From Ceratodon purpureus (Eukaryota; Streptophyta; Bryopsida; Pseudoditrichales; Ditrichaceae): a DNA stretch of 64,000 bases. The position numbers and the translations under genes are program-made. This document shows positions 1 to 64,000 of the stretch, one piece after another. Numbering within the stretch: position 1 is the stretch's first letter; each line of letters starts with the position of its first letter. The notes beneath the pieces are model-generated. The model was not told where the DNA came from and made no database searches. It saw only the letters and a list, made by a program, of their open reading frames with translations. The DNA is taken from contig CM026426.1 of the NCBI GenBank assembly GCA_014871385.1, positions 26,402,453-26,466,452 on the forward strand, given 5' to 3'.

Positions 1-32
1 CACTCGTAAAGTACGAACTTCAACGCCAAATG

Positions 33-59
33 CAGTTTAGGTCGCCTCGACCTAAACTG
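33..59. repeat. Class-2 palindrome (GGTCG type) near element left end
   Basis: Stems TTTAGGTCG and CGACCTAAA surround a three-base centre, with flanking CAG and CTG extending the symmetry. The E2 equivalent is at 37067-37087. A degenerate hybrid palindrome lies at about 196-216, in the 3' flank of the DUF7869 gene. Confidence 0.85.
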
Positions 60-333
60 CGGTCTATAATGTGGTACACATGATAAATAAGGAATGGACT
101 GAAACACTTAAGTAGTGTTACCTCCAACAAAATATATGTAATTTGCTAGTGTACAAAACATAAATACGCTAGAACTAATACGCTATAACTGATCAGGTCG
201 ACTCGAGCTAAACATCTACCTTTGTCTTGAAAACAGAAGGGACGAACGGTATTCAGTTCAGTCGTCTTCAAACGAATATAAGGGATCTGACTCAATTCAG
301 AACTTCAAGACCACCAACTTCAAAGCTACATGT

Positions 334-1146
334 TTATTCAGAATCCGGAGACACAAATCTCTCCAAGGAGGCCTTTATAATGTCCAGTTGTTTCAGTGGG
401 ATCTTCAGCGTTGGATCCTTGCCAACGCCCCGGTCGTTGACATTTTTTTTAACTTTGGATTTCCAAGCTGTTATGACTGCATCAGTACTCTGCCACGACT
501 CGGGTACATCCTTCTCAACTGTCCAACGAAGTCTCCCATCCACATCCTAGCCGGTATAGAATTTCAAAACATTTTCATCTCGGGAAATTGGGCGGTAGAA
601 CTGTACTTGGAGCGTGTTTGGGAGGTCAGGGTTCGAATTAGGGTCAGTCAAGGCCCGCGCAAGCCAAAAAGGACGATCGTCTTCATCGCAGGGTCGTAAT
701 GCTAAGAAGTACCTTGCAAAAAGGTCTCGCGCAACACGGAACGACGGTCTTGGGCGATCTCGTTTGTGACCAACAAAGTGATCATCCTCTGCGAACTCCT
801 CGCGCAAAGTTCCATCTTCCTGAAACTCGTCTTCGACGGAGTGAGCGAGCCGCGTGGATGGCCAGAAACCATGCTCCAAGGCGGGGACAACATCAAAGGG
901 AATGGAAAGAGCCTGTTTAACATCGTTCCAATAGTATGAGAGTGGCTCATAGATTCTTCTGGACTCGACTGAATCCGAAGATAGCCTCTCCCAATGATCT
1001 ACAAAACCCGACAAGCCCTTAATCACATCAGGCAGGTGCCGCATCTCGCGAGGCGCCACGGCACCAGGAACACCACGGGGCCATAAAGATCGACCTTCTG
1101 AATCCTCCTTCCACAACTTGATGCCACAACCATCTCCTTTTGGCAA
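334..1146 (-). pseudogene. In-frame downstream extension of the DUF7869 protein, one TAG
   Basis: Directly after TGA 1147-1149 the same frame stays open for about 270 codons, reading LPKGDGCGIKLWKEDSEG and ending LERFVSPDSE. The region holding RPFWLARALTDPNSN, then VQFYRPISRDEN and a Trp-rich stretch resembles the C-terminal part seen in related proteins. A TAG at 547-549 sits where E2 has TGG (Trp). The TGA is shared by E1 and E2, so it is either the genuine end, a readthrough site, or a lesion older than the duplication. A third, more decayed copy is at 39690-40435. I cannot tell whether this was ever a separate protein. Confidence 0.65.
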
Positions 1147-3171
1147 TCAGTCGTCGTCGTGACAGAAGATTTTATACTTCATGACTGGGCATCCTGAAGA
1201 ATCTACATAGAATTTGAACTGATGAGCTTTAGTGTGGCCCATTAACGTATCGTCGCCATCAAGCATCCACTCCGCGATGAATTTCTTGAAATCTGGGACC
1301 TCCTGAATAAGATGCGGAATTGTTGGTACTGCTTCATGTTTCATGAAGGACTTCATGAGGAGAGGTATTGTGGGGAAGTCCTCCCTCCGCAAAGCCATGC
1401 TCCATCGCCCGAAAAGGGCATCAATATCGTCATGAGTATGGCCGACCAGCATGAAATTCACGTACACTTCGCGAAACACCCGCTTCGCGACTAATAGGGA
1501 CCAGAATGAAAATACAAACCTATTCTTGTTATCACTGACAGCGTTATCCATTTGGACGTTAAGAATGGGAGGCAACGGTTTAGCAGCAACAGGAACCTCA
1601 GGAGGAGGGCCAAGAGGATCCAAACACATCTCTGAACCATGCAAAAGCGCGGCATACAATGGGTGGGAAGGATTCTCTTGAAAGAGTTCCCTAGAGGTGG
1701 ATTGAGGGGGTGACTCAAGGTCCCGAAGGAGCTTCGCAAACAATCCAACCGTGTAATTAGCGTCGTGTGAGTAAATGTCAAGGCCATAATGGGCGTAACG
1801 TTGGTCCACATGCCCATGAGCAAGCATTCCCGTGACAGCGAGAGGAAGCTTCATGAGACCATCTAAGTGTTTGACCTTGTGGGATAAGGCCGGCGACGCC
1901 GTCTTCGAGTGGTCCATCTTGTCATGCATAATAGTAAGAACTTCATGCGGAGTAGCCTTCAACCTGAATCGATTTAGGTAGTACAAGTCCCTATGCGCCA
2001 TTGCAGAGTCATTGTGCAGCCTCATTTTCTTAGACCACAACAGGGACGCCTGAGATCCTGTAACCGTCAACTTCTTCTGGGACTGGAACTCATCACATTT
2101 TGAGCAACGAGCGAAGTTGTCTCCTGCCCGTTTGGCGTAATATTCTGGATAGCTAAGCCTCCTGATCTTGCTCAAGTTAGAAGCGGGCATAGGAGGCAAT
2201 CCGCAGTCCGCTAAATGCTCATCGAGGATGGGAATCTGTTCCTTCCATTTGAAACTCGAAGGCAGAACTTTAGCTACAACTGTCTCCCCTGAAGGCAGAA
2301 CACGACTCTTGTGGGGCATGTGGTTGGCATGCCTGTCCAGGATGGCCCCTAGGACGGCAGTTGCTACCACTGTGTGATTTCGAGGTTTACGTAAACCAGT
2401 ATTACCGTGAAATTGAGCCTCGAAACCAGCAGCAGCATACTGGGCATTTCTATAGAATGTACTGGAGCTCACTCCCATAATCTTCATCCAGGCGAAGGGG
2501 CAAACATCTATGCCCTCCAGAGTCACCACACTCTTCCCCGCTGAATTCTTGTGGATCTGTCTATGCACGTCGAGCTTTATGTGATTACGGAACTGCACTG
2601 TGGTCTTGTCGTACATACGCGACCGTAGACTAGAGATTTTATCTCTGGGATAGTGTTGGACGCATAGGTGAGCGCAGCACGTGTTTGCCGCTACAGAGTT
2701 GATAGATGGCTGGGTCATCAGAAACTCAGCGTGACGTGATATAGGAGGGGGGGTATTCCTAGAGGAGTTATCATACGATCGGGTACGTTCTCCCAGGGAT
2801 CGGTTACGCTCCGCAACCCAACGGTTATACACATCACGTTGACTATGGTGCTCTAGGCTAACTCCATCCAGATAGACGTGGCTGATAGGCCACGTTTTGA
2901 AGGAGTACCTCCAATCATCCTCTGACTCTTCTTCGACCAAAGAACTTGATACCTGGACGACGACAACGGAATCACCAAGGGGACCAACCGTGTCAGATAC
3001 CAAGCTGGACCGTGGGTTCCGGATCAAACCTTCTGCTAACGGGATATTGTCGTCACTATATATTGTTACAGTCTTGTTCTGCCATTGTCTTGAGGGTAAA
3101 ACCACGAAGTCTGGAAGGTCTGGGTTTACGGGCACTTCAACGGGAACCTCGTCATCTGAGACATAGTCCAT
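1147..3171 (-). CDS. DUF7869-like transposase candidate, intact 674-codon frame (E1 copy)
   Basis: This is the longest intact element protein, starting MDYVSDDE just inside an exon whose acceptor is TTTCAG|GTACA. The N-terminal third is acidic. The middle has a Cys pair (CSKCDEFQ). The C-terminal part has the DUF7869 signature: NVQMDNAVSDNKNR, then VGHTHDDIDALFGRW, with conserved Asp, Asn and His. I know this combination from uncharacterised multi-copy proteins of algae, mosses, lycophytes and oomycetes, and a DDE/RNase H-like transposase role is plausible but unproven. The frame ends in TGA at 1147-1149, and an in-frame extension follows directly (see 334-1146). It is divergent from gene A, about 7.6 kb away. 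The E2 copy at 33953 is broken in several places. Confidence 0.75.
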   Translation of the reverse strand: MDYVSDDEVPVEVPVNPDLPDFVVLPSRQWQNKTVTIYSDDNIPLAEGLIRNPRSSLVSDTVGPLGDSVVVVQVSSSLVEEESEDDWRYSFKTWPISHVYLDGVSLEHHSQRDVYNRWVAERNRSLGERTRSYDNSSRNTPPPISRHAEFLMTQPSINSVAANTCCAHLCVQHYPRDKISSLRSRMYDKTTVQFRNHIKLDVHRQIHKNSAGKSVVTLEGIDVCPFAWMKIMGVSSSTFYRNAQYAAAGFEAQFHGNTGLRKPRNHTVVATAVLGAILDRHANHMPHKSRVLPSGETVVAKVLPSSFKWKEQIPILDEHLADCGLPPMPASNLSKIRRLSYPEYYAKRAGDNFARCSKCDEFQSQKKLTVTGSQASLLWSKKMRLHNDSAMAHRDLYYLNRFRLKATPHEVLTIMHDKMDHSKTASPALSHKVKHLDGLMKLPLAVTGMLAHGHVDQRYAHYGLDIYSHDANYTVGLFAKLLRDLESPPQSTSRELFQENPSHPLYAALLHGSEMCLDPLGPPPEVPVAAKPLPPILNVQMDNAVSDNKNRFVFSFWSLLVAKRVFREVYVNFMLVGHTHDDIDALFGRWSMALRREDFPTIPLLMKSFMKHEAVPTIPHLIQEVPDFKKFIAEWMLDGDDTLMGHTKAHQFKFYVDSSGCPVMKYKIFCHDDD

Positions 3172-3270
3172 TGTACCTGAAATGCAACAGACCCATTTCT
3201 GTTAGAACGTATTATACTCCTTAAAGAGAATTAATCTCTAAAATTGTAGGGAAACATATCCCAGGCGCAG

Positions 3271-3624
3271 TTTAGCTCGAGTCGAGCTAAACTGATCCTG
3301 GACAATGGGAATCATGAGTTTAGCTCGAGTCGAGCTAAGCTGCTGCTGCCCTTTCGATGCAGAAGTTTAGCTCGACTCGAGCTAAACTCGTGTTGCCCTT
3401 TGGATACAGATGTTTAGCTCGACTCGAGCTAAACTACCGCACCCATAGGGCGCCAGAAGTTTAGCTCGAGTCGAGCTAAACTTCTTCCGCCCTTTGGGTG
3501 CGGTAGTTTAGCTCGAGTCGAGCTAAACTTATGCTGCCCTTTGGGTGCTTGAGTTTAGCTCGAGTCGAGCTAAACTCATGATGCTCTTTGGATGCAGCAG
3601 TTTAGCTCGAGTCGAGCTAAACTG
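3271..3624. repeat. 47-bp minisatellite with eight class-1 palindromes
   Basis: Eight palindromes start at 3271, 3319, 3366, 3413, 3460, 3507, 3554 and 3601, with a 47-bp period (one 48). Each unit is TTTAGCTCGA, one base, TCGAGCTAAA, plus a spacer based on TGCTGCCCTTTGGATGCAG. The array lies upstream of the DUF7869 start, in what looks like the leader intron (acceptor just before the ATG). E2 has only two units here (33789 and 33837). The palindrome is better kept than the spacer. Confidence 0.95.
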
Positions 3625-3685
3625 CAGTCCGCAAAAAGCGGCGCTTTAATAGGTGCTTCCATCTTCGGAATTCTGAGTTGCAGAC

Positions 3686-4048
3686 TCAGAGTACGCTTAC
3701 GGTGTCCGCTCTAAAACGTCTGTAAGAAGGAAAGAGAGACACTGCAAATACACCATGACTTGAATCAATAGAAAGCATACAACAAGCAGATATCAATGAA
3801 GTGTACTGATGATCGGAGAAAACTAAAGAGAAGACGTACAACAGAAACCGCGCAATACAGCTTCCGCCCAGAAAACAACAACCTCCAAGTGAGCGCCGAG
3901 AGCTCCTACAAGCGAGAGAAGCAAGTGAGTAGAGAAAAGACTTCGACCGGGGACGATTCCAGAGGTCATTCTTTAACGTGTGACCGTTTTCATGCCGCTT
4001 CAGTTTTGAAAATAGGCGGGAATCATGCATGACCATTCGACCCTCCAC
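3686..4048 (-). CDS. Small 120-codon membrane-type ORF
   Basis: The ORF begins MEGRMVMHDSRLFSKLKRHE and has a basic N-terminal half, then a Cys-rich and hydrophobic stretch that could span a membrane (around residues 55-85) and a second less hydrophobic one. The E2 counterpart (33363-33725) has the same length and the same start and stop, although many residues differ, especially after residue 85. That preservation argues for a real product, or for a leader exon of the DUF7869 transcript, which begins downstream on the same strand. No family recognised. Confidence 0.45.
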   Translation of the reverse strand: MEGRMVMHDSRLFSKLKRHENGHTLKNDLWNRPRSKSFLYSLASLACRSSRRSLGGCCFLGGSCIARFLLYVFSLVFSDHQYTSLISACCMLSIDSSHGVFAVSLFPSYRRFRADTVSVL

Positions 4049-4204
4049 ATTTCGGGGTGTGAGAAAGCGCGGGAAATACCACTTTCCACACTTCTCGGCC
4101 CTTTAGATAGATGCAGATGCGAAATATTTGGTGCATTTAATCAAATGGGATGGGTTGGAAGTCCCTATAGCGCCAGATAGAGTGTTGACTTTTGGCCGCG
4201 AACT

Positions 4205-4312
4205 TTTCTTCCTCTATCAGGGTTCAGGGTTTAGGGTATAGGGTTCAGGGTTAAGGGTTTAGGGTCTTAGGTCCAGGGTCAAGGGTTTAGGGTATTAGGG
4301 TTAAGGCATTTT
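4205..4312 (+). repeat. Degenerate telomere-like repeats
   Basis: About 100 bp of imperfect units of the TTTAGGG family (TTCAGGG, TTTAGGG, TATAGGG, TTAAGGG). The E2 equivalent is at about 33100-33195 on the other strand. The copy is internal to the element arm, so it is not a chromosome end. The unit is the plant type. Confidence 0.8.
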
Positions 4313-5640
4313 TAGGGACATTAAATATGTCGTACATGGAATAAAATTAAATCGAAAATTGTTTGAACCTAATTGAAATTCGTGAGTCTGGTTGATACAG
4401 GGAAGTATATCGTTGCAAATATTCATACCTCCATTTACTAAATATGTATTTTTGCTCAATTTCATTATTATATATCATATATGAAATCAAATTTAGAAAC
4501 ATTTATTTATTCTATAAATTTAGTCAGATATAATTATCATGTATATATATTCATGTACTTTTATTTATGTCTTTATTTATTTCATAATGTGTTCTTTACG
4601 CCGTGAATGGTGTAGATTTGTTCTTTCATTTTTGGAACTCTACATCTTAACATGTATATTTTTAATATACATGTTAGGATTATAATATATATAATATAAT
4701 TATATATTCATTTACAAGTAGGTACTAATATATTTATTAACAATTTAATGTCCACTTAAGAATAGTACGAGAATAATTAACTAAAATCTAATGTATACAA
4801 ATCTTAAAATGATATACAAGTATATTCAAGTATATACGCAATACATTGTTAAAAATAATAGTATTAGATTATAGAATTTAATTCATTTCTCATGGCAAAT
4901 TATATACGTTTTTTAGAAGATTGAATTTTTTATATTTAATCATGAGACGCAAATATTTGAACCATGGTATGCCTTGTATGATAGGCATGGGGTGAAAGTA
5001 CGTTGACCTAAATGTAAGCCTAATATTCTTAAAGTACATGATAGTATCATAATTTAATTATAATATTATAATATAGTATAGTATACTAAGGCTCTAATAT
5101 ATTCATTTACAATTTTAGAATTAATTATTGATTATAATATGAGAATCATAATCTATATTCAAGTATATACAAATCTAAAAATGATATACAAATATATTCA
5201 AGTATATATACGAAGTACATTGTTAAAAATAATAGTATTTGATTATAGAAATCAATTCATATATTATGGCAAATTCTTTATATTTTTTAAAAGGTTTATG
5301 GTTTTTTATATATATTCATGAGAAGCGAATATTTAAACCATGGTATGCCTTGTATGATTGGCATGGAAATTACACAAACCTTAATCAATTCATTAATGTT
5401 GTACCTTGACTTCTATTTGTACAATTTTATTACATTCTAATAAGAAAGTGGAATGTTTGGTTCATTCATTTTAAAAAAAATAACTCATAAATTATGGATT
5501 CAAATGAAACGTATTAAACCAATGATCATAATTATAATTATAGTATTAATATATAATGTCGAGAGAGGCTCTAGATGCTTGTCTAAGCATACAATCCCAT
5601 TAATCAATTCTTTAATAATAGAGTAAAATGACACATTTCA
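4313..5640. other. AT-rich spacer with internal repeats, no gene seen
   Basis: Very AT-rich. A segment of about 300 bp is repeated (around 4720-5010 and 5090-5390). Each copy ends near a motif ACCATGGTATGCCTTGTATG (4968 and 5337), which recurs inverted at 7110-7390. Short open frames here have no coding look. Confidence 0.7.
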
Positions 5641-5831
5641 GTAAATCCGGACTTTCAAAAGCCCACATCGGTCAAAGTCCCGTTACCGAGTCTAGTCAAA
5701 GTCCCCTTCGTTACTCTGGAACATTCGGCTTCCCCCAATGCCGCTTCATAAGCATAAGTTCCTGAGGGCGACGAAACAGTAATTTCATTCTTAGTTTCCC
5801 TTTTGTTTCATCTGCTTCTAGTTCATTTGCC

Positions 5832-6362
5832 GTGATGAGGAGGGCGGGCGGTGGTTTTAGGGTGTCAAGTTACTCGCCAGACGAGTGGGAGCCCGTTGTT
5901 TTCCCACAGGGAGTGGAGGAGCTTCGTCCATGGTTTATGGCGGTGGAACGCGCCCGTGGTCGCGGCGTAGAGATCCCTCCGTGGAACCTCATTGCACGCC
6001 AAATGCAGCCTGGTGTGGAGTGGGATTGGACTATTGCACATGGTCTAGAGCAAGTGGAGATTATGAACGCTTCCAACATCGATTTCCCCCTCACCTCCAA
6101 CGAGGGCTTCTCCATGGCTGATTCTAATGAGGATGAGTGGCAGCCGGTTGTTTGGCCACAAGGAGTGGAGGAGGTTCGTCCGTGGTTTATGGCGGTGGAA
6201 CGCGCCCGTGGTCGCGGCGTAGAGATTCCCCCATGGAACTACATTGCACGCGTAATGCAGCCTGGTGCGGAGTGGGATTGGACTCTTGCACATACTCTAG
6301 AGCTAGTGGCGATTATGACCGCTTCTAACATCGATTTTCCCCTCACCTCTGGGGAGGTCTGA
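5832..6362 (+). CDS. Short gene with two tandem modules of about 82 residues
   Basis: The 176-residue frame starts at MMRRAGGGF, after a GC-richer leader with two GTCAAAGTCCC repeats (5670-5710). It consists of two near-identical modules, roughly residues 16-97 and 98-176. Each has DEWxPVVxPQGVEE, RPWFMAVERARGRGVEIPPW, MQPGxEWDW and SNIDFPLTS. The E2 counterpart has one module and a TAG in place of a Trp codon. No family recognised. The Trp-rich conserved module and codon use unlike the AT-rich surroundings support coding. It lies between the divergent DUF7869 gene and gene A. Confidence 0.6.
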   Translation: MMRRAGGGFRVSSYSPDEWEPVVFPQGVEELRPWFMAVERARGRGVEIPPWNLIARQMQPGVEWDWTIAHGLEQVEIMNASNIDFPLTSNEGFSMADSNEDEWQPVVWPQGVEEVRPWFMAVERARGRGVEIPPWNYIARVMQPGAEWDWTLAHTLELVAIMTASNIDFPLTSGEV

Positions 6363-6399
6363 TTCTAATGAGGAGGGGAGCGTGGATTTGGGGAGCCCA

Positions 6400-9300
6400 C
6401 TACATGAATGAGTAGGTGAATTGTTATCTCCTCGGAACCCTTAACCTTGTCCTCAGTTTGATGTTTTCATAATAATAGATTGCGTTTGCTGTATGTGGTG
6501 CGCAGCATTGTAGTGGCTCATGCTGTGTTCGTTCTGATTGTTAGGAGGATGAGTCCTTGCTTTTGACATGCACTTTTCCGTTTTGAACCCTAAACATCAT
6601 ACCATCTGATCCTGTTTTTATCTTTTCTCCAGAACTCGCAGGCATCTTCCATATACTTCTACGATTTTACTTTTTGCTGCTAAACACCTCAGATATGGAA
6701 TGGGGACTCCAGGAGTAGTTAGCACAACCGTTAGATTATACAATATTTGGAAACCATAGATGTGAAAAGATATGACTTTCATCTTTTGGTAACTTTTGCT
6801 GCTGGTATTCCCCGTGTGGATTGTAAACTATTTTTGGAATGGAATGCCTTCAAAACAGGGCTCTTCTAGACGAAAACCAGTGTTTCATTTGATGCTTTCA
6901 TATTTGTGTATTTCGTATTCTTATATGTCCATGCTAACTAGTAAATGTAGTAGTAAATTTCGTTTGAATCTATGAATTATGAATTCTGTATTTTAAAATT
7001 ATGCAAATGAAGCAATCATTCCACTCTCTTATTAGAATGTAATAAAATTGTAAAAATATTAGTCAAGGTAGAACGTAAAAGAATTGATTAAAACTATTGT
7101 AATATACATGCTAATCATACAAGGCATATATATGAAGTACATTGTTAAAAATACTAATTCTATATAAAATTGAAGTATTATTATCATTAAATGCTAATCA
7201 TACAAGGCATTCCATTATTATCAATAACTATAATACTATTAATGATAACTATAATACTACTAAAGCATTTATAGTATAATACTATTAATGATGACTATAA
7301 TACTATTAATGATAACTATAATACTATTAAATCATTAATAGTATTATAGTTATTATTATTTTAAAAATGCTAATCATACAAGGCATACCATGAATATACT
7401 TATATATCATTTTTAGATTTGTATATAGATTTGAATATAGATTATAATTCTAGTATTATTATCATTAATTAAATATAAATTTGTAAATGAATATATTAGT
7501 ATCTTAGTAAACTATACTATATTATTATATTATAAATAAATTATGATACTAACATGTACTTTAAGAATATGATGACAACATTTATGTAAATATGTTTCCA
7601 ATTAGGGTGTATGAAATTCATTTTCATTGCTAATAGTGTAACCATATTTGATGCTTTAGTCAAATAATTACAAATTATTATTACATAAAAAAAAAATGTA
7701 CATTTTCATCCTTTACAATTGATCATAATTTGTCCACTTCGAAGCTCGAAATTGTGTATTTTTTCAAAACATCAGAAATTGCGTGCAATTTCTTTTGAAT
7801 AGAATTTTAATTTATAAACCCTATTTGTTTATTCTGTATTATAATATTTCCATATTTTACTGTAAATTAAGTAACGGAGAGGCTAAAAGCTAATAAAGAC
7901 AATAAAAAAACATACTTCTCTATCTTTCATTCATAGAAATTCAGAAATCTAAATCTAATGTAGATTCACAAATTTATATGAATCCATATATAATCAAAAA
8001 GCAATACCAACTGTACATAATGCAAGCATGTTTTGAACCATTGTAAAAAATTACCAATCATTTTCATCTGAATAAAAAAAAAATGAGTTCCCTATCCTGT
8101 TTAGTTTTCATTGAAACTGACACTGGGTTGGTAACCTCAACCCCATTCACAGTACACATTAAGGGTCATGGTTCTCCAATCCCATGTGAGTTATTAGAGC
8201 CATCATGGTGAATTCTTCTTAAGGTAAGAAAGAGCAGGTTTACCGAACCATATGGGGTTAACAATTTGGAGACTGAAGCGCACTATCTATCTTTAAAGTA
8301 AATTCCTATAAAAAGTTATTTTCACTTTCTCACTACCCGAATCAGGTTCATAAAAATAAAATCAAAAAAGGGACAGTAATATTTAACTCGCAATTCTTAC
8401 AAATATTAATAATACCATTTAGTGATTCTGATATAACTCAAATTATTATTCCGTAATGAAAATAAAATTTTTGAATTGCAGTATCTATGTACATGCTTGT
8501 ATATGAATTCTGAATTATCAAAATCTTTGAAATGGCATGGAATTTATTTGGAATAGAACTCTAATTCATAATTATACTGACATGCTGCAGAAGAATAATA
8601 TGATGATAACATTTGCGTAAATATGTTCCCAATTAGAGTATAGTAAATTAATTTTCATTGCTTACAGTGTTTTCATATTTGATGCTTTTGCAATATAATT
8701 GCAAACTATTATTTAAACTCCAATATTGTGTATTAAAATTAAATTTGTCTTTGAACAAATATTAATTTCATATATCTGGAATGATTATTATGTTAATTAG
8801 GATTATTATGTTAATTAAATTTGTAGACGTCTCATATTCAATTAATATTAATTTTTTTAAAAGAGATGCAGGAACCAAATATTATACTTTCTTGTTATAA
8901 AGTAATAAATTTGTACAAATATTTGCTTCGCATGTATATTTAATAAAAATAAAATATTTGCTTCATATGAATATATCATAAAAATACAAATTTATTAGTT
9001 TCAAATTAGAAGCAAATTTGTACGAAAATATTTGCTTCTCATGAATATTTAACGAAAGTTGTATCTTTGCTCCTTATTAGGAAGTAATAAATTTGTAGCA
9101 ACTTTAATTATTTGCTTCTCATGAATAAATATAGAAATTCCAATTCCCTAGAAATTGTTAATAATTTTCCTAGTACTTAGATTGTATGCTTGCACAAGTG
9201 TCTAGACCATTACACATTATCATATGTTAATACTACAACAATCATGATCATAGATGTAAGAGGATTAATTTGAATCCATAAAATGAGGATTGTATTTTTG

Positions 9301-9420
9301 GAATTATATAAAAGAGTGAAAAAAATTAAGTTCCGTTTTAGAATTTGATCAATTCGAAAAAGTATTGGTTAGGGTAGAGGTTTAAATTTCTAGGTATATA
9401 TAAAAAAGAAATTCATTTCA
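6400..9420. other. AT-rich spacer, inverted repeats, no gene seen
   Basis: No convincing ORF. Contents include a TACTATTAATGATAACTATAA-type hairpin-prone patch (7190-7350), inverted copies of the 4720-5390 repeat (7050-7560), and two related boundary-like patches containing ATTGTATGCTTGCACAAG (9187 forward, about 5590 in inverted form), which suggests a nested insertion older than the arm duplication. The E2 equivalent is 28621-31560. Confidence 0.6.
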
Positions 9421-9479
9421 TCCCACGGGGACGGGGGATTGAACCCCGCGGTGACGGGGCCACGCGATTTGGCGGCGCG

Positions 9480-10696
9480 GTCACGGGCCCGTGCGAGGGG
9501 GAGGAACTAATCCCCACCCCGACCTCGTCCACGAAGGTGTTTGCTCCTTCGTTTCTCTGTGTGTGTCTGTGTCTGTGCTTGTTTTTGGGTGGTGGCGGGA
9601 GTGAATTCCATGAGAGAATGTGCACTACAGTGTGTTTCGCGCGAGTTTTGGGGGCGTCCTCTGTTCCGTTTGCTTCCTCCAAGGGGTGTGAGTTGTTTGT
9701 TTGAAGTAGTGTTGGTCTCTAGGGTTTAGGTTTATCTTGATGGTTTGAAGTGTTCGTGCGCGGAGGGAGTTCCAGGTGTTTGGCGCTGCGGTCTGCATTT
9801 GTTTCCCAATTCTCTTTTCCGTGTTCTTGTGCTGGGTTCTTCCTCCGTCTTTAGGGTTTAGGTTTATTTCGATACTTCTATTCTTGTGCAAACTTCTTCG
9901 GTGCTCTGTGGAGGCGTGCGATTTGGATTGGGGTTTCTGGAGGCCTTGAAAACGCTGCTGCGCTAATTTTCAGGTGCGTAGCATATCGCTTTACAGGTTT
10001 CCTCTTCTTTCAGTTCAATTGCAGTGACTTTTGCGATTTAGGGTCTTCTCAATTGAGCTTTTTAGTTTATTTTCTCTTTCCATTATGAATCCTTGGCATG
10101 TTCTCGCTAGTTTAGGATAAGCATCCTGTAATTTTTTTAACGAATTCTGAGTTGTGTGTGTCTGTTTGTGTTCGTATTGTTTAGGTGATATGTGTGTGTC
10201 TGTCTGTGGTCGACTTCTGTCTTGTGTTTGTATTCTGGGTGTGTCTATTTGTGTTTGAATCCTGTGTTTCTTCGATGCTTGACTGTAATTGCTAGGTTTA
10301 GATAGGAATTCTCGTGTTATATGTTTTGGAATCAGAGTGCATGCATTTCAAGTGAATCTGAATCTGTGTTACGACTGTTTCTGCATGAGTGTCATTGCTG
10401 TGTGAAGAAATTTATAGGTTTTATGGATGAGGTGACTGCATTCAGATGTAGTTTGTGTTGTAGTTGAAGTTATGTTTAATCACATCTTTTTCTGAATTGG
10501 GTACAATTTGGCGCCAATGCTCACATTCACATGTTTCACCGTATGCTTATTAGATCCCATTAGCTTATTATAGGAACTGTACATATGGAATCCAAGTTCA
10601 TTTGTACTATTCACCCGTATTTTTCGGCACAATTCTACAACATTTTAATTATAGATGTATGTTCTGATCCTCTGCAACCATGATTCTTTTTTGCAG
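9480..10696 (+). promoter_or_regulatory. Promoter, leader exon and first intron of gene A
   Basis: Composition changes sharply at about 9415 from AT-rich to GC-richer DNA. A TC-rich leader with TGTGTCTGTGTCTGTG and two TAGGGTTTAGGTTT boxes (plant telo-box type) runs to a donor at 9974 (TTTTCAG|GTGCGT). The intron runs to an acceptor at 10694-10696 (TTTTTTGCAG). The same leader, donor and acceptor are recognisable in E2 (28600 to 27.3 kb, minus strand), so the structure predates the duplication. No TATA box assigned. Confidence 0.6.
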
Positions 10697-10751
10697 GAAG
10701 AACAAATTTGACAAGACATTCCTTCCAGAAATTGAATAAATCCATCAAGAA

Positions 10752-13700
10752 ATGGCAGAGAGGTAACAAACCAAATGCCAATTTTGTATAAATCTCCATA
10801 TAGAACGTCAACAATTTAGCTCGAGTCGAGCTAAACTGCAGCTTCCAAAAAAAAGTACAAAAACTGAATAAAAACAATAATTTTGACACATTTAAACGAG
10901 AAAAATTCTGTTATACAGCCTTGCAGTTTAGCTCCACTCGAGCTAAACTGTAAGGAGCTTTGCAGTTTAGCTCGAGTCGAGCTAAACTGAAGAGCTCTCA
11001 CAGTACTGAACTTACAGCTAATCTGTAAGTTGTGAACTGTGGGAGCTCTGCAGTTTAGCTCGACTCGAGCTAAACTGCGGAGCACCTTACAGTTTAGCTC
11101 GAGTCGAGCTAAACTAGAGGTGTGACTCCCCTAATTTCCTAGAAGAGAAACCTACAGTTTAGCTCGAGTCGAGCTAAACTGTAAGTTCTCCCTTCTAAAG
11201 TCCTGGCAGTTTAGCTCGAGCCGAGCTAAACTGCAAGGGGATCATGGTGGGCGTCGAGCAATTTAGCTCGAGTCGAGCTAAATTTCTCAACTGCCTCAAT
11301 GATCCCCTTGCAGTTTAGCTCGACTCGAGCTAAACTGCAAGGCTCCCATGCTGAAAGCCCAAGCAGTTTAGCTCGACTCGAGCTAAACTGCTGGGATGCT
11401 ATCGGTTACTTGATTAATAGTATCAACATTTAGCTCGAATCGAGCTAAATGGCTTTGAATTTGTCTAATGGTAAATGTGTCCTCCTTGCAGTGAGGAGAG
11501 AGCAAGGGTAACTGAGGCGCTACGACATTTCTTCAAGCCTGTTCCTATATCTGATTCAGATGACGATGACGGGGATGACTCAAGCACATACGAGCCGTGG
11601 ACCTTCAAAGACCCCACGAAGGTCAAACATTGGACTCTGCGATGGGTTGCATACACCCCATATCTTACCTTCGCAACCATTTTCAAGGGAGAAGTCGATG
11701 ATCCCGAGGTCATCGATATGGATACAAAGGTCACCGAGTGTGACAATAAGGGAAAAGACCAAATCAAGATCCTCTGCTCATCTACCGGGGCTAATCCATA
11801 CCTCTTCTCCATAGTAGTAGACGTAGCGGAGAACCTCTTCGACCCCATTTCCTTAATGGAAAGTTTGTCCAATTCACCTTTCGAGGAGATAGTGTCCACG
11901 ATGAGACAAGAAATACTGGACAAGAAATGGGCAACAAAGGATGGACGAACTCTCGGGGCGAAATCCCTAGCGTGGAAACTGAGGAATGTTGTCTGCACCC
12001 TTGCTCTCCGCGCAACGGAGGCAAAGGTGAAGCAGAACCTCGGAAAATCTCAAGTTGACGTCTCTGGAGTGACAGCAACCGGGAGTCAAATGGGGAGCCA
12101 ACAGACAGGACGCAGTAGGGGGAGAGCAATAGTTCCATCCCAAAGCCGAGGCGCTTCTGCAACTCCCACGCCCCACTCACCATTGAAGAAGAAAGGCCTC
12201 GAGAAGAAAACTGACAAGCCAAAGCCCAAGAAGGACTTGCTCTTATCTGCAGAGGACTTGGCAACAAGTTTGAACTCTGTTCTCGGGGAACTCCCCAAGG
12301 TGAACAAGGCTGGAGAGATCCTGGACTTCGACAACGCCAATCGCATTTACCAGAATTTCTTTTCTGATTGCCAGGACGAGTTCGTCTTCAAAACGAATGG
12401 GCAACCAAAGAAGTTCAGTGTGGACGTGACGCGGTGCAAGCCCGCACTGGCCGCATGGACTATCCGTGCATATGAGAAGCGGGGCATGGAGGAGATGAAG
12501 AATTACCTGGTCAACATGCCTGATAGGGGTCAAAAGCAAACCCTGTGTCTTATGCCAGACACAAAGGCACGACCTCAACAAGAATCGGATCTGGAAGGCT
12601 GTGAATTCCACATCATCAACGGGCAACACAGCGTGGCGGCGTCCAAATCTCTCATCGAAGATAACGCCAGTGAGGAGTTGTTGAGGGACTTCAGGAGGTG
12701 GGATGCGTACATCGTCTGGACGAAGGATCATGATAAGCTGCGAAAAATCTCAGCATTCTATAATCGGGTGAACCATCTCGCACCCTTCAAGCCAACTTGG
12801 GCGAGCAATATACTTGCCGCTAGAAAAGTGTGGGAGAAGTATGGTAAGCCCCAAAAGAAAAATGCTGCCGCTGGTGCTGCGGACCGCAGGAGTACAGGTC
12901 CGAAAAGTAATCCAGCGTCGAAGACATACGAGGTAAGTTCACTGATTCATTAGCATTAGCAGTTTAGCTGGACTCGAGCTAAACTTCCTGCAGTTTAGCT
13001 CGAGTCGAGCTAAATATTGATAGTCTTTTTCGTTTTCAATATTCTGGTATACCTCGATCAATTTAGCTCGAGTCGAGCTAAACAGTAGTTCCGAGACAGC
13101 ATCATCTAAGGTTTCTTCTTGTGCGTATGCAGAACTTTTTGAATGCTATCAGGGAGCGCTTCGCTATGATCGATGTGGCGAAGCATCAAGCCATGGTGGC
13201 GAAGAAGGGAGGGAAGAACACTATCTCCCTAACAAACGAGCTGTTTATCATCACATCCAGTGATGAAACATGGGACCTGTGGAAGGAGGTGATCGCGTCT
13301 GCGGCATGTGGTGGACTCATTGATCCCGACAGCGAACCTCCGCATAAGAAATTCTATGAGAGGAAGGGGTTCGTTCCGGACAAGGATGGGACGCTTCCGA
13401 GGGAGTTCTTCAAATGGCTCGGGAACTTGACAGAGGCAGATCACCAGAAGATGTGTAAGCACATCCTGCATAAGTCTGGGCCAAGTCGGAAGTACACATA
13501 TCCGAAGGTGACCATCAAGCAGAATACGAGTGTATTGGAGGACTGCTACTCGGTCAAGGAGTGGGCGGAGCGGAGAAAACGTAAGGCTGTAGCTCAAGCG
13601 GAGTTCAACAACATTAATCCAACGCTCCATTTATTTAAGCGAGACGGCCTTGATGTACCCGCTTGGAAGCAGTTCAAGAAGACTTACTTTGTCTCTAAGG

Positions 13701-15578
13701 AGTCGAAGCACGTTCTGCTTGATTGGGGTATTCCAGAATCGTACTGGACTAACTCCAGAGCTACACAGTTCCGCAACAAGTCGGCCAAGGATCTCTCCCC
13801 ATATGCGGTTGAGTTCTTTAAAACCTTCTTGAAGGTTCGACATGCGTTTAAGTGTCCTTCAGCTGAGATGTGGTTCCTCCCATTCATCAGGGAGCCTCGA
13901 CTCGCCTTCGAATCTTGGCCCTCCGATATATGGAGGTTGGCGGGCGGCGCACTCACATTCGGAATCATCGACTTCCGGTTCCTCCCAACCTACAAGACGA
14001 GGCAGAACTACACTTTGGAGAACCCCTTCTTCATGGAGTTCTTCAATATGATCGAAGAGTATGGGCAGCCCCAGTTTAACGATGTTCGGCACTGGCTTCT
14101 CATTTGCGGAGACGATGAGGACTTCGCCCAGGTGCTCACTTGGGTGGAGCGAAACACCTTGAGTGGTCGCAGAAGAGTCCATTCAGAGTATTTACCCGCT
14201 CCTAACGAGCGACTCGGCGGACACCCCCCAAAGAGCAGAATCGCGATGGAACCCGTCAAACTCCTGTTTCTCATTGATGATAATTTACTTGAGAACGAAG
14301 TGTCAACGCCAGAACCTCTGAGCGAGTACAGAACTGCGGACCACCCACTGTACAAGGACAACAGGAAGTTTAACGAAAGGAGGTACGCAATGTATCCATA
14401 CGAGTTAAGGATGGAGTTCTACCTGCAGGTCCTCGACACTTTCTGCAGTACTGGGGTGGCGGTTTATCAGCTCTATGCGGGAACGAAGTCCCTCATAGCC
14501 GCCGCGGTAAGTTTCCACACTTTAGCTCGAGTCGAGTTGAATCGTTCCACTGTTTTTATCACATGCACCATGTATGCACACACTTCCACACTTTAGCTCG
14601 AGTCGAGCTAAACCGTGTTTACCTTGTCTTTGTTTTCTTCAGATGCTCTCGATCTCGTCTTTCGTGGTCGCGGATGATAGTGACTCTCCTCATATGGTCG
14701 AAGCTCAGGCACTTGGATTAACTCTGGACCCAACCGATTTTAGTGTCGACGCTTATTTTGTCGATAAGGAACGGTTTCCGGAATACGGCAGAGCCGTGCG
14801 GAAAGGGAAAGGCAGAGCTGCGGAGGAGGGTGACGATGTTGATCTGGAGGAGGATGCCCCTACCGAGGAACAGACCCCCTCCTCCAGTGCTGCGGACATT
14901 AGCAATGAGAGCGATGCTCCGCCTTCTGATCCGGTAAGTCAGACAGCATCTGAGGGTGGAGTGGGGAGAAGACTCGAGTTTCCAGACGTCGACATTACAC
15001 GTACGGACGATGAGAGACCGGGTTCTGCACCAGAGCTGGGATCCGGAAGTGGGAGAAAGACTGGCGCTGCGCGAAGTACTGGAAAGCCGGCTCAGAAGAA
15101 AAAGAAGGTCAATCCTCCAGCTCGGCAAGCCTCCCCGTTGGGGAAAGCCGCTCCCGATCCGGATATTCAAGCTAATCTCGCAGAATTGCAGGCATCCAAT
15201 GCGAGGAATAAAGCATTACAAGATCGGATGGCACAGCAGGAAAAGGATATAGAGAAGACCGTGCAGGCGGCACTGCAGAATGTTCTGCAAGGCATGAGTA
15301 GTGCCACTCTTTTCCCGAATGCGGGTCCAGTTCTGCCCAATGTCCAGCCAATAGGTAGTGCCCTGCCTACTTCGCGAGTACTTGAGATTTTGGGCTCCCC
15401 TACTGGTGGTGCAAAATTGCCAGAGTTGGATCCGAGTCCCGCAGCAGTGCCTGAGCCAAGCCATCATTCCACCGACCAGGTCATGCGTGACCGTAGTCCC
15501 AGTCCTCCCCGTTCTCCCTCCCACAATCAGACTCAGGGAGATGCTCCCGAGACATCTTCAGGTCCCTCCCAAACTTAG
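10752..15578 (+). CDS. Gene A: ParB-like motif plus degenerate methyltransferase-like protein, five exons
   Basis: Coding exons are 10752-10762, 11492-12932, 13133-14506 and 14643-15578, after a leader exon ending at 9973. Phases agree at every junction and predict about 1253 residues, starting MAESEERARV. An acidic run DSDDDDGDDSS lies near residue 25, and a basic Ser-rich linker near 200-260. CEFHIINGQHSVAASK (near residue 380) resembles the DGQHR/ParB-type motif. TGVAVYQLYAGTKSLIAAA (near 925-942) resembles motif I of N4/N6 DNA methyltransferases, preceded by a YPYEL element, but the usual FxGxG is altered and no DPPY motif was found. The last exon is acidic, Pro/Ser-rich, with a short coiled coil. 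The similarities are weak and judged by eye; function is inference. E2 keeps only the start. An alternative splice at 15561/15786 could join gene B. Confidence 0.7.
10814..11449. repeat. Eleven class-1 palindromes inside gene A intron 2
   Basis: Intron 10763-11491 contains eleven palindromes (first at 10814, last at 11429-11449). Most are perfect TTTAGCTCGA/TCGAGCTAAA pairs with a single central C or G. Neighbouring spacers are inverted copies of each other: GCAAGGGGATCAT at about 11231 against ATGATCCCCTTGC at about 11297, and CTGTAAGGAGCTTTGC near 10950 against GCGGAGCACCTTACAG near 11077. The E2 intron also holds eleven. Confidence 0.95.
12963..13082. repeat. Three class-1 palindromes inside gene A intron 3
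   Basis: Palindromes start at 12963, 12993 and 13062, in the 200-bp intron between donor GAG|GTAAGTTC and acceptor GTATGCAG|AACTTT. The flanking exons contain none. Confidence 0.9.
14521..14612. repeat. Two class-1 palindromes inside gene A intron 4
   Basis: One degenerate copy (14521, right half mutated) and one perfect copy (14592-14612) in the 136-bp intron 14507-14642. They are flanked by TTCCACAC repeats, so the second may be a duplication of the first. Confidence 0.9.
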
Positions 15579-15681
15579 ATTTTTTGAACTCGGAATTTTG
15601 TAGATGAGGTGTTAATACCGGAGTAGTTCACTGAAATGTGCATTTTGTACCAAAACGATTGTAATTAATACAAATGGGCTG

Positions 15682-15702
15682 TTTAGCTCGACCCGAGCTA
15701 AA
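15682..15702. repeat. Class-1 palindrome between genes A and B
   Basis: TTTAGCTCGA and CGAGCTAAA halves surround a CC centre. It lies upstream of an acceptor-like CCCAG at 15781-15785, so it is either in the last intron of a joined A-B transcript or in a leader intron of gene B. Confidence 0.8.
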
Positions 15703-15838
15703 CCGTTCAACTGTTTACCAATCCCTTCTATGTCAGCTTCATTGATCACTCTCTGATGATTCAATAGTTCTCTTGCAATGCCCAGGTCACGAAGTGAATG
15801 AGGAAGTGGAATATCTTCGGGTCGTAGATGATGTTGTC

Positions 15839-16952
15839 ATGGCCCAAACTGCGGATGAGACTGGACGCACAAATATGGATTTAGATGTCACGGCCCAGTG
15901 CGCTCTGACCTTGCCAACGTGCGTAGAGGTCTTTCCTAGCGATCAACCTCAGAATTCATTAGGGTCGATGGGTCCTGTGGAGGATCGGGATGTTGTAGAA
16001 AGCCAAGCCGAGGATGCTCAGGTATTTCATCTATCATTATATCTCGTTGCACTATTTCCTTCGAGAATGACTTGCCTTGCAACTGTCCTTATTGTATCAT
16101 TCGTATAACCCCGTCCTAGTATAATATAGTAATGTCCATCTGTCATCGGTATTTCCTCTCCAGGTGCGCGAGGCATCTGGATGTGACGTAAGTTCTAGTG
16201 AAGAATTGAGTCCTGTCCCGACAAGACCTCAGAGTGGTTGGTTGAACGTTGTCCTCGACCTTAATGAAATACTCTGCTCCAGTACTCCTAATTGGCCTGG
16301 AAAATCATTCGTTAGCCATGACCTTAGCATCCACTCAGCGTCCAAGCCAGCAGTCGTGGGCCCCAAGCTTGTTTGTGTCAGGCCCAATTGCGCTGATTTC
16401 CTTCGTCGGTTGTCAGCATTCGCAACCATAACCGTCTGGAGTTCGATGAAGACTTCGACGACAAAAATGATCTGCGACTATCTGTTCGGTCCGATTCGTC
16501 CTGTCTATCCGCTCAGAATTCTAGGTCAAGAGGGCTGTCAGAGAGTTCCTATGGGCGTAGATTTTCGAGGTCGTCCGGTATATATGAAGGAACCCGGAAC
16601 TCAGAAGGACATCTTCCTTAAGCCGATGTCCGATGGTCTCTTTCGTAAATTTGGTGGCATATATTCCGAGGCCAACACCATTTTTATCGACGACAGCCCG
16701 ATCAAGCACTGTCAGAATAATTCTTAGAATGTCCTTCTACTCTCCACTTGGAACAACCAGAATCCCGATGCCGCAGATGATCGTTTTTTGTTGTCGAAAC
16801 TTTTGCCATATCTTGTAGACCTACACCACTTTGTGGGGACAATCGCTAGATTCAGGGCCGAGCGTCCGATCGGGAAGAAAATGTATTATGATGACCGTTC
16901 TACCTGTGAACAATACGCTAAGATTAATGAGGCAATTAGTCGTAGACCATAA
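15839..16952 (+). pseudogene. Gene B: FCP1/NIF-type HAD phosphatase-like, one in-frame TAG
   Basis: Exons 15839-16021 and 16164-16952, phase 0, intron 142 bp. The N-terminal 95 residues are acidic and unrecognised. The HAD domain shows motif 1 VVLDLNEIL, then RPNCADFLRRL, motif 2 ITVWSSM, and motif 3 FIDDSPIKHC, followed by DLHHFVGTIARFRAE and EQYAKINEAI. This matches the plant FCP1/SCP-like hydrolases that often act on phosphoproteins. The second motif-1 Asp is Asn (DLN), as in plant relatives of unknown activity. A TAG at 16725-16727 breaks the frame just after motif 3, while homology continues to TAA at 16950. No second copy is in the window. It follows gene A by 260 bp on the same strand. 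Confidence 0.7.
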
Positions 16953-17182
16953 TTTCGCATGGTTCCGGTTCTCTACTTTGTGAATAGACATTTCATCACT
17001 GCCGCGCACCTATTAGTATGTTGTACATCTTAACCACTTGCGTAATCTTTGTATCCAGACTACTCCTTTTGTAATACGAAGATCATATTTCTTTCTTGAT
17101 CTACTCTGCCCCTTGCGACAAACCCTTATCCATTGCTGAATTATTGGTGGATGTATGTTTCTATTCGCTTTGTGTATTGCAG

Positions 17183-18012
17183 GATAATGCATGTCGAGCC
17201 TCTGTGGATTCTTTGAATTATGCTTATGGCTGCGGGCCCTCTCTACGTAGCAGAGGGCTTCTGTTGCAATCCGTTGCAACAGCGCAGTCCACGATGGACT
17301 ATTCAACTATGGCTGTCGACGAAGGGGTTGTGGACAGCCCGGTTAACCTGTCCGTTCCCAAGACCCTGAAATCCCCTTCTCCTATGTGGCCACGGACCGT
17401 ACTGCATGTTCTATCTCCGAAACGACAGAGTTCTACCCCTACGAAGAGTGCTCTTTATAACAATGTGGTGGACATGCCGTCACCACCACCGGCAAAGGTT
17501 GGTTTTCATTCCTCAGTATTCACTCTTCATTCCTTTCTGATGTTTCATTCTTGTAAGTTTCTTTCATGATGTTTCATTCTGATGTCCTTATTTTAGCTCG
17601 AGGCCACCTAAAATGATTGATCTTCTTATACTCTCGTGTAGGTCTAGTTGTAGCTTATGTAGGCCTCCTCGTTCAAGGTCCGTTCGACCTTTACAATTGC
17701 ACTCAGCAGTTTAGGTCGATTCGACCTAAACCGAAATCTCTTCCCAATGCTAATTTATCCCCTTTGCAGATGCCGAGGCTGCGATCAACAACTACTGGAT
17801 CCAGGGCAAGGAAGTCCGCCGACTCCCACTCTAAACCATCCAGTACCCGTCGCCACTCTCTGCCAGAGTCAAGCATCGGTGACAGGCGTAGGCAGAAGTT
17901 GCAACGTCTTCTTGATAGTCCAATGATGCAGGTTGAGGGAATGTCGTGGACACGTCAGCGCCAACGGGAATTCGTCAAGTCAAGAATTGAGGCTTACGGA
18001 GGGACTCCATAA
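17183..18012 (+). CDS. Gene C: basic Ser/Pro-rich C-terminal module, two exons
   Basis: Exons 17183-17497 (acceptor TATTGCAG, donor CAAAG|GTTGG) and 17770-18012, both phase 0. The product has MDYSTMAVDEGVVDSPVN, PKTLKSPSPMWPR, VLSPKRQSS, a basic Ser/Thr stretch RLRSTTTGSRARKS, and ends REFVKSRIEAYGGTP. Repeated Ser-Pro sites suggest a phosphorylated nuclear protein, but no domain is recognised. I found no start codon of its own, so these are probably terminal exons of gene B or of a longer transcript. Possible polyadenylation signals AATGTAAT and GAATAAAA lie at about 18090-18113. E3 carries a copy (38249-39045 and beyond) with a CAG-to-TAG stop, so this copy is the better preserved. Confidence 0.6.
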
Positions 18013-18443
18013 CCATATAGAGGATACTATGTACTGTATAGCAATGGCGCAGACAATATAGACGATTATAAGACTCCTCTGTGTTATTTCAATGTAATTA
18101 TGTTTTGAATAAAACGATTGATCTGTTTGTCATATTTTCTCGTCTGCTATTTTTGCCTCATTGTCTTGCACACTTTTTGTGTTATTCAAGTTTCCGAATG
18201 TAATTTATGTAATTTATGGACATTGCCTTTTATTGAAACCTTGGTTTAGAAAAGGTAACGGATAGTTACTACTAATATTACAGGGGACGTGGTATATTCT
18301 TTTTCCTTGTTTATATTGCGTTTAGGTGTGATCGACCTAAATGACTTATTCATAATCTCTATTTAAACATGTTTTTAATGAATCAATGAACATTACTAAG
18401 TTTTCTCCTGTATGTTCGTGCATTTAGGTCCACTCGACCTAAA
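17710..18443. repeat. Class-2 palindromes in gene C intron and element right end
   Basis: A perfect class-2 copy (TTTAGGTCGA, TT, CGACCTAAA) is at 17710-17730 in the gene C intron, and a hybrid (TTTAGCTCGAGG, CCACCTAAA) at about 17593. Subterminal copies with imperfect centres are at 18321-18341 and 18423-18443, between the gene C stop and the element end. Their E3 equivalents are at 38794, 39405 and 39507. Confidence 0.85.
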
Positions 18444-18499
18444 TGACATGGGCCTCATTGTTCCTTTAAGGTGTTATTAATGATTCAATATTGATTTCC

Positions 18500-18596
18500 G
18501 CAAGATTGAAGTAAATGGGAGATGACGAATGTCGCCATTTCTCTGCACTCTGATTTCCCAAAATCAAGAATATCTCCCAAAATAACGAATATGGTG
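18500..18596. repeat. Right terminus of E1
   Basis: The end reads GATTTCCCAAAATC, AAGAATATCTCCCAAAATA, then ACGAATATGGTG. The same sequence ends E3 (39681) and, after a different subterminal stretch, E2 (37758) and E4 (41019). Beyond it the four sequences differ, except that TTA follows in E1, E2 and E4 (the CACTA superfamily makes 3-bp duplications). The matching left end of E1 is outside the window, so no duplication can be checked. Confidence 0.7.
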
Positions 18597-18685
18597 TTAT
18601 TACTGTAAGTACTTCAATGCAGCACTTAGTGTTTACAATTAATTAGTCGCAAGATTAATGTCACTTAGTATTTAGAAAAACTCTT

Positions 18686-19760
18686 TTACTCTGATCTACG
18701 AGATACGACAAAGGTACTACGCCAGTCCCTACAGTAGGTACTCCCACACTTGCATGCAAAGGAAGGCAAATCAGGGTCTTCGTAGCTAAAGTCGCAGCCA
18801 TAGTCCGAAGTTAACTCTTCATGAATCTCTATGTCTCGATTTGTGAAGAATGCAACGTGGTAAATGCTCTTATCCCATTCGTCAATCTGCACTGGAACTT
18901 CGATCAAGTTGGCATCTTCACACCTAAAGAAACACACATTTTCATTAGACATTATTAAACAAGTTTGAACAATTACAATAATGCATATCAGCTGGCTGGA
19001 TTACAAACCTGTGGTTTACAAATCTTGCCACGTTACCAAAGATTTGGGAATCCAAGCAGAGCGCAGAGTTGTCATCAAGTTTGGCTTTGGTGGCCCAATC
19101 AGCATCCAATTGCATTGCGAAAGATGGTCCGGGTGGGGCTACAAGATTTCTAAGAATCATCTCAGAATTTGTGAGAATCTCCCCAGCCAACTCAAAGAGA
19201 AACACACCTTTAGGAATGGGTCTACTCGCCCTCATCCCCCATCCACACTGGCCCGTATGGAAACTTTCTACTGGATACTTCATCCCCTTTTGAACAACAC
19301 GATTACCACATTCATTGTGGCAGCCACACCTAACACTACATTCTCTAATGAACCTGCGTGATCCACGATTACCGCACAAGGCACTAAGCCTCCTCTCCAC
19401 ATAAATCACTGAGCCACCATGTGAATAGAGTTTTTTTTTCCTCTTACAACCAAGGGAGTTGTTGCCACCGTGCAGAAGGTACCGATCCTTGAGAATGCCA
19501 CCCTCCTTATAGGCTATCTCTCCACTTGACTCCTTTCCACATTCTCAAGGCTGCAAAGATTTTAAACAATCCCGAGTCCCACAATTACAACACTTCCCAA
19601 GCTTCCGAGAGAAAAGGCTCAAATTCAGAGAGGCCTTCCCATGAACCCTGCTGTTGGACATGTACCGGAATGGCGACATATATGCATAGGGATTACAGAC
19701 TGGAATAGGAAGAGCCTCCATCCCCCTTGACAAATCTCCAGGATCAAACCAGGGCATAGC
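18686..19760 (-). pseudogene. SUVR-type SET-domain histone H3K9 methyltransferase, one in-frame TGA
   Basis: Exons 19760-19009 and 18923-18686, intron 85 bp. The order matches plant SUVR proteins: a pre-SET stretch with DLSRGMEALPIPV, CCNCGTRDCL and ECGKESSGEIAY, then VRCGCHNECGNRVVQKG, the SET core CGWGMRASRPIPKGVFLFEL, LDADW, NVARFVNHRCEDANLIEVPV (the NHRC form typical of SUVRs), SDYGCDFSYEDP, and a post-SET CKCGSTYC. TGA 19545-19547 falls where the family has the first Cys of a pre-SET C-x-C pair. Otherwise the SET domain is uninterrupted. The family methylates H3K9, often at transposons. The N-terminal part was not found, and the 5' exon edge is uncertain. It could be a decayed host gene or a captured copy. 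Confidence 0.75.
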
Positions 19761-20033
19761 CTGGTACGGGTCCCAGCCCCCCAAAAAAGCCAAAAAACAA
19801 TCAAGGGGCAAGAAATTTACAATTACATAATAACTACAAGTTTTCCACCATAACTCTGTACAGACAGTACATACATACACCCGCATGCACGACAAAGCTC
19901 AAAGCCGCACCAGAAATACAGAATTGAACAATAACAGAAAAGGGAGTGAATACCCTCGGCTCCTTTTTCAGCAGCCTCGTTGCAAGATAGGAGATACATC
20001 ACAGTGGCTACATTCCGTAGCTACATACAGAAT

Positions 20034-23000
20034 CTACTTTTTTATAGACTTCTTCCTCTTCTTTACCTGTGAAACCGCCTGTAGCTTCTCTTGCGACCTT
20101 GTCATAACTCTACCTAGTCCAGCCGGAGACTTTACCGGGGCTTGAAGACAGTCACTGTCATCCTTAGAATCTTCCCCAACCTCTACAACACCCTGCTGAA
20201 AACCCTGCCTCGCTGCCAAATCCGTGAGCTCTAAGAGAGTGGTGGTCTTTGCAATGTATAGATTCTCCATTGAAGTGGGAAACTCTTCTTCCTCCTTCTC
20301 TGGTTCCATCTTCTTCTTCCTCTTCTTTGATCCACTTGTGTTGCTCTTCTTCTCCATTACCCTCTCAGCATGCCCCACCTGTACATCTTCCTCATCCTGT
20401 AGCTTGTCTTCCTCTTTCGTAGGCGATTTCTGTTCTCCGACCTTGTCAACCTCCGGGCCTACCTCCTCCATGTTTGGCACATCTCTAATCTTCTTCTTCT
20501 CACCCTTACTCTTTTTCTTTGCAAGTGACTTCTCCGATGTCTTCGACACTGTCTTCTCTGGTGTTCTGAAGATCTCCTCCTCCAGTGCTTCTAGTATTAG
20601 CTCTCCGGCCCCAACAGTTGTCGTCACTTCAGTCTTCCTTGTATTGCGCCCCTCCAAACACTCGGAACCAGGAACCTCCACTGCTGTTGTCGTCTTCGAC
20701 CGGTCCTCCTCTACAGCAATCGTCACCGTTGTTGGAGCTATAGTCTCTTTGATTGGAGCCACAACATGCTCATCTCCAGCAATCTTCACCCTCAGCGGCT
20801 CCTGTGGGCTTATAAACAGTGGGTCATAGGACTTTAGAGTAGGCAGACTCGGACCATCCTCTTCTTCCTCGTCTTCCTCCTCTGAATCTTCACGCTCCTT
20901 GGAATCCACAGATTTCTCACCTTCAGAGTCCTCTTCCTCCTCACCTGAGTCAATAGTTCCAGAAGAGGACGGCAGCTTCAAGTTTTGCATTTCCCGTTCG
21001 TCACCGCTGGATGACTCATCTCCACTGAGTAGATCAGGCTCAGTCCCTTTACCTCGCACCGCACCCTTCACCAAACATTCAAAGACGACCTCATCCACCT
21101 TTTGCCGTTTGTTTCTCTTTGTTTTCTTATTGTTAACCCTTCCCTTGCGGGTCACGTCCTTCACGGTGCGTTGCAAAGGGTTTAGTAACGCAGTAGGGGA
21201 GAGTCCAAGGCCACCCGCAAGAGAGCTTGTTGCTTGGCTCGTGTCATCCTCAGTTAAATGGCCTGGTGAATACCTTGAAGTAGGGGAAGCAATTTTCTGA
21301 TACGACAGGCCTGAAGTCTCACAGAAAATATCATTGTTAATTAAGAATTCGAACGACATCTTAAAACAGACAGTACTTCTATGACATGACAACGTACAAC
21401 GGGGGGGGTGCAGACAATAGTGCTAATAATACTAACAAGTCATACTGCATACACCCAGGAACGATAAGCAAAAATAAGTCTTATCTCATAGTATATAATG
21501 CGTACAAAAGCAGAGTGTTTGTAACCCGAGTATAAGATGCACGTGGAGTACATGAAGAAAAGTACCTAAGCATTAGTCAACTTATATAACAAGTACTCTA
21601 TTGTCCTCGTATGTACTTCCAATACATGAACCAGATATATCAATTACTCTAAAATACTCTTACACACTTCCAATATATTCAGCATAGTTAGTTCTAAGTA
21701 CACTTAATGTACAAAACGACTTCTAATATCACATTGTATACTACGACTTCTGATGAGGTAGGGAGTCAATGTACACTGAAATACATAACCTTTAACCTAG
21801 TCATTATGTGGAGAACTATAAGTGTACTAGAAGTATATTGCATTGAAATTACAGTGTCCATTCAGCTCACACATTAGTACTCTAGACACTGTGAATACGT
21901 AACAGTGGCAGTGGACAACACAAATCATGTTGACCAATGTGCTTCTTAGTACTCTAGAGTAGCACGTACTTTACATGTAGTGCCAAACACCGTTTACAAA
22001 CTATACAATATACAAAAATGTATAGTTAGCACACCCTTAAACTACAAAACAAAGACCTAGCGTACTTACGGTATACTCTGATTCACTCATAAGAGGCTAA
22101 ACCATATTTCTAGGTACTAACGAATTAGCAGGAACATATAGATTCCAGACTTGAAAACTTACCCGCATTTGGACAAGTTGCTTTTGCTCTCTCCATCCTC
22201 AGTTGCAAGGATTTCCTTTGCTCCTCAGCACATCCAAGCATCTCGGCCCTCTCAAGCATCTCAGCACTAGGCTCTCCCCACCCAAAACTCTTATGCCAAT
22301 CCGGATGTGATAAAATATCGCACCCCTTAGCTGTACATGTACCTCCATGCACAAAAACAACCGATGCACAATAGGGATGATACAAGTGCATACAAGATGA
22401 TACAATAATGTCACTGTTAGGAAACGGAAACTGACACAGAGAACAAGAAGAAATCTCCAGAAATCCGGATGGATCTGAACTCTGTGCATCCTTCTCCTCC
22501 AAGTAAGCCATGGGCCGTGGCCAAAATGACCCCAAGATCTTTCCCTTCTGCAGCTCAAACAACTCCGCCTTCAACGCCTTATACTGTAAACGATGTGCCT
22601 CAATTCCATGTGCCATGTTGGCCACAGCTGACTCTGCCGATTCCAAATCTGCCCTTAAAACAAGAAGCCGAGTCTGCTCATCCGATAATTGCTCCATTAT
22701 GAGCTCCATCTTGATTTTCTCCCGATCAACGTCACGTCCTTCACTGAGCATGGCATCGGTCTTCAACCCCTTCTCCACCTTCTGGTGCTGGTAGCTCTCC
22801 AAGACAATGATTCCGACTGCTCCACCTTTACCTTACACCTATCCCGCCTCTCAAGTGCCTCCTTCTCTCGCACTCTGCCCGCCTCCATCTCCACAGTCAG
22901 TACTGTTACCAAATCCTGTACCTCCCTGCCCCTCTCCTTCACTGATTCTGCGCATAAATTCAAGTGCATACAATGCAACAAACAAAAACTTAGGTTAGAA

Positions 23001-23980
23001 AAATTGATAAATCAACAACAATTTTACAATGTCGACAGATCCATTTATCACACAATTATTTGAGCAGACTATTAGAAGCAGGAAAGGACGTATCAGCTCA
23101 AACGTAGAAGGGAAGGATTCAGCTTACCTTGAGTCCAACATCCTCCTCTCCGTGCATACTCAGTACCACCTTCGACATCGACCCCCGACCCCATGCTAGA
23201 TTCGTAAAGACCTCCGCTTTCACCAAGCCTCGACTTCGTCCTCCCCTCCTCTCCAGTCCTAACCCCTGAACTCCATGGTGGACTTTCTCCACGAATCCCT
23301 GGTTCCACCTTTATTTTCGCCCACTCTCTACCACGGACCTCTAGAGGTTTATCTCCCTCAATGGTCTTCCTCAACGCCATCAACTTCTAGACAGATTGCT
23401 CGTACCGGTTCACCTGCCTCTTGTTAGTGTCAGACCCAAAGGCACACCAATCCACCTTCCCTTTCCCCTCATCAAACTCAATCGCAACGCCCTCAGCGAA
23501 ATGGATCTTCAGGTATGGAGGGATCTCACCCGGTGGATGTTGGTAGAGAATCGGGTGAAGATATTGAATCCTCTTCACCACCCCCGCCTCTTTGCACCCT
23601 GCCCACGCCTAGCCTTGGCATCCACCATCGCCATATGGCTCTCCAAACAACTCCTTCAGTAGAGCAGGAGACACCTTCCCTTTCCGGAAACGATGTGGGT
23701 TGTCTCCATCGCTCGCAAGGGTCGGGTACTCCCTCTTGAAATCCTCCCGTGTCAATGCTCGCGGTGGCGGCCGCAACCTCCCAATCTCCAAGTCCACCTA
23801 GTCGGTACGCTCTATCTTCGGTTTTATGGTCTTCTTCACCTCGGAACGTCTTCGATTCACGCCCAGGTCCTCAGAGATCTCATCGCACTCTGCCCTCAAT
23901 CTCTCCCTCCTCTGAAGCCACCAATGTATCGCACCTGGACTAATCAACCCCTCTCTCCACCAACCAGTACCGGAGAACAC
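20034..23980 (-). pseudogene. Coiled-coil/RING-like nuclear-type gene, decayed
   Basis: Exons 23980-23128, 22947-22163 and 21310-20034 have compatible phases. Exon 1 is one frame with three TAG stops (after IERTD, GGCQG and RYEQSV). Exon 2 is a Glu/Arg-rich coiled coil, broken by a frameshift near 22.80 kb, then a zinc module: CSLCQFPFPNSD, SSCMHLYHPYC, TCTAKGCD, followed by HPDWHKSFGWG (RING-like Cys/His spacing). Exon 3 is 420 residues, highly charged, with acidic Ser runs, KKRKKK-type nuclear signals and an IKK end. The RING-like module suggests ubiquitin ligase or chromatin binding, but no family is identified. It sits upstream of, and on the same strand as, the SUVR-like frame. Exons 2 and 3 could still be expressed. 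Confidence 0.6.
21393..22124. other. Intron-like AT-rich stretch, nothing recognised
   Basis: Mostly the large intron between donor 22162 and acceptor about 21311 of the RING-like gene, with no ORF. AGTACTCT and AGTACACT-type motifs recur at 21590-21960, without clear periodicity. Confidence 0.5.
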
Positions 23981-24476
23981 GCTCCTCTCTCAGAATCCCT
24001 CCTTATCGCTACCACCCATTCGCCCCAAGACCCTAAACCCTCACTATCTCTAGACATTCCCCAAGCATCGACACACCCAAAACGTAGCTCATGCTCGTTC
24101 CCACGCCGTCACGCCAAGACTCCTCACCCAGTTCACCCTCACCGCAGCAACGACTCTCTGTCAACTGGGTGTGACACCCTGCACTCCCGAACAATGAGGA
24201 AGAAGACGACCACCGGTGATCACCGGTCATCACCAAACAGACCCGATGAGCAACCGGTTACCACCGGTTATGGGAACTGCCACCGGCAGTCACCAGTGCC
24301 TCACGGTCGCAAACCTTCGGTCGCCGGTTACCACAAGATGATTTCTAGAACCTTATCCTCTGATTACCGGTCCAGTGAGTTGCAAATACGTAATTACATA
24401 AACCCCAAACTGTCAATATCTCCATCATGTTCCGAAACCTTTAAATTGCCTTGTACCCAAGCTAACTAAGTTATTA

Positions 24477-25136
24477 TAAATGGTGAATGGTGTTTTAAAG
24501 TGTGAATGATGAATGGTAAATGCTGAATGGTATTATTAATGGTGAATGGTGAATAATAATATAAAGTGTGAATGGTGTTTAAATTATTTATAAGAATGCT
24601 ACACAATCTTAAATTCCTTCTGGACTCATGTTAATATATTTCTATTATATTTCCATGTCTAAATCGCAATAATATAATATAATAGCATTAAAATTTCTAA
24701 AAAAAAATTTAAAGATTACATGAAAAACATTCTCCCGATAAATTCGATACTATATTTGATTCACTATGACCCACTTAGAATACGTTTTAAATGATTTTAT
24801 TTATGCGTGGTATTAAAAAAAATATAGTCTATAAATACTAATACTTATGTTATAGAATAATGATAATACTAAATATATACTTGCACCAAATATATTAAGA
24901 TTTTTTATTCATCATGACCCACTTAGAATATACCTCCTCATAATAGTTTCGTAGGTTTTTAAATAGAAAAAGAACATAAGAGTATTCAAAAAAATTAAAA
25001 ATAAGATGATAGAGTGGAAGAGTGGTGGAAAATATTAAAATACAACTTTATAATGGGAGAGTAAAAAAAAAAGGAAGGAGGAGATTGAATGATGGAATAA
25101 TGAAATAATAAAAATAAGAAGATCGTGTGGAAGAAA

Positions 25137-25176
<40 letters not shown>

Positions 25177-25430
25177 TGGGAGAATAATGGAGATAAAAAG
25201 AAGGGGAAAAGGTGGGGGGGGGGGGGGAAGGAGGAAGATTGAATGGAAGAATAATGACATAATAAAAAAATAAGAAGTTAGAGTGGAAGAGAAATAGAAC
25301 AAATTTGAAAAAGAAGATAGGATGGGAGAGTAATGTCAAAAAAAAAGTATGGGGAGATTGAATGGAAGAATAATGAAACAATAAAAATGTATAAAGATAG
25401 ATGAAGACAATTAATTCGATTAAATGAAGT
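24477..25430. repeat. Degenerate GAATGGT repeat and polypurine tract
   Basis: 24477-24600 holds irregular repeats of GGTGAATGGTG and AGTGTGAATGG. 24980-25400 is strongly purine-biased on the plus strand, with repeated AATGGAAGAATAATGA and AATAAAAATAAGAAGAT units, an uninterrupted run of 37 A (25138-25174) and one of 14 G (25214-25227). The open frames on the opposite strand are low-complexity Phe/Ser translations, not genes. Confidence 0.8.
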
Positions 25431-26100
25431 TATACTAATTAAAACTTGGAACCATTTAAAATATATCTATATTATATATTCACGCGTAATTACAAATAAT
25501 GAATTAGAAGTGTATGTGACTGGAATCAATATATATTTAGGTCTACATTACTTATAGCAAACTTTATGAATGATTTTTTTACCTTCTATGACTAGTAATG
25601 ATCCTCAACACATGGTGATTTTAAATGAATCACTTTGGAAATTGTGGTAATAATATAGATACAACGGTGAACAATGTCGGATATTGATTTTATTACATTT
25701 TGGAGCCCACTAGAACATACTATTGTTTGAATTACATGCGTATTCACATAAAATTAAAATGAAGTAAATTTATAAATATCCTTACTTTCTAATTTTAATA
25801 TCATATTCAATGGCATTTGGGTCGAATAGAATAAACAACTATCATTTGATTTACATGCATTACAATGAAACAAATCAATTTGAATAGCATTAACACATTC
25901 AATGTATATACAAGTATTATTGAATACTTCATTGGGTTAACAAATATTCCATACATTCCCCAAAACACGTTTGACATGATTTCTCATCCATGCAACATCG
26001 ACATTAATATTATGCATTTTTCCCAAACCATAGCATATTGCCTTTTAAATATTTTAGATAGACAGATTTGGATGAGACTTAAAGCATTTCAAATAAAAGT
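25431..26100. other. AT-rich DNA, nothing recognised
   Basis: No coding frame with amino-acid sense, no tandem repeat and no element motif. It separates the polypurine tract from the ORF at 26101. Confidence 0.5.
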
Positions 26101-26433
26101 TCATTGGATTACATTCAGGCTTTGGATACCAACTAGGAAAATAAATCGCATAAGATTCGATGCTCCCATTCTTGGCCCTATTCGAATACGTGTCACGGCG
26201 TCAATGGCTGCCATGGTCTTGAAGTTAGGTAGCCTCACGAAATGGGCGTGATACCATGCTTGTCCACCCTGTCTGATTACCTTTTTTATTGTCAGACCAT
26301 GGGATTCTCCAAAAGTCCAGTGTACTACTCCGAATATAGTTAACTTACATTCTTTCGCTGCCACATTCCCCCTTTCCTGATTGGAGGATTCAGATCCACC
26401 AATTTCCACCGTCGATCTCAAATGCGTGGCCAT
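26101..26433 (-). CDS. Unrecognised 110-codon ORF beyond the E2 break
   Basis: Starts MATHLRSTVEIGGSESSNQE and contains WTFGESHGLTIKKVIRQGG and MAAIDAVTRIRIGPRMG. Composition is protein-like and the ORF is GC-richer than its flanks. It lies about 110 bp downstream of the truncated gene A start of E2, on the same strand, where a donor-like GTGTAAGT follows exon 3. It could therefore be read as a new downstream exon or be an unrelated gene fragment. No family recognised. Confidence 0.35.
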   Translation of the reverse strand: MATHLRSTVEIGGSESSNQERGNVAAKECKLTIFGVVHWTFGESHGLTIKKVIRQGGQAWYHAHFVRLPNFKTMAAIDAVTRIRIGPRMGASNLMRFIFLVGIQSLNVIQ

Positions 26434-26539
26434 AATTGAAACTTTGTCCCAATAGTGAGTATATGTGAGTACTTATGTGGAGTTTTAGTACTCCCCTATA
26501 TTGCCACAAGTATATAGGGTCTAGCATACTTACACCCTC

Positions 26540-28620
26540 TAGCGCCTCAAGTACCCTTGCTTTCTCCTCACTGCAAGGAGGAGGCGTTTAACATTAGACA
26601 AATTTGAAGCCATTTAGCTCGATTTGAGCTAAATGGTGGTTTAACTACAAAATATAACACATGACATTCCAGCAGTTTAGCTCGACTCGAGCTAAACTGC
26701 TTGGTGGCTTTACTAGGAGCTCTGCAGTTTAGCTCGAGTCGAGCTAAACTGCACAACTCCCAGTAAAGCCCCCAAACAGTTTAGCTCAAGTCGAGCTAAA
26801 CTGCTTGGGCTTCAAAAAGGAGCACTCTCAGTTTAGCTCGAGTCGAGCTAAATTGTAGATGGATCTCCCGGGTAGGTTTTGGAAGTTACATCTACAGTTT
26901 AGCTCGACTCGAGCTAAACTTTGAGTTCTCCCTGCTAAATCTCAGCAGTTTAGCTCGAGTCGAGCTAAACTGTAGCCAAAAGGTACTTTGTACTCTGCAG
27001 TTTAGCTCGATTCGAGCTAAACTGTGAGTGGTCAAAATAGCCTTTGGCTACAATTTAGCTTGAGTCGAGCTAAACTGTAGCAATTAATGAAATAATTTTA
27101 AAGTACTTAATGTTTTTCAATCTTCTTTTATACATGGTGGATGTGAGTTTAGCTCGAGTCGAGCAAAACTGTCAAGCGATAGTTGTCTTCCGCAAGCAGT
27201 TTAGCTCGACTCGAGCTTAACTGTTCTTGATTTTTGAGAGATTGATTATGCAATTTGCAGAAATACTTAGTACCTCTCGGCCATTTTTACTCAAATCCCT
27301 CCGTTGTGAATCTGCTGAAACGTGTTCCGCCTGCAAAAAAGAAGGCATTTTGAATGGTCAGAATGGTTTCACATCCAATCATACTCGTTCCGGAATAAGC
27401 GGAAGACAATCGACTAAAGTGCTTCCAATAAGCCCAATTCTCACATACTAAGGCGACTGTAACTATAAATACAAAAATAAACCTATGTTGAAACTACAAC
27501 ACAATGCAAATGACATTGATATGTAATACAAAATACAAGGAATATGCTATTGCAACCATCTTATGATACACACATGCACTCACACAAGCCTGTTGAGAAC
27601 CACACATTAAATCACAAACATACACACACATACAGAAAACGAACAGAATTCAGAATTTGAAACCCAACAGACACAAACAGAAGACGAACACAATTCAGTA
27701 TTCGAACACAAACAGAGACACACAAAAGTCGAACACAATTCAGAATTCGAACACAAACAAAATTCAAAATTCAAACACACACAGAATACGAAAACAAGAC
27801 AGAATTCTACCACAGACAGACACACACATAACACATAAAGAGTACAAACAGAAACAGACACACACAATTCAGAATTCAGTACGGAAATTACAGGATGCTA
27901 ATCCTAAACTAGCGAGAACATGCCAAAGAATTATAATTGAAACAAAAAAAAAACAAAAAAACTCAGTTGACAAGACCCTAAATTGCGAAATTCAATGGAA
28001 TTGAACTGAAAGAAAAGGGAAACCAGTAACGCGATCAATTACGCACCTCAAAGTTAGCGCCGCAAGAATGTTTTCCACGCCTCCCGAAACCCCAATCCAA
28101 ATCGCTCGCCTCCACGGAGCACCAAAGAAGTTCGCACAAGAACGAAAGAACCAAAATACACCTAAACCTTACAGACCGAGGAAGAACCCAGCACAGGAAA
28201 ACCTAACACAGATCCGTGGAACAACTCAAAGAAGCACAAGCTGAAGCGCAAAGCACTTTGAACTCCCTCCGCGCATTAACATTTCAAACCATCACCCTAA
28301 AACCTAAACCGTAGAGACCAACACTACTTCAAACAAAGAAGTCACACACTCTGGAGGAAGGAAATGGACCAGAGAAAGCCCCGAAAACTCGCGTGAAACA
28401 AACTGTACTGCACAGTCTCTCACGGAATTCATTCCCGCCACCACCAAAAAACAAGCGCAGACACAGACACACACAGAGAAAAGGAGAAAACAGTGAAACA
28501 CCTTCGTGGATGAGGTCGCGGTGGGGATCAGTTCCTACCCCTCGCACGGATCCGTGATCGCGCCGCCATATCGCGTGGCCCCATCACCGCAGGGTTCAAT
28601 GCCCCGTCCCTGCGGGTTCA
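26540..28620 (-). pseudogene. Truncated gene A start in E2 (leader, start exon, first bases of exon 3)
   Basis: The leader lies at about 28600-28050, with TGTGTGTGTCTGTG on the minus strand. The start exon has ATG at 27284 (ATG GCC GAG AG) and its donor at 27273; the acceptor is GCAG at 26571-26574, and exon 3 starts at 26570. Phases match E1, giving MAESEEKARVLEALE before homology stops at 26540. Differences from E1 in these codons are partly silent (GCA/GCC) or conservative. Over 1200 codons of gene A are missing. Promoter and first splice sites look intact, so transcription into 26.5 kb and beyond is possible. Confidence 0.75.
26613..27220. repeat. Eleven class-1 palindromes inside truncated gene A intron of E2
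   Basis: Eleven copies between acceptor (26571) and donor (27273), first at 26613 and last at 27200-27220. Several have single mutations in a half-site. Spacers again pair as inverted copies: GGTGGCTTTACTAGGAGCTC (about 26703) against AACTCCCAGTAAAGCCCCC (about 26755). One spacer, GTTCTCCCTGCTAAATCTCAG (about 26926), keeps the same plus-strand orientation as its E1 relative at about 11180, although the arms are inverted. Confidence 0.95.
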
Positions 28621-31560
28621 GATTTTTTTAAACTTTTTTCTACCTTGTTATTTTAAATTTGGTTCAACCAATATTTTTTAGCTTTTTTCAAATATATAAA
28701 CGGAACTTAATTTTCCTACTCTTTTATATATATTCCAAAAAAGAAATCCTGCATTAATGGACATCATTGTTGTAGTATTAATATATGATATTGTGTAAGG
28801 ATATAGACACTTGAGCAAGCACAAAATCTAAGTAGGCAAATTATTAACAATTTTTAGAGAATTGAAATTTTTGTATTTATTCATGAGAAGCAAATGTTTA
28901 AAATTTCGTAAATATTCATTACTATCTAATAAGGTGCAAATATACTACTTTAATAATATATTCATGAGAATCTAATATTTTTGTACGAATTAGCTTCTTA
29001 TTAGAGAAACTTAATTTGTACGAAACTAAAAATATTCATGAGTAGCAAATATTCTACTTTTTTAAAAATATTCATAAGAAGCAAATACGTGCACAAATTT
29101 ATTACTTTATAACAAGGAAGTAGAATATTTGGTTCATGCGTATATTTTAACTTTACTAATATTAATTGAATATGAGACGTCTTCAAATTTAATTAACATC
29201 ATAATCCTTTAAGATACACGAAGTTAAAATTTGTTCAAAGACAAATTTAATTTTAATTACTCAAGATTAGAGTTTAAATAATAGTTTGTAATTATATTAC
29301 AAAAGCATCAAATATGAATACACTATTAGCAATGAAAATTAATTTACTATACTCTAATTGGGAACATATTTACGTAAATGTTATCATCATATTATTCTTA
29401 AAATACATGTTAGTATAATTATGAATTAGAATTCTATTCCAAATAAATTCCATGCAATTTTGAAGATTTTGATAATTCAGAATTCATATACAAGCATGTA
29501 CATAGATACTGCAATTTAAAAATTTAATTTTCATTTTGGAATAATAATTTTAGTTATATCAGAATCACTGAATGGTAATATCAATATTTGTAAGAATTGC
29601 GAGTTAAATATTATTGTCTTTTTTTTTATTTTATTTGTATTAACCTGATTTGGGTAGTGAGAAAGTGAAAATAACTTTTTTTTAGGAAGTTACTTTAAAG
29701 ATAGATAGTGCGGTTCACTCTCCATATTGTTAACTCCATATGGTTTGGTAAACCTGCTCTTTCTTACCTTAAGAAGAATTCACCATGATGGCTCCAATAA
29801 CTCACATGGGATTGGAGAACCATGTCCCTTAATGTGTACTGTGAATGGGGTTGAGGTTGCGAACCCAATGTGAGTTCCAATGAAAACTAAACAGGATAGG
29901 GAACTCCTTTTCTTTTTTATTCTGATGAAAAGTAATGGTAATTTTTTACAATGCTTCAAAACATGCTTGCATTATGTGAAGTTGGTATTGCATTTTGATT
30001 ATATTTGGATTCATATAAATTTATGAATCTACATTAGATTTTGACTTTTGAATATCTATGAATGAAAGATAGAGAAGTATGTTTTTTATTGTTTTTATTA
30101 TTTTTTAGCCTCTCCGTTACTAAATTTACAGTAAAACATGGAAATATTATAATACAAAATATACAAATAGGGTTTATGAATTAAAATTCTATTCAAAAGA
30201 AATTGCACGCAATTTTGAATGTTTTGAAAAAATACACAATTTTGAACTTCGAAGTGGCCAAATTATGAACAATTGTAAAGGATGAAAATGTACTTTTTTA
30301 TTTAACAGAAGACAATTTTTTTCACATAGTATGCCTCGTATGATTGGCATGAAATTAACTAAATTTTAATCAATTCAATAACGTTCTACCTAAACAAATA
30401 CTTCTTCTAATTTTGTTATAATAATTTGTAATTATTTGACTAAAGCATCAAATATGAATACACTATTAGCAATGAAAATGAATTTCATATACTCTAATTG
30501 GAAACATATTTACATAAATGTTATTATCATATTCTTAAAGTACATGTTAGTATCATAATTTATTTATAATATAATAATTTAGTATTGTATACTAAGGTAC
30601 TAATATATTCATTTACAATTTCATATTTAATTAATGATTATAATACGAGAATAATAATCTATATTCAAGTATATATAAATCTTAAAATGATATACCAGTA
30701 TATTCAAGTATATAGACGAAGTACATTGTTAAAAATAATAGTATTAAATTATAGAATTCAATTCATTTATTATGGCAAATTCTTTATATTTTTTAGAAGG
30801 TTTAGGGTTTTTTATATTTATTCATGAGAAGCGAATATTTAAACCATGGTATGCCTTGTATGATTGGCATGTAAATAACAAAAATCTTAATCAATTCATT
30901 AACATTCTACCTTGACTAATATTCGTACAATTTTATTTCATTCTAATAAGAAAGTGGAATGTTTGATTCATTCATAGAATTTTAAAAAACAAAATTCTTA
31001 ATTCATGGATTCAAACGAAATTTACTAATAAATATATTATAAAGCATGGAAATATTATAATACAAATTATACAAATATGAAAGCATCAAATGAAACTCTG
31101 TTTTTTATCTTAAACAACCCTGTATTGAAGGCATTCCATTCCAAAAATAGTTTACATCCCACACGGGGAACACCATCAGTGAAAGTTACCAAAAGATGAA
31201 AGTCATCTGTTTTTACATCTATGGTTGCCAAATATCGTATAATATAGCGGTCCTGCTAACTACTTCCTGAAGTCCACTTTCCATATCTAAGCTCATTAGC
31301 AGCAAAAAGTTAAACCGTAGGAGTATATCGAAGATGCCTGCAAGTTCAGGAGTTAAGAGAAAAAGAGGATCAGATGGTATGATGTTTAGGGTTTAAAAGA
31401 GAAAAGTGCATGCCAAAAGCAAGGACTCATCCTCTTGACACTCACCACGAACTCAGCATCAGCCAACGAAATTCTGCGCAATACATACAGCAAACGTAAT
31501 CTATTACTATGAAAACATCGAACTAAGGGCGAGGTTAAGGGTTAGGAGGAGATAACATTT
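28621..31560. other. AT-rich spacer of E2, no gene seen
   Basis: Reverse-complement counterpart of 6.4-9.4 kb, with the same TATGCCTTGTATGATTGGCATG boundary motifs (30330-30350 and 30846-30870). Short open frames are AT-rich noise. Confidence 0.6.
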
Positions 31561-31661
31561 CACCTCCTCACTCATGTGGTGGGCTCCCCAAATCCCCGCT
31601 CTCCTCCTCATTTGAATCAGCCGTAGAGAAGACCTCCCCGGAGGTGAGGGGAAACTTGATG

Positions 31662-31906
31662 TCAGAAGCGTTCATAACCTCCATTTGCTCTAGAGTATGT
31701 GCAAGAGTCTAATCCCACTCCACACCAGGCTGCATTAGGCGTGCAATGCGGTTCCACGCGGGAATGGCTACGCCGCGACCACGGGCGCGGTCCACCGCCG
31801 TAAACCATGGACGAAGCTCCTCCACTCCTTGTGGGGAAACAACCGGCTCCCACTCGTCTGGCGGGTAACTTGACACCCTCAAACCACCGCCCGCCCTCCT
31901 CATCAC
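31662..31906 (-). pseudogene. One-module copy of the short duplicated gene, TAG at Trp codon
   Basis: Starts MMRRAGGGLRVSSYPPDEWE and matches module 1 of the E1 gene at 5832. TAG 31709-31711 replaces the Trp in EWDW, after which the frame continues with TLAHTLEQ and FPLTSGEV. Only one module is present, so module number differs between arms: either E1 duplicated it or E2 lost one. Confidence 0.65.
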
Positions 31907-32099
31907 AGTAAATGAACTACAAGTAGATGAAATAGAAGAAAAACTAAGAATGGAACAACTGTTTCTTCGCGCAAAGGAACTTATGCTTATGAAGGGGCAG
32001 GGGCAGGAAGCCGAATTTTCCAGAGTAACGAAGGGGACTTTGACCAGACTTGGTAAGGGGACTTTGACCGATGTGGACTTTTAAAAGTCTGGATTTACT

Positions 32100-33195
32100 T
32101 AAATGTGACATTTTAATTTATTATTAAAAAATTGATTAATGGGATTGTATGCTTGCACAAGCATCTAGAGCCTTTCTTGATATCATATATTAATACTACA
32201 ATTATAATTATGATCATTGATTTAATACGTTTCATTTTGTTTTATAAAATTATATGAATGAACCAAACATTCCACTTTCTTATTAGAATGTAATAAAATT
32301 GTACAAATATAAGTCAAGGTAGAACGTTAATGAATTGATTAAGGTTTATGTAATTTCCATGCCAATCATACAAGGCATACCATGGTTTAAATATTTGCTT
32401 CTCATGATTAAATATAAAAAATTTAATATTCTAAAAAACGTAAAGAATTTGCCATGATACATGAACTGAATTCTGTAATTTAATACTATTATTTTTAACA
32501 ATGTACTTCGTATATATACTTGAACATATTTGTATATCATTTTAAGATTTATATATATTAGAATATAGTTTATTATTCTCGTACTATTCTTAATTGGAAA
32601 TTAAATTGTTAATGAATATATTAGTACCTAGTTGTAAATGAATATATAATTATATTATACATATTGTGATACTAACATGTATATTAAAAATATACATGTT
32701 AAGATATAGAGTTCCAGAAACGAAAGAACAAATCTACACCATTCACGGCATAAAGAACACATTATGAAATAAATAGAGACATAAATAAAAGTACATGAAT
32801 ATATATACATGATAATTATATCTAACTAAATATTTAAAAAAAAGAAATAATTCTAGATTTAAAAATATATCTACCTAGGTCTATCAAGCACTATTCATGA
32901 ACTCACATATAATGATTTGATTTCATACATCATATATAATAATGAAATTGAGCAAAAATACATACTCTAGTACATAGAGGTATGAATGTTTGCAACGATA
33001 TACTTCCCTGTATGAACCTTACCCACAAAATTCAAATAGGTTCAAACAATTTTCGATTTAATCTTATTCCATATACGAGATATTTAATGTCCCTAGAAAT
33101 GCCTTAACCCTGTACCCTAAAGCCTTAACACTGGACCTAAGACCCTAAACCCTTAACCCTGAACCCTATACCCTAAACCCTGAACCCTGATTGAC
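32100..33195. other. AT-rich spacer and telomere-like patch of E2
   Basis: Counterpart of 4.2-5.64 kb. The last 90 bp (about 33105-33195) are degenerate CCCTAAA-type units. No gene seen. Confidence 0.65.
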
Positions 33196-33362
33196 GATGA
33201 AAAGTTCGGGGCCAAAAGTCAACATTCTGTCTGGCGCTATAGGGACTTCCAACCCATCCCATTTGATACAATTAATGCACCAAATATTTCGCATCTGCAT
33301 CTATCTAAAGGGCCGAGAAGTATGGAAAGTGGTAATTCCCGCGCTTTCTCACACCCCCAAAT

Positions 33363-33725
33363 GTGGAGGGACGAATGGTCATCCATGATTCCCGCCTATT
33401 TTCAAAACTCAAGCGGCATGAAAACGGTCACACGTTAGAGAATGACCTCTGGAATCGTCCCCACTCGAAGTCTTTTCTCTACTCACTTGCTTCTCTCGCG
33501 TGTAGGAGCACTCGGCGCTCACTTGGAGGTTGTTGTTTTCTGGGCAGAAGCTGTATTGCGCTGTTTCTCTTGTATGTCTTCACTTTAGTTTTCTCCTATC
33601 ATCAGCACACATCATTGATTTTTGGTTGTTGTATGCTTGCGATTGTTGCAATTCTTGGTGTATTAGCACTGACTCTCTTTACTACTAGGAAACGTTTGAG
33701 AGCGGAAACTGTCAGTGTACTCTAA
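33363..33725 (+). CDS. Small 120-codon membrane-type ORF, E2 copy
   Basis: Begins MEGRMVIHDSRLFSKLKRHE and ends RAETVSVL, with the same length as the E1 copy at 3686-4048. The C-terminal half is more clearly hydrophobic here (ILGVLALTLF), giving two likely membrane segments. Many substitutions but no stop or frameshift, while the neighbouring DUF7869 copy has several. It lies upstream of that gene on the same strand. Confidence 0.45.
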   Translation: MEGRMVIHDSRLFSKLKRHENGHTLENDLWNRPHSKSFLYSLASLACRSTRRSLGGCCFLGRSCIALFLLYVFTLVFSYHQHTSLIFGCCMLAIVAILGVLALTLFTTRKRLRAETVSVL

Positions 33726-33788
33726 GTCTGGACTCTGAATTCCGACGATGTAAGCACCTATTAAAGCGCCGGTTTTTGCGGACAGCAG

Positions 33789-33857
33789 TTTAGCTCGACT
33801 CGAGCTAAATTGCTGCTGCCCATAGTCCAGGCACAGTTTAGCTCAAGTAGAGCTAAA
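33789..33857. repeat. Two class-1 palindromes upstream of the E2 DUF7869 gene
   Basis: Starts at 33789 and 33837, 48 bp apart. The second has two mutations (CAAGTAGAG centre). E1 has eight units at the same place. Confidence 0.9.
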
Positions 33858-33952
33858 CTGCGCCTGGGTTAAATTCTCAAACTTAACAATGAATTAGCTT
33901 CAAGGAGTATAATATGTTCTCATAAAATTGGATCTGTTGCATTTCAGGTACA

Positions 33953-36789
33953 ATGGATTACGTCTCAGATGACGAGGTACCGGTTGAAGCGCCCTTAAAC
34001 CCAGACCTTCCAGACTTCGTGGTTGTACCCTCAAAATTATGCCAGAACAAGACTGTAACAATTTACAGTGATGACAATATCCCATTAGCAGAGGGTTTGA
34101 TCCGGAACCCACGGTCCAGCTTGGTATCTGACACCGTTGGACCCCTTGGTGATTCCATTGTCGTCGTCCAGGTATCACGTTCGTTACTCGAAGAAGAGTC
34201 AGAGGATGATTGGAGGTACTCCTTCAAAACGTGGCCTATCAGCCACGTCAATCTGGATGGAGTTAGCCTAGAGCACCATAGTCAACGTGATGTATATAAC
34301 CGTTGGGTTGCGGAGCGTAACCGATACTTGGGAGATCGTACCCGATCGTATGATAACTCCTCTAAGAATACCCCCCTACCTATATCACGTCACGCTGAGT
34401 TTCTGATGACCCAGCCATGAATCAACTCTGTAGCGGCAAACACGTGTTGCGCTCACCTATGCGTCCAACACTATCCCAGAGATAAAATCTCTAGTCTACG
34501 GTCGCGTATGTACGACAAGACCACAGTGCAGTTCCGTAACCACATAAAACTGGATGTGCATAGACAGATTCACAAGAATTCAGTGGGGAGGAGTGTGGTG
34601 ACTCTGGAGGGCATAGATGTTTGCCCCTTCGCCTGGATGAAGATTATGGGAGTGAGCTCCAGTACATTCTATAGAAATGCCCAGGATGCTGCTGCTGGTT
34701 TCGAGGCTCAATTTCACGGTAATACTGGTTTACGTAAACCTCGAAATCACACAGTGGTAGCAACTGCCGTCCTAGGGGCCATCCTGGACAGGCATGCCAA
34801 CCACATGCCCCACAAGAGTCGTGTTCTGCCTTCAGGGGAGACAGTTGTAGCTAAAGTTCTGCCTTCCAGTTTCAAATGGAAGGAACAGATTCCAATCCTC
34901 GATGAACATCTAGCGGACTGTGGATTGCCTCATATGTCCGCTTCTAACTTGAGCAAGATCAGGAGGCTTAGCTATCCAGAATATTACGCCAAACGGGCAG
35001 GAGACAACTTCGCTCGTTGCTCAAAATGTGATGAGTTCCAGTCGCAGAAGAAGTTGACGTTAAAAGGATCTCAGGCGTCCTTGTTATGGTCTAAGAAAAT
35101 GAGGTTGCACAATGACTCTGCAATGGCGCATAGGGACTTGTACTACCTAAATCAATTCAGGTCGAAGGCTACTCTTCATGAAGTTCTTACAATTACGCAT
35201 GACAAGAGGGACCACTCCAAGACAGCGTCACCGGCCTTATCCCACAAGGTCAAACACTTAGACGGTCTCATGAAGCTTCATCTCGCTGTCACGGGAATGC
35301 TTGCTCATGGGCATGTGGACCAGCGTTACGCCCATTATGGCCTTGACATTTACTCACACAGCGCTAATTACACGGTTGGATCGTTTGCGAAGCTCCTTCG
35401 GGATCTTGAGTCACCCCCTCAATCCACCTCTAGGGAACTCTTTCAAGAGAATCCTTCCCACCCATTGTATGCCGCGCTTTTGCATGGTTCAGAGATGTGT
35501 TTGGATCCTCTTGGCCCTCCTCCTGAGGTTCCTGTTGCTGCTAAACCCTTGCCTCCCATTCTTAACGTCCAAATGGATAACGCTGTCAGTGATAACAAGA
35601 ATAGGTTTGTATTTTCATTATGGTCCCTATTAGTCGCGAAGCGGGTGTTTCGCGAAGTGTACGTGAATTTCATGCTGGTCGGCCATACTCATGATGATAT
35701 TGATGCCCTTTTCGGGCGATGAAGCATGGCTTTGCGGAGGAAGGACTTCCCCACAATACCTCTCCTCATGAAGTCCTTCATGAAAAATGAAGTTGTACTA
35801 ACAATTCCTCATCTCATTCAGAGGTCCCAGATTTCAAGAAATTCATCGCGGAGTGGATGCCTGATGGCAACGATACATTAATGGGTCACACTAAAGCTCA
35901 TCAGTTCAAATTCTATGTAGATTCTTCAGGATGCCCAGTCATGAAGTATAAAATCTTCTGTCACGACGACGACTGATTGCCAAAAGGAGATGGTTGTGGC
36001 ATCAAGTTGTGGAAGGAGGATTCAGAAGGTCGTTCTTTATGGCCCTGTGGTGTTCCTGGTGCTGTGGCGCCTCGCGAGATGCGGCACCTGCCTGATGTGA
36101 TTAAGGGCTTGTCGGGTTTTGTAGATCATTGGGAGAGGCTATCTTCGGATTCAGTCCAGTCCAGAAGAATCTATGAGCCACTCTCATACTATTAGAACGA
36201 TGTTAAAGAGGCTCTTTCCATCCCCTTTGATGCAGTCCCCACCTTGGAGCATGGTTTCTGGCCATCCACTCGGCTCGCTCATTCCGTCGAAGACGAGTTT
36301 CAGGAAGATGGAACTTTGCGCGAGGAATTCGCAGAGGATGATCACTTTGTTGGTCACAAACGAGATCGCCCAGGACCGTCATTCCGTGTTGCGCGAGACC
36401 TTTTTGCAGGGTACTTCTTAGCATTACGACCCTGCGATGAAGACAATCGTCCTTTTTGGCTTGCGAGGGCCTTGACTGACCCTAATTCGAACCCTGACCT
36501 CCCGAAAACGATCCAAGTAGTGTTCTACCGTCCAATTTCCCGAGATGAAAATGTTTGGAAATTCTATACCGGCTGGGATGTGGATGGGAGACTTCGTTGG
36601 ACAGTTGAGAAGGATGTACCCGAGTCGTGGCAGAGTACTGATGCAGTCATAACAGCTTGGAAATCCAAAGTTAAAAAAAATGTCAACGACCGAGGGCATG
36701 GCAAGGATCCAACGCTGAAGATTCCACTCAAACAGCTGGACATTATAAAGGCCTCCTTGGAGAGATTTGTTTCTCCGGATGCTGAATAA
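33953..36789 (+). pseudogene. DUF7869-like transposase candidate, E2 copy, multiply broken
   Basis: Same protein as 334-3171. Breaks private to E2 are TGA 34418-34420 (Ser codon in E1), TGA 35720-35722 (TGG in E1, within FGRW), a 1-bp deletion at about 35821 (CAGGAGGTC to CAGAGGTC), and TAG 36193-36195 (TGG in E1). The TGA at 35974-35976 is shared with E1. The Trp codon lost at 547-549 in E1 is intact here. The conserved blocks NVQMDNAVSDNKNR and VGHTHDDIDALFGR remain readable. Not expected to make a full-length product. Confidence 0.85.
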
Positions 36790-37066
36790 ACATGTAGCTT
36801 TCAAGTTCGTAGTCTTGAAGTTCTGAATTTAGTCAAATCACTTATATTCGTTTGAAGACGACTGAACTGAATACCGTTCGTCCCTTCTGTTTTCAAGACA
36901 AAGGTAGATGTTTAGCTCGAGTCGACCTGATCAGTTATAGCGTATTAGTTCTAGCGTATTTATGTTTTGTACACTAGCAAATTACATATATTTTGTTGGA
37001 GGTAACACTACTTAAGTGTTTCAGTCCATTTCTTATTTATCATGTGTACCACATTATAGGCAGCAG

Positions 37067-37241
37067 TTTAGGTCGAGGCGACCTAAACTACATTTGGCGT
37101 TGAAGTTCGTACTTTATGAGTGCAGAATACCAACAGGTCACCTATAGTTCTTCTTGTAGATTTTTACTTAGTATCCTAAACCATTGATTCTATATCATAT
37201 GTACTAGCACATACCAGCCGTTTAGGTCGAGGCGACCTAAA
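37067..37241. repeat. Class-2 palindromes at E2 subterminal region
   Basis: TTTAGGTCG, AGG, CGACCTAAA at 37067-37087 and 37221-37241, each followed by a GCGTTGAAGTTC motif, so a unit of about 155 bp is duplicated. A third, more diverged unit is at about 40569 in E4. Hybrid or half copies lie at about 36904, 37535 and 37690. Confidence 0.85.
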
Positions 37242-37716
37242 CGACATCTAGCGTTGAAGTTCCTAGTTTGGATTTCTGAAGTAGAGCCGATAACATACAT
37301 TTGTTGGCATGGACAATACTGAAGTCCGTATGTTCTTTGATTGCATATCATACTGTGGAAACTGTAGGCAGCTATGTTGGTCGAACAACTTGATTGTTTG
37401 TACAGGTCTGAAAGAGCCTGTCACAGATTCAACATTTAAGGAGTGTCGACCTAAATTGTATTTCCACACATATATATAATATAAGTTTGCCCAGCATATC
37501 TGTTGTGTCCATTTCTTGTTATTTGCATGATGTTCATTTAGGGTGGTTCGACCTACCTTGTACTTTTTCATATATTTCTAGTAAACCATCTAGTTCTTTC
37601 ATTTCCCATTACTACTGTGTGATCATCTCCCAAATTAATTGAAATTGCTTATAAGCTTTTCCTTGCCAAGTATGAGACCATTATGCCCATTTTAGCTCGA
37701 CCTGACCTAATGCATT

Positions 37717-37758
37717 ATTTTGGGAGATGATAAATCTCCCAAAATACCGAATATGGTG
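37717..37758. repeat. E2 terminus with perfect hairpin
   Basis: Stem ATTTTGGGAGAT, loop GATAA, stem ATCTCCCAAAAT (37717-37745), followed by ACCGAATATGGTG. E4 has a mutated version at 40977-41019. The right ends (E1, E3) share the outer half only. Confidence 0.8.
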
Positions 37759-38069
37759 TTATTGTGATTTTTTATCAAAAAAAAACTTCACAATTTGGTG
37801 AATTTCTCTTCACCAGTACACTTCTCCGGTGGACTTGTCCTATAAGCGTCTCCAATAGGTGTTTAGACTACAACCGGTCAAGACTCCTTTTGAAATATTT
37901 TATAACCATTAATTCTTCTCCGGCACATCCACCATTTGCCTCATATAACCATGTCTTGGCCAAGCATTCTTGACCAACCGGAAGGCCTTCTCCACCGTAG
38001 TGTAAACCGGCCCTTAGGCATGTCTTGGGTTCTCTAGTTTGCTATAGGACATATTTGAACTGGCGCTAA

Positions 38070-39681
38070 GCTTTCAGTATACTCTACATCTTAACTAACT
38101 AGTTAATCATTGTATCAAGACTACTGGTTTTGTAATACAAAGTACATTTTTCTTTTTAATCTATAATGTCCCTTGCGTCGAACCTGAAACCCTAAACCAT
38201 TGCTGAATTATTGGGGATATATGTTTCGATCTGCTTTATGTATTGCAGGAGAATGCATGTCCAGCCTCAGTGGATTCTTTGAATAATGCTTATGGCTGCG
38301 GGCCTTCTCTGCATAGCACAGGGCTTCTCTTGCAATCGGTTGCAACAGCGCAGTCCAGGATGGACTATTCAACTATGGCTGTCGATGAAGGAGTTGTGGA
38401 CAGCCCGGTTAATCTCTCCATTCCTAAGACCCTGAAATCCCCTTCTCCTATGTGGCCACGGATCGTACTGCAAGTTTTATCTCCGAAACAACAGAGTTCT
38501 ACCGCTACAAAGCGTGCTCTTTATAACAATGTTGAGGACATGCCTTCACCTCCACCGGCAAAGGTTAGTTTTCATTCTTGACTATTAGCTTTTCATTCCT
38601 TTCTGATGTTTCGTTCATGTAAGTGGCTAAGTGATGATAGCTGCTCGCATCTCTTCTTGCCTCCTATATGTCCTTTTTTTAGCTCGAGGCCACCTAAAAT
38701 GATTGATCTTTTTCTACTTTCATCTATGTCTGTGCTAGCTTATGTAGGCTTCTTCGTTCAAGGTCCATTCGACCTAAACAGTTGCACTGAGCAGTTTAGG
38801 TCGATTCGACCTAAACCAAAATCCCTTCTCAATGCTAATTTATCCCCCTCGTACTTGCCTTGCAGATACGGAGGCTACGATCAACAACTACAGGATCTGG
38901 GGCAACGAAGTCCCACCCTAAACCATCTAGTTCCCGTCGCCACTCTTTGCCTGAGACAAGCATTGGTGACAGATGTAGAGAGAAGTTGCAACGTCTTCTT
39001 GATAGTCCAATGATGCAGGTGGAGGGAATGTCGTGGACACGTTAGGGTCAAAGGGAATTCGTCAAGTCAAGAATTGAGGCTTACGGGGGGACTCCATAAC
39101 TATATAGTGGATAGTATGTACTGTATAGCAATGGCGCAGGCAATGAAAAGACGATTATAAGAATCGTCTATGTTATTTCAATGTAATTATGTTTCAAATA
39201 AAACGATTGATCTGTTTGTCAAATTTTCTCGTCTGCCATTTATGCCTCAGTGTCATGCACTGTTTTCGTGTTCTACAAAATTCCAAATGTATTTTATGTG
39301 ATTGTGCATTGCGTTTTAGATGTACCATGTTTAGAAAGGTAACAAATAGTTACTACTATGGATACAAACACGTGGTTTACTCTTCTTTTTCATTTTTTAT
39401 TGCGTTTAGGTGTGGTCGACCTAAATGACATAATCATCATCCTTCCTTAAACATGTTCTTAACGAATCATTGTAAATTATTAAGTTCTTTCATGTATGTT
39501 CGTGCATTTAGGTCCACTCAACCTACAGGACATAGTCCTCATTCTTCATTTAACATGTTTTTAGTGAATTAATATTGATTTTACGTGAGGTCTAAGTAAA
39601 TGGGAAGGCATTAATGTGGCCATTTCTCTACACGCTGATTTTCCAAATTCAAGAATATCTCCCAAAATAACAAATATGGTG
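38070..39681 (+). mobile_element. E3: right-end fragment with gene C copy
   Basis: Direct-orientation copy of about 17010-18596. It starts within intron-like sequence (left edge approximate) and ends at AACAAATATGGTG (39681), immediately joined to E4. The 310 bp between E2 and E3 (37759-38069) show no recognisable feature. Confidence 0.75.
38249..39100 (+). pseudogene. Gene C copy in E3, stop codon gained
   Basis: Exons 38249-38563 and 38866 onwards, with the same splice sites and phases as 17183-18012. CAG in the E1 copy is TAG at 39043-39045, after which the frame continues to the normal end (GGTP, TAA at about 39098). A short deletion removes residues in the basic stretch. The intron keeps the class-2 palindrome at 38794. 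Confidence 0.8.
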
Positions 39682-41019
39682 TTTATGGCCTTGTGATGTT
39701 CCTGGTGTCGTGGCGCCTCGCGAGATGCGGCACCTACCTGATGTGGTTAAAGGGTTGTCGAATTTCGTAGATCACTAGGAGAAGCTATCTTTTGATACAG
39801 TCTAGTCGAGAATAATCTATGAGCCCCTCTCATACTACTAGAACAATGTTAAAGAGGCTCTTGCCATCCCTTTTAATGCACTTCCCACTTTCCAGCACGG
39901 CTTTTGGCCGTCTACTTAGCTCGCCCATTCCGTTGAAGACGAGTCTCAGGGGGATGGAACTTTGGGCGAAGAGTACGCAGAAGATGATCACTTTGTTAGT
40001 CACAAGCCGAATCGCCCAAGACCTTTATTCCGTGTTGCCCCAGACCTTTTTGCAAGATACTTCTTACCATTATGACCCTGCACTGAAGACGTTCGTTATC
40101 TTTTGGCTTGCGTAGGCTTTGACTGACCCTAATCCAAATTTGGACCTTCCAAATACGTCCAAGTAGAGTTCTACCGTCTAATTTCTTGAGAGGAAGATGT
40201 TTTGAAATTTTATACCGGCTAGAATGTGGATGGGAGACTTCATTGGGTAGTAGAGAAGGATGTGCCCGAATTGTGGCACAGTACTGATGTTGTCCTAACA
40301 GCTTGGAAATCAAAAGTGAAGAAAGATGTCACAAAGTGGGGACGCAGAAAGGATCCAACGTTGAAGATACCACAGAAACAAGTGGACATTATAAAGGCTT
40401 CTTTGGAGAGATTTGTTTCTCCGGAATGTGAATAGGCATTCAACATTGAAGTTGATAGTGTAGGAGTTCTAAATTCTAGCAGATCACTTATATTTGTTGG
40501 GAGGCAACTACACTGATTTTCTTTCATCCATTGATTCTATATCATCTATACCAGACCATAGGCAGCAGTTTAGCTCGAGGCGACCTAAGCGATATCTAGC
40601 GTTGAAGTTGGTAGTGTAGGAGTTTTAAATTCTAGTTGATTACATATATTTGTTGGGAGGGAACTATACTTAATTACTTATGTCTTTTGATTCTATATCA
40701 TCTATACCAGACAATAGGCAACAGTGTTGGTCGAGGCAACCAGAATGGTTCTTCAGGTCTGATACGGCGAGTGACATATTGAACATTTAGGTTGGTTCGC
40801 CCTAAATTGTATTTTCTCATATATATTTGATATAAATTTGCTAAAATTATCCGGTGCTTTCATTTCCCGTTATTATTGCATGGTCATCTTCCAATTTAAT
40901 GGAAATTCCTATTTAGCTATTTCTTGCCAAGTGTGAGACTCTTGTGCCCATTTTACCTCGACAGTAGCAAATGCATTATTTTGGGAGATGATGAATCTTC
41001 CAAAATATCAAATATGGTA
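39682..41019 (+). mobile_element. E4: left-end fragment with third copy of the DUF7869 extension
   Basis: Begins inside the coding extension (TTTATGGCC matches about 36036) and runs through the 3' flank and a class-2 hybrid palindrome (about 40566) to a terminus resembling E2's, ending AATATGGTA at 41019. It abuts E3 directly, so two element ends of different type are joined. Confidence 0.7.
39690..40435 (+). pseudogene. Degenerate third copy of the DUF7869 C-terminal extension
   Basis: Homologous to 36037-36789, with several stops and small indels. The most readable part is 40226-40435 (MDGRLHWVVEKDVPELWHST to SLERFVSPECE). More diverged than the E1 and E2 copies are from each other. Confidence 0.8.
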
Positions 41020-41335
41020 TTACACTGTACAAGGACGTTTTAGAGTACTGCACAGCCTGCGACAAGTGCCACCAGGTTGGCGGGTTAGCCAACATTGGGC
41101 TTCCCTGGCTGATTAGTAGTTTACCTGCAGAGGCGTTCATGAAGTGGGGACTAGACTTTGTTGGCTTTATCAAATTAGCGGCAGCTCAAATGGGTAACAT
41201 GTACATTTTAGTCGCAACCGACTATGCTACTAAGGGGGTCGAGGCCAAGGCCCTACGTACTAATAAGATAGCTATGACCGCCAAGTTCTTGTACGAGCAG
41301 ATTCTCACACGTTATGGCTATCCTCTGACCCTTGT

Positions 41336-41614
41336 TAGGGTTGTTCAAAGGACCTAAGGACCAGACTGTCCGTTCGGTCTGCATGTCTATTCGTTAAGGG
41401 TCATGTCCGGTCCGTTATTGGTCATCTCACGTTTGACCGTCCCAATGTTGCATGTATTGAAGATTATCTTGCACATATTGAAGATATATACCTATTAATT
41501 TTTTTCTAGCGGACCGCTATGTTTGATAAATGTCAGGGACCAACCAGTCCATCCATTCGAAGTGCCGTCCGGTCCGCCAGATTTGGCCCATGTCCGTCCA
41601 TTATGACAACCTTG
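41336..41614. mobile_element. hAT-like MITE, 279 bp, 8-bp target duplication
   Basis: The insertion is flanked by ACCCTTGT at 41328-41335 and 41615-41622. The ends TAGGGTTGTTCAAAGGACC and, inverted, CAAGGTTGTCATAATGGAC are imperfect terminal inverted repeats of the hAT type. There is no coding capacity. Removing one duplication restores integrase continuity (LTLV to NQRSHF). Confidence 0.8.
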
Positions 41615-42003
41615 ACCCTTGTTTACAATCAAAGATCTCATTTCATCAATGAGGCTATTGAGAATTAGATGCAGCACTTCTTGTTGCAACATCGGACATC
41701 CACCACATATTATTCTAGGGAAACGGATAGGCACAGTCGACAAACAAGGTTTTAGGTCGGCTATTGACAAAACTCGTAAGTGACAATAGAGCGGACTGGG
41801 ATGAGCATGTGCCCTCACTTCTATTGTTCTAGAAGGCAGCTTTCAAGGTTACCAATGGCCATACTCCTTTCCACTCGGTTTAGAGGTTGCACCCTCTGAT
41901 GCCTATAGAGTACATTGTTCCTACCCGCAAGACTAACGGAGACATCGACTATGCACCTATTAAGGTACCTCAGGCTCGCACGGCCGACTTGAAGCACCTT
42001 CAC

Positions 42004-42597
42004 TGTAACAAACCTCCCGAAAGATTTGCCACCAACTCTCAAACAACTTTACAATAAAGAGAAAGGAAAGATAAAAACTTAATATTTATAATAGAATTGT
42101 GAACAATATAAACTACAAAGATCAAAATATATTGTCTAAGGCTCACCGCCCAAAGATAAAGAAGTGATTATAGTAGAAGTGTCTCACCTTCTTACTTCAA
42201 AGCCTTTATATACTAGTTTCTTAGTAAAATAAACTAGAATCTATCTCAGAGTATGTCTCAGAATCTATCCTATTCATAGATCTTTCTAGATCATTCAATC
42301 TCCTTTACTCCTAAATCTGGAGTAAAGATCATTAACATCAGTAATGTAATTTTGGTACATCTGATCATGAGTTGTCTAACTCTTGTTCACATGTTCTCAA
42401 TCTAGAGCGGTTTGACTCCAATGCACTAAGTATAGAGCTGTCTAACTCCAGTGCACATGTTCTCAATCTGGATTTGTCTAACTCCAATCCATCCATCATC
42501 AATAGGGAGTTGTCTAAATCCTTTCATCCTCTGATTACACACTGCCACATGTGATTAGAAAATTTCATTCATCCATCTACATCATAGTTATCTTACA
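42004..42597. mobile_element. Solo LTR, 594 bp, 5-bp target duplication
   Basis: Begins TGTAACAAACC and ends ATCTTACA, flanked by TTCAC at 41999-42003 and 42598-42602. A TATA-like CTTTATATACT lies at about 42203, consistent with an LTR promoter. The AGAGCTGTCTAACTCCA-like phrase is repeated near 42370-42510. No internal retroelement sequence remains, so recombination between two LTRs is the likely origin. Confidence 0.8.
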
Positions 42598-42899
42598 TTC
42601 ACAGCCACAGATTAGCGGCACAAGGGCAGGCTAGAAGTTGGCAGTGTCGCCGATCCTTGTGGAGCGAGCAGCATTACAAATAGAAGGACCTTCAAGTAGA
42701 AGAGCATGTCCTTTGGTACCCCGAGGGTGAGAAGGAGCATTCTGAGAAATTCAAGTGCCGCTAATTTGGGCCGTACCGCGTTCAGTACAAGTTGCCCAAC
42801 AATATAGCCTTACAGGTGATCAAAGCCTATTTTGAGCCCAATCTATTTATTGTAAACATTAATGAGCTCAAACCCTATCGTTCCTATTCAGACAATTGA

Positions 42900-44201
42900 T
42901 TTGTACCTATTAGCACAATGTAGCTACCATGTGGCTTATCCACAAACTCTAAGGAGCAGCAGCTCTAACCGACCGTTACACCCGACATGCATTTAAGTGA
43001 CGACGTGACAGCCAAAGGTTGGCTGGTTCATTCCAACCTCCCCCCCTTTACTTCTGAAATGGCGGATTATTAGTTCAACACCAACCTTGCTTTTGGCATT
43101 GTGATGACTGTGCTACCCCACCGTTCCAGTGTTGATGACAACGAGTACCACAAGGAGGCTATGCGGACAATGGATTGCTTCTATGCCGAGCCTATCGCCA
43201 TTAGTCCCGCCATTCTTCCTTCTCCAATCCTCTCGCCCGTTCTTCTCTCTCTACCATTACGCCCCCCAGCTTTCTCGCCCCGGCCACCCTTTGCACTTAG
43301 ACAGTCTCCTCTGCATCGCCTTTAGGGTTTGGTTCATCGGCGCCTGCTCCATTCCAGCTTCCTTCTTTCGGATCGATCAGCACACCCCCACCTTCACAGT
43401 TTGAAGCTGCTAGTGCAATTATCACAACTTGGCAGTGGAGTTTACCCTGTACACTACTACCGCTAGGCAACAACCCTATTAGGGTTTTAGGAACCCGTGC
43501 TGCAGTCTGAGGCGCTCCGAACTAGCCCTGTCTACCACCTCCATTGCAAGACGCCCTAGATAGTGCCACACTGTGTCTTCTTCTGACCATTGGCCTTCTT
43601 GATTGGTGGTCGTCATCAGCTTACTCTCCAACGCAAACGCCACCTTCACTCCTTCAACAATCGCTACCTACGCCCTCACATTTGCAAGGGTCAATATTCT
43701 AATCAATGCTGGTCGTCTTCTTTCTTACTCCGTTCCTCTGAGTTTGCTGTCAAGTCTGCCGTAGTACTTCTACGCGCTCAGAGTGCTGTAGATAATATTG
43801 ATCGTTGTCCAACTCCTCTATTCCGCCCATTGGTTGAGGTCAAGGCTAAGCCATGAGAGGTTCTGCGGTATTGGATTGCATTGCTCCTTCTTCTCTGACA
43901 GACATCCCTTGGTGTCCACCTTCTTAGTACATAACTATCCCTAGGTTTCAATCACCTTCGGTTACACCGCCTTTAAGCCGACTGCTTCATCACACCCCCT
44001 TGATCGGTGGTCGTTGACCCTGCCTTTTCAGTTGTGCAACCGGATGGGACCATTCGTAGTGCTAAAAAACCAGCGACTGTAATATGGTTCCTAGGAACTT
44101 TCCTCTCTACTATTCGCAGGGTCTTAGTAATATCTACAGCCGACTTTGTTCCTCCACGACACCCACGCTATTGTTGCCGACGACAAAGACGCAGGTTGGG
44201 T
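42900..44201 (+). pseudogene. 3' part of the gypsy-type remnant, no readable domain
   Basis: Downstream of integrase. Ser/Pro/Thr-rich translations with many stops. The last readable phrase before the MULE is IVADDKDAGWVRW. I recognise no domain and cannot say whether it is a third ORF or flanking DNA. Confidence 0.4.
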
Positions 44202-44210
44202 ACGTTGGAG

Positions 44211-44471
44211 GGAGAACGCAATATCCCATGTAGGAAAGGATAGGCTTGCGGGCCCCGCCCCTCCGCGGTCACCGTCGACGGCCACGTAGGATTGGCTGTT
44301 TTCCCCGCGCGTAGGCGGCCATAGTAACTACGCCCCCCCCCGTAACTTTTACATCTCGTAACACTGTAACACAGTCCCCCTTGCGGAGACACTGCACGCA
44401 TCTAGTAACACTGGAATATCGTGACACTGCGTCCCTTGATCTGACCGTGACCGAAAGAAAAAACATTGACG
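44211..44471. repeat. MULE left terminal inverted repeat
   Basis: About 261 bp, matching 55948-56214 in inverted orientation at roughly 90% by eye. GC-rich outer part, a homopolymer-C tract near 44332, then TAACACTG and GTGACACTG motifs, ending in AACATTGACG. Confidence 0.9.
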
Positions 44472-44641
44472 ACGAGAAGTTGCAGAACGGATGAAATGTC
44501 ACATTGTCGTTTTGAATTTCGATCTAGGGTTAGGGAGTGCTTGTTTTCGTCTAGGTTTCCTTTCGATGTTTGTGTTTCGTGTTGTTGTGTCCATTTCCTC
44601 CATGCATGCTCGAGTAAGCCATTTCCCCACCATCAGAAGCC

Positions 44642-47600
44642 ATGGATGGCGTAGGTTTAGGGTGTGAAGAGAAGAACTGCTGCAATAATGTTGAGATGGA
44701 CGCGGACGTCGACTTGAGTCAGTCCGATATCCACAAGCTTCAGCTTGAGGGAATAGAGGCCTGCGTTCAACACCCACCTCCGGGCACTTTCGGTCCGAGG
44801 GATTTGCGATGGGATCTGGTGAACCGCCCTCCTCGTGGGGGTCACAAGAAATCACATGTTGTTCAACAGTGTTACATACCCACGATTAGGGTTGACGACT
44901 TCATCGATGGGATGCAGTGTGGGAGGGAGGGAGCGCAATGCAAGTTCCGCTAGAACGAGGAAAATAGAGGACCTAACCAGTACCGAGACGGACACCGCAC
45001 TGCGCTCAACTTCGTCAGGTGCGTTTGCCACTGTCACAGCAATTCCTTTCGGTTATCGGCTTAAATTCTCACTGTCACAGTCTTCCGCACATCTGTTTCT
45101 ACCGACTCTGGGCCGCCTCTGATGGATACGAATGTAAATTTCGGTCGTGCATGTCATGCCGATTAGGGTTACGGTTCTCAGGAAGATTGTGCTTGGCCTA
45201 CATTGCAGGTTTAGGGTGCTCGTAGAGGAAACACATGTTCCAGTGACACAGACGTGAAGGACAATCTCCATTTTATGTAATGTCAGATACAAGTGCGAGT
45301 ATGGTCCACAAGATTGTAGTGGCATCGTGAAGCCCATTTCCGAGGACCTCCTGCCAAAGCCAAAGAAGAAAGCGCGCGTCCCTCACTCGCAACCGGAGGG
45401 TAACGCATTGGCTCCCACAACGAAGGCTCGGGCAAAGCGTTCAAAGCCCGGTAAAGGACGCAAACCACCACGTAAGTTTAGGTCGAAGACTGTCGCAAAC
45501 TTCGATGCTATGGATTGGATGGTACAGGAAGCTGAGGTAATACCTCCAAAGGGTCGAACACGAAAGAAGAAGGTGGTTCCTAAAGACTGTGAGAGTCCAA
45601 TGCCCACACAAACGGCGGGAACGAATTCCGGTTTGCCGGATTTGAACAAGGTTCCGACTGGTGAGGACGTTCTGCCTGACGCACCGAAGGTTGTCAACAA
45701 GCGTGCTCCCCGGAAGAAGGTTGTGCCAAAGGATGTCAGCGGCTGTGAAAACCTGGAGAATGTCGTAGATAAGGAGGCACCAGTAAAGCAGACGAGGCCG
45801 CGTCAGCAGAGAAAGAAACGTGACACTACAAAAGAGACGTCACTTGCATCTGACGGAAGCAAGGTTGTCGATCCTATTCCTCCTAAGCCTCGTAAGCCGC
45901 GTGGACCAAGGAAGAAGAAGGCGGATACAGCCATACCGGTGATGATCTCCAATCCACCCATGGAAAGAAATATTGATTAGTCGATGAGACCTCCAGTGGC
46001 ATCAACAGCTTCGTCGAGTTGCGACAGTGGACAAAGGGATACCGCATAGTACATGTACTGAAGGCAGTGGGGATATTGGTGAGCAAGGAATTGATATCCT
46101 CTTGACTGCACTCTGTGACACTGCTACATGCATTGGCGGTACATACTGTCATGAGACAATGGAGAATTCGCAGATTCAACCTCCCGGCGTTGGTGAGGTC
46201 CTAGATCCCTTCGGTACAAAACCAACTGAGAATCACTTTCTTTGATCCGTTCCAAAACAAGAGACCAAGCCTACGATAAAGCTACGTAGAGACTCGAAGA
46301 AGAAGTGGGGGGGGGGGGTCTATAAAGCGAGGTTGTCTAGCACAGTTCACCGTCAAAACTCTGCTCTACCTCCCTCACGTCTCGGAGATTACCATAATTC
46401 AGGAGAAACACGTCAATTCTGACGGATTAGTCATCCATGGCGGTATGAAGGTAGGGGATAGAAGCGCCTTCTCTGCTCATCTTTCTCCAGGGATCAGGTC
46501 ATTCGTGGAAGACTGTCTGCGTAGGAAGGACACCGTCAATCAAATCAGAAGGAAGCATCTTGACTTGTTGAAAAAATATCAGGCCGAAGGTAGGGACATT
46601 ACTAGGGATCTAATACTGACTACAAAGGACATCCGAAATATTTCTGGTAAGTTGGCACAGGAGACATATATGCTCCACAAAAATGACGCGCAAAGTGTTC
46701 GCATGTGGGTACATAGGAATCCCGAAAAGGTGTTTTACTACAGCGAATCAAACGCTACTAAACCAGTCCCCGTTCCAGGGGAATTAACAGGTGAGAACAT
46801 GCCATTCACAATTGGTATTCAGACAAAGTGGCAGAAGGAAATGATGTTAAAATACGGACATCAAGGTGGCATATCCGTAGATGCCACATTCAGGACAAAT
46901 GACAAAAAGGTTAGCTGCTCTCTTCATATTCCTGCAATCCTACAAAGTTGTGACACTATCTACTTACCCTGTCGTAGAACGTTTCACATTACTGACACTG
47001 TGCTGACTTTTCGTGACATTGATTATATCGCCTTCCTGTCTTACAGTTCCCTCTTTACACACTTATGGTGTTCGATGAATGGCATAACGGCATACCAGTT
47101 GCATGGATACTTACCTCAAGGTGTAAAGAGACGGATCTCACCCTTTGGATGTCGGCATTGAACGAAAAAATGAAGGCAGAGAACCCCGATTGGAGACCTT
47201 CGGCGTTCATTGTTGATTGCGCACCTGGGGAAATTAATGCGATCAAGTAAGTCCTCCCCTGACTATGTGCAACTCAGATCGTAATTCTAAAATCCCTCCA
47301 TTATTAGATTTTATAATAACGCCGCTAATGTTGTTATTTTAATTTTTGCAGTGTCACATGGCCTAAGACAACCGTATTCCTGTGCCTCTGGCATGTACGC
47401 CGAGCTTGGCAGAAAAACGGCTGTTATAAAATATCAAATCTGGAACGTGGTGCTGCCATTCTGAAGGAGCTAGGGATGATGATGTATGACAGACAGTCAC
47501 CTCAAGGGGACGACGGAAGGGCATGGGCCGATAAAAAGATTGAGGACCTGGAGAAAAAATACCCCCAGGAATCCATGAAATTTCAGTGGTTAGATAAAGT

Positions 47601-48471
47601 GCACATGTGGGTTGTAGGGTACCGGAATATGGACTATTGTGGACAGGATACGAACGCTGCCATCGAGGGATACCACGGCTTCACGAAGTCCATTCTTAAA
47701 TCCGAGAGGAGTAGAATGACTGGCAGACGAGTTGACTGGTGTATTACTGCGCTTACGGAAGACGTCCATGACCACTACTGGTATAAGGACCTCCGGAAAC
47801 AGAAGGGATTTGTAGACAACAAAAAAATGCAAGACTCCGTCGTTTCGTCTATTCTAAAAGCCAGAGCTATCCCTGACGAAGACGTGACACTGCCATTGCG
47901 TGATGGTCACACTGCACTTGTTACTTCCACTGACCATCGGCATTTGAGATATACAGTGCACTATCCAGGTACAAAATGAGGCGTTTGTAATTGCGTATGG
48001 GCACAGCGCGGCAACATGTACAAGCATCATGTAAAAGTGGTCATGATGATGCACCCTGAAACTGCAGAGGGAACAATCGCTAGGTACTGCGGAAGATTAG
48101 CAGGCAACATTAACGGTGGGCTTTCGCAACTTCTGACTCCTCAACGTGTAGATCCTCCTGCTCCTCCGAGTGAACCAACAACTCCATACTCGGCTACGAG
48201 GGCAACTCCCCAAAGGAGAGTACAGACTGACCTTCCTGAGATTCTGAAACGACGGATTGATCAACTCCGTGTGGAGGTCGACGGCGATGTCGTACTTATG
48301 GAGCATTTGGTAGCAGAATTTAATATGACATTGGGACGGATGCGGACATTGAAGGCTGAACTTCAAACCGGGACTCAGCACCCTATGGCCGCATCTCCGA
48401 AATTTGTCTCGGTCAACAACGGAAAGGGTTTCAAGCTTGGTCGTTTAAGAGATTTCCTGGAAGGGCCCTGA
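44642..48471 (+). pseudogene. MULE transposase, with frameshift and stop lesions
   Basis: N-terminal part: CYIPTIRVDDFIDGMQC (44872 on), then YKCEYGPQD (about 45285) and a long Lys/Pro-rich basic linker. The frame is broken by a stop after RNID (45978) and a 12-G run at 46307-46318, after which GCLAQFTVKTLLYLPHVSEI opens the conserved part. Core exons: to 46909, 47047-47246, and 47352 on. They carry GISVDATFRT (first catalytic Asp), LMVFDEWHNGIPVAW, PSAFIVDCAPGEINA (second Asp) and VFLCLWHVRRAWQKN. TGA 47977-47979 precedes a SWIM-type finger CNCVWAQRGNMYKHH whose third Cys is Tyr. Family members cut and paste the element. Confidence 0.85.
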
Positions 48472-48658
48472 AGGACTGTAGCTCGTTGCCTTTGACGGCA
48501 CTGACTATCAGGATCATGTTATTTAGATACCCTGATTTAGGGTTTCGGGTTCATGGTAATAAAAAGAGAAACCGCTTGAGACACTGCTCTCATTATCTCA
48601 TACACTTCCTGTTATCACTTTCTCTGAGGTTCTTTGTTTTTTTAGCGCGGTCGTTGCT

Positions 48659-49066
48659 ATGGCTTCCTTATTGCTCTTCGTCGCGCTTGACGTTAGCGAT
48701 ATACTCTTCTGTTTTGTCGTCGCAGTTTTCACTATGGCGTTTCTTGTTGTGCTAGTTATCGTTTCCAGATACGAGGTGGACGTCACTCGGCGTAATGTGG
48801 ACGCGGAGCGTACCGTGGGTCCTTCCGTATGTAAGGGCATTTCACGGGGCGGAGGAAAACCGAAGGCACATTTCTGGAAACGGGGTGGTCTACGTCACGA
48901 CGCGGCTACGATGGATAATGTCGGATCTGTGGGACTACCCAGCAGGCGTGTACAGGAGGTGGAAGAACCTTGCAATTCGGAGAATGCCGCATTCATATGG
49001 AGAGAGTACTATGCAGGTGTAGGCGAGGAAGAGTTACATAACTTAAGCTCCTACAGTGCTAAGTAG
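48659..49066 (+). CDS. Unrecognised 135-codon ORF with hydrophobic N-terminus
   Basis: Follows the transposase by about 190 bp. Residues 1-40 are strongly hydrophobic (MASLLLFVALDVSD, FVVAVFTMAFLVVLVIV), enough for two membrane segments, then a basic and polar tail. It may be an accessory MULE product or chance. No family recognised. Confidence 0.3.
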   Translation: MASLLLFVALDVSDILFCFVVAVFTMAFLVVLVIVSRYEVDVTRRNVDAERTVGPSVCKGISRGGGKPKAHFWKRGGLRHDAATMDNVGSVGLPSRRVQEVEEPCNSENAAFIWREYYAGVGEEELHNLSSYSAK

Positions 49067-50311
49067 TGTCAAGCATCCAGATTTGTGTGACAGTGTAGTA
49101 GGACTTCATAGTGGTCTCGCATGCCAGTGTAATTTTGGATGTATACAAAGAGGGAGATATCATTTTGAAGTATACGCTTAGGATTCTATTCGATGCAAAT
49201 CCGTTATAGTGTGACACTATGTCATGGCGTAACACTTGATGGATGCTGTCGTAACCTAAGATGTATATGTAACTGCAACAATGTCTGTGTTAAAACATAT
49301 AACTAATTCCCTACAGTTCTAAATTATGAACTGCTGTGAGTACATGATACTATGGAAGTGCAACCACACTCCAACATCTTTGTATCACGTGACGTTTTCT
49401 TCCACTTAGATTGCCCTTGCAGTAGTGAGACGTAAGTAGGCAAACACTGTACTCGCTTGAACTGTTCAGTTGTGGGGAAGAGAACGACCTTCTTTCTCTC
49501 TGGAGCATTCTTGTTAACACCCAAGACTGAGTTGCTAAGAACTCCAGGACTTCTGATTCTAGACCTTCCATCCCTGCGTTGGACTCCGAATACCAAAACA
49601 GAGCTGACGTAAATCACAACCTAAGAAATGTATGTACGGAAGAGAGGCTGCAAGAGAGGATCCGAAACTAAGAAGTCCTCCCTTATATACAAACGTTTCG
49701 CGTTGATGTGTTGAATAGGTCAACGTTCTTCTACTGTGGGAACTCGCTCACCTTTGGAACTCTGAATTCACCATATATAGTTCTGACACAGTAGTTGTGA
49801 CACTGTCCTATATTATAGCAGAGTCCTAGTGTCACATCAGTCGTGACACTGTCCTCTGATCATAATAGCGAGAGTACCATAAGGTCCATCCACATTGCTA
49901 TTTAGCAACTTCTTATCATATCCGTAGTACAGCCTACTCCATACGAACACATACTTAGACCTTGCATTAGAATAAATTTCAATTAATTTGCAACACACAT
50001 GTTGTAGACCCTAGGAAAATTCTGGATTTAATAAACATACTCCTCTATAAGATATCAAGACGTAGGCCCTTCCTCTCGCCTAATTTTTAAAGAAATCATT
50101 ATAGAACTATGGTAGGAATTAATTAATGTGTTCAATACTATTAAAATGAATAGTATGTTTCTTTTCAAAAAATCGTTACGCTATACATAGTAGAAATCTA
50201 AATACTTTGTTACTAAATTCATAAAAAAATATTTATGTTCTTTAATGATACATAAATTTTTATAATAAAATACGTAATTCCCTTCTTATGTGGTTTTTTT
50301 TTTTTTTTTTT

Positions 50312-50352
<41 letters not shown>

Positions 50353-51190
50353 AATGGCACGCAAATTAAAAAATAATTTGAGTTCTTCGATGAAGATATG
50401 AACTCTCACGATATCGAATAGACATAAGAAGGTGCTAGTACTAAACCATAAATTATGATATTATATAACTCCAAAAAATATATAAAAATAGCTACTAATT
50501 ATTTCATGTAAATTTTAATATGATGTTAGGTGTTTATTTTTTTAACTAAATAACATAGATGAATAAATTGAAATTACGATCATAAGTCCTTTGCTTATAT
50601 GAATTTTATATCTCCTATCTTCTTGTATGTGATATACTAAATGTTATTATGCACTTACTACCTCATTCTCAGGATCCGTTGCTAAAGTCTATGTTAATTG
50701 AAAATATCCTTCATTATGAATATGTAATTAACAGTCGTCTTTGATTTGGATAGATGAGGCATTCATACCTTTGTTTTACTATAATAGTATCAGATGCGAA
50801 ATAATAGAATTAAAGTCCGACCTCCTTTCACAGTACTGCATCAACGTTGCTATAGACGCTCCCACATGTTTTGTGGTGAGGGCATACTTAATCATTTTTG
50901 CTTACAGGATAGAATGCAATAAATAAAGGAAGGCCAGTTCCAGTACTTTTAGACCCCAACGATGTACAACAAATACGACAATAGATTATGTCAAACATGT
51001 CTCTAGTATACCTCCCGGTTTCCAGAAAGGTTTAGAGAGTGTCATATGTCCAAAATGCCTTTAAGTCTTCATGTATTCTAAATGTCTATTACAATGTCCA
51101 TTCAGACGCCATGTATTGGCCCTTTCTTATCGTTCACGGGGCATTCTCTACCGGCCGCTGTACACATTCTACAGCAACGATGACCTACAT
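49067..51190. other. MULE central spacer
   Basis: Separates the convergent genes. 49324-49617 (minus) is a 97-codon ORF with PERKKVVLFPTTEQFKRVQ, of unknown status. The rest is AT-rich with no gene. A T19-AAATTT-A32 tract lies at 50294-50350, bounded by GG and CC, so the two homopolymers form one large hairpin. GTGACACTG motifs cluster at 49090-49860. Confidence 0.6.
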
Positions 51191-54100
51191 CTAATCGCTG
51201 TCCACCTCCGGTAACTCTTCCTCACCGTCGTCACTGCCCGCAGCTTTCTCCTCCGTGATAGCGAAAGGCGCCTTGTAGCGATTATCCCGTCGGACCAGGT
51301 CGAGTCCTTTCGCCATCAGTATCACAATCTCTATGTTCATGTCCTTTGACCTGAACCCTTCCAGCATCTTCCAGTTCATCATATCCAGACTGTTATTTAC
51401 CTGCATAGAACGAAACTAACGAGTATTTCATGGGTTACGTAGGTTTAAATTCCATCTACAACACGTTTGCTAAATACCTACACGACATATACGAATTTTT
51501 CACAGTGTTTCCAACAGTGAACTGCTCCACTTATCCTACAGAAGTCGACGACAGTGACACTTCTTATACGATATGGAAGAGTCACGGTCACAGTGTCACA
51601 ATATAGTCACAATTAAATAATGGAATGTTGATAAAGATAAAATACATTCAGATATAGTAATGCATTACGAACGATGTTGTGGCCGCATTCATAATTCCCA
51701 GACTACTGGTTTACTTCTTGGTGGACGACCTTCACTTCCTAATTCTGAACACCCCTGAGTGTTTGCCATGCATAACTTATCCACTTAACAATATCAGCGT
51801 CCGTGCTATCGGGATGATGACGCTGACCTATAGCGGAGTCTAGATGCAATACCTTGTCATACTGGAATATGAGTAGTGACCAATGCCCCTTACTGACCCA
51901 GGGCAACAATATCTCTTTAACCTGGTGGATCTGTACAGGTGGAGAAGGTTGCAAGAACCTCGAGGCCCACTTCAGCAAAGACGTCTTCCCCTGCACTAGT
52001 CCCTATAGACAAGAACTTGCTCTGGATAACAAGAACTGAATCTCATTTCGAGTACTGGAGGGATACTGAAAATACAATCTGGACATCACAAAGTCCACGA
52101 CATCATTACCTAACCTTGTCCGCACTTTCGTAAGACCTCGAATGGCCCCGAACTGAACCTCAAGTTCCTTCCCCTTCTCGTTGAAGAAGACGACCTCCTT
52201 TGCTCCATCTTTCTTCCCCAGTCGTCCAGGAAGCCCTAGAAGAAGGTCCTCGACTCGCAGATGTTTGTACGCTTGTGCAAGTGTCATCTCCGAAATTTCC
52301 CCGATCTGTACGAGGCTTGCACCAGGCCATGGATCAGAAGCAACAGCTGCGGCAATATCCGCATCTGAAGGTTCTTCATGGGGCTGCGGGTTACGGGAAG
52401 TCTCGGAAGGCCCTACATGTTCGACACTCGTAGATAAAGAAACCAGCTGCGACACCACTTCCAGCTCCTCCGCCTCTTCGAAGCTGTCGTTGAGGTTACG
52501 GCAAGTCGGAAGTTTGTCAGGAATACCCTCCGCATCTGAAGTCTGCAATGTTACAATGGAAACCCCTCGATAAGGAGTCTGCATTCCAGCTTCTTCATGC
52601 CCTTTTTCCCATTGTCCAAAACAGGGGACTTGTGAGAACGCCGGCACGCCGATGTTCATGTCAGGCCCAGAGTGTGCGGTGTTCTGAAACTGACTAAGTG
52701 TTATGATATCGGTGGACGCATGCAAAAAAATTTCTTCTGTAAGGATAGCTTGGATCTCTGGGAATACGGCTGTGGTTGAAGCAGGAACCGCCGTCGGATC
52801 TTCATTTACCGCAACATTGTCTACAGGAGCATAGCATGATCCCTCCTAAATAAATCGACTGCTCTCTGTTCTTCAGCTAAGCGCTGAATCCTCATCTTCT
52901 CCTTATACTCCGCCAGTCAAACTTCGTAGTCGGCGTTGTCGATAGTCCATTGGAGGTACTCTTTCAAGCTTCCTAGGTCTTCGTACGGTGTTCCCTCCTC
53001 CACACTTTGATTGAGCATATCAATGGATGCGGTAACGTCTGCAACTATGTAGCCTGGCAACGGTGCCTTCTTATCTTCCTGCATAAAGGACCATCACAGA
53101 GAAGATACGGATGTCAGTGTCACGCATCTCCATGAAAACATATTACTTAACACTACACACATTATAGGAAACACGGTCAGTACGGTGGGAGTCTTGCCTT
53201 TCTCCATGCCTACCAGTAAGCACATCGCATTAGCTTGTCACAGAATTTGTCTGTCTTAACAGAAGTCTCCCAATTACGCACGAATTCTTCTCCACTTGAA
53301 CAATCCCACGTCCACGGCAGTGTCACCTCCGCACCGAACTGCCGTAGGTGATATAGCGGTGGCATACGCGGCTGACGTGGCGCAACGGGCGCTCTGTTAT
53401 CCTCCCGCTCAGATTCCGCTACTGAACAGGTCCGCAACAAGTAATTCTTTTCTAACTCCTTAAATGCCGCAGCCCTCGCCTTGAACCTTCCCTCTGTTTG
53501 CAAACAGAATGCAAATGGTTTTGGAGACCCCCTTCCCTCCGCCCAGTAAAGCCTCAATTCATTGCTGTTCTCCCATGTCCCCTTCCAAACCACCATCTCT
53601 GAAACATCCGTCGCCGTAAAGGTCGGCGAGTTGACCTGAAACTCGTTCAGTTCGCATGGGGGCATATCCTGAATGTGACAACCGAGATCGGGACTGTGAC
53701 ACTGGGCGTCAGTGGTGACAGTGTCACAGAACTCTGTCGCGTAAAGGTCATCATCGGAGCCGAGATTGAGTTTTGGACCACCTTTATGGACCTGCTTCAC
53801 AAGTATATGAGGACCACCATGACTAGGGTCAAGTAGCATGGGCAATTTACTCTGAACGTACTTCCTTGCTGGAAACACGTTTCCCTGCAAAAGAAATTTA
53901 TCACGCAGAATTTGTATCGCCTTGTCCCTATTGCATTCAACTTCAAAGAGAACCGAATTTACCTCTGGAGATCCAACTATTTTTCGTCGAGATGTTTTCC
54001 GGTCTTGACCACCCGCCTCGTCCCGGACCGAAACGTGAAATTCTTCGAAATCGTCGTCGAGGTCGGCTTTTCGTTTATTGCTCTCACGTTTACCACCTTT

Positions 54101-55221
54101 GTCGTCTTTCCCCGCCAAACTGGACACCAGAACAGTGTCACTTACATCGAAATGTACACCTTTTCTCTTCCGCGCCTGTTCTTCTTCGTGGTGAGGGTTG
54201 CCGACTAAACCCCCAGCAGTATCCCCTCTCGCAATATGATGTGCCGACTTACCCGCATTTTGGCACTCCTTCAGATTGTTCCCGTCGTCACTGCCTTCCT
54301 CCTGAGCATTCACTCCGGAAGGCCTGCACCCAACCACGATCTCAAGTATTCTGTTCTTCTCCAACTCCATGCCCTGTCGCCTGGTAACCCTCGTAGATTT
54401 CTCCGTTTGAGTTTTCGAAGCTGCACGTGGAGAGATTTTACGTTTCTTGGCCGGAGTTTTGGGAGTCCCTACAACTGGTGTTTCGCTACCTTCTTCCTCT
54501 TCGGAAGAGTACAATTCTTCCCACCATCTGCCGGTTTCTCCGGCGCGTGCCCTACAAACATGTCCTCCTGTGGTGTCACTCGAGCTCCAGTTTTCCACGT
54601 ACCCTGTGCAACGCTACCTTCAATCAGTGGATCTGCTCCCCCATCCCCTAACCCCCCTTCTTCCCCTGGTTCATCTCCTCCCCCATCTTCCGCATCCGCT
54701 CCTCGCATAGAGTCCACTCCTGTCGACCCCACTGTCCTACGGCTGATAACCTCGACCTTCTTCCCCTCCCCTTTCTCAAAGTCAGGATATGGTAGGAGAA
54801 GAGCCTTTGATCCGTCAGGGTAGACTGCCTCTGGACAACCGTCGACATACCGATGCCTATTGAGCATCATCTTATTCGAAAATTCACTCGCCCCGCAGCG
54901 TATGCAAACAAAGAACTTCCTCGTACTACCCGGCTTCCGTACTCCTTTGGCCTTGGTCGCGAACTCAAAAATCAGGTCCTGAACCCGCTGCTGACTAGGG
55001 TACACAACATTATAGGTAGAGGTGTAAATCTGTTCTCGCAGTGTCACAGGTTCAGGCGCCATATCGGCTGCCTTCGGCGATTGAATATGCACCCCGCAAC
55101 TCGAACACCCTCCTTTGCTGAATAGGAGAAACCTGAATTTATTCCTTAACCCTACCGGTGAACCGCAGCCTGCTTTGCAATGCACATTCCTGTAAATCCA
55201 ATCTTCCTTCCGATGGTCCAC
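51191..55221 (-). pseudogene. MULE-borne Ulp1-type cysteine protease gene, decayed
   Basis: The 5' part (55221-54469) has zinc-type pairs (CSSCGVHI; FVCIRCGASEF, NRHRYVDGCP) and an acidic Gly-rich tail. A reading-frame change near 54.55 kb leads to a 400-residue charged region (to 53210). A further frame (about 53080-52850) has a stop after DYEV. 52725-52003 leads into the protease: FVMSRLYFQYPSSTRNE, then KGHWSLLIFQYDK (catalytic His), VLHLDSAIG (catalytic Asp), and NYECGHNIV (catalytic Cys, codon 51685-51687), the last lying beyond TAG 51739-51741 and TAG 51703-51705. The final exon has an acidic C-terminus (51401-51191). Ulp1 proteases remove SUMO or related tags. Confidence 0.8.
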
Positions 55222-55947
55222 AGCGTCCCTGCACAGTAATCCAATTTGAGTACTTTATTCTAAGCCTAAAACCATGAAGATAATTCGGGAAGCCTAGAAC
55301 CTGAAGCTGAATCCGTAACCCTAGAACCTCTAACCGACTTCTCACATCAGACAGAATCAAAACACATGTCGAGGTGTAAACATTTCTAGATATTGAGACC
55401 GTAGGTAATACAAGGACAGAGATTCCACCGGGGTATCCTCCTGTACTGGGGGATTTTGCTCTGTGGAGATTCTACATCACTCCGCTTGACAATGCGGAAG
55501 CCCGAGAAGAGAATAGAATTATCCTTCATTTCTAACGACCTAAACCGCTCATACCAAACGACGGAATGCAATCAAAAAGACAATGGAAGTGTATCCACCT
55601 GCAACGACGCTAGAGAAGTGGAGGCAATGAACCGCAGAATTGAATAACGCAGCGCCATTAGGATAGAAGACCATCACCTCCAGCGCGTAGGCGGTCGTAA
55701 TTGCGCAATGATGATGACAAGTCATTGGCCGATAGATGTGACATTGTGGGAGGGAAGCCATGGCTGCGCAAAATCTCCCTGAATCTCCCCGCGAAATCTG
55801 AAACAGCGACAAAGAACACACCACGATTTCCAAAGCGAAGAAGAGGAGCGACGACCCATGCGGATCCGAACCTGTTTCCCACAAAACACTAAACCCTAAA
55901 CTGTCGACAATAGCGAGACATAGATTGCTTCAGTGACGTGGTAGTGA
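55222..55947. other. MULE 5' flank of the protease gene
   Basis: Leader and promoter side of the minus-strand Ulp1 gene. The sequence from 55260 to 55330 repeats CCTAGAACCT and CTGAATCCG phrases. No additional gene recognised; short frames here lack coding look. Confidence 0.4.
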
Positions 55948-56214
55948 CGTCAATGTTTTTTCTTTCGGTCACGGTCAGATCAAGTAACGCAGTGTCACGA
56001 TATTCCAGTGTTACTAGATGCGTGCAGTGTCTCCGCGAGGGGGATTGTATTAAAGTGTTACGAGATGTAGAAGTTACGAGGGGGGAGGGGGGCGTAGTTA
56101 CTGTGGCTGCCTACGCGCGGGGAAAACAGCCGATCCGACGTGGCCGTCGACAGTGATCGCCGAGGGGCGGGGCCCGGGAGCCTATCCTTTCCTACATGGG
56201 ATATAGCGTTCTCC
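55948..56214. repeat. MULE right terminal inverted repeat
   Basis: About 267 bp, inverted copy of 44211-44471. A few substitutions and a longer G tract (near 56082-56095) separate the two. It ends GCGTTCTCC at 56214, followed by the duplicated ACGTTGGAG. Confidence 0.9.
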
Positions 56215-56223
56215 ACGTTGGAG

Positions 56224-57061
56224 CATTACTTTGTCCAAGGAATTATTCACCGAGCAGGCAATTAAGAGTCTATAGACAAGGCTAGGCCCACCTTGCCATC
56301 GTAGTCGGTTTTTCCACCAGCTAGAATGGAGGATCACCAGCCCTCGACGACTAGTCCCACTCTGTACTGACTAATCTTCAAGGCTACTTGGTTTGAATTC
56401 ACTCCTTGACATCTGGTCTGCGACGCCTTCATAGGGCCTTAGTCATGGATGCCATCCTCTCCTATTGGTTTCCGAAGCGAGAGGAGGTCACTGGCCCTCA
56501 TTACGTTTCTTCAAATGTGGACACATTATATGGTAGCTACGAGGGTGCTCCAGCTAGAGATCCCCAGCACCCTTGTCTAGTCGGCTCTGCATTGCAAGCT
56601 AAGACCAGTGGAGACCGTCTGATCACCACCCTTAGTGACTTTGTCAACCCGACTCCCACTACGAGCCTGCAGTCTAGTTCTCAAAAGGGATCTTTAGATG
56701 TTCGTCGGCCTTGTCCATGCCTGGTTTGGCATCGCCAACGCCGTCACTGAGTAGATTTATCTACTCCACCATGTAGTCTTCCACCCGCTCCTATTCCCGC
56801 GAATAGCGGTTCTCCATCTTGCAGGTATCCACTACGATCCCGTACCCCAATCACAGGGTATGCTAACCATTCTTCTGATTCGGAATCCCTACTTGTGGCT
56901 GGACGAGCTACAGTTCCATCATGAGCACTTACCGTTCGGATTTGTAGCTCCCCCAGTATTTCCTCTGCCTTAGGTCTACCGCCACAATCATGGAGAAAGT
57001 TAGCATGCGAGCGGAGAGCTGAGAGCAGAAAATCGAGAGCAGAAAATTGACCTTTCACCAA
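56224..57061 (+). pseudogene. Right-hand part of the retroelement target of the MULE
   Basis: Resumes directly after the target duplication. A frame with stops contains HLVCDAFIGP, SLALITFLQMWTHYM and ANAVTE, all unrecognised. An end is suggested at about 57061, where composition becomes AT-rich just after a direct repeat GAGAGCAGAAAAT (around 57020-57045). Confidence 0.4.
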
Positions 57062-59690
57062 ATCTTTAATAGTAAAATGTGCCCTATAACCAGGGAGAAA
57101 TTACTAAAATAAGATATATATATTGGTTTTATTTTTTAAAAAGGTTTTTAATTCTGTAGATTTTCAAGCCCAAATCGCTTCACTTGACTAGATTCATTTT
57201 AAGAGGTAAAAATTAGGGTTGATGTCATGATGGCGTCATGCATACATTAGGCCTACATAAGTCTTCAAATCTTTTATTGTGAATTTTAAAAACAGTTTGG
57301 CACATGTTAACTAGGTTTTTCATGAGGGAAAAACACAGAGAACAAGAAGGTGTCAAATATAAAATGACCAAAATTGGTCTTACAACTGGAGAGAATTTTT
57401 ATTTTTCTGGGAACACATTCCCTTTCTGTTTAGAATTGTATTGTGTCAATTGGGCCAAGGGTTCGCCGAGTTTGGGGCAAGTTACACCGTGTCCACTTGG
57501 TTTTACTTGTTTCAAACACCAACGACTCCAAGGTGATCCAATTGACGACTACGACTATTAAAAATGTATATTTATGGACAGCCTCAGTAACAATAACTAA
57601 CTGTATGAAAAATCAGATTCTAAGTGCATGGGGTATTTGCGACATTAGAAGCTTTATAATACTTCTTTTAATTAAAAAATGTCCAAAATTGATACCACAA
57701 CTAGACAAAGGAGAATTAATATATTGTAAGCACATTGACCAGCTAAGGAGCCATTTCCTAGCTCATGCGCTGCTGTGAATCTGCTCCTCTACCTCAGCAC
57801 AACTGTACAAATTTAAGAATAATGCAACTGAAGGTTGTACCTGCGACCTACGCTGTCCAAAACAGGTTCCACAACCGGACCAATTTGTTTTTTGGTATTC
57901 ACAATGACCAACTAAGGAGCCTTGATTTGCTAGCTCATGCTCTGCTACAAATGTGCTCCTCTACCTCTGAATGTGCTTAGCTTAAGAAGGTAGTAGTAAA
58001 CAATGGGTAAACAGTGGGTTTTTCTTGTCGCCAACAGTTGTGGACAAGATTTAGTGATGAAGTATTTCAAGCGACTTAAAAAACTAACGATCCAAATAGT
58101 AATAGAGAAAAAAGAAGATGCATAAAAAAAAGAATAGAAGAAAAGAAAGATGCAAAGTCAAATCATGGGAAAGAAGAAGTTGCCAAAGAAAAAAAATGCA
58201 AATGAGATGCAAAAAATGGAAGATAAAAAGAGAATAATAGAAAAGAAAGATGCAAAATCAAATGATGTAGTATGGAAGTTGCCAACAATATCAGAGAAAG
58301 AAAACAAAGAAGATGCAAAAGAAAGAAGATGGAATTGTAAACATGCATTGGAGGAGTTTAAACAGTTAGCATCAATCCAAGAATTTTGACTCATTCACAA
58401 TAATCAGACTTATTGACAATAAACTAGGATTCATTCTAATGAGACGTATTCACAATAAGTTGGTGAGATGTCTTGCAAACAATTGCTTACGAGTATATTT
58501 TTTACCAAGACCACATGGTACATGAATTATTGCTACTTTACTATACCAGCTGATATACCTGGTGCTTATCAAATTTTCATTATTTACCACATTACTTTAC
58601 TGGAATTGTTGAGACACAATGTGCTTACTAGTTATAAATGACCCATGATTTTACTGTACTAAGTGACATACTATGAGCTAACCAGTCAATGACTCATGTT
58701 GAGCTCGTTTACTAATGCTGCAACATTGCTGAGATGCAGTGTGCTTAGTCGTTGATGATTCATGATAAGCAGATTAGTTCTTGAATCATGCTACACTTGA
58801 TTGCACTCATTTGCGCTTGGTGGTAGATTGCTCGGTAACGACATTGAATAGCACGTTGTCTTTGATCAAGTTGACTTTAGGATAAGCTGGATCTAAGACT
58901 ATGACGAAGTCCAAGCAGCGGACTAGGACAATCACTATACCTTTTAGTGTCTACAATAATAAAAAAATTACAACAAGAAGTGCGTTTTCAAGAAAGATAG
59001 TGGAGTATTCTCAAAATTATATGAAATCAAATCATAGAGTAAATAACTTACCAGCTTTGAAGCCTAAAGTGGATGTCAAAGATGTAAGGTATTAACAATA
59101 GTCCATTCTTCTTTCATCTTTAATTTGTTTTAATTTGAAGAAACTAAAAAGTTCTTTCTTGATCGTTGGATTTCTGGGATATAACAAGAGAAGGGCTCCA
59201 TCATCGTGAAGTTATTTCCCTAAAATGCCTACTATGTTACAAAGGAAACCATCCACATGCGCATTAAACTTAGGAATTTAAGAGAACGGTGAAGAGAGTC
59301 CCAGACCAGAGAGCCCGTCATGGTACTTTGCTATTATCAAGTCAACGGCAAGCCGTGACTGAATTTCACTGTCAAAGAAAAAATCTCTCATTGATCCAAC
59401 TTGTAGAGACGTATAAATTAATGTGATAATGAAAGCAACCCATCATTAGAAAAGCTGGACATGCAAAGAAATAATATTATTTCATGCCGTGTTGAGAAAT
59501 GTCACCATCTTCTCAAAAGATGGTGGAAACACATTGCCATGCTTTGCTTTGAACCCCAGCATTGCAGGAATTGAGTATTTTGTATTAGAACTTGGGAGCT
59601 TTGGGCAGAGGAGAGGCTCGGCTAAGTTAACGCCATTTAGTCCAAGGAAGGAGGGATAAAAGCCTTTTGGTCCTACACAACACCAATAGT
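57062..59690. other. Repeat-rich AT-rich DNA with small ORFs of doubtful status
   Basis: Two copies of a repeat (57735-57800 and 57905-57965: CTAAGGAGCC, TAGCTCATGC, GTGCTCCTCTACCTC) belong to the family of the array at 60.6-61.2 kb. 58150-58389 encodes a Lys/Glu-rich low-complexity 79-mer, and 58901-59095 a 64-residue frame with MTKSKQRTRTITIPFSVYNN. Neither is recognised. 59100-59690 shows no gene on the plus strand. Confidence 0.4.
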
Positions 59691-59697
59691 CTATTTC

Positions 59698-60520
59698 TTC
59701 AAAATTCCGCTTGGCTGCGCAGTAGCTTTCGTGGTGATTGCATCGACTGCGGTTATATCCTTCGCCTCGAGGTCTTCGACTAGTTTGGGAGCCTTGCGTT
59801 TTGAACCTCTAGTTCTTCCTTTTGCTGGCACCTTTGCTTTGACCGATCTACTCTTGGTCTAGGCCGTTTCCTCTGGTGACGGCTTTGTAGGAGATGCAGC
59901 CACCAACTGTGTCAAAGTTGGCTAAAGATAATCCTTAAGTGAAATATCAAACAAGGGAGGTTTATGAAGCGGACAGTCCATATACCATCCACACCTCTCG
60001 TAATGGCAAGGGTCCCAAGCTTTGACCATTCCTGGAGTGTACATGTACTCGTCGCTGTTTAGATCGAATTTATTAAAAAAGAAAGGAGGGATCTTGGAGA
60101 TGGCCTTCTTTGATAAAAGGACATAATTAAAGTATTGATACAGAACTCTCCGTAGGGCAAGAACAAAGGATGGCTGCTTGTCAACACTATGGTTTTTGTG
60201 CACTTCACCTACGACCCAAAATTCTGAAAAGAAGGCCACATCCCACAATGAACAATGCATATTCTTGACAGAATAAAAAATAGTTGAAATTGGGTCGTCA
60301 TTCTTTAGATTATAATTGATAGAGACTTCTAAATCCGATATGACGCCTGAGAAGAAATCGTTAGCCTCAATTGCCAACTACAGGAAGCAAAAACATAACA
60401 ATCAGCAAAAACAGTGTCACGTTCACAAGCATAAGAATTTAGAAGCTCACATTCAAAGCACGGGCAGAGTAGCACATTGAGACAGCACATGAGCATAGCT
60501 GGTCACCGTGAATACAAATT
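59698..60520 (-). pseudogene. Unrecognised two-exon gene fragment with TAG stops
   Basis: The upstream exon ends at about 60453 (SMCYSARALN, donor GTGAGC). The next exon starts at 60377 after acceptor CTGTAG, phase 0, giving LAIEANDFFSGVISDLEVS, then FFNKFDLNSDEYMYTPG, MVKAWDPCHYERCGWYMD and CPLHKPPLFDISLKDYL. TAG at 59922-59924 is followed by an in-frame basic tail (SKRKAPKLVEDLEAK) containing another TAG near 59860. The Cys/His cluster (DPCHYERC...CPLH) could bind metal. No family recognised. Confidence 0.5.
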
Positions 60521-60574
60521 TATGAATCTACCGTCAATAGCAGAGGTCATGAGTTTTTATTTTTTTGTGTTCAG

Positions 60575-61240
60575 ACTGACGAGGTAAGGAGCCATTTGGT
60601 AGCTCATGCGCTACAATGAATGTGCTCTTCTACCTCTGCCATCAACGGTTTATATTCATAGCACCACATGAGCCACCAAATAGCTCCTTATTAACTCACT
60701 GTGAACACCAAAAAAATAAACTAAGAACCTCTGTCGTTGACGGCAAGGGTAGAAGAGCACGTTCAGAGCAGCGCAAGAGATATCAATTGGCTCCTTACCT
60801 GGTCACTATGAACACAAATAAAATGCTCAGAACCTCTGCCGTTAACGACAGAGGTAGATGACTACATTCAAAATTGTAAATAAGCTTAAAATAGCTCCTT
60901 ACTTGGTCATTACGTATACAAAAAAAAACTCAAAACCTCTGCCATCAACGGCAGAGGTAGAAGAGCACATTCAGAGCAGCGCATGAGGTACCAAATGGCT
61001 TCTTACCTGGTAACTACGAACATCAAAAACTTCATCAAAGCTCCTTTAAGTGAAAGAAAAAATTACGACAAGAGCCTCTCCCCACAAACAGCAGGGGTAG
61101 AGCTAGACTTGACAAAGAGCTAGCAAGCATAAAAAAACCTTGATCAGAGCTCCCTTAACTGTAACCAAAAATGGAAAAGGAACCTCTCCCGTCAACGGCA
61201 GGGGTAGAGCTAGTCTTGACAAGAACTTGGAAAAAGTAAA
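60575..61240. repeat. Array with a period of about 105 bp and a small hairpin per unit
   Basis: Units start with ACCTCTGCC at about 60727, 60832, 60935, 61074 and 61182. Each begins with a hairpin, CCTCTGCC, six bases, GGCAGAGG, followed by AGAAGAGCACATTCAGAGCA and CCTTACCTGGTCACTATGAA. 60575-60680 contains an inverted partial copy. Divergence increases to the right. Confidence 0.8.
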
Positions 61241-62700
61241 TAAAGTCGATGCAAATTTCTTAGTTGAATCATCACTTGTTGCGAAGTGAGTATTACTTTG
61301 GAGTAGGAATTTCTTAGGTTCCTCAGAGGCAGTGGTTGGAGAGTGCGTCGCTGCCCGTGCGCGTAGGCCTGCCCCGATCCAGACTGGCAGCGAAAACCAG
61401 TGACGCGCCAGAAGACGAAAACAACAATTCATTCAGTGATATTAAATCATCCAACAAGAAAAGTGCCGCAGAAAAGAATAAATGGAAAATACAGGAGAGA
61501 ATAACCGATGTTGTATTTCATCCAAGACATTGACAGACGTGATGAAAGTGTACTCCATCTAAACAATACACAATAATCAAAACACTACAGATACGAAATA
61601 CAGGCGACAAAACAAACAAAATATGGCCATTACATATTTATAAATCTACAAACATATTCAATACGGAATACACGTATTATACAAAAATACGTACGTATCT
61701 AGTTCAAGGTCTGTATCCATACAATAAAAATCACAATCACCCGCTGGGAATCAGTTGTAAAAATATGATATATGCATTTCAAAATGAGACGATCTAAATA
61801 GAAGCCTCCATAAAGGGCGGTGTACTGATTCGACCAAATTGCGCATATTCATGAAGAATGGCGCGGGCGCCACATGCCAAGGAGCATAAAATCTGTTCAC
61901 GCCTCATTCCATATAATCGTAGACTAGTCAGATTGAAAAATGACAGGATCTTGAAACACTTTAATGTAACCGGCAAAAGGATGAAGAATGCGAAAAAGGA
62001 AGATTGTTGACGGTTAAACAATGAAGCCATGATTTTCAAAAGGGAGATTGAAACTCCAGAAACACGCCTAATGAACGCAAAATCCAAGCATCAAGATTTA
62101 AAGTAGACACTGCCGAAGCCATACACCACTCTGTCCCACATAGAAATCCGTCCAACTAACAACCATGTCTCCAACAAAGTTACAAACTGAATGTAAAAAC
62201 GACGTCCAACAATTAGGTGGAAACAGACATCGTTTGAATCCAGAGCAACGGCTACTCAAATCATGACAGAATATAAGCATCCAACAGGATCGCACAAAAT
62301 AAAATCAATCATGGCCAACATCCAAGGGAAGCATAACAGTTTCTGGCGCCAGCGCCAACAGAATTAACGAGCATACGTTCTGTAAATTGTCGTACTTTAT
62401 AGAATTGATATCAAACATAAAAGAACGGGGGCGATTTCAGTTGGCGCCAGCGCCAAGAAGAAGTTCACCATAACAAGCGATGGATTGGCATATAATGTGA
62501 GCACCTTGATAAAGCATCAGAAATCAGCACATGAATTAAACAGTTATAAGCAGGCATCGAGAAAAAGTATCATATATTCAAAATAGAGCAAATATCAGCA
62601 TCATAAGAACGAGGATAATTGATACTGGATATTTGATAATGAGGAACACTGTAACCAACATGAAATGTTAAAACTTCACTAAACAACGATGCAGTGACTA
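61241..62700. other. No gene recognised; two GC-rich palindromes
   Basis: Short frames only. TTGGCGCCAGCGCCAA is a near-perfect palindrome at about 62440, with a one-end-degenerate copy at about 62345. TTGGCGC resembles an E2F site core. Otherwise AT-rich and featureless. Confidence 0.5.
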
Positions 62701-62701
62701 A

Positions 62702-63337
62702 TCAAGAAGTGTAAGTCGGCTGAATCTCAACTTCCTCCCACGTGCCGGTATCAATCACAATGTAACGCGCAGTTCCTCGGTGAATCCAGGTGACACCGGC
62801 GTCGTTCAGCTGCCAAAAATGCATAACTTGCATGCGGATACGCCCAATTATCTGCCGAGTGATGAGGACTTGTCCAGGGAGAAGACTCTCCCACTTGCGG
62901 CTTAGAAAAAGACAGATCCGATCAGAGACCGGCCCCACACTAGCGCCTTTTATAAGGATTAGATGCGGCTGGTAAGGGAAGGAGTCGATTCTGATCCCTT
63001 GGGTAATCGAAAGCCATGAAAAACAATCCACGGGACATGGAGAAAGCAGTGAAAAAATCCCCATCAGAAGTTTGAACAATCGGCCTGATGACAGTGACCT
63101 AAACCATCGAGTAGTCAAGACTGGATTAGCCACGACTGAGTCCTGATTAGGTTCGAAATCAGAGTCGCTGCTGTCACTTTGATCGCTAATAACTTCCATA
63201 CCCCCAGAGAAATCAGCCCAGCGCAGCGCTTTCCCTTCAAAAATCTCATGAACTTCCGGATATGTCGGAATCGCTACCAATTGTGATTCTCCAGCATCAT
63301 CCCGATTAACAGCTCCAATATTGGTGGATTTTACCAT
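62702..63337 (-). CDS. Unrecognised intact 211-codon ORF
   Basis: Start chosen at MVKSTNIGAVNRDDAGESQL because an acceptor-like TCCTTCAG lies just upstream of it. The first 65 residues include YPEVHEIFEGKALRWADFSG and an acidic Ser run SDQSDSSDSDFEPNQ. The rest is mixed, Trp-rich, with WESLLPGQVLITRQIIGRIR and TARYIVIDTGTWEEVEI. No membrane segment, no family recognised. It could be an element-derived (for example gag-like) frame or a host gene. Intactness over 636 bp in AT-rich, stop-prone DNA supports coding. Confidence 0.45.
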   Translation of the reverse strand: MVKSTNIGAVNRDDAGESQLVAIPTYPEVHEIFEGKALRWADFSGGMEVISDQSDSSDSDFEPNQDSVVANPVLTTRWFRSLSSGRLFKLLMGIFSLLSPCPVDCFSWLSITQGIRIDSFPYQPHLILIKGASVGPVSDRICLFLSRKWESLLPGQVLITRQIIGRIRMQVMHFWQLNDAGVTWIHRGTARYIVIDTGTWEEVEIQPTYTS

Positions 63338-63399
63338 CGCAATACTGAAGGACAAGAGAAAATGATAAAAGTCGATTAACAAGCAGAACCAGAGGGTCA

Positions 63400-63900
63400 C
63401 TGAGATGTTGCAACCGTCTACAAAACGACACCGAAGCTAGATTTGAAACAAGCCAAGCCCTTGTTCAGATATATAATCAGTTGCCTGAGTAAGTGTTTTA
63501 AACCAACTGCGACAGTACATAAGTACGTCAATTTAAAAAGCTAAAACATATTATAACAACAAGAACAATGGAAAATCAAACAACGTTCAGAGTAAAGGCC
63601 AATGCACAATAGGTCAGCCGGATTGCAATACACCAAGATAGAATAAGGATCCACCAAGGTAGATACCCAAATTGTGGCAATAGCAATGGCGAATCAGTGA
63701 GGATCCTGTACAACTTAAACCAACGCTGGGAATGGCGCTTGCAATGCGATGTTAATAAATGACTGTCCGGCAGACTGGAAAACTGGCGCACTCTGCTTTG
63801 GACCGAGAGCTATTAAATATCAGAACAACCTTGATCAATTAACATGATCTCCCAAAGGCTATGTATTCAGTATCGCCAACATTTTGAGAATTCAAATATG
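63400..63900. other. Nothing recognised
   Basis: No ORF with coding look, no repeat and no element motif. Confidence 0.4.
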
Positions 63901-63902
63901 GT

Positions 63903-64000
63903 ATGACTGGAGCTAAGCGGGGCGCCATGGCTGGAAGTAAGCGGGGCGCAAGGGCTGGGACTAAGATGGGTGCGATGGCTCGAACTAATCGGGGTGCAAA
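63903..64000 (+). repeat. 24-bp coding minisatellite, open at window end
   Basis: Four 24-bp units in one open frame, with consensus protein unit MAGxKRGA (units MTGAKRGA, MAGSKRGA, RAGTKMGA, MARTNRGA). The frame starts with ATG at 63903 and runs off the window. Basic and Gly/Ala-rich; function unknown. Confidence 0.7.

Follow-up and report, generated by a model that had tools for sequence, protein, structure and literature searches.

To our knowledge, the VANDAL elements of Arabidopsis, Mutator-like transposons of a group with target-site duplications (TSDs) of 9 to 10 bp, are the best-described case of sequence-specific anti-silencing in which the motif code evolves. VANDAL/VANC anti-silencing involves arrays of short, family-specific motifs that occupy non-coding stretches, seldom occur in coding sequence and are spelled differently in related families, and the VANC21 motif is the 9-bp non-palindromic YAGTATTAY (PMC5735166, PMC10398659), with sites in the introns of VANC and VANB and upstream of VANA and with turnover by tandem repeats (PMC5735166). 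In the 64-kb moss window, the whole stretch of DNA analysed here, large DNA transposons carry palindrome arrays in their genes' introns and leaders, and related elements show other spellings beside a related protein gene, a pattern that, judged from the DNA, looks like an element protein with evolving landing sites. We consider it rather probable that the palindromes are family-specific DNA sites of an element-encoded, probably dimeric protein, most likely the gene A product, with anti-silencing as its likeliest job. The common features are family-specific arrays that lie in accessory-gene introns, ahead of the transposase and in non-coding stretches at the termini, their rarity in coding DNA, gain and loss of array members by tandem repeats and a shift of spelling between related families. 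The moss motif is, however, a 21-bp palindrome in contrast to the short non-palindromic VANC21 motif, gene A has no significant Pfam family match, and the elements possess DUF7869, 27-bp inverted repeats and a 4-bp TSD.

The window begins within the first of these elements, E1, which the first-pass annotation had separated from a unit E3; the two proved to be a single DNA transposon of 19,237 bp (19.2 kb), bounded by one pair of 27-bp terminal inverted repeats and the 4-bp TSD ATTA. The left repeat begins 639 bp before the window, at C6:26401814, and the right one (18572..18598, minus strand) ends at 18598 and is followed by ATTA. The putative transposase is a DUF7869 protein in a 684-aa open frame on the minus strand (1147..3201; Pfam PF25273, E=3e-43), with a same-frame continuation beyond a stop in the open-frame list (547..1146, minus strand), a break similar to that in the related family F3. 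PF25273 is the sole Pfam domain of the candidate at E up to 0.1, with no Mutator-like transposase among the matches, its top PDB hits were judged to be chance, and a literature search on the term DUF7869, a domain without annotation, found no paper in the library covered. With DUF7869 only and a 4-bp TSD (ATTA in E1, TTGT in the element at C1:298018), the elements do not look like Mutator-like VANDAL members. In En/Spm (CACTA) elements, which have a 3-bp TSD, the TNPA sites are subterminal and are not known to lie in intron arrays. The moss elements resemble them in having numerous copies of a short motif peculiar to the element, part of which lie near both ends, but differ from En/Spm in that their ends read AACACCATATTCG, with no CACTA terminus, and the TSD has 4 bp, not 3 bp. 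A 4-bp TSD is found in the Sola superfamily. The likeness to Sola, a superfamily named in one report (PMC4455052), concerns the TSD, which has 4 bp in two elements and seven of eight short relatives, and literature searches on moss transposons with intron palindromes, on ParB-like proteins together with transposons and palindromic sites, and on Sola retrieved no matching system.

The class-1 motif consists of two 10-bp half-sites and one central base, and class 2 differs from it by one symmetric change that preserves pairing. Scanning the window with the search pattern TTTAGCTCGAnTCGAGCTAAA at a tolerance of 3 mismatches gave 49 matches spanning 36 to 40589, compared with 0 in each of 100 dinucleotide shuffles of the window, which bears out the roughly 48 copies first claimed, and the claimed absence from 41-64 kb held at the same tolerance; when the two arms were scored separately, each against either class, 55 places were obtained at <=3 mismatches. 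The genome contains 2293 exact class-1 and 136 exact class-2 sites versus 0 for either reversed control pattern, and shuffles and reversed patterns together rule out chance or a simple repeat. The geometry is fixed: where exact half-sites converge at a distance of under 32 bp, all 449 of 449 pairs have a 1-nt centre (overlaps removed), and as two 10-bp half-sites flank a single base, the halves lie about one helical turn apart.

Within E1, a class-2 site (36) and a hybrid site (192) lie near the left end (36..212), while eight class-1 palindromes with 47-48 bp spacing were located by the motif scan upstream of the transposase (3271..3621), possibly in a leader intron for which a candidate acceptor just 5' of the ATG and a candidate donor near 3705 were called by eye. 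Gene A, on the plus strand, starts with a short coding exon (ATGGCAGAGAG, 10752..10762), and its introns hold 11 (intron 1, 10763..11491, period partly 52 bp), three (intron 2, 12933..13132) and two (intron 3, 14507..14642) class-1 palindromes, with no site in exon 2 (11492..12932), exon 3 (13133..14506) or exon 4 (14643..15578). One further class-1 palindrome (15682..15702) separates gene A from gene B, which holds a plus-strand open frame with a NIF/FCP1-like phosphatase domain (16125..16727; PF03031, E=2e-9). The final intron of gene B, called by eye, contains hybrid and class-2 sites (17592..17730), and two class-2 sites (18321..18443) lie beyond gene B, ahead of the right inverted repeat. 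The second element, E2, retains a remnant of gene A intron 1 with 11 class-1 sites (26613..27220), two class-1 sites (33789 and 33837, 33789..33857) upstream of a plus-strand transposase split into three open frames (33926..36789; ORF list and profile search), subterminal hybrid and class-2 sites (36911..37711) and a terminal inverted repeat with 1 mismatch (37734..37760, minus strand). Class-2 and hybrid sites recur in the element fragment E4 (38678..39527), and hybrid and class-2-like sites in a further element end (40569..40806). All the group sizes in E1 and E2 given by the first-pass annotation for class 1 thus stand.

The placement is retained across copies. Among 30 gene A copies, exon 2 contains 0 sites, whereas the remainder of these loci contains 424, namely 91 in intron 2, 212 in intron 1 (19 of the 30 copies, with exon 1 matched) and 121 in the same upstream stretch where exon 1 was unmatched. 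The original statement that coding exons are devoid of the motif therefore holds for gene A exons 2-4 in the window (0 matches at <=3 mismatches) and for exon 2 of the 30 copies, but does not extend to the relative fam678, a DUF7869 family with the dissimilar palindrome GTCGGCkGnCmGCCGAC, two of whose nine sites lie inside an open frame. In E1 and three other long copies class-2 sites are restricted to the outer parts (left end, last intron of gene B, right flank), as are hybrid sites, save that L024 and the C2 copy each have a single one in a gene A intron. The view that class 2 forms a second array family is unsupported: it has 136 exact sites, and those placed (two in the window, three in other long copies) are at the gene B intron. 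The arrays themselves turn over, with 6 to 14 sites 5' of exon 2 among copies whose exon 2 shares at least 98.2% identity with that of E1, and they expand, contract and invert with their position classes preserved.

With respect to conservation, diversity among 32 sequences is 0.0147 in the motif arms; intron spacers reach 0.043 and 0.052, and third codon positions 0.040. The arms are thus about three times less variable than the adjoining intron, and the drift of the spacers is not shared by the intron sites. Between intron 1 of E1 and of E2 (gaps left out), 194/200 arm positions but 265/430 spacer positions are identical (P=3e-25), a sameness for which homogenisation within arrays could account in part. 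CpG decay to TG/CA affects 6/256 in arms, 16/127 in spacers and 59/2336 in coding DNA; as arm decay is no lower than in coding DNA, plain purifying selection suffices to explain the retention of CpG in the arms.

The first-pass annotation had left the choice between a functional DNA site for an element protein and an RNA hairpin, the latter meaning that the palindromes fold in the transcript and affect splicing, stability or small-RNA processing. A hairpin would suit the location of the majority of sites in introns or in the stretch upstream of the transposase, the pair-keeping symmetric difference between the classes and the strong predicted folding of two class-1 sites (-17.8 kcal/mol, z -5.9; -21.5 kcal/mol, z -7.9) and of a class-2 site (-13.3 kcal/mol, z -5.4), whereas for two hybrid sites the predicted folding is no stronger than that of shuffles and some sites lie between genes and near element ends. 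Pairing also reaches past the motif core more than expected by chance, seen first as covariation of the flanks, but spacers are present in both orientations, which accounts for this extension, and its reading as hairpin selection was rejected. Of the 47 changed core positions among 249 distinct class-1 sites (class-2 sites, one symmetric change away, being left out of this count), 46 are one-sided, 1 is two-sided and 0 are compensated, and the centre always has 1 nt, whereas a loop could vary. A dimer-bound DNA site fits the fixed centre and the uncompensated core changes, the RNA hairpin fits less well, and with conserved arms, fidelity of class and position and family-specific spellings also on the side of the DNA site, we regard the hairpin as very improbable.

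Gene A, the most likely source of the binding protein, is by its sequence an orphan gene: it has no significant Pfam match and no recognised DNA-binding domain, with PF08831 (E=0.0018, part of exon 3) as the best of only sub-cut-off matches, its top PDB hits were insignificant and judged to be chance, tblastn found no viral relatives, and a single-sequence structure prediction had a pLDDT of 36, too low for use. Its dN/dS of about 0.20 is that of purifying selection in a favourable set, as the 30 copies are recent ones and best protein matches. Exon 2 has the conserved core INGQHS...WDA.IVW...FYN..NHL. Bacterial ParB and KorB proteins recognise palindromic parS or operator sites, the KorB operator half-site being TTTAGC. 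The moss sites are likewise palindromic and INGQHS recalls, by eye and perhaps by chance, ParB/DGQHR-type proteins, but gene A has no ParB profile match in the searches run, in which exon 2 was queried with one or two sequences against Pfam, NCBIfam and PDB.

Two related families possess their own palindromes, each with a 1-nt centre, beside a diverged gene A. In fam966 the palindrome TTTAGCTCACnGTGAGCTAAA (446 exact sites) occupies the same places as in the E1 family, a diverged gene A exon was predicted from the site positions and then found (30% identity, 444 columns, 153 bits), and the best 11 gene A copies sit 11.0-13.3 kb from a DUF7869 match. In F3, whose palindrome TATCCTCGAnTCGAGGATA (218 exact sites) occurs in the first two gene A introns, a DUF7869 transposase was predicted in the same way and found (49% identity, 652 columns), its frame broken as in E1. 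Another DUF7869 family, fam1072, has the dissimilar palindrome GGGAGRCATATGYCTCCC.

Lone F3 sites bear on whether the palindromes serve transposition, the transposase or an accessory protein gathering internal and subterminal sites into a transpososome as TNPA does in En/Spm. In favour of such a role, all eight lone sites sampled lie in non-autonomous relatives of about 255 bp, seven of which have a clean 4-bp TSD and the site near the middle, and class-2 and hybrid sites lie towards both ends of the long elements; however, the site of the short relatives is central and not near both ends, a single central site could remain after recombination between outermost palindromes, and the densest arrays, which precede the transposase or lie within gene A introns, are 3 to 11 kb from the ends. 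We therefore hold this role to be doubtful, and rank a function as activator or TNPA-like transposition accessory next after anti-silencing.

From these patterns we infer that a protein binds the palindromes, that gene A encodes it and that it counters silencing. The gene A product would, as a dimer, recognise the half-sites of the palindromes, whose arrays precede the transposase gene and occupy gene A introns, with the class-2 half-site spelling towards both element ends, would act in trans on every copy of its own family and would most likely keep the regulatory regions of the element from being silenced by the host, the part that VANC plays in VANDAL elements; the transposase or the gene B product could be the binder in place of gene A. 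More tentatively, sequence-specific transposon anti-silencing may have arisen here for a second time, independently, among land plants, in a system in which the orphan gene A with its INGQHS core coevolves with family palindromic arrays in DUF7869 transposons and, possibly by ParB-like loading and spreading, spares whole elements and one-site short relatives from silencing. If true, the occurrence of a VANDAL-like layout outside that kind of transposon, and with an unrecognised protein, would suggest repeated evolution of private site codes, several pairs of protein and site would be to hand for studying shifts in specificity, and the partners of DUF7869 would gain a testable function.

That the palindromes are instead selfish mini-repeats, which spread and homogenise by themselves without a binding protein, seems hardly credible: position classes are kept across copies, each family adheres to a spelling of its own in equivalent positions, sites avoid the exons of gene A and, among the matches listed for contig C1, 41 of 42 exact class-1 sites fall within two elements. 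The expansion, contraction and inversion of arrays would agree with such repeats, as would an exception to the strict placement, a lone exact class-1 site with a half-site in the intron of a host FHIT-like gene, a site that has no element around it in 10 kb and matches E2 over 32 bp.

The palindrome tallied at about 48 copies in the first-pass annotation matches 49 sites in the window (TTTAGCTCGAnTCGAGCTAAA, the class-1 spelling; up to three mismatches) as compared with none in 100 shuffles, and a scan of the 362-Mb genome, as proposed there, retrieved 2293 exact sites versus 0 for the reversed control pattern. For class 2, spelled TTTAGGTCGAnTCGACCTAAA, the genome contains 136 exact sites.

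With respect to the element, E1 and E3, originally annotated as separate, form a single DNA transposon of 19,237 bp (E1 in the following), whose left inverted repeat AACACCATATTCGTTATTTTGGGAGAT lies outside the window, starting 639 bp ahead of it, and recurs at the right end at 18572-18598, with ATTA as target site duplication (TSD). Another copy (C1:298018-316955) has the TSD TTGT. Exact inverted repeats number 114 forward and 119 reverse genome-wide; among the 17 forward ends listed on contigs C1-C5, nine are followed by a reverse end 17.5-19.0 kb on, five by one 26-38 kb on and three by none. The transposase, the ends or the TSD rule out membership in VANDAL or En/Spm. E1 encodes a DUF7869 protein that is its putative transposase, as well as a small ORF at 5766 with a 252-bp unit in tandem duplicate (5880-6349; repeat PWFMAVERARGRGVEIPPWN), the orphan gene A and gene B, which possesses a NIF phosphatase domain. 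The DUF7869 frame is interrupted by a stop at 1147-1149 and continues in the same frame with a similar C-terminal part, as does the frame of F3, another DUF7869 family (stop at L063 2173-2178), which raises the question of readthrough or two products; the 966-aa frame of family fam966 is perhaps fused. Degenerate telomere-like (AGGGTTT)n tracts are located upstream of the transposase arrays of E1 (4219-4306) and of the second, degraded copy E2 (33102-33190), and a SET-domain gene fragment (18945-19544) lies directly beyond the right end of E1.

The four coding exons of gene A give an uninterrupted reading with no match above the cut-offs of the domain libraries, the best weak match being PF08831 in part of exon 3 (E=0.0018, below cut-off). 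A genome search scored 87 matches out of 714 candidates, of which the best 30 were fetched; in this copy set, biased as the best protein matches were taken, exon 2 has a dN/dS of about 0.20 and a stop in 2 of 32 copies. Exon 2 of these best 30 of 87 matches contains no site and the fetched part of exon 3 none either, versus 424 sites in the remainder of the same loci, 422 of them class 1 on both arms: 212 in intron 1 of the 19 copies with exon 1 matched, 121 in the same upstream stretch of the copies without it and 91 in intron 2. The earlier statement that sites avoid coding exons thus holds for exon 2 in 30 copies, but not for family fam678, where two of nine palindromes fall within its own open frame (L048 1739 and 2096; both encode VGCPPT). 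The array preceding exon 2 comprises 6 to 14 sites per copy, spaced mostly 52-54 bp apart (L037, in which the exon anchor was not found, being left out), with exon 2 still at least 98.2% identical to E1. In the three other long copies read (right side only for the copy on C2), hybrid sites, with one arm of each spelling, recur at matching positions.

Had the intron sites drifted like their spacers, similar diversity would be expected; among 32 sequences, nucleotide diversity is 0.0147 in the motif arms (80 positions at four sites) versus 0.043 and 0.052 in the spacers of the introns; the first, second and third codon positions give 0.016, 0.0095 and 0.040. Between intron 1 of E1 and E2, gaps excluded, 194/200 arm positions and 265/430 spacer positions are identical. 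CpG decay amounts to 6/256 in arms, 16/127 in spacers and 59/2336 in coding sequence; as coding decay is equally low, purifying selection alone suffices to explain the low value in the arms.

As regards geometry, in 297 kb of fetched sequence, overlaps removed, all 449 convergent exact half-site pairs less than 32 bp apart have a 1-nt centre, and only 3 of 983 exact half-sites have a partner with four or more mismatches. Pairing in an RNA hairpin would be in line with the one symmetric, pairing-preserving change that distinguishes class 2 from class 1; complementarity of the flanks outside the core also exceeds expectation, which is due to the presence of spacers in both orientations. Core changes in 249 distinct class-1 sites (up to two mismatches, class 2 not counted) are one-sided at 46 positions, on both sides at one and compensated at none. 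Folded as RNA, two of the window's hybrid sites do no better than shuffles.

Genome-wide, at least 150 DUF7869 matches were scored out of 1401 candidates. Four other families, each represented by 2.5 kb of one copy (approximately 4.1 to 1.6 kb before the DUF7869 domain; 1,757 of 2,500 bases are N in L050), all contain palindromes, with patterns that were written from these same sequences and each occur 0 times in 50 shuffles: TTAGCTCACnGTGAGCTAA in fam966 (16 sites, up to two mismatches), the nearly equal TTAGCTCAnnnTGAGCTAA in fam980 (5 sites, up to two), GTCGGCkGnCmGCCGAC in fam678 (9 sites, up to one) and GGGAGRCATATGYCTCCC in fam1072 (6 sites, up to three). Owing to its overlap with class 1, the loose fam980 pattern additionally matches 34 sites in the window.

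Site positions predicted genes. In the fam966 map, approximately 10 kb from the transposase, an array is separated by a 1.7-kb gap from a single site; the gap codes for a 502-aa frame that shares 30% identity with exon 2 of gene A (153 bits). This fam966 gene A as query gave 88 matches and identity groups of 98-100%, 83-90%, 66-75%, 40-44% and 32-35%, besides fragments. A DUF7869 match is located 11.0-13.3 kb from the 11 closest matches; of 12 sampled at 72-75% identity, seven have one at 10.6-11.9 kb, three at 17-32 kb and two none nearby among the matches listed. F3, the 40-44% group, carries the palindrome TATCCTCGAnTCGAGGATA in introns 1 and 2 flanking gene A exon 2, which itself has no such site and shares 44% identity with fam966 and 29% with E1. 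Another F3 array, on C4, led to the prediction of a transposase, which was found and is 49% identical to that of E1. For nine F3 gene A copies, no DUF7869 match lies within 80 kb among those listed, indicating that this set of matches is incomplete.

As judged from sequence, a DNA site bound by a dimer, the spelling of which changes with the family and gene A diverging alongside, would fit these facts best. The palindrome layout corresponds to that of the VANC21 sites of VANDAL21 in Arabidopsis, which occupy introns of VANC and VANB as well as the region upstream of VANA (PMC5735166) and display tandem-repeat turnover and differences from family to family (PMC5735166; PMC10398659). By analogy of layout, the palindromes may have an anti-silencing role.

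Sites also occur singly. Of the lone F3 sites on C1 and C2, the first eight listed all fall in short elements of one family (L055-L062), seven of which measure 243-257 bp, with related inverted repeats, a clean 4-bp TSD and a palindrome close to the centre; picked for an exact site, they are uninformative on site conservation. These elements of approximately 255 bp are non-autonomous, and the central site could be a remnant of recombination between outer palindromes. On C1, 41 of 42 exact class-1 sites reside inside two elements. The remaining one, with no element within 10 kb, is found together with an adjoining half-site in the last intron of a host gene recognised by eye as FHIT-like (both at L013 5516-5603), the half-site being placed between 12-bp duplications.
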